NCBI RefSeq assembly: GCF_036370855.1
Contig: NW_026991412.1
Coordinates: 1 to 64,000 of the forward strand
Source: Dromaius novaehollandiae
Lineage: Eukaryota > Chordata > Aves > Casuariiformes > Dromaiidae
DNA length: 64,000 bases
Reading direction: 5' to 3'
Shown here: in pieces, positions 1-64,000 of the stretch
Layout: each line of letters begins with the position of its first letter
Numbering within the stretch: the first letter of the stretch is position 1
Translations under genes and position numbers: made by a program
The notes under the pieces: generated by a model
Told to the model about the DNA's origin: nothing
Databases searched by the model: none
The model's input: only the letters and a program-made list of their open reading frames with translations

Positions 1-3000
1 AGCACAGACCAGAGAAAGGGGGGGGGCTCTACTAAATTGTGTCTATCAGATTTGCTCCTTCTTGGCACTGTGTCTGGAACAGTTGGAGACTTTGCTCCAG
101 AAGGGTTTGTATTGCTGGTACCAGATGCACAGTAGCTCTTGGATTAGGTTGCCAGGACTTCAGCTGGATAAACAAGACATTCTTGGCTCTGCATGCAAGA
201 TGCATTTCTGCAGACCACAGCAGCTAGACAAGGGGTAGTGCAGCAGCTCAGTGTCAAAGTTCCAACTCTAAAGATAAACAAGGGGTGTTTTACCTCCAGC
301 AACATTTCTCTTCCACATTCCTTCAGGAAGATGAGCATCCACTCGCCTGCTGCCCGAGCACAAGTGGGGCTGAAGGACAGCATGCTGCCCAGGACAGCCT
401 TCAGAAAGCCTCTTGCCTGCTCTGAGCAAAAGGATTTGCATGCAACCTGGAGAGAAATGAGAAACAGGAGAAACAACATCAGAAGTCTGCTTCCTCTCTT
501 ACAAGCAAAGGACAAGAAAACTTGAGCAGCTTCTCAGTTCAGCCATTAGCTAATCCTGAAGGTGGCAGGTGCTTTGTATTCCAATTGCACATACAACTTC
601 TTCTTTTGATTTATGAAGCTCATAGAGTTGGAAGGCTCTTCCATGAGGTCGGTTGCTTGCCTACACAACTTATGTTCTTAAAATAACTCTCAAGAGCTGG
701 CAAGCTAATACATGTTAAAATAAAGAGAAAGCCATCGGGCTAAGGAACTTCCCTGCTTTGCTTCAACAGCTCACTTTCCCCAGATGGAGAGTGTTTGGGT
801 GTGGATGGATGAAAACAAACACACAAACTCATAGAAACTTCATGGAGTCTACTTCTTTCCCCAGTGGGAACGCTAGATATTGTTATGCTTCAAAACCCTC
901 TTACTACTTGCTAACAACAGAGGCCCCATTGCTATAGGCCACTCTGAAAGGGGAGAGAAATCTTGGAAGTAAAGAAGAGAAAAGTGATGGGAGCTGAGCC
1001 ACCAGGTAGCCACAGCTCTGGCTTTGGAGTCAGTAACCTTTGCGATTTTGGAAGAGGTCCTCAGCAGCGAATCCACATCTGCGGCCATCAGCTCCTCACA
1101 GAAGTGATTCAGATCCACTTCCCTTGTGTGCATAACCTTGCCTAAAAGAAACACAGGTGGGAAAGGATAGGCACATTTTCTGAAAATGAACCCCCAGTCC
1201 ACAGCCATTGATCAAGGAATCACCAAATGGTGGTAGGGAATTCCACAGGGGTAGTGCAGGACCCTTCTGAACTCTGGGTGCAGCATTTTACGAGTCAGGC
1301 CATCAGATTCTGCTCTATGCCAGTCAGAAAAAACACTCTCCTTCTCCTACAGCAGTTTTCAGACTATACCTATTGTCCTCAACTATGGCTCCTCTTTTTC
1401 TCAGCCCCTCCATCCCATGTGCAAGCACAGGTCACACCTATCCTCTGACTGGGAGGAGGGTCTCCATAGATTCATCAGTGTGGACAGGTGATGCTGACCA
1501 AAGTCCACTCCAGAAGCCCAGGTGTACAACTCCCTTCTAAACAATTTCTCAACTGGGATCATTACTTTGTCTCTACAAAGCTAGAAAGTGCTGTCCTCTA
1601 ATCCTTGGTGCCTGAGAGTGCTGCCCTGAGACAGAAATGTGGGAGGGCTCTCATTCTCCACAGCACCCAGAAGTGCCCCTGAGGCAAGGCTGCTCAGAGA
1701 ACTTTCCCAGGCCTCCCTTGTGCTATGGCCAGGAGGGAAAAGAATGACCAAGGTCTGGATGCAAGAAACCAGCAGTCTGCTGTCCATTACTCTTCTCCTC
1801 TGGCAATGGAGCCCCCTCCCTGCACATTGCCTCTGCTGCCAGACAGGGAAGAGAGGGAAGAGCAGGCGGAAGGAAGTGGGAAGCAATGACTGTTCTTCTC
1901 ACCTTGTGTTGAGAGAAGGCAGCTGATACAGTCGACTGCCCGCTGGCGTGATGTGGCCAGGGAGTCACAGCTGAGAGGCCCCAGCACTCCAATCATGGAG
2001 CCAAACTGCTCAGAAGAGTTTTCTCTCTGGTAGAAATCAAAGAAAGAAGAAAGTTCTCAGGCTGCAGGAGTGGCCCTTCAACCTTCTCCTTCTGACACTG
2101 ACTCCTGACCCACAGCAGGGCATCTGGATCGACAGAAGCTCAGCTTTATCCTCCCAGGAGATTAGCAACCCAGAGCACAGCTCTGAGCAAACCTCCCTGC
2201 CAGGGAAGCAGAAGGGCTTAAGGAGCAATGCTGTCTTGGTGGCAGATGGGTGCTGAGGTTAGGGCAGAGCTGCAGAGAAGACCTGCAGGGCCTCCTGGCT
2301 CGCCAGGGCTGCCCTCGTCTTGGTTCCCCGAGAGACTCCAGCTGAACCCACAAGCACTCCCAAAGAGTTTTGGGAAGAGGGAGTCAATACTCACAGCATC
2401 CTCCAGTCTCTCGGTGTAAGTCTTTAGCAGATGAGTGCAGGCATAAAGGGCCCTCTCTCTCTCCCACTCTTTCCCAGAACGGAGCCAGGCCTCTAGGAGC
2501 TGTTGGAAGACCACAGCTAGATCAGGGCATGCATCGTTTGCACGCACACACACTCACACACACACACACACACTCCTTTACAGTCTCCCACCTTTTCTTC
2601 CCCCAGGAACCACACTAAGGATACATTGGCCTCCATGGGAATTCATCACCGCTGTGAGGTACACAAACACTGAAGGCTTCTTATATTAGTGTATCTGATA
2701 CTTGCACACAGCACTCACTCATCAGCAAAGATTGGGAGTGCCTTGTATCCGTCCACCATGGCCATCTTGGCAACAGCTCCCATTGCAACATGCCCTGACA
2801 ACCAATAACACAACTCCTACAGCCACGACGGGCCATAGTTTTCTCCACCTCCAGGGAAGAATTGCATGCCTTGCACCTGCCTCCAGAGCATCTCCTATTC
2901 TCAGATGATCCCCTAAAGCGTGAGGCCCTCCATCCTTGGCTCTCCTCTTGACAAAAGAGAGTTTCCCTTTCTCCTCTTTGCTACTCACGTGAAAGGTTTC

Positions 3001-6000
3001 CTTGAGCCATGACAAGGTCAGCTCTTCCTCAAGACTTGTCATGAGGCGAGCAAGAGCTTCCAGGGATCGTGTATAGAGAGCCTAAAAGCAAGAGAGAAGG
3101 AGTGGTAGCTGAAATCAGAGAGCCTCAGAACTCAGCCAGAGTCCAGAGCCTCAGCTCTGCCAGCATTCAGTGCATGATAAGGTGCAGCTCTGAACATGCA
3201 GAGCAGCAGAGGGGGATTGACAGCTACCTCTGCATGCTCAGCATCATCTGCTGCCTCCCCTTCTTTTGTCTGCTCAAGGGGAGGAAGGGGAAATAGGCTT
3301 CGGAAGCACTCCTGAAGAAGATGACAGTTTTCCTTCTGGGTCAGAGATGGCTTGATCTTGCTGGCAGAAGACAAAAGAAAGAGTTCAGAAAGGACACTTG
3401 CTACTCTTTGCCAGAGGGGGTCCAGTGGCAGCTAGAGTTCATCTGAAGCTGGAGCCCCAGTTCCCAACACTGCTGTTCCATGAAGAGGGAGCACTTCCGC
3501 CAACTCCCATGGATTCTTGCCCATCAGACTCCCAGCGTACAGAGAGCCGGGAGCTCTCTTCCCCCAGCCAGCCAGCCAGCCAGCCAGCCAGCAGCCTTTC
3601 TGCAGCCCAGACCACTCTCTGTTCCACACTTCTCCAATCTACAGCCTCAGGCCATCTCTCTCCAACACTGGGCTCCAGGATCTGTACCGCATCACATCTT
3701 CCAGGATCATACAAAACGGGGACCATCACCTCACCCCACACCAAAGGCAGCTTCTCACCCCACACTCAGGTCAACTGTGAAGCTTCAATCAGCTCCTCTG
3801 TGACATGCGGAGGAAAACCCAGCACACAGGAGGAAAAGCCCTACCTCAAGTGCTCCACCGCAAGAATTGCCCTGTAGCGAACGGGAGAAGCCACGCAATC
3901 CAGGGGCTCCTGCTTCATGAAGTCCTGCAGGTCACAGAGAGACAGGTACACAGAGGTCAGAGGGCAGGAAAGAAGAGGGCCTTGCCTCAGCAAGAAGAGC
4001 AGATTCTTCTTCCGCGCGTGTGGCTAACACAGACAGCCTCCATGCAGGTTTCTCCCAGAACTGCCGGAAGACCGCAGCTCCAGAGAGGACAGACCCACTG
4101 CTCTTCCCAGGGATCACCCACAAGCTGGCAGCACAAGGGACCCTAGTGTGCTGGTGCCTAGGCCTCGGACACTCCCAAGTTTGCCCAAGGCCTTTCTCAG
4201 CCCACAGAGAACAGTGCCTCTCTGAGGAAACCCCTCTCAGTGCACAAACTCTTCTGCAGGACAGCCTCTCTCATTCCATGTCACTCACCAGCACAAGCTC
4301 CAGCAGCACCCTCTTCGAAGCAAAGCTGAAGTTCTCACAGGTGCCAACGCCTTGAAGGGCGCAGCTGACTTCTGTGACACTCTGGATTAGGGCCAGCTTG
4401 AGTTCTGTGTCCTGAGGACCAGGAAAGAAAAAAAAGGTGACATAGATGAGGAGCTGTTCAAAGGACCAAAGGCCAAAAGATTAACAGGAGGGCCAAAAGA
4501 TCAACCCAAGGGCCAAAGCTACTCTCAAAGTGCTGCGGAGGGAAGAAACTGCATCCTCCAGGAGCCTAGGGGGAAGGGCCTCTGGGTCTTATTTCAGTGG
4601 AAGGAGATCTCTCCTGGGATCCTAGGAAGACATGGACTACCTGGAAGCAGAAAGGAGCTTTCCCCAGCTTCCTACCCAAAAGAGAGCCCCCTGGACTCTG
4701 GCCCAAGGCAGTGGGGAAAGCAAATCTGGAACAACGGAAACTGGAAATGGGAGAAGGGCAAGGAGCAAGGCTCATTCAGGGAGCATTTACTGGGGCTGGG
4801 AAAGTGATGCCCGGTGCCTGCAAGGTGCAAGGAGAAAGAGTGAGAGTCGGGGAAACAGAAAACACTAGTATGCGAAAGACGGCAGCAGTTCAGATTACCG
4901 CCAACACTACGAGGCTGCAGAGACTCATCTGGAGCCCTCTGTCCCCTGCATGGGGAGCAACGGCTAGAACTGGACCTGGGATACTGCTTGTGCTTCGGGT
5001 CTCTGACATCTCAGACAAGTCCCCCAAAACTCAAAGAACACCAGCAATGACACGGGGATATATGTCAAAGGGATAGAGTGGCAGGTTTGGAACTGGAGAT
5101 CCAGGACTCTTGTTGAGAGCAGATCTTTCCAAACAGATGCTCTGTCCCAGTAAGCTCCGGTTCAGAGGAGGGCGGGAGCTAGCTCTAGACTAATTGTCCC
5201 GACACCGAGCATTCACAGCTCCTACCTGAGGGCTGGTTCTGTACTGGCACAGGATGTTCTCTACAATGTCCGTCTCGACCCGGGCAAGAAGCTGCTGCTT
5301 GGGTGCATGGAGTGCTATTTTACTGTAGATGAGCATGACAGCAGCAGCTGTCTTTGCTCCGTTCTCCTTCTGGTGCTCCTGGAAAATTGGGAAAGTCAGG
5401 AGGATTCAGTCGAGCCTCTTCATTTTACCTTAGACTTCCCCTTTGCTTCTAGCTGAGAAACTGCCTCCAAACAGGTACGAGCTTGCCTTTTTCATCCACA
5501 CTTCTCAAAACATTTCACCAAGTAACTCTTCAATGCCTCCGTTAACTCTCTGGGAGAGAGCTGTTCTCCCTCCCACTGTCTCCCTCTCTTGTGTCTAAGA
5601 GCTGGAACTCTTAGACAAAGGAGGGCTGAAGTGCAGAACCTCCTTCCTTGACAGCACCAGGAGTTTGAGCACTGCCCATTGACCATCCCTCATTTCCATT
5701 TGCCAGCTGAACTGAAACCACACCCAACACTGTTCCAATGGCCAGTTGCTGTTTGTTGCCACTGCTGGGGAATTTTGATCCATGACTTTGTAATGGGATC
5801 TGTCCTGAAGACGCCTGAAGCACCAGAACTCCTGGCTACAGGCTTCCGGCAGTTCTTACACAAGCAAAGAAAGCCAAGACAACAGAGAAAACCTGCTTCC
5901 CTTACCTTCTGGAGGGTGAAGACCCTAGGAAGTCTCCTATTCTCCCCAGCAGCAGCAAAGTCGTGGACTGTCTTCAAGGCCAGGTCGAAGTGGCCCTCAG

Positions 6001-9000
6001 CAGAGGATGCTAACACCGAAATCGGTCCCTGCAACACAAGGGAAAGAGTGAGTCTGTTTCCATCCCACACATTCATCCCTTTCAAGCTTTCAAGCATATT
6101 GCCTGAGGGAATCAGCAGGAAAAAGCTCCAAGTCAGGCAACGAGATCCAAGCTGCCGAGGGAAAACTGGAGAGCGCAGGGATAGAGAGCACCCACCTCTC
6201 TCTCAGAAGGTTCCAGACGTCTGACTCTTTCCAAGTAGCTCTGCAGCTGTTCTTCAATGTAGCTGATGTTCTGAGACGCTGCCAGTGCTCCCCCCACAGC
6301 CTTATAGAGGAAATTCTGAAAGAGAAGAGGCCAGCACGAAGAGGTTGCTAACACAGCAACCTGTCATCACTGGAGAAGCGGAACACCCAGCTACCACCCC
6401 ATCTCAAGGACCAAGAGACAGCCAAGGCACCAAGACTACAAAAACAGCCCATTTCTTGGCCCAATCCAGTTACCAGCTCTATACAGAGAATTAAAGGAAG
6501 AAAAAAAAAAAAGACATTATGTAGGGCTGAGAATAGGAAGCAGTGAAAAGCAACTGTATTGAAAAAAACCATGCAGGGAGAGAAGCATCCTGTGGCTCTG
6601 CCACCAAACCTCTCAAGGAAGAAAAGTAAAGACCAAGTCTTAGCAGAGGACCAACCTTCTCCTTGGAAAAGTTTGGATAGTGGGCCATCTGCTGAGTTAA
6701 CTCGCCATTCAGCTTCATATTCCAGGTCTCATTCTTTATGGCTTCCAGAGATGTTCTCAGGAACTATGGAGAAAACAAAAAGTGAAGCAAATGCTTCCTC
6801 AGGTTTTGTCAAGGTCTTTCTCTCATTCCAGTGTAACAAGAAGGTGTCTGGGGACAGCTCACACTACGGATAATCCATCTTCCCTTCCCACCCCTTTAAT
6901 CTGCCCCAGACCCTTCTTCCAATATGCAGCTAAGATCCTTCTGGGTCTCAGGAAACTATAGAGAAAGAGGCAGTGGCGCTTTTAGGACAACAGGCCCAAG
7001 TTCTGGGAGAGGACAGGCTTGCCCAAAACCTCACTGCCAAGACCCCACCTCCCAGCTGTCATAAAAGAACTCTGTACCTGCAGCAGACGGCACTCCCATT
7101 CTGCATAGTCCAGGGAGCTCTCATCTTTTCCTGGGAAACAAGAGGACACAACAGCAGGTCATCTGATTACAGTGAGCCCAAAAGAAGCATCCACACGTCT
7201 CCTTTGGAAGCAAAAAGTCCAGCATTCCCAGGCTACCAGCTCCCAGAATGTACCTGTTCTGTCAGGGCTCAAAGGCAGCTACTCCACCAGCCCCTTTGTG
7301 AGTCCAAATGCATAAGGTATGTCCAAGTCCCATTTGTTCAGGACCATGGAATCAACGCTGGGGAATACTGACTGCTGGTCAAAGCAGCTGTCTATTTCCT
7401 CACAGGAAGAAAAATGAGGCAGAAGGGCCTTTCACAACCAGCTGGAGCTTAGTGCAAGAGAGAACTGCCACTGCCAAGCTGGACTCGACTGGTGACTCTG
7501 AGCTTCCAAGGAGAGGGCAGTGCCACAAAATCTCCTCAAGGGGGAATGTAACCACTCACAAACACTGTCCAAGCAAGGGTGGGAGGATGCTGCCAGAGCC
7601 TGCCATTCTGATGCAATATGCCAGGCTAAAGCCCACACAGGGATCAGATTATTTCAGGAGCATTACTTCTCTCAGCTGTCAGTTCCAGCTCCCTGGAACT
7701 GGGAGGGATGAAGAACAAGACAGCTTTAAGACACTCAAGGGCTCCGTTGTCCTCAGGCACTCTGGGGACCTGCCTTTTCCTGACTTCCCTTCTGTCCTCT
7801 TCAAATCAATCCCCTCCCAGCGGACACTTTACCTTCAAGGTACTGCAGCAAGGAAGGGATCTGGGCCATCCAGGGAATCCCCACCGCTCTGTGAATTGCC
7901 CTGTGAAGGGTCTTCAGCAGCTGCAGGGCAACAGCTCCATGGCCACCTCCTTCATAAGGAGAGCAAGCAAGCACCTGGAAGAGGGAAGGAGAGAGAATTA
8001 GAGCTCCAGCCTGACAGAGGAACAGCAGTTTGTCTGAGAAAGGAGAGGGGCTTTGCAGGTGCCATGGCAGGCAGCACACAGCAGAACTGCTTCTCTTTTT
8101 GCACTGCCTCCCTGAGGAATGGCGCGTCCTTGCTATTCGAGAGGTCCACACTGGGAATGCCCAGGCAGTCCTTGGAGGGCAAGACGCCCTCCAGCAGGCT
8201 TGTTCCTCCCTGAAGGCTGCAAGCATCTGCCTTGAAAGCAGTCTCCATCCGGAGCTCTCCCCCTTTCCCTTGATCAGGAAAACTCTGCCCCGAGGAGTCC
8301 CCAACTACTCACCAGGAGACGTACCAGCAGAGCCTGGGGAGTTGGCAGTTTGGCTGGAAAGAGAAAGAAAGATCCATTTCAGCAGGCCAAGTCCCACACA
8401 AGATGATCACCCGTCCATCCCAGGCAAAGCCTCCAGGACAGGACTGAAGGGGCCTGATAATCTGCTGATAAATTTGCCTTCCCCCAGCTTTTCCCATCTT
8501 AGGGTATCCATGCAATTAACGTGCCGAAAGGAAGGTAACTCCCCAGCACTGCCAGCAAGGAGTCCTCCATTTTACAGGGAGAATGCTGAGAAATGAAGAG
8601 CAAAGCATTTTCTCTGGGAAATGCAGAGGAAATTTCCACAAAGGAAATACAGGGCAGGACTCCCTGTCACCTAGCAGAAGGGCAAGGCTGTGCTGTTCAC
8701 TCTTCCCAGCCTCCCAGTTGGGTCTGCCAGGGGACAGAGACACACACAGGCTCAGCCTGTCCACCTGACAGAGCAGGACAGAATACTTTGGAAGTTTCTC
8801 TCTTTTACCGCGTTCTTGGTAGCACAGGTAATTGGGTTCCTCCTTCTCTTCTGCTCTCTCCTGTCTCTCCACGAGCTCCCTGAGGCAGCGGGAGAGTGGG
8901 ACCAGAGTGCCAGTGTACTGAGCTGGCACTACGAACTGGAGGAGCCTTGGCCATAGGAGCTGCAGAGCAAAATACAGCAATTCAGCACGTCATTCTTTCC

Positions 9001-12000
9001 ATCCCTTCAACTCCTGTTTTCATAGTGGCTGTCCTCTGTGGCTATGACCCAGCCCCTCCACTGTTAGCCCTCTCCAGGGCATTACTTCATGTCTCTCCCA
9101 CCCTTTCTCTTCTGTCTCTCTTCCTTCTAGTCCACTGTCCTAATCCCCACTTGAGCCCATCTCTTGGACTGTTATTCACAAGGCTTCATTTCCCCTCTCC
9201 TCCGACAAGACATTCTGGTAGCCCCGTGCTCGGAAGAGCTTGTCAGCAGGGAGGGGGAGGGCTAGAAGAAGGTATCCTCAAGGCAAGGAGTAGCACCAGG
9301 TGGTGGGATGACTTACTCTTGTCATGCCGCTTGCTGAGACGTCCAGGGTGTCGAGGACATGTAAGCAGAGAGTTTGAAGCGCGGTCTCTGCCACTGCTTC
9401 CCTCTCAGAGAGGTTTCCTGTCTCCTGCAAGACACAAGTTTGAAAACACTCCCATCAGCTACTGTTTCTTCAGGAAGAGGCTAGAGGCTTCAGTAGGAGA
9501 CTTGGCTTTTGCTTTGGGAGCACAGGTCACCTGAGGTAAGACAATGGGAAATCCTATAGTAGGGGTCACATCCTGGACTGCAAGGAAAACTACACAGAAT
9601 GCAGAGAGAGCAACTGCCTGTTTGCAATTACCCAACCAATGGGGGTAAATGGTTTATTCGCGACAGCAGATGCTCAATGGCCCGAGCTCTGTTTTAATGA
9701 CACCAAAGAAACGCTCTTCAGAGGAGTTCTGCTCAATTCCTGCACTGAAAGGAGAGCAGAACTGGCCCCAAGGACAAGGAAGAGGAGGTGGGAGTTCTTG
9801 ACACGCTTCTCCTTACAAATGCAGCCTTCAGGAGCCTCACAGCAAATGACTGAACAAGAGGAAAGGCACAGCCAAAGCCAAGAGTTTCACCAAGTCCTTG
9901 TTCTGGTGAGCCACCTACAAGGAGTCATTCCCTGTGGACCTGGCTGGCAACACCTAAGAAAGAGGTGCCTGTGGTCCCTTTGTTTCCAGAAAGCACACAG
10001 GGCCCGAAAGCACTGCATGGAGGGCAGGACAGGTTCGGACAGAAATATGGAGGACAAGGAAAGAACTGGAGAGCTTTTCCGGCTTGTCCTGCTTAGCCCA
10101 CAATTTCTGTCTTTTGCTGATCATCCATCAGCAGTTCAGAAAAGACTTGTCCACCTTTGTATCCTGCTGAGAATCCACTTTTCCAGGGTGGCTTTTGCCA
10201 AGCAGTTTTGCTGAAATCCCTGGCAGCACCACTGCTCTTTTCTTACTCTCCCACGGTGCCTCCCATTGCATGACATGGTGGTGTAGCACCACAGCCGCAC
10301 CCTTGACAGCAACAGAGAGACCCACGATTCAAGTCGGTTGGGATGCTGATGAGGTCATGGCACCAGGCACTCAAGGGCTGCTGCTTGGGGGCCTCCACAT
10401 TTTCAGGGAAGCTCAGTGCAGTAGTCAGTGGACAAAAGGCACAAAACAAAGCCCCAAATGTCACATTCTCCTCTTACCAGTCTGCTGGTGGCCCGACTGA
10501 ACTCCCTGAAAACATAGGCCACCAGACCCCAGGCCGAACAGTTCTCGACACCAGAGCTGAACAGTTCCTTGATGAAACCAAGAACAGCCACCTTCACCTG
10601 CCGGGGAGGAGATTGCAAACAAGAGTAACCATGAGTCCTTCTCTCCGAAGCAGGAAACATATGCCTAGGCTAGATCCAAACTGCGTAGGGAAATGCTTCC
10701 CCTGTCACTCATCAGGCTACCATCCCTTCCCCAGCCACCTCACCTTACTCCGGTGGTCTCCAAAGACAGTTTCCACTGCCTTGACAACCAGGAACATGTT
10801 CTTTCTTATCGCCATTGCTGAAAGGAAGTACAGGTACGTTGAGGCAGAGCCCACCCCTCCAAAAGAGCACTGTCAAAATGTCTCTGCTTTCTCATGGACA
10901 GCTAGACAGAAAGCACGGGGCCAAAATCTGACTTCAGGGGAAGCAGCAGAAGCCAGGAGCAACAGGGACTGCCTAACACAGAGAGTTAGAAAAATGGGAT
11001 CCACACTGGAATTCACTACTCTTTATGCTCGGAGTGTTACTGAGCTTCAGCTGTCACCCCTGACGAAGCGTGGTCAATAACTATCCAGACAGACTGCTCG
11101 GCTGGGTTTGATACGGTTGGAGACTACAATTCATTTGGGTAACATAGTCTTTGTAAGCACCCACGCATTTCTGTGCTTCACCCTTTCTCAGCTGAAACAT
11201 GGTAAGGTGCTTGGTCCACACTAAGCGTGTGCCCTCCATGGATTTTGACAAGGCTGCTGGCCTGTTTCTCAGAGCTGAAGGGGACTCGGGCGACTTCTGA
11301 GATACCTCAGGGAGTGTGCACTTCTTGTGCACTCAGGTTGCAGAGGAGTCTGGTCTACCACAGCCCAACTGCACAGCCTGAACACCTCCTCTGATCAGGC
11401 TCTGGCAGTTCATGGCTTCAGCTCTTGGCTGTTTCTGCTCGTAGTCCCTCAGCCAAAGTACATCATTCCTCCTATTTTCTTCCTAGTGTTACTTACAGTC
11501 ACAATGAACAAAGAATCTCAGCAGAGACAGGGCTGCTATTCTAGAAGCCTCGTTCTCAGCCTCCAGTTGTGAGTACAGAAACTCCATGGTCTCCTCAGGG
11601 AAGCTTCGGGCTGGAGGGAAGAAATCATGTTCTAGGTTAACAATCAAGCTCTTCTCCCATTGCAGAGCTTTCAAAGAAACCACAGCCAAATTCTGTTTTC
11701 TCCTTACCTAGTAGCAGCATGCAGTGGCACAGCTCTGTTTTATGGCCAATGCGGTGCTTCTTGGTCACATCCGAGAGCTGTGGGAATGAGGTACGTTTTA
11801 GGATCAGTCTTGAGAGAGACTGAAAAGAATCGCTCCTATGAGGTCTTGTCTCCCTGGGGACTCACAGGGAAAGATGCCATTCAAGAAGGACAGTGCTCTG
11901 TCCTCTCAAAGCTGTCTTCTGCTTCCCCCCCACCCTTCTGTCTCTCTGGAACTCTACGGAGAGGCCAGAGATGAGCTTGTGCTCTGACAGACAGCTTCTA

Positions 12001-15000
12001 GATCCTGGAGTCAGAGATGAACACCTTCCTGAGCGTCTTGTCAGCTCCACTCTAACGCTCCAGAGGGAGTTTGAGCCTACGACAGGGGACCCACAGCCAA
12101 AACAAAGGCTACGCCCTAGAGGCAAGAGCAACCTTTGAGTTCCAGTCAGTTCCGCAGCAGCAAAAGGCCGTTAGGATACAAGGGCTGGCTGGGATTCCAA
12201 GGCTCAGCTTCAGCTCTCTGGGCTCCAGATTCCTCCTGCTCTCTGCCCGAGCAGGAAACTCCTTTGTGAACTGAGCTGTCCCTGGAACCAGGCAAAGCAG
12301 CCCTGGAAAAGTCCGTGGGCACCTGGCCGGAATGGGGGCCTCAACAGCTGTATGGACCTGACTGCAAGGTATGAGAAAAGCCCAAAGGAGGGAAACTCTG
12401 CCCTGCCACCCCATGGGTCTTTCCTGCCAACCAGAGGCAGACCTGCTAACCCAGAGGGAAGTGCAAGATGTTCAGCCCCTGCTTACCTGGTTGTGCACAA
12501 CAATGCAGATGATAAAAACTCTTTCCCTGGGGATAAAGGGCTCAGTTTTCTCCACAGCTTCCAAGAAATGCCTGAGACGCTACAAGAAAAAGTGAAAACG
12601 AGAGGGTGGCTTGTGAGTGAGAGCAGCTCATTAACACAGGACAGCATGCCTCCACAGTTGGCTGTTCTCTGCCCTGAAAAAACAGGCAGTATCAAGCCTC
12701 CCCCTCCATCTGTGTGCGACTGTCTTGGCTTCTTCTCTAACAGGTTCCCAGCTCCTCCAGGAACTCCCACAGCTCCCTGATCCCAGCACACACTCACCCT
12801 GACCCATGCAGCCACATCGTATCTTGCCAGACACCTCACCTTGGTCACGTGAAAACCATCTTGGACCTCTTCATACTGGTCCAAGAGCCAGCAGAGCTGG
12901 TCGCACACATGCCCTTGATACTCTTCCTGATGAAGGAGGAGGCCCATCATAGCTGCCACAGCCCTGATGATGTCCTCCTTGAGCTGCACACAAGGAAGAC
13001 AGAAGACCTTTGTTTGCTCCGACTGAAGCTCTGCTCTAGGAGGCAGCATCCCCCAGACACAAACTTCCCCCTTCCCAAAGACGGCCATTTCCCAGCTTCC
13101 TCTGGAGGAAACGGTCTTGCTCGAGAAGAGAGAGAACATTTCCCCTCTTCTAAACCCAAGACCCTTGGGGCTCAAAGGCCACTGGAATTTGGCTGGTTCC
13201 CAGCGGCGGTTCTCCAGACCCGGCCTGGCCTCACTAGTTCATCGCGAGGCTGCAAAGCGGGACTCCAGGCACACTGCCTGTTGGCCCACAGCATTTCCAC
13301 ACTGTCGAGCTGCAGCAGGCTCCCAGCTCTAGACAACGCCTCAACGACCTGCTTCCTCCCTGGAAAGCACTTCTCCTGACGTGACACCACTGTTCCCCAG
13401 AAAGACAGGTGAACTCCAGCATTGCAGCTGCTGCTGCTAAAGGGCCACAAAGGCAGCCAGTCTCACCTCCTTCTCTTCACAGTCCAGCCAGTTTCTGACC
13501 ACGTAGCAGAAGAAAGGGTATGTCTTCTCACAAAGCTGGGCTTCCCCTATTCGAGGGAAGGAGCACTTTGCCCAGTCTTGGAAGTAAACAGTCACCCCTT
13601 TCGACCACGTTTCCAGAACTGCATGAAAGATGGGGAGAAAGGTCACTCTGTCAAGTATGTCCCAGAGAGAAGAGTTTGCATTATCACTCCAGCCTGTCTC
13701 AAACTGCCGTCCCATGCTCATCAGCACTTAGCTCCAGAGCAGTTTTGGGTTCTGGGGCAGGCGTGAAATGTTTGAAAATGCCTTCCTTGAAATGCTAAGC
13801 TGTTTCTCTCCTCCCTCTTCTCCTCCTTGTTCCTGCTAGTCCTTTTTCCCCCCTCCAAGATTAGCTGTTGAGTAGTAAAATTAGCTGAGTAGTAAAACTC
13901 CAACAACTCCATTCCCTTCCTGGCCACAGCCATCTCCTGAGCTTTAGACATTCTTTTATGTTGTACAGACTGTTTGGAGCTTTAAAGGGCTGGAGCTCCC
14001 TAGAGGTTCAGAACCTGCAGTAGCAGCTTGAGAGAGAAGAGACTTGGGTGCCGACTGCCGCTCACTAACTTCCCCTTCCCTCTGCATCCCAGTGCAGCCC
14101 TGGCACTAGAGGTGGACACTTACCAGCACAGAAGGCTTGCTTCATCCTGCTGCTCTGTACTCGCCCCAGCATGGTGTACATGACATTCCAGGTCATTTCC
14201 AGAAACGGGATGCAGCTCAGTGCTGCAGAGAAGGGCAGAGGGAAAGCAAACAACCTGCTGTCAGGAAAGCTGTTCAGCAAGGGTGCCCTTCCCCGAGGGA
14301 TGGGAGCAGGGAAGCCCTTCAGGGTGGGACTGGAAGCAGAGTGGAGCAGAACTCCGCTAGGCTGGGTCTTCCCACGGTCCCATCCTTAGGGCACTTAGCT
14401 CAGGGGACAAAGCCACCACTTCCGACTGCTCCCAGGCAGCAAAAGATGTGGAAGCCATAACCCTGTAGCCCTCCCATATTCCAACAACCGAAACCCTTCT
14501 CCCGCTGCTCAAAGAAGCCAGCACCAAAGCATGCAGCCCAAGTTGCCGTACCATAGCTCGTGGCCAGTTTGCTGAGGGTTATAAAAACAAATTCCTGAGG
14601 GATATCCTCCACAGGCTTCAGATGACGCTGTAGCTCTTCCATGACTTGTAGGAAGTGAGAGCGGGCCAGGGAGACCAGGATGTCACTTGCTGCTCTTTGC
14701 ACGACATCCGTTACACCCTACAAAAGGACCATGAAGGAAAACCATCAACACAGGAAAGACTGAGGCAGCGGGGCAGATGGAACTAGCCAACGATGGCTGT
14801 ATGACTTCAGCTCTACATTTCCATGTTGAAGGGAAGAGTGAGAGAAACGTCATCTCTCCAGAGAGATCCATCAGTGATAAATATTCCCTGCCTTGTTTGG
14901 CTGCCACCGCTTTGCCCCTTTGTGAAAGGTAAGCAGTTCAGCAGTCCTAAACTTGTTGGTCAAGAAAGAGTTTGACCATTTGCCCTTCTGTGCTACTGCT

Positions 15001-17138
15001 GCCTCTCCCTTCCCTTTGTGACAGCGGGAGAATAGGAACAGAGAAGCTCCCAGAAGGCTCCAGCAACGAACACGCTCCACACAGAAGGCCAGATGGAATA
15101 TTGGGTACAGCAGGGAAGGGACTGGCACTTCGCCATGCCTCTTCCTCAAAGCAGGATGACTACCTAAGAACGGTAATCCAATGGCCAACCGTGTGGAAGC
15201 AGGCTGAGTTTCTGCCTCCCTGCCTGGAGCCTTTCCCTTCAGCACAGACATGCTTGTTACAGCAGTCGTGGGCCTGCTTGCCTCAGCTGCAGCCAAAGGC
15301 CCAGTGCCACTTTACACAGGGCAGCTACTTCAGAGGTTGCACCTGCTCAAGAGCTTGGCTGGATATGGCCCTTTCCCTCAAGGAGTCAGCTGCCCTGAGG
15401 AAGAGTCTCCCATAGTGGGATCTGGGGACTGTCATTGGTTCTTAAGGCAAAGGGGAGATCTTTGGTGTCATGCTATAGCTTTCCAGACAACAGGGCTCTA
15501 GGCAGGATGCTTTGACTAGTTTCGAAGAGAACAAGCTTGCCACTCTCAAATCCCTTGAAGCCAATGTTATTAATTGGCTTAACAGATCTCTCTCCAAATG
15601 GTCGCCATCTTCCTGGAGGATTCTCCCCAGTTCCTGGTAAATTTCTACCCGATTACCCTGAGGACAAATCAGAACAGGGAACATCTGAACTTCTTTCTCC
15701 TTGATGACCAGGATGTCGTAGAGCACTTGGTCCGTACAGCCTTCCCAAACGGCATCATGCAGACAGCTCCATTTCGAGGATCTAGTCCTAGAAAGTAGCT
15801 GAGTGACCAGCCTCACAAGGAAGTGTTTCGCCAAACGGAGGATCCACCCATTGCTCTGGTAAGGATCTCCCCAACTTCACAGCTCCCTCCACTCTGCTGG
15901 ATATTCTGCAACCACACAGTTGCTGCCCCAAAGAGCTCATAGCTCCTCTAGACCAAACAAAGTGCCGGGGGCAAAAGGAATACACGGGACAATGGCATTT
16001 CCAGACTTCCTTGGTAGGGCCTGACTCACAGGCTTCCCCCGGCTCCTTAGGGAAGTTCCTGGGGTAACTTTTGTGGATCATACCGGGAGATCTGCCTTCC
16101 CTGCACAGATTGGTTCTCAAATTATGTTTATGTTTCACTGTCTTTGAGAAGTCGACAAAGATCAAAGCATGGTCGGAGCCGCAGACAGCAGCCCAGACAG
16201 AGAGGTGGCCGGGGGCTTAGGGTGGGTGTAGGACTACTGCTGCGCTCAGGAAGTTTTCAGAGAATATGTCGACAAAAGGAGGAAGCCTGGGGAGAGCAAA
16301 TGACCAGAAGGTTGGCCGTGTCCTCTACTGCACTCCTGCCTTCTGTGAGAAAGGATGATGTGCAGTAGCATTGTCTCCTAATGACTGGCAAAAATTGCAT
16401 TTCTGTGATGCGGTGTTTGCAGGAGAGTGCATTTACCATGTGGCAAGAGCACATCCCCTGGTGCCTGAGCCAGGCACGTTCGGAATCCAAGTGCTTGAAT
16501 TCAGGCGGAATCCACTGAAACTGCCACTCCCTTACCTCATTTTCCTGCAGTTGGCACAGAAAGGAGACCACAGAGCCAGGCAAGGTGTTGGTGGCTGCAG
16601 GAGGAGACTCTGCATCCACGCCTCCATCCTCAGGCTCCTCAGGTCTCACCCGGGAAGCTCTTTTAGTCAAGCGACCTGGAAGGAAACAAGCTGAGGATTA
16701 CCTGCCCTCAGGTATTAGCATCAGGCTGGGTCAAACGGCTCCCCAGCCTTCAGGGAAATTCCTCCCCTCACTGCTAACACCAGAAGACCAGCTGGTTTGC
16801 AGCAGGTGCCTCTATTACCCAGCCAAAGGTGGGCGTATTGGAGCCACCAGATTCAGGCAGGCAGGCCTGACGTCTGGTAGATGGCATCAAAGTTGTCTGC
16901 AGTGTGCCGAGGAGACACAGCAGAAAAACGACTCTGCCTTGGTTGCTTCCTTTCCCTTCCCTCCGAGGGATTTTGTGGATGAGTTCCTTGGGTGAGAAGT
17001 TCACAGCAGGAGGATCCAGGTCGAGATCAGGCATTTAGAAATCGAGCAGAGGACAGCCCCGAACGGGAGGAGCTCTGTGGGCCTGCCATAAAGAACTGAG
17101 GAGTGGCCCTTACCCCACCACAATCGTAATCTCTTCAT
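1..17138 (-). CDS. MROH-family gene, upstream tandem copy, 5' 29 coding exons (runs off left edge)
   Basis: Second copy of the same gene, read on the minus strand and cut by the window start. Coding exons in order: 17114-17138, 16536-16675, 15544-15657, 14552-14717, 14124-14222, 13467-13618, 12840-12983, 12487-12579, 11708-11777, 11497-11610, 10744-10817, 10478-10597, 9317-9424, 8809-8959, 8313-8353, 7833-7974, 7078-7130, 6656-6763, 6196-6315, 5906-6028, 5226-5378, 4289-4411, 3845-3924, 3228-3360, 2989-3081, 2395-2499, 1903-2026, 1038-1141, 294-446. These give 3,225 coding bases, 1,075 codons, all in phase and with no difference from the right-hand copy that I could see. The last 12 exons would lie left of base 1 if this unit is like the other. 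It has its own start codon, splice sites and upstream CpG island, so nothing visible suggests a pseudogene. Whether the missing 3' part is intact cannot be told. Confidence 0.88.
2541..2574. repeat. CA microsatellite in an MROH intron
   Basis: Interrupted CA repeat between exons 25 and 26. Its copy at 46324-46357 has the same length and interruptions, which is notable for so mutable a sequence. Confidence 0.95.
3565..3595. repeat. CAGC tetranucleotide microsatellite in an MROH intron
   Basis: Six CAGC units plus a partial one, between exons 23 and 24. The right copy (47348-47378) has the same length. Confidence 0.9.
9425..10477. other. Long MROH intron 12 (1,053 bp), left copy
   Basis: Separates exon 12 (ending SRATSRL) from exon 13 (starting ETGNLSERE). 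Phases agree directly and the protein reads on smoothly, so no exon appears to be missing. The 191-codon plus-strand frame inside it (9639-10214) is antisense and looks accidental. The right copy is at 53208-54260. Confidence 0.6.
14718..16535. other. MROH introns around exon 3, left copy
   Basis: Contains exon 3 (15544-15657) and otherwise intronic sequence (14718-15543 and 15658-16535). A frame continuous with exon 3 stays open upstream to 15834, and a second acceptor-like site (CTTTCTAG, about 15790) exists. Using it would break phase with exon 2, so the acceptor at 15658 (TTTGTCCTCAG) is preferred. Right copy 58501-60318. Confidence 0.55.
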
Positions 17139-17255
17139 CTCAGAAGGAATTCCTTCCGGACAGCAGTGCTCGCTCCAGCTACCTCCTCACAGGTGAAGGA
17201 GCAAGCCACTGAAGACCCCACCTCCCCAGACGCCCGGGCGGGCAGCCAAGGCCAT

Positions 17256-18479
17256 TGTGACACCCCCGCGTCCCACGCACACCTCACAGACGTCTGCTGA
17301 CCGCTGCGGGCTGGTGTCCCAGGCAGTCCCTCCCTTGGGGGATGGCACCAGAGGTGGGCACGGGCTCAGGAGCAGGCTCCTTGCCCTCCCACAAAGCCAC
17401 TTTTCCCCATCTCGCTCAGTCACTCGTTCGTGGGTCTTACTTCTGGAGTGGTCAGGAGTATGGACGGTATCTGCGCGTCTTCTCACACCTCCTTTTCTGT
17501 TCAATTGGCATTTTCCAGCGACCGGAGATGGAGTGGTCACCTGGGCTGATGGGCTCTTTTCTTTCTTTCTTTTCTGCCATGATGTCGATGCCCTCAGAAA
17601 AAGAGGCTTATGCCATACCCTGGAGATAGAGTATTTCTCAATAGATTACAAGAAGACAACCTTATGTGACTGTAATTTTCATATGACAGTGAATAAAGAT
17701 AAAATTGTAAACATATTTTCTGGAAAATTTCTTTTTCTGTGTATGGAAATACATTTTTGTGCATATTTCCAATCAAATGTAAAAAAAAAAGTAACAGCAT
17801 TCTATTATTGTTGCCTAAAGCTTTTTTCCAGTTAGTGTGCATTTCAATTAATATATTTTAAATGTACAAGTATTACAGATAGCAATGTTAAAATATAAAA
17901 ATTGATTTTTGAGTTACAAGCAACTTCCATTTAGATCCACATATTAAAATGTTTAAAAAATATCAATTAAAGAAATCTTAAATTATTCTTCTCATCAGCC
18001 AACTCCTGGGAATTCATTAGCCAGGAACTTTCAGACATCCCCCCCACCCAAATGTTTAATCACAGAACTGTATTCACAATTCTCATTTTGCTCACATGGT
18101 AAGACAGTGGCTTCTTGTTTATTCACTGTTCCTGTGACAAAAATCTAATATAGCATGTACAAGAACATCAGATACTTAGACTAACAGAAAATCAAACCAC
18201 TAATCATAGTTGTTAATTGCTATTGCTAATAAGCAGTCACAGTGGCGCTGGGGTAGCACGTGTAGTGGAGGCTAAATGCAATAATACCTCGTTTTGATGT
18301 TGTTCTCTTCTACGAAAGCACTTGGAGCAGATTAAGACATCTCTCGTCCTATTTTGTTTATTGAGTGGGCCCTGATACTGGGGAGAAGCTGCCGTGAAGC
18401 AGACCTAGTAGTCAGCTTCCTTAGAGAAGGCGTCTTGTCCTGTATTTGAGGGCTTCCGGTACGTTTTGACAGACAGTAG
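17256..18479. other. 5' flank between MROH exon 1 and CpG island, with AT-rich block 17640-18330
   Basis: 17256-17630 is GC-rich and may hold 5' UTR. 17640-18330 is sharply AT-rich with an A10 run, repeated TTAAA-type words and a plus-strand AATAAA at 17692-17697. Neither repeat ends nor coding potential were recognised, though the sharp base-composition change looks like an insertion. If the island drives MROH, this whole stretch would lie in the first intron. The right copy is at 61039-62262. Confidence 0.5.
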
Positions 18480-18772
18480 TGAGTGACGGGTTTCCTTTGG
18501 ACCCCCCGGGGAGCAGAAAGTTCTGCCGGGAAGGCAAAATGTTTCTTGCGGCTGGGTTGGAAGAAGCTGGCTGCTGATGCAAGGCAGTGACAATTCTGGG
18601 GAGTCGCAGGAAGTTCTGAAAAGACGGTCGTTCCCTTTTCTAGAAGGCTATGCACTTCGGTTCCTAATAGCTGTAGTAATGAAGCCAGGTAAGCGTTCGG
18701 GAGGAGCCCAAGCCACTTTTGCCTAGCGAGTATTTTGCAAGGGGGGCAGGAAAGCGCTGCGCCCTGCTCCTT

Positions 18773-18885
18773 GCTGCCCTCGCGTGTCTGAAAGGCGGCA
18801 CTGCACGCGGGAGGGGGGGCGCGCATGCGCATTGCGTTCCGGCGCGCTCACGGCTGCCCTCGCGTGTCGACAAGGCAGCACTGCA
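18773..18885. repeat. Imperfect 33-bp direct repeat spaced 80 bp, in the CpG island
   Basis: 18773-18805 and 18853-18885 both read GCTGCCCTCGCGTGTC then a variable triplet then AAGGC-GCACTGCA; 29 of 33 bases agree. They flank the NRF1-type palindrome. The right copy is at 62556-62668. Confidence 0.8.
18821..18831. promoter_or_regulatory. NRF1-type palindromic motif GCGCATGCGCA
   Basis: Matches the NRF1 consensus (YGCGCAYGCGCR) in its palindromic core. NRF1 sites are typical of TATA-less CpG-island promoters. It sits between the two members of an 80-bp-spaced repeat (18773-18805 and 18853-18885). Confidence 0.6.
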
Positions 18886-19343
18886 GCCGCCGGCGGCCAC
18901 CGCTGCGTACGAAGACCGTTGCGGGCAGCCGGCGCACACGTGCGCGCTGCCGGTCGCCGCGTTGGCCGCTACTCTGCGCTCTCTCGGGGACGGGTAAGCG
19001 CAGGGGCCGCGCTCGTGCCCCCTGCCCGGTGCTCACGGACCGGGAGCGCTTTTCCCGAGAGGGCTTTTCCTTCTCGGTGCTTCCTGGGGGCGCGGGGACG
19101 GGCAGTGCTGTCTCGGAGCTGCTCCGCGGCGCTCTCTCCCCGGGGCAGCCCCAGCGCCTGCTCGCTGATGCCCGCCGCTCTCTCGGGCGCGGGCAGAGCA
19201 GCCTCGGGGCGCTCGCTGCTCGGCCTGAGCGCCGGGGTGGCGCGGCGGGCTGCGGTTAGCGCGCGGGAGCCGGCCGGCTGCAGCGCGGCGCTGCGACCAC
19301 GCGAGGGTGGGGCCATTGCGGGTCTGGCCTGCCTCGCGCTCCG

Positions 19344-19549
19344 CTCCCCCGCCCCTCGCGCTCCCCCCGCCCCTCTCGCGCTCCCCCCGCCCCTCTCGCG
19401 CTCCCCCCGCCCCTCTCGCGCTCCCCCCGCCCCTCTCGCGCTCCCCCGCCCCTCGCGCTCCCCCCGCCCCTCGCGCTCCCCCCGCCCCTCGCGCTCCCCC
19501 CGCCCCTCTCGCGCTCCCCCCGCCCCTCGCGCTCCCCCCGCCCCTCGCG
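19344..19549. repeat. GC-rich minisatellite, 11 units of 17/18/20 bp
   Basis: Unit CTCCCCCCGCCCCTCGCG (18 bp) with a 20-bp variant (extra CT) and a 17-bp variant (one C fewer). Order of unit lengths: 17-20-20-20-20-17-18-18-20-18-18, total 206 bp. The minus strand carries a G6 and a G4 run per unit. Confidence 0.95.
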
Positions 19550-19556
19550 CTCGGGC

Positions 19557-19567
19557 AAGATGGCGGC
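19557..19567 (+). promoter_or_regulatory. YY1-type element AAGATGGCGGC
   Basis: Exact match to the YY1 consensus that typically lies just downstream of a start site on the same strand and often contains the start codon. It lies 7 bp after the GC minisatellite and points away from the MROH gene, suggesting a plus-strand start site here. Confidence 0.6.
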
Positions 19568-20001
19568 GAGCAGGGCGGGTGTTTTGGCTGGACGGCGGCG
19601 GGCGAGGGCAGAGGCGCGCTGGAGTCGAGCATGTGGGGGCCGCGGTGAGGCGAGGTGAGGCGAGCGTGTGCCTTCGGGTGGCCGCGGGTGTCGGGCTGTG
19701 TCCTGCCAGCCGGGGCCGTCGCTGCGTGGAGGCGGCGGGGCGGGGGGGGGGAGTCGGGCCGGGGGCCGCGCGGCGCCGGGTCTGCGCGGCGCCGGGTCTG
19801 CCGGAGCGCGGCTCTGACTCTCCCTTTTGCGTGTGTCGCCTGTAGGGCCCCGGTTCCTCCCCAGCGCGGGCCGGGGCGTGCGCTCGCCCCTGCGGACGCA
19901 GCCTGGAGGAGCGGGGGGGCAGGCGGGCCCCGGAGCGGGATTAGGGCACGGCGTCGGCGGGAGGACGGCTCCTGATGCAATAGGCGTGCCCGAGAGTGCT
20001 G
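19560..20001 (+). CDS. Possible divergent plus-strand transcript, first two exons (weak)
   Basis: An ATG inside the YY1 motif opens a frame (MAASRAGVLAGRRRARAEAR...) to a good donor (GCG|GTGAGG) at 19644/19645. A plausible acceptor (TGTCGCCTGTAG) at 19845/19846 continues in the same frame as PRFLPSAGRGVRSPLR... to another donor-like site (GCTG|GTAGGT) at 20001/20002. Together this gives 80 codons with no stop. The sequence is very GC-rich, where stops are rare by chance, and the peptide matches no family I recognise. No third exon could be found in the AT-rich spacer. It may be a short first coding exon pair of an unseen gene or a non-coding divergent RNA. Confidence 0.25.
19768..19799. repeat. 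16-bp perfect tandem duplication in the CpG island
   Basis: GCGCGGCGCCGGGTCT occurs twice without a gap, inside the putative first intron of the divergent transcript. Present also in the right copy at 63569-63600. Confidence 0.9.
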
Positions 20002-20039
20002 GTAGGTCATGAAGGAGTTTAAAACCTCTGGACCAAATA

Positions 20040-20690
20040 GGGTTAAGGTCAACTTGAGTTAGATACGATTAGTGCAGCCCCAAGTTATTTACTTGAGAAT
20101 TGTGGCTAGGCAAGCAAGAAGATGGGTAGAAGACAGATGCTCCTGGACACCCTGAGGCCTCCCCTGCCCCCAGGCACAGACTGTGGGTACCAGCCGACCT
20201 GGGCACCAACTGATTGGAACCCCCGCTGAGCCCTGCTCCCTCCTGTACAGCTGCCCTAAAGCCATGAGTTTCCCCGGTGCAGCATGTGTCGATGGGTCCT
20301 CCATTGCCTCTGGCATCTCCCCAGGCGCTCGTACGCTGCACAGGGGTCTGGATGTTTCCAGCAGCGGCACAGCAGCCTGATGCCTCCTCTCGTCTGGGAT
20401 GCGGGGCCCTTGGTGAGTTCCCTGCTGCCTCCTCTGGCGTCCTCTGCGAGCTCATAAATCCCCCCTCCTCCTCCTCCTTCTCCTCCTCCTCCCCCTCCCC
20501 CCCCACCCTGTCTGGTGGGGTGGGAGACCCGTGGCTCCTCCTGCCAAGCTGACAGCCACGTGGGGCACCCCTATGCGCTCCCTACGCATCTGGGATGGCA
20601 CCCCTGCCCTGAGGGCCCCGCAGAGTCCCACCCTTCCTGCAACCACCCCCCCAAAGCCATTAAACCACACAATATCAGGTAAAAATATCA
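20040..20690. other. GC-rich sequence between CpG island and spacer; nature unknown
   Basis: Moderately GC-rich unique sequence ending in a CT-rich tract (20458-20510, mainly CCTCCT and C runs) and a C-rich stretch. No coding signature on either strand. It marks the edge of the AT-rich spacer, where a 13-bp motif (ATATCAGGTAAAA) is repeated twice at about 20672-20698. Confidence 0.5.
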
Positions 20691-22376
20691 GGTAAAAAAA
20701 AGGATTATTTTTTAAACTAATCTGTGGATAAAGCATGTATGTAATAGTCTGGAAACAATTGATAAGCATGAGTAAAATGTAATTCAGGGTCTGATCCTGT
20801 AATCCTTGCTCACAGATGTATAAATGATAACATTTTCAGTTTAAGGGCACAAGCAGTTCTAAAAATACTTGACTAATTTTGCTCCTTTCCCAGTATTCTG
20901 TAGAGAGTGGCTATTTTAAAAAGTTAACCAAGTCTGTGTAGTTTTAATTAGGTGTATTAAAAAGATAAAAGAAGGAAATATAGCTCACATTCAAGCACTC
21001 AAATATGTGAAAATAGCTGAAATTGCTCTTACTGCACTAAGCTCATTAAATTGACTTGCTGGAATGTTGCATATTAGAATGATCAGACCAGAGTGTTAAC
21101 AGCTTTAATGCTTTTATCTGGTGCAGTTCGCCCACCTCCCCACCTGAGGGTTACCGAGCAGGCACAGTCGACTTCCTTTCCGAGGGCTGTGATGCCGGGC
21201 TTCGTGCTGGTGTGTGAACTGCTGCTGTCTGTGCTTAGTGCAAAAAAGAGTAACTAAGACAGACCTTTGTGGTGAGAACCCTTGATAAAGTTCTGTCGGG
21301 AACGCATCCCGCTGTCCTCGATAGAAAAGCCACCCTAGATCTCAAGTTTGATTCGGTAACTGATTAAATGGATTCTGGTTTAGATCACGAATATATCACA
21401 TAGTCAAAATTGTGCAATATTCTCCATGAACAGTTAAAGTGATTATTTCATTTTAGACCTTGAATAAGGAGATTGAATGAGCTGGTAAACATTACTTGGT
21501 GTTAAGATGGTATGAAAATTTAATATCTTTATTCTTCAGTCTCGGTGCTGCAGGAGTCTCTCTCTCATCCTGGTAGATAATATTAATTGCTGTTTCTCTA
21601 CCTATGGAGCATATGAGATTTGCCATGCAAGCTCAGAATGAATGCAGTTATCCAACAACCTTACACATTTAGAAAATACTTTCTGCAGCCAAGACATATA
21701 GCAATGTTATAGCGTATGTACAACCTAAAAAGACGGTTTCCAGAGATGTATATGTATACAAGTTTCAGCCTTCTGGGTGTGTGACTATTCAGAGACTCCC
21801 AGCGAACTGTGTCCAGGTTAGCCTGTAGCCAAACAGGCAGACCCAGCACACTGTGCCTGTGGTGTGTTCAAGCCTAAAGAGACTTCAGGTGCACTGTCAT
21901 CACCGGGTATCATGCTGACACGGTGTCCACAAGGGGTGGATCTTTTCTGGGCAATTCACAGCTGCTCTTAGACTACCAAATAGTCAGAATCCTATACGGA
22001 ATTATTAATGGTTTTGCTACTGGAAAAAAAGAGAAAGACAGAGTACTTGATCTGCATATTCATAGCCTGAAAGAACAAAAAAGATATGGGATACAGAAAA
22101 AAGAAAGAGGATAATAATTTATTTAAACATAAAAACAACATTAAACTACTGCTTCATTGTTCTACTACCTTTGGCTCACAGAGCTTAAGTTCCTGGGGAA
22201 GCATGGTAAGGGGATGAAATAGGATTTTTTTTCAGTTTTTTTTTAGTAGCAGACTAGTGAAGGTGATATGATCAAGGTCCCTAATCTTTTTTTTTTTTCC
22301 TCTACCCAAGAAAACTCAGAAGGATACATCACTGCTTTGACAGAGATGGGGATAAAACAAAATCAAAAAAAAAAAA

Positions 22377-22456
22377 GAGCTCCTTTTTCAGGAGCAATTC
22401 CCACTTACTGTGATTTGAGCTCCTTTTTCAGGAGCAATTCCCACTTACTGTGATTT
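22377..22456. repeat. 40-bp perfect tandem duplication
   Basis: Two head-to-tail copies of a 40-bp unit that begins GAGCTCCTTTTTCAGGAGCA. Each unit contains the small inverted pair GCTCCT...AGGAGC. It follows an A-rich run. Confidence 0.95.
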
Positions 22457-22621
22457 AAGCACCCACTCTGAAGTTCTGGGACTAAGTACATGGTCCATAT
22501 GCTCTGACTACAAAAAACACTGTCCACAGAGAGCAAGGTCACTGTGATTACCTATGTAAAGTTTCCTTCAGGATGCCCGTTATCTGGAGAAACCCGTTGT
22601 TGCACATGATCTATCTTATAT

Positions 22622-22662
22622 TTTCTCAACATATAATACAGCGATTTCTCAACATATAATAC
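22622..22662. repeat. 18-bp direct repeat with 23-bp period
   Basis: TTTCTCAACATATAATAC at 22622-22639 and again at 22645-22662, separated by five bases. Probably a small local duplication. Confidence 0.9.
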
Positions 22663-25574
22663 TTGAAGACCAATATAAATATTGTGTAGAATGATACTTT
22701 CTAAGTCATTAATTTTAAATCATAAATCAAAAATATTTTAAAAAGAGAGATTTGTTCTGCATTGTCAGAGAATAACTACTTCTAAAATAAACTAAAAAGG
22801 CTCTATAAATGAATAAATTTTGCAATTTTTTGCCTTCAATAGTGTTCAAAGGTTAAAAATGAATTAAAATTGTAAAATAAGTGCACTAGCTACTTATTTC
22901 ATTTATTTTATCTTTCCCTTTCCTCCTTTGAATACTCTTTTCCTTAAATTGTATTTTCCAGATATTGCTATATTCCAGTTGTACTTTCTCTTTTTCTAAT
23001 ATTCTCTTCGTAAGTATCCCCTTAAAGCACTTTAAAAAGTATCTGACGAATATCGCTGTTTCTCTGTATTATGTGAATGATGTTAATTATCTTTACTTTT
23101 TAATGGTTTAAAAATTCAACTTCCCTAACTAAGAGTATGTTTTTAAAAAAGTAGCGATTGCACAGGGGATGCTCCCATTTTCTATTTTTGCTTTTCTAGA
23201 TTAACGTTCAAATATTTCCTGATAGAAATGTATGTTTTTGCAGGTGGAACATTCCTCTGATAGGTACATTTGGTATTGAAATGAGTTAGTCCCGTATAAA
23301 TCCTGGCATAGGACTTTCTTCACTAGTTTTAGATGGATCTCTTCTTTCTCAAAGGTATGGCACTAGGTGAGAAAAAGGTGCCGTCAACCTGTAGTTATAT
23401 TTATACCCGTCGAGGGGTGGGGATCTTTATGTAGAAAGGGGACACACAAAAGTGTAGCGAAGGGGCATATTTTTCTAAATGTGCCCAGGAAACCTATGAG
23501 ATAGGTGACACAGAGAATTCAGAGGCCTTAAAACAGTGTCACCATTTGAAAAGCAAATTATAAGCTGCAGGAGTGTGTGCACTCCTGCAATGCTTAACAT
23601 AACCACAGTCTTCACTTTGAAGTATGCCTGACTATTGGCTTACATCCCGTTTTCATGTAGCAATATCCAAGGTAACACAAATCTGGCTCCAACTGTAATG
23701 TACGTAGGAGACAGCGAGTATTAAGACACCAAAGAATTCAAAATGTTTGAATCTGGAAGGACGAAAGAACAGCGTACTCAGTGATCAGCCTTTCAGGTGA
23801 AGGAGACAACAGCTGTGGTTTTGGTCCCTGTTCCCTTGATTATTTCTGTATGCATGGGTTAGTGACTATCTCATCTAATTAAAAATAAACACTGTGATCG
23901 AGGATCAAAACTCACAGGTCCCTCTTTTCCTTGGCAAAGCCGTAACTAAATGCTGTTGAATATGTGTGATATGTTATGTGCAGAGCCCTTTAAGATTCCA
24001 TCTGATTTCTTTGATCTTGTTTTAGGGTGCTTTCAGTGTATTTCCAGTGAGCTATAGTTTGCTCAAATATGTATATGTATTTATGTATATGTTAACATAT
24101 ATATGTTTTAAATTCCTCTTCCCTTTGCATTACTCTACTGATTTTTTTTCTTATAACTGTCTCCCATGTCAAGAAGATTTAACAAAATGAAAAGTATGTC
24201 TTCATAGGATAAAGACACATTTTTGTTAGTTACCGTAATACAGACATGAAAGGAAAGATAAAAGAAAAGAGAAGTAGTTCTTCAGATAAAGTCCGTTAAG
24301 TATTCATAATGTGATGACATAGGTGATTGTGATATTATCTAGACAGAAGAGCTCTGCCGAAGGTAGCTTTCAGACAATTATATTGGTAAAAAGAAAAACT
24401 GGTAAAAGCTGATGAAGTCATTAAATTTTCAAAAGTTACAAATTATCCTGTAAAGCTTCAGTGACTGCAAATTAGCCTTTGCTATAGCCCTCTGCTAACA
24501 AGCTATAGATCATTTTATTATTCATGAATTTTAGTAATTTCAGGACACCACAGGTCATCTTATGCTCATTTATTTGCTAAACACCTTGTGCTGGTATGCC
24601 TATGCTGAAAAATTGCTACTATTTACTTCCCGTGAGACAAGCAAGCAACAAACTGGTGGATTTGGCCCCAGACATCCACTCTGCCAGGCAACATATACAT
24701 CTTGCTGTCAGTGAAATAAATGAGCCCTTAAATTGGCTGCAAAGCTTTAAGAGCTGAAATTTGTATGTCTAGTTATCAAACAGCAAGTTCAGAACACCTG
24801 CCAATATGAAACATAATTATGACAAGCTGTTACATTTTACCTTTAACTTTTCAGCTTTAACACCACAACTTCATTATAAGAATCTCCTCCTCCCTGCCCC
24901 TCCTTTCTCCCTTCCCCCAGACTCAGCTCCCCTCCCAAAAAACGCTCACTGCATTCCATTGTAAATGCTGAGTTAACGCTAATACACTGGGTCATCTATC
25001 AGCAGACAAAAAAAAAAGTCAGACATATTAAAAATGCTAGGATTCCTCCTAAGAATAACCACAAATTTTCACAGATTACCAAAAATGGCTAACTGTGTGT
25101 AGATACCTGACCTTTATAACCGCCTTTGAAGGCTTTTCAGAGAAAGTCAAAAATCATGAAACAGACTTACAGATTCCTTGTTTTGTTTTTTACTTGAAAA
25201 AATCGATTCAATTACTTCTATCTTATTTCACTGACCGACTTCATTATCTTTCCTTTTGGGTCGCAGAGCCCTACGGCACAGGTTTTTGCCACAACAAATC
25301 CAACAATTGATAAGCTGTTTGCTGTTTATCCAAATGTTCATGGGAGGGCAAAAAAAGAAAAAAGCCACCAAAAATAAATGTTACTCTTCTTTAAACCCAC
25401 TTTAAACTATGCCCTGTGTGCACTATAACTAAATATCTTCCCTTGTGTGCATGTATACCTCTGTGTTACAAACCACAAACAGCTATGTGAGAAGAACACT
25501 ATTTAAAGGAAAGACTTTCTTCTTAGCTGTCAAGGAAGATAATATCTAGGCTAAAATTCATTTCAACATTTTTT

Positions 25575-25630
25575 ATAGATATATATATATATATGTATAT
25601 ATACACATATACACACAATATGTATATATC
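25575..25630. repeat. TA/TATG/CA-type AT microsatellite
   Basis: Alternating purine-pyrimidine run (TA repeats, then GTATAT, then ACACAT). A shorter similar stretch is at about 24065-24107. Confidence 0.85.
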
Positions 25631-27730
25631 AATATGAAGAGCTTAAAAATTACAACCCTTGACCAATTGCACCCTTCTGGTCAATAAAGTAAATATGAGC
25701 AATATGAGAAACAAATCAAATGTATGAACTTTACCTCTTTTATTACTTTGACCATATTATTTCTTTTTTTATAGCACCTGCATACTGTATTTTCATTCAA
25801 GAAATTTGATTGCGGATAAAGTAGTCCCTACATGTCATAGCAAAAAAATGACACACTAGCCAAAGTTTAAGTCAATGTATTAGTCAAAACACACCTTCTT
25901 TTCTTCTTTTTCTGACCTTTTGCTACAGACATAGAAATCTCACATATATTTTGGGGTTAACAGGACTTCAGCAGGGCAATCTGTGTTTTAAGCAGGGTTT
26001 CTTGCTGGTTCAGATATATTGTTTGTTCAGTGTTGGGATCCTATGTATTCATACTGCGTTTTCTGTGTTTTGTGTACTGATAATGAATTAAAACAGCAGA
26101 AAATCATATACGTATATTTTAAATGTGACATGTCTGATTTCATTTTAATGTGATTTGAAATATTTCACCCTGAATTTATAAAAAAAATCATTAGCACAGC
26201 TATACGCATTGTCTTTTCATGATTTTAATTTCTTATTCTTCAATTAAAAATATGCTAAAAGCAGATTTTGCTTAAATTCTGAGATAGTTTGGATAGATTT
26301 AGGACCAAATTGTGGCTGCTTTCTGTGTGCAAGCTTTGACTAGAAAGGTGACACAAACAAACATTTCTACCTGGTTTTCAAGGATATGTCAATAAGGTCT
26401 ATTCACACCAGTGCACCATTTAGCACCACCAGCGTTCATGGAAATCCAGAAGTAGCACATGCCTCTGTTCACAGAAATCTCAGCCAGCTTTCTCTGATGC
26501 CTCGTACAACCATCACTGCAGCCACCACTGTCGAGCTAATTCAACTCTTCCAAAAATCAGCAACTGCTGATAAATTCTTGTCTTAATATAAAAGTTGTGT
26601 TTCAATTTTATCCATAATCATAATTTTGAGCATAACAAAAACAAGAGTAATATTCATATCAAACATAAAAAGCATGTGGTGTATGTGAATCCTTATGCCT
26701 TATCTCTGCTGCATTTACCTATTGGTAAATGATTCTGACTCTCACCTGAGTCAGAACCCAAATTCGGCATGTGCTGCTTATTCGGGTTGTACATAGATTT
26801 GCTGGGAATGGTGACAGAAAGGAGAGAAAACAAGGATTCGCCTGGTCCAGGTTAGATGTGTTTTGGCTGCCTCCTAGGCGGTGAACCCAGGTTTAGTCTC
26901 TGTCAAACACTGGAGTAAATGGGTCAAAGTGGTGTGTGCCAGACTTGGGAACCAATTTAAATTCCCAGATTATTTAGGTTAAGTGTAGTCAGACACATCA
27001 GAAGACAGCTGCTTTAGGACTTGTCTCACCTATCGTTCAACTACTCCGAGTTTCCAGTTCATGTGTGGTCGTCGACAGTTCAGATGTCTAAATTTGTTTT
27101 TATAAAACAAATCTGAATTTTTGTAATTTGAGAGATTTTACTGTTACCCTGTAATACAGTATGGGCATTGCTAGCTCCTGGCCGTAAGCTTCGCACTGAG
27201 TTTGCACAGCCTCGGGACTGAGGCTGGTCAGGCTTGGCCCGAGTTTTGTCTGAACTCGTCTCGCCTGCAGCTCTGCTTCCCTCGGCTTAGCTGGGGCAGC
27301 AGTTTTTCTAACTGCCCGGATGGCGATGGCTATTTTATTTTACTTGTGTTTATCTTTGTACGGTAGAACCATAGGTTGATAAACAAACAGGACAACAAAA
27401 AATGCACATTTAACTTATGTAAAAGGCCCCAAACACCAGAAATTCATATCCAACACAGAGCTGCAGACCAATGAAGAAAGAATGATGTAAAAGCATACTA
27501 GAAAACATATAAAAATAGCCGCAGATGAATCCTAGAGTGAGTAGGAGGAAACCATCACCATGAACATCATATTCCTCCCGGCGAAGGAGCCCAGATGCTG
27601 ACAGCTCGCTCTAACACCCACCGTCATCCCGCCATAAATGAACCACAGACCTAGGACCTACGGAGCAACGGAAGGGTGAACATAATACTGGGAAAAGAGT
27701 AGAAACTCTGAAGTGTAACAATTTTAACAG

Positions 27731-27752
27731 TATTATTATTATTATTATTATT
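27731..27752. repeat. TAT trinucleotide microsatellite, about 7 units
   Basis: Seven consecutive TAT/ATT repeats in the spacer. Confidence 0.95.
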
Positions 27753-29535
27753 GAGGCTTTTTTGGTGTATAGAACCCTTCTTCTCATGTAACAATTTCTT
27801 CTGGACGAATAACGATCCTGCATTTAGACCGTTAAGATTCCCACTATATTAACACTAAATTCTTGGCTTTATATGTAAGGTATGTTTCCTCTTTGCCCAT
27901 AAACAAGATTTTGAGCATAACACTATTATTTATTTTGATCCTAGTAATATTATATGTTAACATATAGGCAAAATATCATAATTAGCAAATTAAAAAAGTG
28001 TAAGTGGTTGAGAATATAGGCAGGATACATTTATATTCTCTTTTAGGCATGTGATCCCTGTCTTTAAACCTAATGTCAATCCAATGTGTTTTGGCTATTT
28101 CATATCTGTCATGAAAATCTATAGAGTTTAATGAGGCTCTGAGATTCTCTGGATGAATAAAAAAAATAGAAACATACAGAAATTACAGTAAAAAAATCAA
28201 AGAAATCTGAGAAAAGGAATAAATGGGCATGTTATTGATTCTGTAAAAACAAATTGTAAGTGTTTTTTCCTCCCTTGAGTACTGCATTGACAGAGAAGAA
28301 CAGAGCAATAGAAAAGTATAAAATAAGCCCTGTAGGTATCTTTAAGAGTCTACCTTTCTGGTTGAAGAGCAAAAGCTATAACTGGTCATTTCCTGTTCTT
28401 CTGAATTTGGCAAGTGTTATTTTCGGTTTCTGGGTTTTGTTTTGCTTTGTTTTTCCCACAGGGTTGTTTTTTACCTGGGAGGTTTTAGTAAAACTTTTCT
28501 CCTTGGGCTTTGGGTTCAACAATCTAATGTAAGCTGCCTGGGCTAAGTTTTATCCTATGCAACACTTGTAAGTTTGCACTAAATTTACAGAATTAAATCC
28601 ATTAGACTCAGTTCTAAAATAGAAATTATTTTTAAATTGTCTTCATTACTCTTTGAAAGTTGTGAATTTGCACATGATTTTTTTGTGTTGCTGTTAAAAT
28701 GAATTTTACCTTAATAACTTTCATTTAAAATACTTCTAATTGAATGATTTTAATCCAGGGAATCTGACTAAACTTTGGAAGGAATTTTCTGTGTTGATCA
28801 CTTAGAGATAAGCAAGATAGCACTTGTGAATCAATGAGAGCAACGATGACCTCCAATATTAGTGCTTACTTGCGTTTGCCATCTAATACGGTTTTAAATC
28901 AGTTTCTGAACTTACTGAACAGAATACATTCAATTTGTAAATGCTGGTGAATGTTCAAGTGAAAAATCTCAGTAGATAGTGGGAAAGCAGAAAAAAGATT
29001 TACGATTACTATGAAAGAGCTTAAGTACTGAGTCATAAACATAGAATCTTTTTTATTCAGAGTTGTTGTATGAAGACAACTTTTATCGAATGTCAATATG
29101 TCTTTAACAGACCAGCTCATCCTGCAGTATAATGGTTTATCATTACTACTGAATGCCCCGAAATACAAACAGATAACTAAAATTCTCAGGCCTCATTTTC
29201 AGGTACCTGAGGGTACTTTACACTGTTCTATGAATAGAAGTGTACTGAAGCTTAGTAATATAAATGAAAAAATAATTTCTTATTTTTTTCTTTGCTTCAG
29301 TAATAGAACAGAATAAGACACCAGTGGAGTTCTCTATGAATATTAATGTTCAGGTTAGAAGCATAATCCTGAGATATATCTGTACAAGACACACAGTACC
29401 AGACTCTTCTTAAAGTCAAAGCTTTCATTTATTATTAAAATTTCAGCAAATATTATTTGGGGTGCTAAATGAGATTATAAAAAAAAATTGAAGATCCATG
29501 ATCCTTATCCCATTGACTTCCATAGATTTGTCATG

Positions 29536-29647
29536 TCCCCACTCTCTTTCTCTCTCGTTTTTCTCTTTCTCTCTCTTTTCCCTTCCCCTTCCCCTTCCCC
29601 TTCCCCCTCCTCTTCCACTTCCCCTTCTCTTTCCCCTTTCCCTTTCC
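29536..29647. repeat. 112-bp polypyrimidine tract with CCCCTT repeats
   Basis: Nearly pure C/T on the plus strand with only a few interruptions. The first half is CTTTCTCTC-like and the middle has CCCCTT hexamers repeated about four times. The minus strand is the matching polypurine. Such tracts can form triplex DNA. Confidence 0.9.
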
Positions 29648-30794
29648 ATGCCTCTTCTCCATGCAATTCTTAACTGTTAGGTAGTAGGCAAAAAACTCTT
29701 GAAAGAATTGGGTTTAAGAAGTCCAATTGTGTAGTAAGATGGAATTGTGGAGGAAATGATGCCTTGTAAGTCAATAGACTAATACTGTAAAAAGCTATCA
29801 ATCAGCCAAGCTTTATTTCTTTATTTCTACTGAGAGAAAAATATTTAAGATACTACTAAGAGTAATCCCAGTGAGATAAGCTCTATATACTAATTTATAA
29901 AGCATAATAAAATATTCTTTAATGAAGATTTTAGTGAATTTTTATACATACACACATGCACACACACAGAAATCTATTTTTGCATTCACAAACATATATA
30001 TTCATATGGACACCAAAGAGTTTGTAGAAGCCAGTTACTCAAATAAAATTACAAATGTATTTTTAGCTAACATAAAATTCTGGTTCAGAACACTGTTTTG
30101 ACAAAAACCAGCTCACCTCTAAGCTTCTTAATTGTCCCACTGATTTTATGTGACTAATATTTATTTCTCTTAATTCAGTTTTAAGCAATGCAGAATGTCT
30201 ACAGCTGAACCAAACTAAGCTCTCCTCACAGTAAATGGAGAGACGTAGGCAATGAATAGGTAATGTTAATGTTAAATGTTTAAGATAATAATAACTGTGT
30301 TCTACGAGTTTCTCTCCAGTGATGATAAGCAGTGATCTGAGTGACTAATTCAGCTGTAAGCTTGGTAAGAGAAATATTACCTCTCAACTCCCCTCTTACA
30401 GAAAAAGTCATATATATGAATAATTCACTGAATCAAAATACTAAACATGTTGTCTGGATTTATTACTAAAGAGGCTGTGTGTTTGTCTTCTGATGACACA
30501 AGCAGTCTTGCTAACAAGGCTGACTTCGGCATCGTACCACAACTATGTGCATCACCACGCACTGAGGCAGTCAGTGGCAGGTCACTCTGGGCTCTACCAG
30601 AACGAACAACACTTGTTAAAGAGCCAGTCCTGGAGACCAGGGGCAAAAGTTGCTTGTAGCTGCCATCATTTAAGGACACCGCAGCTGGACAGGCAGACAA
30701 AGCGGTGCTGGTAGGAGAGTGTAAATACAAGATATGTTCTGAGTCTTTCTGGTTGAAGACATTCTCTAAAAACTCTTCTACACATGCTGTGATC

Positions 30795-31705
30795 TAACAC
30801 CCTCCCATCAGATATTTATAAACATCCCTGTGGCCCTTTGCTGGAATCGCTCCAGTAGCTCCATGTCTCTCTCGTACTGGGGAGCAAGGAGCCGGACCCA
30901 GCCTGACTCCAGGTGTGGCCTCAGCAGTGCTGAGCAGAGGGGAGGGATCCCCTCCTGCAACCCGCTTGCAACACTCTTCCTAGTGCAGCTGTTAAGCTCA
31001 GGCTGGAGCTGGAGCTAATGCAGCTCAGGACGATATCAGCCACCTCTGCCACGAGGGCTGTTGTTGACTTGTGTCCAACTTGTTGTCTGCCAGGACCTCG
31101 AGGTCCTTCTCTGCAAAACTGCTCTCCAGCCCATCAGTCCCCAGTTTGTCCTGGTGCATGGAGTTACTCTGCCCCACCACCACCCAGGTGCAGGCCTTTA
31201 CATTTCCTTTTATTGAACTTTGTGAGGTCACTCTCTGCCCATTTCTCCAGTCTGTCAAGGTCCCTCTGAATGGCAGTACAACCATCTGATGTATCTGCTG
31301 CTCTTCTCAGCTTTGTATCATCTGCAAACTTGCTGGTGATGCACTGTGTCCCATCATCCACTTTTCTGACCTGTACTTCATCAAGACCATGAGGATATTA
31401 TGGGAGACAGTGCCAAAAGCCTTCCTGAAGCCAAGGGAGACAACATGCCCTGCTCTCCTCTCATCCACCAAGCCGGTCATCTCGTCACAGAAGGGGATCA
31501 GGCTGATCAAGCACTATTTCCCCTTTGTAAATCTGTGCTGACTGCTCCCAGTCACTTTCCTGTCCTTCACATGGCTGGAAATAATACCCAGGATTAATTA
31601 CTCCATCACCTTTGCAGGAATTTAAGGTGAGGTTGGCTGGCTTGCAGTTGCCCATATCCTCCTTCTTGCCCTTCTTAAGATAGTTGGGGTGACCCTGCAG
31701 GACAA
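30795..31705 (-). mobile_element. CR1 LINE fragment, 5'-truncated and internally deleted
   Basis: Minus-strand translation shows pieces of a CR1 reverse transcriptase in the right order. From right to left: KKGKKEDMGN near 31670, FCDEMTGLVDERRAG with FRKAFGTVSHNIL near 31400-31490, the catalytic block SKFADDTKL (FADD at 31317-31328), DLDRLEKWAESDLTKFNKRK, GLESSFAEKDLEVLADNKLD near 31100, and DMELLERFQQRAT near 30860. The frame changes between pieces, at least one stretch is missing after NKLD, and another is missing after QQRAT, so it is a decayed copy. The 3' tail is not recognisable. Ends are approximate. CR1 is the main LINE of birds and is also found in other reptiles. Confidence 0.88.
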
Positions 31706-34700
31706 CATAAAAGATCATTTTGAAGCAACTTTGTTTAAACTGTCAGGATGCTCTATGGGAAATAAGTTTATATTAGTCAGTAAGTTCAGCAGAGTCAGCC
31801 CATTTGCCGTCTCTAGTTCCACCACAACCTTAGAGTAAGGCTATGGGCTGGGTCCCATTTAAACTTTAGGTGCCTGTGTGTAGACATCTACACCTATCAC
31901 AGTCACACTGTATTCCTTTCATAGAAAGAAATCGTTACTTCTAGATTCATTTGATGTATTTCATATGTTTTTTGGACAGAACAAGGTGAGTTACACTGTT
32001 TTACACAGTGTTTTTTCCAATGCCTGTTCAGTAAGCAAAGGTTAACTGGCTCAGCTGCAGACAGCTACATTGTAAAACACAAATTTAGTTAGATGACTCT
32101 AGCGCTTCAGCACTGCAGGTAAATGTAATTTTCACAGTAGCAGGAGAGGGCTGTCAGTGGTGTAATTTCTGAAAGTCCTGGTTGCAGCTGGCAGAGGCTG
32201 CTTTTCTGGTGTGATGATCCGATTATAAGATCAGGGCAGAGCAAACAACCGATGATTGTTCTGATGCAAGAAAAAGACACAGTCTTTAGAGGTAATTAAA
32301 TGGCCCCTTACGCTTTGGTGAAATAAATACATAAAATAAATTGAAATAAATCCTTACTGGAAGCAATGATTAACCAGAAGTGAACAATAATTTCTTTAGA
32401 GACCTGTAGGCTTTAACTTTCAGTGGACTAATAGCATCACAGGGGCCAAAATAGATGGCATTTTTATTTGATTTTAGTGATGACTTATTCCTTATGCAAG
32501 TAATTTTCTGTGAAGATAAGAGTTTACGAGAGAGAAATCCTGAAATGTAAGTAGCTTATATAAACATCTCTCCAAGGAAATCTGTATTTTAAATTGCATT
32601 TACTATTAAAGACATCATATCTTTAATTGAACTGAAAGAAAAATGTTTTCCACCATATTGTTCACAGATTTTGTAGGCTCTTAAAGTTCCATGATGGTGA
32701 TATTTCTGATGTAATAGTTCTCCACCTTTAATCTTCATGATTTCATGAGATTCATCTATTTTATTCTCCCAACAACTTTTTATAATGAGAACACATTTTT
32801 TCTATACATTTTTAAGAGCTGTTATATGAATCAACATATGCAGTTATTAACGTGTACCTATATAGCAAAGTATATGTGTTAGAATACAAACGATTTTTTT
32901 TTTCCAGAGATATTCATCATTGGTACCGTGTATCAACCAAAACCAATAGAATTATATGCTGCTTTCAGAATTAAGCAGCATGACTCCTACTGCACTTAAA
33001 ATTTGAGCTCTTGCTAGTTCCTGGGGGATTCATGCATTCATGGTTAAATTTTGCTTCTCTGACACAGGAGGAAAGCTCATTTCTGCTACTTTTGCTTTAC
33101 GTTAACAGAGCATGAAATAAACAAAAATTTATCATGATTCGTAGCATTAATTAACTAGACGTACTGATGTACCACAGATTTCATTTACATCAGTCCCACC
33201 ACAACAAAAAGATGTTTTGTCAGAACCATTCTTATCTTTCCCTTCCCAAATAATGTGTAACCAGGGAATAAAGTAAGAAATGGTATTTCATTTTGTACTA
33301 CATAAAAATCATTTACTAATATAATGGGACCTACTGACAAGAATGAACTGTATGGACCAAGACACATGCAAATATCCTTCTAGCATTTAATCCAACATAA
33401 TACAGATTTGTTTGTGTTTATTTATACATATATTTATTAATTCATGCTAGCAATCACAGAGAACTTCATGATTCAAAAAGCCTTAATTCCTCCCAAATTA
33501 TCAAACATAACTTGTTCTGTCTTTTTTTTTCCCCACTGAATTCCCTTCCCCCCCCCAACAACAAACAAAAACCCTTTCTTCCTAATAATTGGAGTGAATA
33601 ATTGAGTTAAAAGGCTATTTCTGTACTAGATACTGCTATCAAAACTCTGTTCTTATACGGTGATACTATGCAGAACTACATAAGTTGTGGACCCCATCGC
33701 TGTGTTTTGAACAGCTTTGCTCTAAGAAATTTTCAGCCTTTTGTTCATCTATTAAATGTAAGGAACACGATGTACTCCTTCAGAGGTATTTATTGAAAAT
33801 ATTTTTCATTAGATCATGGTCAGTGTTGATCTCCGCAGGAGAATGTGTTGGTGGGGGGGATTGAAGGAGTTTCTTATTTTTCTGTTGTTGCATTAGATAA
33901 GCTTCTGAGCTGCCCAGTGTTGGAATCTGAGAGGTTTCAGGTAGCATTTTTCAGGGTTTCTTTTTTCTTTTGTAATTTATAGATTAGAGCTTTTCAGATT
34001 AATTTTACAGTGATTGTAATAACAATTAACTGCGGTGCTTATGCCTATTAGAGTTGAGACTGTGGCCTATGAAGATTAAATTCACTTGTCACTGAACTGT
34101 AAATATTTCTTGTATGAAACACAGTGATATTCTGCTAGTCTTTGTATCCAGGAGAATAAGACTGTTAACAAGGAAGAACCCTATGCCAGTCACTAAGAAC
34201 CACATAACCTATGGAAATCTCTTAAGAGAAAAAACAAAATCTGACCAAATTAGCTGCCTAATTTCAGCACTGAAATGTCTAATAAGTAGTCTGTGGTCAT
34301 CAGCTGTGAAATACAGACTACGAAAATCAGGTAGCATGGTTCCAAGCACTGTTCATGCAATTTTATATTAAACAGTACTGGATAAAATAGGAATAATCTA
34401 GCAATAAGGTCAGAAATTCTCAGGAAAGCCCTTGTTCAGATAAATGCCTGATCTCTCTTACCTTCTCTTATGGTCTTGGCTATACAGTGGTGCATTTTTG
34501 TGCATTTTCAATGGGAAAACTGAACAATGTTTTCACCCTTGTGCTTAGGGTACTCTCTCAAATTTGAGGAACTTGGGTGAATATCCTCAGCAACCTGGTG
34601 AAAGTCTAGATTTCCAATGCCTTGGGACAGTGCTGGAACTGTTAGATTATTATAAAATGATTGTTGGCCCTATTAACTACAGAATAAACATTGAAAATGT

Positions 34701-35250
34701 TAATCAAAATCTGATCACATGCAACTTCTCAGATACTTCTGAAGATGAGAGATTTTGAAAATTCTTCAGTCGTATCTGGACAGTAATGAATTTTAAGAAG
34801 GAGATGGACGACTTTCTGCTCTTTCTACTCAAAAAGTATGTCTTTAATCATGTACATTTCAACTTATAGGTTAGTTACTTGATTATCACAAAAGGACATA
34901 GAGTATTTGAGGTATAGATCATAATGAAAGATCATTTTTCTGGCTTGCTATTTGAGATTTTGGGAAATTTCAGCATATGGCTTCCCAGGTAGGTGGAATA
35001 TAGTTAAACAATTTCTGGTGAAATGTTGCACTAAAAAATAATGGATCAATTGCTTCTGTTAGAAGAATCAAACTGAAAGCTATCGTGAAGAATTTGCACA
35101 CCTAAAACTGTATTGATTTCTCTACACACCATTACTTTGTTTACTGGATATGGCTTTTCTATCACAACAACAGTTTGCTTACTTTCTTTAAAAAGCATCT
35201 CTACAGCTTTGGCTTCAGATAAGCCTCTAAGCAACTTAGCAGCAATTATC
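31706..35250. other. GC-poor intergenic spacer, right part; no gene found
   Basis: Same character as 20690-30794. Two short plus-strand frames (34114-34371 and 34564-34758) have no similarity I recognise and no supporting splice signals. The AT-rich phase ends at about 35.25 kb, where gene-like base composition returns before the 3' end of the right-hand MROH gene. Confidence 0.65.
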
Positions 35251-35923
35251 ATTTAGACTGCTATGCTTAAACAGGAATTGAAAGAAACTCAGAAGCAGCC
35301 TCTTGAACGGCCTGTTCTTTCTCTGCCCTTTTGTGAAGATCGCTTTGCATTGAAAGCCGCAGGACCCGACCGTTCAAAGACAGCCCTAGCAGTACTCTGC
35401 TGTCTCACATTCTTTCTACTGACTGGCATTTGCTTGGTGAGGAGTACAGGACTCCTGCGTGTGCGACACACACAAGTACCCTCTGAACAGAGGCTTGGGT
35501 GCTGGAAGTACTGGTGGGCCTCTGCTGAGCTTTCTACATGGCTAAGGAGGGGCACCAGAGAGGAGAAGGTCTTCCAGTCAGTCCTTACTTCCACACGGCT
35601 GGGGCTGTAAAAAGCAGAGCCAAAACACACAGGAATGGCCAGAGGCTGCTACTCCAGACTCCAGAAAGCGAATCCCCATCTGGCCAGAACGCAGTCCCCC
35701 CCCACAGACAAATATGCTCTGGAATCACTCGCCCACCTCACGGTGTTCAAGGTCAGCTCCAGACGCACAGCCCTCTCCAGCTCCCCCCCATACAGACACA
35801 GCTCAAGCACACTGCCAGCACAGCTGGGCCACGCACACAACAGCCCTGCTTTGGCCAGTGGCTTGTCAAGAGGCCCTCCACCCCAAGGAAGCACCTCGTG
35901 GATTTCTGTTCAATAGGCAATGT
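35250..35923. other. GC-richer sequence downstream of the MROH polyadenylation signal
   Basis: About 670 bp between the AT-rich spacer and the MROH poly(A) signal. Its longest open frames (about 113-115 codons on both strands, 35263-35630) overlap antisense to each other, and neither resembles a known protein or an MROH exon. No promoter motif is seen. Best read as 3' flanking sequence. Confidence 0.5.
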
Positions 35924-35929
35924 TTTATT
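35924..35929 (-). terminator. Polyadenylation signal AATAAA of the right-hand MROH gene
   Basis: Plus-strand TTTATT reads AATAAA on the minus strand, 120 bp beyond the TAG stop. No other canonical signal lies between it and the stop, so the 3' UTR is probably only about 130-150 bases. The equivalent signal for the left-hand gene would be outside the window. Confidence 0.65.
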
Positions 35930-36048
35930 TCAGTCAGCTGATTGCACTGGCTCCGTGGTAACACTCTGTGGACTGCCTGCTCTTGCCTTGCCTGTCTTGC
36001 CTTCCCGCTGCTCACTTTCTGCACTCAAAGATGTTTTTGGAGGACCTC

Positions 36049-39000
36049 CTAGTTGCTCCGAAGATTCCTGAGCTCCACCCAGTTGTCTCTGAGGACTTGA
36101 GCTGCTGCCTGCTGCACACTGGGATGCTCGTCTCCGTGGAACAAGTGGAGAGCTGAAAATGACACAGGCAGATTCCTAAATGACTGCCAAAGCCCAGGAC
36201 CGAACGGTCGTGCCGTCCCTGACTCTCTGAGCGAGCACCACTCGAGAAAGCTGGGCAGCTTTCCCTGGGCTCAGTCCTGGGAGAGGGAGGGAAGGGTGGG
36301 AGATGAGTGGTCTGCTTTGCACACTGTCACTGCAAACCCTTGGCCTTCTGCACATAGTCAGCGAGAGAAGCTCTCTCCTGGCACCAAAGCTTCCTCCATC
36401 AGGAGTCTTCCATCTCCCTCTAAGTGGCCAGGAGGCTTCTTCTACTTCAGCCATTTGGCCGAATGTGTGCAAAAGCTTAGTTTCTCAAGAGCCTGACTTT
36501 TCCCAGCGGTTACCCAAAAGACATTCAGAGTTTATCAGGAGCTTCTCTCTCTGGGGATGCAAGAGCACGGAGGCCATGTGCAGCTGACATAAAGTCATAC
36601 CCAGGATGAGTATTGGGGCACGACACCAGAGAGAAGGGGCAGCGTTGGGCAGTGGAAGGTGGTGACATCTTTCCATGGAATGCAGGAAGGGCAACTGTAA
36701 CCTACCTGTGCTCAGAAAACTCGTACTGTGCTCTCTCAGCCACTGGCTGTCTGCGTTTTCCAGGATAACACCTAGTCGCACAATGCAAATAAGTAAACAT
36801 CAAGGCACTTCCTGTGGTAGCCCTAATTCCCAATCTAGTCGCTTCCTGGTCTTGGACAATGGATGATAGGCTTTGGGGAGCAGGGGAAAGCTAGAAATAC
36901 CAAACCAGAAGGGTCCCTCCCGCTTTAAAGTTCCTGGGCAGAAGCAGGAGGCAGAGCTGAGCAACTGTGTGCGCCAGGGGCCAAGCCTAATGTGGAGCAC
37001 TAATTCCACTGTGCCTTTGCTAGAGACTTCAGCCCCTTTACAGCCTGTAACTAATTCCTCCTGCTGCCACCCTCCTAAGGCAGGTGACTGTCCCTGGTGC
37101 CACTGCAGAGAAAGTGGAGATTGTCCTTTGCTGTCTCTTGCAGGGAGCAGCAGAAGAGAATATCAGCTTTGTCTCTTACCAGCTAATTGGATGGCTGCAG
37201 TCCGCATCCCCCAACACGAGCTCCAGAAGTAGGTCTGGAGGGTGTCATAGACGCTTTGCAGAAGCTCTGGCATGTCTCTGGCCTGGTAGAAAACAGAGAA
37301 ACAGGAGTTCTTTGGCTGAAAAGGCCCTGCCATTGACCCTTGGCAAAGAGGGCAGATGAACTAGGAGAGGAAGGAAAGAGACGGAGGCTGCAAGGGACTG
37401 ACAGTTCCCATCATTGCCATGCTAGTTCCCACCCTACCACTTCCCAGAAGGCCGCTCCATGCTCCAGGTCTCTGAGCCAGGGAAAGTCACTGCCACCAGG
37501 CAGTCTCACCCTGGGCCACAGCTTACTCACCAGGTGACTGCAGACAGCTTCCTGGAGCTCTTCTGCACTCTTCTCGGTGTTCAGAGCAACTTGGGTTTGC
37601 AGCTTCTGCAGGCCCAGGAATGGAGTGCAGAGCAGGAAAGTGCTTCGACAGGCCTGAAAAGGAGAGTTGCCCCAGCTCAGCCCTCCCCAGGACCAGCGAG
37701 GTGCCTTTCAAGGGACCTCATTGAGCTGAGCCCTGCTGTTCTCTTTCAAGAGGGGGGGATGTTTCACTCAACGCCATTTATAGAAAGGAGAGGGGAGGGA
37801 TTGCAACAGCAGCCATCGTTCCCCTGGCCTGGTATGTGGCACTCCAGAGAGAGTATCGGTGCCTGAGAGCTGTCGCCGCACGATAGCTGTTAACTGATGT
37901 GCCCTTGGGAGAAGCCCCGGATCTCAGGAAGCAGGGGAGATCAGAAGGGACATGGTCAGCAAAGGCTTGGAGGCCTGAGCACTGCGGAGTCTGGGAAGAC
38001 TGTCCTGCACCTCAAACAGAAAATGCTGTTGGAAGAGTTTGAGGTTGTCTTTCCATGCAGAGACATTATCAGGAAGGCCAGTATTGCTCTGCTGTTACCA
38101 TGTAGCACCCTCCTCATGAAGAAAGAAGTGAAAGGTGGCTCTTACATTGCAAACTTCTGGATCTGGGTCCTGAAGATGGAGCATAATTCTGGTCCACGTA
38201 GAAGTTGTAATTTCTTTGCCGAGAAAAGATTTCCATTTCCTCTTGGCAGAGGAGGCCAGGACTCCATACAAGGTGAAGGCTGAGGAACGAAGGACTGCCT
38301 CGTCCTGCAATCAGGAAACCCCAGTCACCAAGTTGCTGCCTAGGACCCCAAAACAAACATCTCCTGGCCAGCCAAATGCTGAGCCCATATCCTGAGCAAT
38401 GGTTCTAGGCAGTTTGTCCAAGGCCAGAGGATCAAGAGAATCCATTTCTTTGAAAGACACCATTTGGCATCAAGAAAGGGTTGCCTTATGCTGAGTCTTT
38501 CCTTGTCCATTGCTCAGCTTCTCAGGACCGTGCCTCCTGAGCTACTGGGCACTTAGGCTTTTGGTCTCCGAGGTCCTCAAACACTTTACTGGCACCTGAC
38601 AGAGAGCTAAAAACCTAGAAGCTCTTGGACTCCAAAGTTCCCAGACTCAGAGCCACCTGGCAGCCTCACACGTTCCTAAGGCTTCAGGGCTTTCACACAG
38701 AGACAGCCCTCCAGGTGGCCTGTAAGGGAGTTGTAAACAGTCAGTTTCCATTTCCCTCAGAAAAAGAAAAAAAACCCCTCAGATTCAAAAGGCTCTACAA
38801 AATGGAATACTTGATTCCAGTTGGTACTGCTCTGTGGAAGAACTCCGGCTCAGAAGACTCTGTTGTGGTCTGTCATACCACAGCATGGGCACCTCTCATG
38901 TCAGAGCAAGTGAACTCCCGCCATTTGCGAGGAGCATCTAAGCAAGTCTTCCAGACTGTAGAGGCCATGGAGAGGAAGAGGCAGTCCAAGGCGCAAGCCC

Positions 39001-42000
39001 TCCTTTCCAGGGTAGATGCTGAAAAGACCCAGGGTACAGAGCTAGGCAAAGGAGACCCTCAACACCCCTCTTCCTCTCCATTGACAATGAAAGAACCTGT
39101 GAGGGCTAGACCAGACATGGAGAACTACTGTGAAGGGAGGTGACGTCCTCCCTCAGTGTCCAGCCTTTCTTCACTCCTTCCCAAGGGCAATCCAAAGGTG
39201 ATTAGCTCGCTATGGAGCTAGGAATCAGCAGACATCATCCCAAGTCTCATCAGTTTCTCTTCAGGCTTTTCTAGGAATGAGGCTTCTTCCCTGAACCCAA
39301 ACAGTCCTCATCTGTGCTTGCTCACATCATACCTTTCAGATGATCTCACAGACTACTCAAACAAGAGTTACCTACTGCTCGTTCACTTACGACATCAAAG
39401 AAAGTCTTGGTATAAAGGGCGATTTCTTTAAAGGTGACTCCAATGTCCTTCTCTCCCAGCTCTGCCACCACTTTCGCCAGAGCTGACAAACTCTCGCCCA
39501 CGATCTCAGAAGAGGTGACATCCTTGATGGCCCTCATTAACGCCTTCAGAATGGCCTTCTTGTGCTTTCTCAGCTGTCAAAGCAGAAGGCACACAAGAGC
39601 TCCTCACCATTCATGCCTACAGCAGAAGTTCTTTACCATTTCTCCCAAGAACAGAATTGGCAAGAAACCAGTCCAGAGCACACCTTAGCCCAAGGCTACA
39701 CACTCTGTCTCCAGTTGCACCTTTGAAGCCAGAGTGATGTCGGAGAATGGAGCATGGTCTTAAGACACACCAGAATTTCCCTGTTGTGGTTGGTCCAGCT
39801 TCTGTAAGCCTTGTGCAGCTCTTTACCAGGACCTGTCTGGTTAGGAGCTTTCTGTAGTGAGTGCAAGCTCATGCTCACCTTCTCAGGTGCTCCACTGGCC
39901 AGATTGCCCAGGCCCCTCACTGCCATCCGGCGCACAGTGCTGCTGGCATCCAGGGATTTGTCCACCAATGCACGGCGGACAGGCTGAAGTAGCTTCCACT
40001 TCTGAAGCATTGGCGCCTTCATCAGCTAGGAAAGAGCACCATGACCATTAGCATTAGATTGATCCTGAGCACTCATGGCACATGCGTAACTGTTCATGGA
40101 TTCCAGCATGGCTGGGATACTTTCTGCTAGGATCTTCCTGGAGAAAGAGATGGCCGAGACAGCAGCTTGCAAAGACAACTGCTCTCAAGCCTTCCTTTTC
40201 CACCTTCTGTCTTACCTCAGCAAAGAAAGATGCTGCCATGATCCTCAGGTTTGCTGATGGCGAGTCCAGCCATGGCAAGACAGCACGTATGGTGGTCACC
40301 GTGACCACATCAGTTTGGAGGAGAACACTGCACACACAACACAAGAAGACAAGAAGGCGACAGAGTATGAGGTTCCAACAGTCAGCTGCTGTGATGCAGA
40401 CGGTCTTCTTTGGCAACTCAGGACAGCCTCCCCAGGCAGATATGCTGGAGAGGTTCCCATCCAGACCGTTTCTGGCTTACAGTCACCCCCAAGAAGGAGA
40501 GAAGGCCTCCACAAGGCTCTTACCTAGTCAGCAGACACATGCCCTCATGGTATGTCTGGGGATTTTCAAGAAAAGCCCATGTGTTCTGCTTCCGGAGAAT
40601 CCCCATGCATTTCTCACTGATGCACTTGCAGAGCACAGTATCTAATGCTTTGATGGAAAGCCTGATTGAAAAGAATATACATATGTCAGAATCGGAGCAC
40701 TTGAGACTGTGTCAGGATCACTGAGGAAGCTCAGCCACTTTCAGAGGCACTCATTAACTTCTTCCAAGCCCCAGCGAGTAATACTCAAAGCACCCCCTGA
40801 AAGCACACTTCATAATCCCAAAGGGCATCAGGCTAAAAGGAAACTGGCATGATCACTCGCTTTGATGCCCCCAAACTCACTGAACACAGGGGAAAACCCA
40901 GAAGCCTCAACTTCTTTGATGCTAGAACCTGAGGGGTCTTCTGCAGTACCAGAGTACCATTTATGCAAAAGATGCACAACAAGGTCCTCCGAGCTGGGGA
41001 AATGAATTGCAGTGGGCAGGAATCACCATGCTGTCGCTGCATCACCACTTGTGGGTTCCCCAAACAGACTAGTAATGGTAGAAGAGGAGGCCCAGCACAG
41101 CTTGAGGGGACAGTCGCCCTTGCAAGGCCAAGAGGTACTTTGTTCTCTATCATTCATATAAGCAAAGTCTCTCAGGGTTCATACACCAAAAAGAAAAAAA
41201 AGAGAGAGAGAAAAACAAACAGCACCCCAAGCGATGTTTGGAAACCTGCTGTGGCCACTGTCTGGACAAAGAGAAATTCAGTTCTGGTTTCCTAAGGAAA
41301 GGATTAAACATGGTGACAGCAGAAATCTTGTCCATGGAGCACAGAAGCCTCTCTCATAGGAAGAACAGCTACCTTCAAGGCTATAAGACTGGAAGGACCA
41401 GAAGGATGTCCTGCCATATCCTCCAGTGCTGACAAACGGGTCGACTCAGCTGAAGGCCAGGGAGCTGTCTCCACTCATGTCTGGTGAGGCAGGAATGTTC
41501 CTGCTTTCATCAAACCCCAATCATTGAATAACTGAGACTTTTGATTCAAAAGCACCTCCAAAGGGGAATAAAATCATCCAAGGATGCCCAGGGAAGACTA
41601 ATAACAAAGTAGACAAAAACCAAGCCCAAAGAAATAGATGAAACAGCAGAATTCCCTGTGCATGACACAGAGTAAACCAATAGGTGAATTTTAGCTGTGC
41701 TGAGAGGGCCAGTTCCGCCTTCATTTCTGCTGTAGCTTTTCCTCACCAGGGCCACACAAGATTTTCTTCAGACTAGCTCCCACCAGCCTACTTTTTCAAA
41801 AGCATATTGAGCTCATGCTAGGGCACAAGAGACAACTCACAGGCTTTTTAAGAAAGTGGAGCAAAGCCTGACAAGAACGCAGAGAGAGGAGACAGACATA
41901 GACAAAGACTGGCTTGGTGAGGTGAGCTAAAGCTGCATCCTTCATCTCTGCCCGTTTTGCTCATTACCTGCAAGGACTGCTGCCTTCACCACTTGCCACA

Positions 42001-43050
42001 AGGACTGGCTCGTCTTCAACTCTTCCTGCAGATGAAGGCAGCTCCTTTCCAAGAGTGTTGCTGATTTGTTTCAGCAGCATTGGAAACAGCCGTGGCAGCA
42101 GGAGAGACACACTTTCCCGGGGCTCCAGGGAATACACCAGCTCACGGAGGGCACAGGTTACCTATGAAGAAATGCCGTCACAAACCACTTGGAAAGGAAG
42201 AGCTTTTGCCACCACTTACCCCACCTGCCTGCCCGCCTGCCTGGCTGCTCTCCTCTGGAGCTCTGACTTCTGCCACAAGCTTGTGGATGGGCAACAACAA
42301 GCTCTCACAGCTTCTCACAGTGATCAAAATGAGAATGACCCAGCAAAGCACACTGTGAGGCTTCTGCATGTGGATTTACAAGTGCCTGTGTACCAGGAGG
42401 ATGTCCAACCCCTCGCTTTCATTCCACGGGATCCTCAGCCAAAGAGGGGCAGAAATGTCACTTCACATACCATGAGAGGCTCCAGCGCAGCCAGATTGTC
42501 GCTCCCTTCCTCATCGAGGCAGTTGCTTCTGGCGGGGGTGTCTTCAGCGCTCTCCAGTTTGCCCATTAGCAACTGGAGCATTTCAATTGCAAAGATGCCT
42601 CTGCCAAGAGTCCTCCACAGCTCCACGGTATCACTGCAGGTGAACAGTTTACCCGTGATCGCATGTACTGTTGGGCCTGCAGCCCCTCAAAGGCAGGTTA
42701 AATACTCCCCCCCTCCCAGCGCGGAGCTTTAGCAGCCCCAGTCCCTGGCAAGTCACAAGCACATGCTCTGGCAACAGTCGGACTTTTCTCCTCGGGGAAA
42801 GAGACAACTGGCTGCTGAACAGAGTCCCCTCTAGTGCCGCCAGGCTGTGGCGTCTCTGGGCTCCTGAAGTGGAAGGAGAGGGGAGGGGAACCTACCTGTC
42901 CATGGGCAGGTGTCTCTGGAGGAGGCTGTTGGTTACTGCCTCAGGGTGATAGCAGCCCAGGACAGACACTGCCTCAAAGAGGAACTCCTTCAGGCTGCCC
43001 TGCTGAGCAGCTGGCAGATGATCGTAAAGGATTGTCAGGATTTCTGGCAC
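36049..43050 (-). other. MROH exons 30-41: C-terminal part (residues 1076-1623), seen once in this window
   Basis: This section completes the right-hand gene and has no counterpart in the window for the left-hand copy. Exon 30 codes VPEILTILYDHLP...; exon 31 holds an acidic linker (SAEDTPARSNCLDEEGSDN); exon 32 is the longest (194 bp). Exons 35-38 carry the most recognisable family core: VRRMAVRGLGNLASGAPEK (residues 1330-1378), ESLSALAKVVAELGEKDIG (exon 36), RSSAFTLYGVLASSAKRKWK with MLHLQDPDPEVC (residues 1440-1492) and STFLLCTPFLGLQKLQ (exon 38). The final exon ends VELRNLRSN-TAG at 36051-36049. This is the normal C-terminal order for MROH proteins as I remember it, so the gene is not 3' truncated. 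Confidence 0.85.
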
Positions 43051-46000
43051 CTGGAAGGGACAAGGAAAGAACAGCAGGTTGTTTTAGGCCTTTCCTAGGG
43101 CTTCCCTTAAAGCCAGACCAATTCTTCAGCACATGAGCAAGTCCTGCTTCCTTGACCATTTGTCAAGATCTCACCCTAAACTTCAGCCCTACCACTCCAC
43201 ACAGTGGAGGGTTTTCTTTTGGGTCTAAGTGTGCTCCTTGCCCTCTCACGCACACAGATGTGCTGTCATTGCACATGCCTTGGCTCCCTTCTGTTTTCAG
43301 CTTCTCTTCTCATGCACACAAAAGACATTTTAACGTTTCACCCAGAGCAGTCTGAACGCTTCTAACTATGTGCTTGAAATAAGGCAACATCAAGACCTAA
43401 CACATTCTTCACACCTTCCGAAGATACCATGCAGTGCCTGCACAAGGGCCTTCAGGTCCTTCCTGGAGGAACCAGCTCTCCAGGGATACTTGTCCTTGCC
43501 TCCAGCCTCCTCATTTCTCATAGATTTAACACCTTCCCCAGAGGGAACAACTTTGCTCTGGAGGAAGACATTTGGCAGATCCTTTCACCGCCAGAAACTG
43601 TGGCCGTAGCCTGCACAGAGCAAAACTACTCACTTCTCCTGTGGATGACAGCCATCAAGACACTATCTGTCTGCTCTTTTTCCCCACAGGACAGACACCA
43701 AGCGATCTGCTGACCACGTATGAAAGGAACAGAGCCCAGGAGAAAAGATGGCTGGCACCGTTCACCAGTGGACCCCGAGACGCAGCACAGACCAGAGAAA
43801 GGGGGGGGGCTCTACTAAATTGTGTCTATCAGATTTGCTCCTTCTTGGCACTGTGTCTGGAACAGTTGGAGACTTTGCTCCAGAAGGGTTTGTATTGCTG
43901 GTACCAGATGCACAGTAGCTCTTGGATTAGGTTGCCAGGACTTCAGCTGGATAAACAAGACATTCTTGGCTCTGCATGCAAGATGCATTTCTGCAGACCA
44001 CAGCAGCTAGACAAGGGGTAGTGCAGCAGCTCAGTGTCAAAGTTCCAACTCTAAAGATAAACAAGGGGTGTTTTACCTCCAGCAACATTTCTCTTCCACA
44101 TTCCTTCAGGAAGATGAGCATCCACTCGCCTGCTGCCCGAGCACAAGTGGGGCTGAAGGACAGCATGCTGCCCAGGACAGCCTTCAGAAAGCCTCTTGCC
44201 TGCTCTGAGCAAAAGGATTTGCATGCAACCTGGAGAGAAATGAGAAACAGGAGAAACAACATCAGAAGTCTGCTTCCTCTCTTACAAGCAAAGGACAAGA
44301 AAACTTGAGCAGCTTCTCAGTTCAGCCATTAGCTAATCCTGAAGGTGGCAGGTGCTTTGTATTCCAATTGCACATACAACTTCTTCTTTTGATTTATGAA
44401 GCTCATAGAGTTGGAAGGCTCTTCCATGAGGTCGGTTGCTTGCCTACACAACTTATGTTCTTAAAATAACTCTCAAGAGCTGGCAAGCTAATACATGTTA
44501 AAATAAAGAGAAAGCCATCGGGCTAAGGAACTTCCCTGCTTTGCTTCAACAGCTCACTTTCCCCAGATGGAGAGTGTTTGGGTGTGGATGGATGAAAACA
44601 AACACACAAACTCATAGAAACTTCATGGAGTCTACTTCTTTCCCCAGTGGGAACGCTAGATATTGTTATGCTTCAAAACCCTCTTACTACTTGCTAACAA
44701 CAGAGGCCCCATTGCTATAGGCCACTCTGAAAGGGGAGAGAAATCTTGGAAGTAAAGAAGAGAAAAGTGATGGGAGCTGAGCCACCAGGTAGCCACAGCT
44801 CTGGCTTTGGAGTCAGTAACCTTTGCGATTTTGGAAGAGGTCCTCAGCAGCGAATCCACATCTGCGGCCATCAGCTCCTCACAGAAGTGATTCAGATCCA
44901 CTTCCCTTGTGTGCATAACCTTGCCTAAAAGAAACACAGGTGGGAAAGGATAGGCACATTTTCTGAAAATGAACCCCCAGTCCACAGCCATTGATCAAGG
45001 AATCACCAAATGGTGGTAGGGAATTCCACAGGGGTAGTGCAGGACCCTTCTGAACTCTGGGTGCAGCATTTTACGAGTCAGGCCATCAGATTCTGCTCTA
45101 TGCCAGTCAGAAAAAACACTCTCCTTCTCCTACAGCAGTTTTCAGACTATACCTATTGTCCTCAACTATGGCTCCTCTTTTTCTCAGCCCCTCCATCCCA
45201 TGTGCAAGCACAGGTCACACCTATCCTCTGACTGGGAGGAGGGTCTCCATAGATTCATCAGTGTGGACAGGTGATGCTGACCAAAGTCCACTCCAGAAGC
45301 CCAGGTGTACAACTCCCTTCTAAACAATTTCTCAACTGGGATCATTACTTTGTCTCTACAAAGCTAGAAAGTGCTGTCCTCTAATCCTTGGTGCCTGAGA
45401 GTGCTGCCCTGAGACAGAAATGTGGGAGGGCTCTCATTCTCCACAGCACCCAGAAGTGCCCCTGAGGCAAGGCTGCTCAGAGAACTTTCCCAGGCCTCCC
45501 TTGTGCTATGGCCAGGAGGGAAAAGAATGACCAAGGTCTGGATGCAAGAAACCAGCAGTCTGCTGTCCATTACTCTTCTCCTCTGGCAATGGAGCCCCCT
45601 CCCTGCACATTGCCTCTGCTGCCAGACAGGGAAGAGAGGGAAGAGCAGGCGGAAGGAAGTGGGAAGCAATGACTGTTCTTCTCACCTTGTGTTGAGAGAA
45701 GGCAGCTGATACAGTCGACTGCCCGCTGGCGTGATGTGGCCAGGGAGTCACAGCTGAGAGGCCCCAGCACTCCAATCATGGAGCCAAACTGCTCAGAAGA
45801 GTTTTCTCTCTGGTAGAAATCAAAGAAAGAAGAAAGTTCTCAGGCTGCAGGAGTGGCCCTTCAACCTTCTCCTTCTGACACTGACTCCTGACCCACAGCA
45901 GGGCATCTGGATCGACAGAAGCTCAGCTTTATCCTCCCAGGAGATTAGCAACCCAGAGCACAGCTCTGAGCAAACCTCCCTGCCAGGGAAGCAGAAGGGC

Positions 46001-49000
46001 TTAAGGAGCAATGCTGTCTTGGTGGCAGATGGGTGCTGAGGTTAGGGCAGAGCTGCAGAGAAGACCTGCAGGGCCTCCTGGCTCGCCAGGGCTGCCCTCG
46101 TCTTGGTTCCCCGAGAGACTCCAGCTGAACCCACAAGCACTCCCAAAGAGTTTTGGGAAGAGGGAGTCAATACTCACAGCATCCTCCAGTCTCTCGGTGT
46201 AAGTCTTTAGCAGATGAGTGCAGGCATAAAGGGCCCTCTCTCTCTCCCACTCTTTCCCAGAACGGAGCCAGGCCTCTAGGAGCTGTTGGAAGACCACAGC
46301 TAGATCAGGGCATGCATCGTTTGCACGCACACACACTCACACACACACACACACACTCCTTTACAGTCTCCCACCTTTTCTTCCCCCAGGAACCACACTA
46401 AGGATACATTGGCCTCCATGGGAATTCATCACCGCTGTGAGGTACACAAACACTGAAGGCTTCTTATATTAGTGTATCTGATACTTGCACACAGCACTCA
46501 CTCATCAGCAAAGATTGGGAGTGCCTTGTATCCGTCCACCATGGCCATCTTGGCAACAGCTCCCATTGCAACATGCCCTGACAACCAATAACACAACTCC
46601 TACAGCCACGACGGGCCATAGTTTTCTCCACCTCCAGGGAAGAATTGCATGCCTTGCACCTGCCTCCAGAGCATCTCCTATTCTCAGATGATCCCCTAAA
46701 GCGTGAGGCCCTCCATCCTTGGCTCTCCTCTTGACAAAAGAGAGTTTCCCTTTCTCCTCTTTGCTACTCACGTGAAAGGTTTCCTTGAGCCATGACAAGG
46801 TCAGCTCTTCCTCAAGACTTGTCATGAGGCGAGCAAGAGCTTCCAGGGATCGTGTATAGAGAGCCTAAAAGCAAGAGAGAAGGAGTGGTAGCTGAAATCA
46901 GAGAGCCTCAGAACTCAGCCAGAGTCCAGAGCCTCAGCTCTGCCAGCATTCAGTGCATGATAAGGTGCAGCTCTGAACATGCAGAGCAGCAGAGGGGGAT
47001 TGACAGCTACCTCTGCATGCTCAGCATCATCTGCTGCCTCCCCTTCTTTTGTCTGCTCAAGGGGAGGAAGGGGAAATAGGCTTCGGAAGCACTCCTGAAG
47101 AAGATGACAGTTTTCCTTCTGGGTCAGAGATGGCTTGATCTTGCTGGCAGAAGACAAAAGAAAGAGTTCAGAAAGGACACTTGCTACTCTTTGCCAGAGG
47201 GGGTCCAGTGGCAGCTAGAGTTCATCTGAAGCTGGAGCCCCAGTTCCCAACACTGCTGTTCCATGAAGAGGGAGCACTTCCGCCAACTCCCATGGATTCT
47301 TGCCCATCAGACTCCCAGCGTACAGAGAGCCGGGAGCTCTCTTCCCCCAGCCAGCCAGCCAGCCAGCCAGCCAGCAGCCTTTCTGCAGCCCAGACCACTC
47401 TCTGTTCCACACTTCTCCAATCTACAGCCTCAGGCCATCTCTCTCCAACACTGGGCTCCAGGATCTGTACCGCATCACATCTTCCAGGATCATACAAAAC
47501 GGGGACCATCACCTCACCCCACACCAAAGGCAGCTTCTCACCCCACACTCAGGTCAACTGTGAAGCTTCAATCAGCTCCTCTGTGACATGCGGAGGAAAA
47601 CCCAGCACACAGGAGGAAAAGCCCTACCTCAAGTGCTCCACCGCAAGAATTGCCCTGTAGCGAACGGGAGAAGCCACGCAATCCAGGGGCTCCTGCTTCA
47701 TGAAGTCCTGCAGGTCACAGAGAGACAGGTACACAGAGGTCAGAGGGCAGGAAAGAAGAGGGCCTTGCCTCAGCAAGAAGAGCAGATTCTTCTTCCGCGC
47801 GTGTGGCTAACACAGACAGCCTCCATGCAGGTTTCTCCCAGAACTGCCGGAAGACCGCAGCTCCAGAGAGGACAGACCCACTGCTCTTCCCAGGGATCAC
47901 CCACAAGCTGGCAGCACAAGGGACCCTAGTGTGCTGGTGCCTAGGCCTCGGACACTCCCAAGTTTGCCCAAGGCCTTTCTCAGCCCACAGAGAACAGTGC
48001 CTCTCTGAGGAAACCCCTCTCAGTGCACAAACTCTTCTGCAGGACAGCCTCTCTCATTCCATGTCACTCACCAGCACAAGCTCCAGCAGCACCCTCTTCG
48101 AAGCAAAGCTGAAGTTCTCACAGGTGCCAACGCCTTGAAGGGCGCAGCTGACTTCTGTGACACTCTGGATTAGGGCCAGCTTGAGTTCTGTGTCCTGAGG
48201 ACCAGGAAAGAAAAAAAAGGTGACATAGATGAGGAGCTGTTCAAAGGACCAAAGGCCAAAAGATTAACAGGAGGGCCAAAAGATCAACCCAAGGGCCAAA
48301 GCTACTCTCAAAGTGCTGCGGAGGGAAGAAACTGCATCCTCCAGGAGCCTAGGGGGAAGGGCCTCTGGGTCTTATTTCAGTGGAAGGAGATCTCTCCTGG
48401 GATCCTAGGAAGACATGGACTACCTGGAAGCAGAAAGGAGCTTTCCCCAGCTTCCTACCCAAAAGAGAGCCCCCTGGACTCTGGCCCAAGGCAGTGGGGA
48501 AAGCAAATCTGGAACAACGGAAACTGGAAATGGGAGAAGGGCAAGGAGCAAGGCTCATTCAGGGAGCATTTACTGGGGCTGGGAAAGTGATGCCCGGTGC
48601 CTGCAAGGTGCAAGGAGAAAGAGTGAGAGTCGGGGAAACAGAAAACACTAGTATGCGAAAGACGGCAGCAGTTCAGATTACCGCCAACACTACGAGGCTG
48701 CAGAGACTCATCTGGAGCCCTCTGTCCCCTGCATGGGGAGCAACGGCTAGAACTGGACCTGGGATACTGCTTGTGCTTCGGGTCTCTGACATCTCAGACA
48801 AGTCCCCCAAAACTCAAAGAACACCAGCAATGACACGGGGATATATGTCAAAGGGATAGAGTGGCAGGTTTGGAACTGGAGATCCAGGACTCTTGTTGAG
48901 AGCAGATCTTTCCAAACAGATGCTCTGTCCCAGTAAGCTCCGGTTCAGAGGAGGGCGGGAGCTAGCTCTAGACTAATTGTCCCGACACCGAGCATTCACA

Positions 49001-52000
49001 GCTCCTACCTGAGGGCTGGTTCTGTACTGGCACAGGATGTTCTCTACAATGTCCGTCTCGACCCGGGCAAGAAGCTGCTGCTTGGGTGCATGGAGTGCTA
49101 TTTTACTGTAGATGAGCATGACAGCAGCAGCTGTCTTTGCTCCGTTCTCCTTCTGGTGCTCCTGGAAAATTGGGAAAGTCAGGAGGATTCAGTCGAGCCT
49201 CTTCATTTTACCTTAGACTTCCCCTTTGCTTCTAGCTGAGAAACTGCCTCCAAACAGGTACGAGCTTGCCTTTTTCATCCACACTTCTCAAAACATTTCA
49301 CCAAGTAACTCTTCAATGCCTCCGTTAACTCTCTGGGAGAGAGCTGTTCTCCCTCCCACTGTCTCCCTCTCTTGTGTCTAAGAGCTGGAACTCTTAGACA
49401 AAGGAGGGCTGAAGTGCAGAACCTCCTTCCTTGACAGCACCAGGAGTTTGAGCACTGCCCATTGACCATCCCTCATTTCCATTTGCCAGCTGAACTGAAA
49501 CCACACCCAACACTGTTCCAATGGCCAGTTGCTGTTTGTTGCCACTGCTGGGGAATTTTGATCCATGACTTTGTAATGGGATCTGTCCTGAAGACGCCTG
49601 AAGCACCAGAACTCCTGGCTACAGGCTTCCGGCAGTTCTTACACAAGCAAAGAAAGCCAAGACAACAGAGAAAACCTGCTTCCCTTACCTTCTGGAGGGT
49701 GAAGACCCTAGGAAGTCTCCTATTCTCCCCAGCAGCAGCAAAGTCGTGGACTGTCTTCAAGGCCAGGTCGAAGTGGCCCTCAGCAGAGGATGCTAACACC
49801 GAAATCGGTCCCTGCAACACAAGGGAAAGAGTGAGTCTGTTTCCATCCCACACATTCATCCCTTTCAAGCTTTCAAGCATATTGCCTGAGGGAATCAGCA
49901 GGAAAAAGCTCCAAGTCAGGCAACGAGATCCAAGCTGCCGAGGGAAAACTGGAGAGCGCAGGGATAGAGAGCACCCACCTCTCTCTCAGAAGGTTCCAGA
50001 CGTCTGACTCTTTCCAAGTAGCTCTGCAGCTGTTCTTCAATGTAGCTGATGTTCTGAGACGCTGCCAGTGCTCCCCCCACAGCCTTATAGAGGAAATTCT
50101 GAAAGAGAAGAGGCCAGCACGAAGAGGTTGCTAACACAGCAACCTGTCATCACTGGAGAAGCGGAACACCCAGCTACCACCCCATCTCAAGGACCAAGAG
50201 ACAGCCAAGGCACCAAGACTACAAAAACAGCCCATTTCTTGGCCCAATCCAGTTACCAGCTCTATACAGAGAATTAAAGGAAGAAAAAAAAAAAAGACAT
50301 TATGTAGGGCTGAGAATAGGAAGCAGTGAAAAGCAACTGTATTGAAAAAAACCATGCAGGGAGAGAAGCATCCTGTGGCTCTGCCACCAAACCTCTCAAG
50401 GAAGAAAAGTAAAGACCAAGTCTTAGCAGAGGACCAACCTTCTCCTTGGAAAAGTTTGGATAGTGGGCCATCTGCTGAGTTAACTCGCCATTCAGCTTCA
50501 TATTCCAGGTCTCATTCTTTATGGCTTCCAGAGATGTTCTCAGGAACTATGGAGAAAACAAAAAGTGAAGCAAATGCTTCCTCAGGTTTTGTCAAGGTCT
50601 TTCTCTCATTCCAGTGTAACAAGAAGGTGTCTGGGGACAGCTCACACTACGGATAATCCATCTTCCCTTCCCACCCCTTTAATCTGCCCCAGACCCTTCT
50701 TCCAATATGCAGCTAAGATCCTTCTGGGTCTCAGGAAACTATAGAGAAAGAGGCAGTGGCGCTTTTAGGACAACAGGCCCAAGTTCTGGGAGAGGACAGG
50801 CTTGCCCAAAACCTCACTGCCAAGACCCCACCTCCCAGCTGTCATAAAAGAACTCTGTACCTGCAGCAGACGGCACTCCCATTCTGCATAGTCCAGGGAG
50901 CTCTCATCTTTTCCTGGGAAACAAGAGGACACAACAGCAGGTCATCTGATTACAGTGAGCCCAAAAGAAGCATCCACACGTCTCCTTTGGAAGCAAAAAG
51001 TCCAGCATTCCCAGGCTACCAGCTCCCAGAATGTACCTGTTCTGTCAGGGCTCAAAGGCAGCTACTCCACCAGCCCCTTTGTGAGTCCAAATGCATAAGG
51101 TATGTCCAAGTCCCATTTGTTCAGGACCATGGAATCAACGCTGGGGAATACTGACTGCTGGTCAAAGCAGCTGTCTATTTCCTCACAGGAAGAAAAATGA
51201 GGCAGAAGGGCCTTTCACAACCAGCTGGAGCTTAGTGCAAGAGAGAACTGCCACTGCCAAGCTGGACTCGACTGGTGACTCTGAGCTTCCAAGGAGAGGG
51301 CAGTGCCACAAAATCTCCTCAAGGGGGAATGTAACCACTCACAAACACTGTCCAAGCAAGGGTGGGAGGATGCTGCCAGAGCCTGCCATTCTGATGCAAT
51401 ATGCCAGGCTAAAGCCCACACAGGGATCAGATTATTTCAGGAGCATTACTTCTCTCAGCTGTCAGTTCCAGCTCCCTGGAACTGGGAGGGATGAAGAACA
51501 AGACAGCTTTAAGACACTCAAGGGCTCCGTTGTCCTCAGGCACTCTGGGGACCTGCCTTTTCCTGACTTCCCTTCTGTCCTCTTCAAATCAATCCCCTCC
51601 CAGCGGACACTTTACCTTCAAGGTACTGCAGCAAGGAAGGGATCTGGGCCATCCAGGGAATCCCCACCGCTCTGTGAATTGCCCTGTGAAGGGTCTTCAG
51701 CAGCTGCAGGGCAACAGCTCCATGGCCACCTCCTTCATAAGGAGAGCAAGCAAGCACCTGGAAGAGGGAAGGAGAGAGAATTAGAGCTCCAGCCTGACAG
51801 AGGAACAGCAGTTTGTCTGAGAAAGGAGAGGGGCTTTGCAGGTGCCATGGCAGGCAGCACACAGCAGAACTGCTTCTCTTTTTGCACTGCCTCCCTGAGG
51901 AATGGCGCGTCCTTGCTATTCGAGAGGTCCACACTGGGAATGCCCAGGCAGTCCTTGGAGGGCAAGACGCCCTCCAGCAGGCTTGTTCCTCCCTGAAGGC

Positions 52001-55000
52001 TGCAAGCATCTGCCTTGAAAGCAGTCTCCATCCGGAGCTCTCCCCCTTTCCCTTGATCAGGAAAACTCTGCCCCGAGGAGTCCCCAACTACTCACCAGGA
52101 GACGTACCAGCAGAGCCTGGGGAGTTGGCAGTTTGGCTGGAAAGAGAAAGAAAGATCCATTTCAGCAGGCCAAGTCCCACACAAGATGATCACCCGTCCA
52201 TCCCAGGCAAAGCCTCCAGGACAGGACTGAAGGGGCCTGATAATCTGCTGATAAATTTGCCTTCCCCCAGCTTTTCCCATCTTAGGGTATCCATGCAATT
52301 AACGTGCCGAAAGGAAGGTAACTCCCCAGCACTGCCAGCAAGGAGTCCTCCATTTTACAGGGAGAATGCTGAGAAATGAAGAGCAAAGCATTTTCTCTGG
52401 GAAATGCAGAGGAAATTTCCACAAAGGAAATACAGGGCAGGACTCCCTGTCACCTAGCAGAAGGGCAAGGCTGTGCTGTTCACTCTTCCCAGCCTCCCAG
52501 TTGGGTCTGCCAGGGGACAGAGACACACACAGGCTCAGCCTGTCCACCTGACAGAGCAGGACAGAATACTTTGGAAGTTTCTCTCTTTTACCGCGTTCTT
52601 GGTAGCACAGGTAATTGGGTTCCTCCTTCTCTTCTGCTCTCTCCTGTCTCTCCACGAGCTCCCTGAGGCAGCGGGAGAGTGGGACCAGAGTGCCAGTGTA
52701 CTGAGCTGGCACTACGAACTGGAGGAGCCTTGGCCATAGGAGCTGCAGAGCAAAATACAGCAATTCAGCACGTCATTCTTTCCATCCCTTCAACTCCTGT
52801 TTTCATAGTGGCTGTCCTCTGTGGCTATGACCCAGCCCCTCCACTGTTAGCCCTCTCCAGGGCATTACTTCATGTCTCTCCCACCCTTTCTCTTCTGTCT
52901 CTCTTCCTTCTAGTCCACTGTCCTAATCCCCACTTGAGCCCATCTCTTGGACTGTTATTCACAAGGCTTCATTTCCCCTCTCCTCCGACAAGACATTCTG
53001 GTAGCCCCGTGCTCGGAAGAGCTTGTCAGCAGGGAGGGGGAGGGCTAGAAGAAGGTATCCTCAAGGCAAGGAGTAGCACCAGGTGGTGGGATGACTTACT
53101 CTTGTCATGCCGCTTGCTGAGACGTCCAGGGTGTCGAGGACATGTAAGCAGAGAGTTTGAAGCGCGGTCTCTGCCACTGCTTCCCTCTCAGAGAGGTTTC
53201 CTGTCTCCTGCAAGACACAAGTTTGAAAACACTCCCATCAGCTACTGTTTCTTCAGGAAGAGGCTAGAGGCTTCAGTAGGAGACTTGGCTTTTGCTTTGG
53301 GAGCACAGGTCACCTGAGGTAAGACAATGGGAAATCCTATAGTAGGGGTCACATCCTGGACTGCAAGGAAAACTACACAGAATGCAGAGAGAGCAACTGC
53401 CTGTTTGCAATTACCCAACCAATGGGGGTAAATGGTTTATTCGCGACAGCAGATGCTCAATGGCCCGAGCTCTGTTTTAATGACACCAAAGAAACGCTCT
53501 TCAGAGGAGTTCTGCTCAATTCCTGCACTGAAAGGAGAGCAGAACTGGCCCCAAGGACAAGGAAGAGGAGGTGGGAGTTCTTGACACGCTTCTCCTTACA
53601 AATGCAGCCTTCAGGAGCCTCACAGCAAATGACTGAACAAGAGGAAAGGCACAGCCAAAGCCAAGAGTTTCACCAAGTCCTTGTTCTGGTGAGCCACCTA
53701 CAAGGAGTCATTCCCTGTGGACCTGGCTGGCAACACCTAAGAAAGAGGTGCCTGTGGTCCCTTTGTTTCCAGAAAGCACACAGGGCCCGAAAGCACTGCA
53801 TGGAGGGCAGGACAGGTTCGGACAGAAATATGGAGGACAAGGAAAGAACTGGAGAGCTTTTCCGGCTTGTCCTGCTTAGCCCACAATTTCTGTCTTTTGC
53901 TGATCATCCATCAGCAGTTCAGAAAAGACTTGTCCACCTTTGTATCCTGCTGAGAATCCACTTTTCCAGGGTGGCTTTTGCCAAGCAGTTTTGCTGAAAT
54001 CCCTGGCAGCACCACTGCTCTTTTCTTACTCTCCCACGGTGCCTCCCATTGCATGACATGGTGGTGTAGCACCACAGCCGCACCCTTGACAGCAACAGAG
54101 AGACCCACGATTCAAGTCGGTTGGGATGCTGATGAGGTCATGGCACCAGGCACTCAAGGGCTGCTGCTTGGGGGCCTCCACATTTTCAGGGAAGCTCAGT
54201 GCAGTAGTCAGTGGACAAAAGGCACAAAACAAAGCCCCAAATGTCACATTCTCCTCTTACCAGTCTGCTGGTGGCCCGACTGAACTCCCTGAAAACATAG
54301 GCCACCAGACCCCAGGCCGAACAGTTCTCGACACCAGAGCTGAACAGTTCCTTGATGAAACCAAGAACAGCCACCTTCACCTGCCGGGGAGGAGATTGCA
54401 AACAAGAGTAACCATGAGTCCTTCTCTCCGAAGCAGGAAACATATGCCTAGGCTAGATCCAAACTGCGTAGGGAAATGCTTCCCCTGTCACTCATCAGGC
54501 TACCATCCCTTCCCCAGCCACCTCACCTTACTCCGGTGGTCTCCAAAGACAGTTTCCACTGCCTTGACAACCAGGAACATGTTCTTTCTTATCGCCATTG
54601 CTGAAAGGAAGTACAGGTACGTTGAGGCAGAGCCCACCCCTCCAAAAGAGCACTGTCAAAATGTCTCTGCTTTCTCATGGACAGCTAGACAGAAAGCACG
54701 GGGCCAAAATCTGACTTCAGGGGAAGCAGCAGAAGCCAGGAGCAACAGGGACTGCCTAACACAGAGAGTTAGAAAAATGGGATCCACACTGGAATTCACT
54801 ACTCTTTATGCTCGGAGTGTTACTGAGCTTCAGCTGTCACCCCTGACGAAGCGTGGTCAATAACTATCCAGACAGACTGCTCGGCTGGGTTTGATACGGT
54901 TGGAGACTACAATTCATTTGGGTAACATAGTCTTTGTAAGCACCCACGCATTTCTGTGCTTCACCCTTTCTCAGCTGAAACATGGTAAGGTGCTTGGTCC

Positions 55001-58000
55001 ACACTAAGCGTGTGCCCTCCATGGATTTTGACAAGGCTGCTGGCCTGTTTCTCAGAGCTGAAGGGGACTCGGGCGACTTCTGAGATACCTCAGGGAGTGT
55101 GCACTTCTTGTGCACTCAGGTTGCAGAGGAGTCTGGTCTACCACAGCCCAACTGCACAGCCTGAACACCTCCTCTGATCAGGCTCTGGCAGTTCATGGCT
55201 TCAGCTCTTGGCTGTTTCTGCTCGTAGTCCCTCAGCCAAAGTACATCATTCCTCCTATTTTCTTCCTAGTGTTACTTACAGTCACAATGAACAAAGAATC
55301 TCAGCAGAGACAGGGCTGCTATTCTAGAAGCCTCGTTCTCAGCCTCCAGTTGTGAGTACAGAAACTCCATGGTCTCCTCAGGGAAGCTTCGGGCTGGAGG
55401 GAAGAAATCATGTTCTAGGTTAACAATCAAGCTCTTCTCCCATTGCAGAGCTTTCAAAGAAACCACAGCCAAATTCTGTTTTCTCCTTACCTAGTAGCAG
55501 CATGCAGTGGCACAGCTCTGTTTTATGGCCAATGCGGTGCTTCTTGGTCACATCCGAGAGCTGTGGGAATGAGGTACGTTTTAGGATCAGTCTTGAGAGA
55601 GACTGAAAAGAATCGCTCCTATGAGGTCTTGTCTCCCTGGGGACTCACAGGGAAAGATGCCATTCAAGAAGGACAGTGCTCTGTCCTCTCAAAGCTGTCT
55701 TCTGCTTCCCCCCCACCCTTCTGTCTCTCTGGAACTCTACGGAGAGGCCAGAGATGAGCTTGTGCTCTGACAGACAGCTTCTAGATCCTGGAGTCAGAGA
55801 TGAACACCTTCCTGAGCGTCTTGTCAGCTCCACTCTAACGCTCCAGAGGGAGTTTGAGCCTACGACAGGGGACCCACAGCCAAAACAAAGGCTACGCCCT
55901 AGAGGCAAGAGCAACCTTTGAGTTCCAGTCAGTTCCGCAGCAGCAAAAGGCCGTTAGGATACAAGGGCTGGCTGGGATTCCAAGGCTCAGCTTCAGCTCT
56001 CTGGGCTCCAGATTCCTCCTGCTCTCTGCCCGAGCAGGAAACTCCTTTGTGAACTGAGCTGTCCCTGGAACCAGGCAAAGCAGCCCTGGAAAAGTCCGTG
56101 GGCACCTGGCCGGAATGGGGGCCTCAACAGCTGTATGGACCTGACTGCAAGGTATGAGAAAAGCCCAAAGGAGGGAAACTCTGCCCTGCCACCCCATGGG
56201 TCTTTCCTGCCAACCAGAGGCAGACCTGCTAACCCAGAGGGAAGTGCAAGATGTTCAGCCCCTGCTTACCTGGTTGTGCACAACAATGCAGATGATAAAA
56301 ACTCTTTCCCTGGGGATAAAGGGCTCAGTTTTCTCCACAGCTTCCAAGAAATGCCTGAGACGCTACAAGAAAAAGTGAAAACGAGAGGGTGGCTTGTGAG
56401 TGAGAGCAGCTCATTAACACAGGACAGCATGCCTCCACAGTTGGCTGTTCTCTGCCCTGAAAAAACAGGCAGTATCAAGCCTCCCCCTCCATCTGTGTGC
56501 GACTGTCTTGGCTTCTTCTCTAACAGGTTCCCAGCTCCTCCAGGAACTCCCACAGCTCCCTGATCCCAGCACACACTCACCCTGACCCATGCAGCCACAT
56601 CGTATCTTGCCAGACACCTCACCTTGGTCACGTGAAAACCATCTTGGACCTCTTCATACTGGTCCAAGAGCCAGCAGAGCTGGTCGCACACATGCCCTTG
56701 ATACTCTTCCTGATGAAGGAGGAGGCCCATCATAGCTGCCACAGCCCTGATGATGTCCTCCTTGAGCTGCACACAAGGAAGACAGAAGACCTTTGTTTGC
56801 TCCGACTGAAGCTCTGCTCTAGGAGGCAGCATCCCCCAGACACAAACTTCCCCCTTCCCAAAGACGGCCATTTCCCAGCTTCCTCTGGAGGAAACGGTCT
56901 TGCTCGAGAAGAGAGAGAACATTTCCCCTCTTCTAAACCCAAGACCCTTGGGGCTCAAAGGCCACTGGAATTTGGCTGGTTCCCAGCGGCGGTTCTCCAG
57001 ACCCGGCCTGGCCTCACTAGTTCATCGCGAGGCTGCAAAGCGGGACTCCAGGCACACTGCCTGTTGGCCCACAGCATTTCCACACTGTCGAGCTGCAGCA
57101 GGCTCCCAGCTCTAGACAACGCCTCAACGACCTGCTTCCTCCCTGGAAAGCACTTCTCCTGACGTGACACCACTGTTCCCCAGAAAGACAGGTGAACTCC
57201 AGCATTGCAGCTGCTGCTGCTAAAGGGCCACAAAGGCAGCCAGTCTCACCTCCTTCTCTTCACAGTCCAGCCAGTTTCTGACCACGTAGCAGAAGAAAGG
57301 GTATGTCTTCTCACAAAGCTGGGCTTCCCCTATTCGAGGGAAGGAGCACTTTGCCCAGTCTTGGAAGTAAACAGTCACCCCTTTCGACCACGTTTCCAGA
57401 ACTGCATGAAAGATGGGGAGAAAGGTCACTCTGTCAAGTATGTCCCAGAGAGAAGAGTTTGCATTATCACTCCAGCCTGTCTCAAACTGCCGTCCCATGC
57501 TCATCAGCACTTAGCTCCAGAGCAGTTTTGGGTTCTGGGGCAGGCGTGAAATGTTTGAAAATGCCTTCCTTGAAATGCTAAGCTGTTTCTCTCCTCCCTC
57601 TTCTCCTCCTTGTTCCTGCTAGTCCTTTTTCCCCCCTCCAAGATTAGCTGTTGAGTAGTAAAATTAGCTGAGTAGTAAAACTCCAACAACTCCATTCCCT
57701 TCCTGGCCACAGCCATCTCCTGAGCTTTAGACATTCTTTTATGTTGTACAGACTGTTTGGAGCTTTAAAGGGCTGGAGCTCCCTAGAGGTTCAGAACCTG
57801 CAGTAGCAGCTTGAGAGAGAAGAGACTTGGGTGCCGACTGCCGCTCACTAACTTCCCCTTCCCTCTGCATCCCAGTGCAGCCCTGGCACTAGAGGTGGAC
57901 ACTTACCAGCACAGAAGGCTTGCTTCATCCTGCTGCTCTGTACTCGCCCCAGCATGGTGTACATGACATTCCAGGTCATTTCCAGAAACGGGATGCAGCT

Positions 58001-60921
58001 CAGTGCTGCAGAGAAGGGCAGAGGGAAAGCAAACAACCTGCTGTCAGGAAAGCTGTTCAGCAAGGGTGCCCTTCCCCGAGGGATGGGAGCAGGGAAGCCC
58101 TTCAGGGTGGGACTGGAAGCAGAGTGGAGCAGAACTCCGCTAGGCTGGGTCTTCCCACGGTCCCATCCTTAGGGCACTTAGCTCAGGGGACAAAGCCACC
58201 ACTTCCGACTGCTCCCAGGCAGCAAAAGATGTGGAAGCCATAACCCTGTAGCCCTCCCATATTCCAACAACCGAAACCCTTCTCCCGCTGCTCAAAGAAG
58301 CCAGCACCAAAGCATGCAGCCCAAGTTGCCGTACCATAGCTCGTGGCCAGTTTGCTGAGGGTTATAAAAACAAATTCCTGAGGGATATCCTCCACAGGCT
58401 TCAGATGACGCTGTAGCTCTTCCATGACTTGTAGGAAGTGAGAGCGGGCCAGGGAGACCAGGATGTCACTTGCTGCTCTTTGCACGACATCCGTTACACC
58501 CTACAAAAGGACCATGAAGGAAAACCATCAACACAGGAAAGACTGAGGCAGCGGGGCAGATGGAACTAGCCAACGATGGCTGTATGACTTCAGCTCTACA
58601 TTTCCATGTTGAAGGGAAGAGTGAGAGAAACGTCATCTCTCCAGAGAGATCCATCAGTGATAAATATTCCCTGCCTTGTTTGGCTGCCACCGCTTTGCCC
58701 CTTTGTGAAAGGTAAGCAGTTCAGCAGTCCTAAACTTGTTGGTCAAGAAAGAGTTTGACCATTTGCCCTTCTGTGCTACTGCTGCCTCTCCCTTCCCTTT
58801 GTGACAGCGGGAGAATAGGAACAGAGAAGCTCCCAGAAGGCTCCAGCAACGAACACGCTCCACACAGAAGGCCAGATGGAATATTGGGTACAGCAGGGAA
58901 GGGACTGGCACTTCGCCATGCCTCTTCCTCAAAGCAGGATGACTACCTAAGAACGGTAATCCAATGGCCAACCGTGTGGAAGCAGGCTGAGTTTCTGCCT
59001 CCCTGCCTGGAGCCTTTCCCTTCAGCACAGACATGCTTGTTACAGCAGTCGTGGGCCTGCTTGCCTCAGCTGCAGCCAAAGGCCCAGTGCCACTTTACAC
59101 AGGGCAGCTACTTCAGAGGTTGCACCTGCTCAAGAGCTTGGCTGGATATGGCCCTTTCCCTCAAGGAGTCAGCTGCCCTGAGGAAGAGTCTCCCATAGTG
59201 GGATCTGGGGACTGTCATTGGTTCTTAAGGCAAAGGGGAGATCTTTGGTGTCATGCTATAGCTTTCCAGACAACAGGGCTCTAGGCAGGATGCTTTGACT
59301 AGTTTCGAAGAGAACAAGCTTGCCACTCTCAAATCCCTTGAAGCCAATGTTATTAATTGGCTTAACAGATCTCTCTCCAAATGGTCGCCATCTTCCTGGA
59401 GGATTCTCCCCAGTTCCTGGTAAATTTCTACCCGATTACCCTGAGGACAAATCAGAACAGGGAACATCTGAACTTCTTTCTCCTTGATGACCAGGATGTC
59501 GTAGAGCACTTGGTCCGTACAGCCTTCCCAAACGGCATCATGCAGACAGCTCCATTTCGAGGATCTAGTCCTAGAAAGTAGCTGAGTGACCAGCCTCACA
59601 AGGAAGTGTTTCGCCAAACGGAGGATCCACCCATTGCTCTGGTAAGGATCTCCCCAACTTCACAGCTCCCTCCACTCTGCTGGATATTCTGCAACCACAC
59701 AGTTGCTGCCCCAAAGAGCTCATAGCTCCTCTAGACCAAACAAAGTGCCGGGGGCAAAAGGAATACACGGGACAATGGCATTTCCAGACTTCCTTGGTAG
59801 GGCCTGACTCACAGGCTTCCCCCGGCTCCTTAGGGAAGTTCCTGGGGTAACTTTTGTGGATCATACCGGGAGATCTGCCTTCCCTGCACAGATTGGTTCT
59901 CAAATTATGTTTATGTTTCACTGTCTTTGAGAAGTCGACAAAGATCAAAGCATGGTCGGAGCCGCAGACAGCAGCCCAGACAGAGAGGTGGCCGGGGGCT
60001 TAGGGTGGGTGTAGGACTACTGCTGCGCTCAGGAAGTTTTCAGAGAATATGTCGACAAAAGGAGGAAGCCTGGGGAGAGCAAATGACCAGAAGGTTGGCC
60101 GTGTCCTCTACTGCACTCCTGCCTTCTGTGAGAAAGGATGATGTGCAGTAGCATTGTCTCCTAATGACTGGCAAAAATTGCATTTCTGTGATGCGGTGTT
60201 TGCAGGAGAGTGCATTTACCATGTGGCAAGAGCACATCCCCTGGTGCCTGAGCCAGGCACGTTCGGAATCCAAGTGCTTGAATTCAGGCGGAATCCACTG
60301 AAACTGCCACTCCCTTACCTCATTTTCCTGCAGTTGGCACAGAAAGGAGACCACAGAGCCAGGCAAGGTGTTGGTGGCTGCAGGAGGAGACTCTGCATCC
60401 ACGCCTCCATCCTCAGGCTCCTCAGGTCTCACCCGGGAAGCTCTTTTAGTCAAGCGACCTGGAAGGAAACAAGCTGAGGATTACCTGCCCTCAGGTATTA
60501 GCATCAGGCTGGGTCAAACGGCTCCCCAGCCTTCAGGGAAATTCCTCCCCTCACTGCTAACACCAGAAGACCAGCTGGTTTGCAGCAGGTGCCTCTATTA
60601 CCCAGCCAAAGGTGGGCGTATTGGAGCCACCAGATTCAGGCAGGCAGGCCTGACGTCTGGTAGATGGCATCAAAGTTGTCTGCAGTGTGCCGAGGAGACA
60701 CAGCAGAAAAACGACTCTGCCTTGGTTGCTTCCTTTCCCTTCCCTCCGAGGGATTTTGTGGATGAGTTCCTTGGGTGAGAAGTTCACAGCAGGAGGATCC
60801 AGGTCGAGATCAGGCATTTAGAAATCGAGCAGAGGACAGCCCCGAACGGGAGGAGCTCTGTGGGCCTGCCATAAAGAACTGAGGAGTGGCCCTTACCCCA
60901 CCACAATCGTAATCTCTTCAT
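36049..60921 (-). CDS. Complete MROH-family (maestro heat-like repeat) gene, 41 coding exons, 1,623 aa
   Basis: Role: HEAT-repeat (alpha-solenoid) protein of the maestro heat-like repeat family; its biochemical function is poorly known and no enzyme motif is seen. Exons in transcription order: 60897-60921, 60319-60458, 59327-59440, 58335-58500, 57907-58005, 57250-57401, 56623-56766, 56270-56362, 55491-55560, 55280-55393, 54527-54600, 54261-54380, 53100-53207, 52592-52742, 52096-52136, 51616-51757, 50861-50913, 50439-50546, 49979-50098, 49689-49811, 49009-49161, 48072-48194, 47628-47707, 47011-47143, 46772-46864, 46178-46282, 45686-45809, 44821-44924, 44077-44229, 42896-43050, 42471-42633, 41968-42161, 40524-40661, 40216-40327, 39879-40025, 39391-39573, 38146-38304, 37531-37653, 37180-37282, 36706-36771, 36049-36152. 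All introns are GT-AG and all phases agree, giving 4,872 bases with no internal stop. The start (MKRLRLWW) was chosen because its phase-1 GTAAGG donor fits exon 2. Family assignment is from remembered similarity to MROH1/MROH2-type proteins; the exact member is unresolved. No signal peptide or membrane segment is evident. The weakest junction is the donor of exon 3 (GTGGCA). Confidence 0.9.
40662..41967. other. Long MROH intron 32 (1,306 bp)
   Basis: Lies between exons 32 and 33, which join in phase 2. It includes an A/G-rich simple stretch near 41190-41220. No exon-like or transposon-like sequence was recognised. Confidence 0.6.
44077..52136 (-). other. MROH exons 15-29: middle of the solenoid (residues about 524 to 1075)
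   Basis: Fifteen short exons (41-153 bp) coding repeated amphipathic helices. Family-like segments include AKLPTPQALLVRLL followed by SPYEGGGHGAVALQLLKTLH (exons 15-16), NFLYKAVGGALAASQ (exon 19), ISVLASSAEGHFDLALKTVH (exon 20, residues 679-719), PLDCVASPVRYRAILAVEHL (exon 23) and EWERERALYACTHLLKTY (exon 26). Exon 24 ends in an acidic low-complexity run (EGEAADDAEHAE), probably a loop between helices. Exon 26 is taken from the CAG at 46283-46285, because this acceptor keeps phase 0 with exon 25 while the TAG further upstream does not. Confidence 0.8.
46324..46357. repeat. CA microsatellite, right copy
   Basis: Identical in length and interruption pattern to 2541-2574. Confidence 0.95.
52592..60921 (-). 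other. MROH exons 1-14: N-terminal third of the solenoid (residues 1 to about 523)
   Basis: Exon 1 codes only eight full codons (MKRLRLWW) and joins exon 2 to give a basic, then acidic/proline-rich N-terminus (GRLTKRASRVRPEEPEDGG), probably disordered. Helical HEAT-like sequence starts near residue 40. Exon 4 (residues 94-148) has the family-type stretch ILVSLARSHF...VMEELQRHL; exon 6 has VLETWSKGVTVYF; exon 7 (residues 233-280) has AVAAMMGLLLHQEE...LLDQYEEVQD; exon 14 (residues 474-523) has LLWPRLLQFVVPAQYTG. These are remembered as conserved in MROH1/MROH2-type proteins; no alignment was run. Introns here are mostly 100-1,050 bp. The exon 3 to exon 4 join is read as phase 0 with the weak donor at 59326. 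Confidence 0.8.
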
Positions 60922-62603
60922 CTCAGAAGGAATTCCTTCCGGACAGCAGTGCTCGCTCCAGCTACCTCCTCACAGGTGAAGGAGCAAGCCACTGAAGACC
61001 CCACCTCCCCAGACGCCCGGGCGGGCAGCCAAGGCCATTGTGACACCCCCGCGTCCCACGCACACCTCACAGACGTCTGCTGACCGCTGCGGGCTGGTGT
61101 CCCAGGCAGTCCCTCCCTTGGGGGATGGCACCAGAGGTGGGCACGGGCTCAGGAGCAGGCTCCTTGCCCTCCCACAAAGCCACTTTTCCCCATCTCGCTC
61201 AGTCACTCGTTCGTGGGTCTTACTTCTGGAGTGGTCAGGAGTATGGACGGTATCTGCGTGTCTTCTCACACCTCCTTTTCTGTTCAATTGGCATTTTCCA
61301 GCGACCGGAGATGGAGTGGTCACCTGGGCTGATGGGCTCTTTTCTTTCTTTCTTTTCTGCCATGATGTCGATGCCCTCAGAAAAAGAGGCTTATGCCATA
61401 CCCTGGAGATAGAGTATTTCTCAATAGATTACAAGAAGACAACCTTATGTGACTGTAATTTTCATATGACAGTGAATAAAGATAAAATTGTAAACATATT
61501 TTCTGGAAAATTTCTTTTTCTGTGTATGGAAATACATTTTTGTGCATATTTCCAATCAAATGTAAAAAAAAAAGTAACAGCATTCTATTATTGTTGCCTA
61601 AAGCTTTTTTCCAGTTAGTGTGCATTTCAATTAATATATTTTAAATGTACAAGTATTACAGATAGCAATGTTAAAATATAAAAATTGATTTTTGAGTTAC
61701 AAGCAACTTCCATTTAGATCCACATATTAAAATGTTTAAAAAATATCAATTAAAGAAATCTTAAATTATTCTTCTCATCAGCCAACTCCTGGGAATTCAT
61801 TAGCCAGGAACTTTCAGACATCCCCCCCACCCAAATGTTTAATCACAGAACTGTATTCACAATTCTCATTTTGCTCACATGGTAAGACAGTGGCTTCTTG
61901 TTTATTCACTGTTCCTGTGACAAAAATCTAATATAGCATGTACAAGAACATCAGATACTTAGACTAACAGAAAATCAAACCACTAATCATAGTTGTTAAT
62001 TGCTATTGCTAATAAGCAGTCACAGTGGCGCTGGGGTAGCACGTGTAGTGGAGGCTAAATGCAATAATACCTCGTTTTGATGTTGTTCTCTTCTACGAAA
62101 GCACTTGGAGCAGATTAAGACATCTCTCGTCCTATTTTGTTTATTGAGTGGGCCCTGATACTGGGGAGAAGCTGCCGTGAAGCAGACCTAGTAGTCAGCT
62201 TCCTTAGAGAAGGCGTCTTGTCCTGTATTTGAGGGCTTCCGGTACGTTTTGACAGACAGTAGTGAGTGACGGGTTTCCTTTGGACCCCCCGGGGAGCAGA
62301 AAGTTCTGCCGGGAAGGCAAAATGTTTCTTGCGGCTGGGTTGGAAGAAGCTGGCTGCTGATGCAAGGCAGTGACAATTCTGGGGAGTCGCAGGAAGTTCT
62401 GAAAAGACGGTCGTTCCCTTTTCTAGAAGGCTATGCACTTCGGTTCCTAATAGCTGTAGTAATGAAGCCAGGTAAGCGTTCGGGAGGAGCCCAAGCCACT
62501 TTTGCCTAGCGAGTATTTTGCAAGGGGGGCAGGAAAGCGCTGCGCCCTGCTCCTTGCTGCCCTCGCGTGTCTGAAAGGCGGCACTGCACGCGGGAGGGGG
62601 GGC

Positions 62604-62614
62604 GCGCATGCGCA
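62604..62614. promoter_or_regulatory. NRF1-type palindromic motif, right copy
   Basis: Same motif and surroundings as 18821-18831, in the island of the complete gene. Confidence 0.6.
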
Positions 62615-63126
62615 TTGCGTTCCGGCGCGCTCACGGCTGCCCTCGCGTGTCGACAAGGCAGCACTGCAGCCGCCGGCGGCCACCGCTGCGTACGAAGACC
62701 GTTGCGGGCAGCCGGCGCACACGTGCGCGCTGCCGGTCGCCGCGTTGGCCGCTACTCTGCGCTCTCTCGGGGACGGGTAAGCGCAGGGGCCGCGCTCGTG
62801 CCCCCTGCCCGGTGCTCACGGACCGGGAGCGCTTTTCCCGAGAGGGCTTTTCCTTCTCGGTGCTTCCTGGGGGCGCGGGGACGGGCAGTGCTGTCTCGGA
62901 GCTGCTCCGCGGCGCTCTCTCCCCGGGGCAGCCCCAGCGCCTGCTCGCTGATGCCCGCCGCTCTCTCGGGCGCGGGCAGAGCAGCCTCGGGGCGCTCGCT
63001 GCTCGGCCTGAGCGCCGGGGTGGCGCGGCGGGCTGCGGTTAGCGCGCGGGAGCCGGCCGGCTGCAGCGCGGCGCTGCGACCACGCGAGGGTGGGGCCATT
63101 GCGGGTCTGGCCTGCCTCGCGCTCCG

Positions 63127-63350
63127 CTCCCCCGCCCCTCGCGCTCCCCCCGCCCCTCTCGCGCTCCCCCCGCCCCTCTCGCGCTCCCCCCGCCCCTCTC
63201 GCGCTCCCCCCGCCCCTCGCGCTCCCCCGCCCCTCGCGCTCCCCCCGCCCCTCGCGCTCCCCCCGCCCCTCGCGCTCCCCCCGCCCCTCTCGCGCTCCCC
63301 CCGCCCCTCTCGCGCTCCCCCCGCCCCTCGCGCTCCCCCCGCCCCTCGCG
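63127..63350. repeat. GC-rich minisatellite, 12 units of 17/18/20 bp
   Basis: Same array as 19344-19549 but with unit lengths 17-20-20-20-18-17-18-18-20-20-18-18, total 224 bp. Aligned with the left copy this needs more than a single unit gain: unit 5 is 18 instead of 20 bp and an extra 20-bp unit stands before the last two. Confidence 0.95.
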
Positions 63351-63357
63351 CTCGGGC

Positions 63358-63368
63358 AAGATGGCGGC
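63358..63368 (+). promoter_or_regulatory. YY1-type element, right copy
   Basis: Same motif as 19557-19567, after the longer minisatellite allele. Confidence 0.6.
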
Positions 63369-63802
63369 GAGCAGGGCGGGTGTTTTGGCTGGACGGCGGC
63401 GGGCGAGGGCAGAGGCGCGCTGGAGTCGAGCATGTGGGGGCCGCGGTGAGGCGAGGTGAGGCGAGCGTGTGCCTTCGGGTGGCCGCGGGTGTCGGGCTGT
63501 GTCCTGCCAGCCGGGGCCGTCGCTGCGTGGAGGCGGCGGGGCGGGGGGGGGGAGTCGGGCCGGGGGCCGCGCGGCGCCGGGTCTGCGCGGCGCCGGGTCT
63601 GCCGGAGCGCGGCTCTGACTCTCCCTTTTGCGTGTGTCGCCTGTAGGGCCCCGGTTCCTCCCCAGCGCGGGCCGGGGCGTGCGCTCGCCCCTGCGGACGC
63701 AGCCTGGAGGAGCGGGGGGGCAGGCGGGCCCCGGAGCGGGATTAGGGCACGGCGTCGGCGGGAGGACGGCTCCTGATGCAATAGGCGTGCCCGAGAGTGC
63801 TG
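63361..63802 (+). CDS. Possible divergent plus-strand transcript, right copy (weak)
   Basis: Identical counterpart of 19560-20001: exons 63361-63445 and 63647-63802. Any continuation lies outside the window to the right, or in a spacer like 20.7-35 kb if the array continues. Confidence 0.25.
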
Positions 63803-64000
63803 GTAGGTCATGAAGGAGTTTAAAACCTCTGGACCAAATAGGGTTAAGGTCAACTTGAGTTAGATACGATTAGTGCAGCCCCAAGTTATTTACTTGAGAA
63901 TTGTGGCTAGGCAAGCAAGAAGATGGGTAGAAGACAGATGCTCCTGGACACCCTGAGGCCTCCCCTGCCCCCAGGCACAGACTGTGGGTACCAGCCGACC

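Follow-up and report, generated by a model that had tools for sequence, protein, structure and literature searches.

Gene Content and Repeat Structure of the Window

The window, by which we mean the whole 64,000-nucleotide stretch of emu (Dromaius novaehollandiae) DNA analysed here, is the initial 64 kb of the 227-kb contig C172, and contains one complete and one truncated copy of an MROH2B-like gene together with the following features (positions are those of the window; strand is given for the genes):

1..20199: left repeat copy, with 28 of the 40 modelled exons and most of the island; the 3′ exons of its gene lie beyond the contig edge
294..17185, minus strand: neighbouring gene copy, truncated by the contig edge (28/40 modelled exons; exon span shifted by 43783)
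18242..20671: apparently hybrid GC-rich/CpG-island element, a subtelomeric repeat family member at the junction of gene side and spacer side
19333..19552: GC-rich minisatellite with an 18-20-bp unit, within the inferred crossover interval
19920..20335: 416-bp segment, common to the array island, the C2 centromere-side island and the C181 array start
20672..35600: AT-rich spacer within the unit, its right limit being approximate
36016..60968, minus strand: complete MROH2B-like gene, 40 modelled exons and 1,686 codons, one exon junction reading as a stop and the first and last exons being weak
43784..64000: right repeat copy, oriented as the left copy
62025..64000: island element, second copy, incomplete because the window ends (start placed 43783 after 18242)
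63116..63353: minisatellite of the next unit, longer by 18 bp

The earlier note had described bases 1-20199 as recurring at 43784-64000 in the same orientation and reaching both window edges, and self-BLAST returned exactly this as the single long direct match (20,217 columns, 99.906% identity), the remaining matches, among those listed, being minisatellite. The two copies differ by one SNP (C/T at 17476/61259) and by minisatellite length changes totalling 18 bases (19436-19488 / 63219-63287), such that the repeat period is 43,783 ahead of the minisatellite and 43,801 past it. The following 10 kb of C172 (L031) matches window positions 20200-30201 at 99.95%, except for 250 bases reading N.

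The repeat unit does carry an MROH gene, as had been proposed. The modelled protein, searched against Pfam as the gene model minus its one junction stop, contains four domains in the order expected of an MROH2B-like HEAT protein, namely HEAT_MROH2B_1st, HEAT_Maestro_2, HEAT_Maestro and HEAT_MROH2B_C (E-values of 5.5e-16, 1.8e-158, 6.6e-49 and 1.4e-31, respectively), all exceeding the curated cut-offs. The emu protein thus has all four domains of the MROH2B family (Pfam PF23221, PF23210, PF21047, PF23227), in order, but differs from that family in that its gene copies are amplified near chromosome ends. The proposed minus-strand, multi-exon organization also stands, although our model gives 40 exons rather than 41, a count that is approximate because the model is weak at its first and last exons and a stop was read at one exon junction. 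A prokaryote genome collection yielded no relative, which is unsurprising given that this is a vertebrate gene. According to the earlier note, birds have numerous MROH genes; no title on this subject appeared among the literature matches listed.

Genuine CpG islands lie at about 18.75-20.0 kb and at 62.5-63.75 kb, one per unit. The gene does not, however, have an island purely of its own, as the element is a member of a wider subtelomeric repeat with 665 first-look candidates genome-wide, 40 of which were scored. A motif that we take to be ZNF143-like is present in L034 and L044, and was not found in the window.

Tandem Arrays on Two Contigs

The window had been read as part of a tandem array of whole units, and genome searches extended that array well beyond the window. 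C172 carries at least five gene copies, the first truncated by the contig edge, and a second contig, C181, carries at least seven. The four C172 and seven C181 spacers recur at intervals of 43,667-43,943 bp, giving units of 43.7-43.9 kb, and both contigs thus contain more than the three head-to-tail units that define a tandem gene array. These copy counts are floors, because only the spacer search scored all of its candidates (19/19), the others scoring 40 each: of 81 for the gene body, 60 for the downstream block, 49 for the gene 3′ end and 84 in an additional gene search. The order within a unit is island, AT-rich spacer, gene, island, with head-to-tail islands flanking one full MROH2B-like gene. 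Over approximately 3.5 kb of spacer there are no substitutions among the four C172 copies, 0-4 among the seven C181 copies, and 3-6 between the two arrays.

Gene Copies Near Chromosome Ends

Among the candidates scored, nine gene copies whose gene-body identity is 96% or higher lie 17-472 kb from the end of a contig longer than 1 Mb, on C1 (both ends), C2, C3, C5, C6, C16, C206, and C207, and all nine have the same orientation relative to that end. C1, C2, and C6 each terminate on the right in a TTAGGG array; no telomeric sequence is present in the initial bases read of C1, C3, C16, and C206, and another end reads N. Because the copies occur near the ends of several large contigs, in one orientation, with TTAGGG at three of these ends, the gene unit is, on sequence evidence, a subtelomeric duplicon family. 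Three further copies of at least 96% identity (C249, C132, and C188) were excluded from the nine since their contigs are shorter than 1 Mb; judged by the nearest contig end, C249 fits the orientation rule and C132 and C188 do not, but the end of a contig of this size is not necessarily that of a chromosome. An interstitial copy at C1:180.3 Mb obeys the rule and was likewise excluded from the counts, being 39 Mb from the end.

Along C5, the match to the array improves toward the end side, from 91% identity in the island and 94-96% in the spacer to 98.4% at 35.3-36.2 kb, 99% at the gene 3′ end and about 100% in the gene body. The rise is uneven, with differences of 0.7-8.9% in 400-bp steps and a 280-base piece at 86%. 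BLAST identities were used for C5, C249, C177, and the C1:180M copy, where large substitution counts include non-homologous flanks.

The distribution of these copies bears directly on a reading that follows from the ampliconic locus suggested in the earlier note, namely a sex-chromosome locus with many copies kept for germline dosage: high identity and tandem geometry fit that reading, both C172 and C181, as unplaced contigs, could be sex-chromosomal, and a passage of a penguin paper names spermatogenesis for MROH2B (PMC11371425), but gene-body copies of 96-100% identity at the ends of at least six large contigs (C1, C2, C3, C5, C6, C16), which cannot all be sex chromosomes, form a subtelomeric pattern of fixed orientation and make it very improbable.

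Origin of the Array

The island within the array was compared with the islands on either side of the unit on C2, the one single-copy locus read on both sides. The gene-side sequence (16000-18753) matches the C2 right island at 98.6-98.8% and does not match the C2 left island. By contrast, the 416-bp segment (99.3%) and the start of the spacer (98.7%) match C2 left and do not match C2 right, and the intervening 20336-20671 is 98.5% identical to the C2 left island vs. 89.3% to C2 right. The 416-bp segment was also not found in the telomere-side islands of C2 and C249. The internal junction thus combines left and right flanking repeats, and the array island looks like a hybrid of the pair that flanks a single-copy unit, the product to be expected from unequal crossing-over.

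We consider it probable, at roughly 85%, that this is a subtelomeric segmental-duplication unit with an MROH2B-like gene, arrayed by unequal crossing-over between its flanking islands. The array would have grown by non-allelic homologous recombination, through exchange between the telomere-side island of one unit and the centromere-side island of another, the break falling in the GC-rich minisatellite or right next to it; recurrent exchange, both inside the array and from one chromosome end to another, would keep the copies alike. Several observations count against parts of this explanation: the last gene on C172 is without a normal island, C132 and C188 depart from the orientation rule, identity on C5 rises unevenly, and both arrays are on unplaced contigs, so that the arrays themselves may or may not be at a chromosome end.

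Compatible with this explanation, and only a little short of even odds, is that C172 and C181 represent alleles of a single array, with five and seven genes. The last gene copies of the two contigs score alike (3543 bits each in the gene-body search, and 5542 vs. 5546 in the further gene search), a common downstream block follows the last gene at 33.2 and 34.6 kb, and the divergence of 3-6 substitutions in 3.5 kb between their units would suit alleles. The shared flank is no proof of allelism, however, because C188, C206, and C207 also have the downstream block after their gene.

An assembly artefact, either assembler repetition of one real unit or false haplotype duplication, appears unlikely. 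It could account for the near identity of the C172 units and for several unplaced contigs with round sizes (e.g., 260000, 347500), and the assembly interrupts the array, since C172 begins within a gene and the 8.9-kb contig C224 carries another 3′ end at 100% identity. Yet length and sequence vary among units and between C172 and C181, and other ends carry copies with their own flanks.

Coding Potential of Outlying Copies

All 40 modelled exons are open in two outlying gene copies; the interstitial gene copy is a pseudogene. The C249 copy has 40 exons without a stop and no indels in 4902 exon bases vs. 52 in 19693 intron bases, where 12.9 indels and 6.2 stops would be expected if it were unconstrained. 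These counts favour coding constraint, but the constraint looks weak, with dN/dS values of 0.67 (0.46-1.14) for C249 and 0.37 (0.17-1.34) for C2. Divergence per site in C249 is greater in exons (0.037) than in introns (0.027), and positive selection was considered on this account; it is not claimed, because dN/dS falls below 1 and its limits are wide. Since outlying copies retain their reading frames, we further infer that the copies may encode working HEAT-repeat scaffold proteins.

Comparison with Known Systems and Implications

Bird and mammal subtelomeres are described, in parts of PMC13431229, as biased to interchromosomal duplications, and the emu unit resembles the vertebrate subtelomeric duplications of that account in having copies at several chromosome ends, but differs in that the full gene also occurs in local head-to-tail arrays. 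The main text of PMC13431229 contains neither “MROH” nor “maestro”. Human macrosatellites, D4Z4 at 4q35 among them (PMC3018141), are likewise large tandem units near a chromosome end; the emu unit differs in being approximately 44 kb long, with a spliced gene of about 40 exons. The number of D4Z4 units is variable, and the units are a few kb in size. No report of such a gene array was found in titles or abstract openings, the broader queries being covered by the top matches listed.

The finding connects a tandem array that carries a gene with one particular junction, where the island is apparently a hybrid of the pair on either side of a single-copy unit, and the crossover model is therefore checkable in reads and in other individuals. 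Chromosome ends are also where assemblies tend to break. More speculatively, and we consider this less likely than not, the high-copy subtelomeric CpG-island repeat may serve as both a crossover seed and a portable promoter, with which chromosome ends would disperse and multiply an intact MROH gene, some 40 exons long, making it a fast-changing, end-linked family whose copy number would vary individually. The array and its outlying copies suggest that a large multi-exon gene can remain in frame while spreading over chromosome ends.

Extent of the array and the gene that it carries

The head-to-tail repeat claimed in the earlier note is real, and the array proved larger than was claimed. Self-comparison of the window showed a single long direct repeat, in which 1-20199 recurs at 43784-64000; its copies differ by one substitution and 18 bases of minisatellite length. 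A search of the genome (1.468 Gb in 271 contigs) placed further units on the window's own contig, C172 (227,340 bases, of which the window is bases 1-64000), and on C181. In window coordinates, the unit of about 44 kb comprises:

18242-20671, GC-rich CpG-island element (the island), including a minisatellite (19333-19552, 18-20-bp unit) and a 416-bp segment
20672-35600, AT-rich spacer
36016-60968, minus strand, MROH2B-like HEAT-repeat gene

A spacer query (24000-25500) identified four units on C172, with start-to-start distances of 43,801, 43,737 and 43,851 bases, and seven on C181 (43,824, 43,943, 43,684, 43,667, 43,905 and 43,684 bases). The gene-body and 5' queries agree on at least five copies on C172 and at least seven on C181, and the 3' query gives at least four and seven, the first C172 gene being truncated at the contig edge; these counts are lower bounds, since the best 40 of 81 (gene-body), 84 (5') and 49 (3') candidates were scored. 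A further gene 3' end, at 100% identity, lies on the 8.9-kb contig C224. Within the spacer, minus-strand frames at 30794-31800 resemble a CR1 LINE fragment. Three fragments of window 16977-18200 (93-94%) are present at C29:3586442, 3777635 and 3645235, the third being shorter; in the scored 40 of 84 candidates, the rest of the 5' query has no counterpart at these places.

A related gene at C181:840001-870000 (79% in the gene-body query) is collinear with window 35609-61365 in blocks of 73-80%. Keeping exons that have splice sites at their borders and an open frame in each of the two genes, we obtained a chain of 40 exons, the modelled protein of which contains PF23221, PF23210, PF21047 and PF23227, in order. 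The model is inexact, as there is a stop at one exon junction and the first and last exons are weak. The dN/dS between the two genes is 0.456 (bootstrap 0.39-0.54). The related gene is itself tandem, in three units 36,073 and 36,025 bases apart; this array (840001-870000, 884022, 920047) is inverted relative to the first, and further copies of the related gene are found on C14, C54, C152, C194, C249 and C270 among the 40 of 81 candidates scored.

Copies near chromosome ends

Among the best 40 of 81 gene-body candidates, nine matches of at least 96% lie on contigs longer than 1 Mb:

Minus strand: C1:189270; C3:205635; C5:458360; C16:17163; C206:258454
Plus strand: C1:219183911; C2:169794205; C6:49661293; C207:4822706

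Their distance to a contig end is 17-472 kb, and in 9/9 the gene points away from the nearest end. Three copies on smaller contigs were not counted among the nine; judged by the nearest contig end, C249 obeys this orientation rule, and C132 and C188 break it. TTAGGG repeats form the right ends of C1, C2 and C6 and are absent from the first bases read at the starts of C1, C3, C16 and C206; one further end read is N. The stretch matching window 15001-15723 (5' query) is absent from the C16, C206 and C207 copies. A block downstream of the last C172 gene recurs at 98-99% in at least 38 other full-length places and one split place (best 40 of 60 candidates), and it follows the gene by 32.7-34.6 kb on C172, C181, C188, C206 and C207.

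The earlier note had also given the gene its own CpG island, but related copies occur near the ends of many other contigs. Among the best 40 of 665 first-look candidates for an island query (window 19560-20660), there are, in addition to the islands of the units, copies of 79-81% close to the ends of C12, C14, C19, C20, C22, C24, C25, C30 and C37 (the last spanning 852 of 1101 query bases), and shorter matches of 98-99% over 352-360 bases near those of C2, C12, C13 and C14. At least 13 places, on C12, C13, C14, C19, C20, C22, C24, C25, C30 and C37, are 65-375 kb from an end, on the plus strand at contig ends and the minus strand at contig starts; one place at C1:84.5 Mb and two on C23, also among these 40, are far from any end. 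The island thus belongs to a subtelomeric repeat rather than to the MROH gene alone. The start of C181 (1-10000) contains sequence recurring after 7.78 kb; between the two occurrences sits an inverted island element (96%) without the 416-bp segment. What we take to be a ZNF143/THAP11-like motif occurs twice, 122 bases apart, in the C181 start (6016, 6138) and the first bases of C1 (39, 161); the C181 pair sits within a 61-bp tandem repeat.

Coding state of the copies

In the C249 copy (96.55% identity along the alignment) and the C2 copy (98.97%), neither of which played a part in model building, all 40 exons are free of indels, splice-site losses and, for codons lying within one exon, stops. 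The C249 exons carry 0 indels in 4902 bases versus 52 in 19693 intron bases (12.9 expected in exons, P ~2e-6), and 0 stops versus 6.2 expected under an assumed transition weighting (P ~0.002). However, two C249 values run counter to a simple constraint reading: substitutions are more frequent in exons (0.037) than in introns (0.027), and dN/dS is 0.67 (0.46-1.14). The C2 comparison has low power (2.7 indels expected, P 0.07; dN/dS 0.37, 0.17-1.34). The interstitial copy at C1:180.3 Mb is a pseudogene: 19/40 exons are missing as a single block, and there are also a frameshift, a lost acceptor and stop codons in four exons.

Probable homogenisation and a hybrid island

No substitutions separate the spacers of C172 from one another; those of C181 differ among themselves by 0-4, and spacers of the two contigs by 3-6. 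The identity of the C5 copy to the array is greater toward the contig end: the inner-side island is at 91%, the spacer at 94-96%, 27.4-35.0 kb at 95%, a piece of 280 bases at 86%, 35.3-36.2 kb at 98.4%, the 3' end of the gene at 99% and the gene body at ~100%. In 400-base steps the rise is uneven. This gradient would fit exchange between chromosome ends.

On C2, a single-copy unit was read on both sides. Its centromere-side island (C2-left) matches window 18754-20671 and continues into the spacer, without the gene side; its telomere-side island (C2-right) has the gene side, without the 416-bp segment or continuation into the spacer. The array island combines gene side, 416-bp segment and spacer.

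Identity of window segments to the two C2 islands
Window segment; C2-left; C2-right
16000-18240; none; 98.8%
18754-19330; 96.0%; 99.0%
19553-19919; 97.8%; 98.1%
19920-20335; 99.3%; none
20336-20671; 98.5%; 89.3%
20672-21490; 98.7%; none

Judged by these identities, the switch from C2-right to C2-left is located in 18754-19919, most likely after 19330, at the site of the minisatellite. Such a hybrid is the expected product of unequal crossing-over between the flanking islands. The telomere-side island of C249 agrees with C2-right, and a left-type island at C181:104,672 starts the C181 array. Where an island was expected at the last C172 gene (C172:194500-196500), there is no match to window 1-43783; an 88% island lies ~13 kb beyond, unlike the array plan. 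Islands of 87-89% are similarly displaced, by 12-13 kb, on C181, C188, C206 and C207.

In the portion of the open-access literature that was covered, no comparable MROH array was found. Overall, the array is best classed as a subtelomeric duplicon that carries a gene and was probably amplified by recombination between flanking islands.
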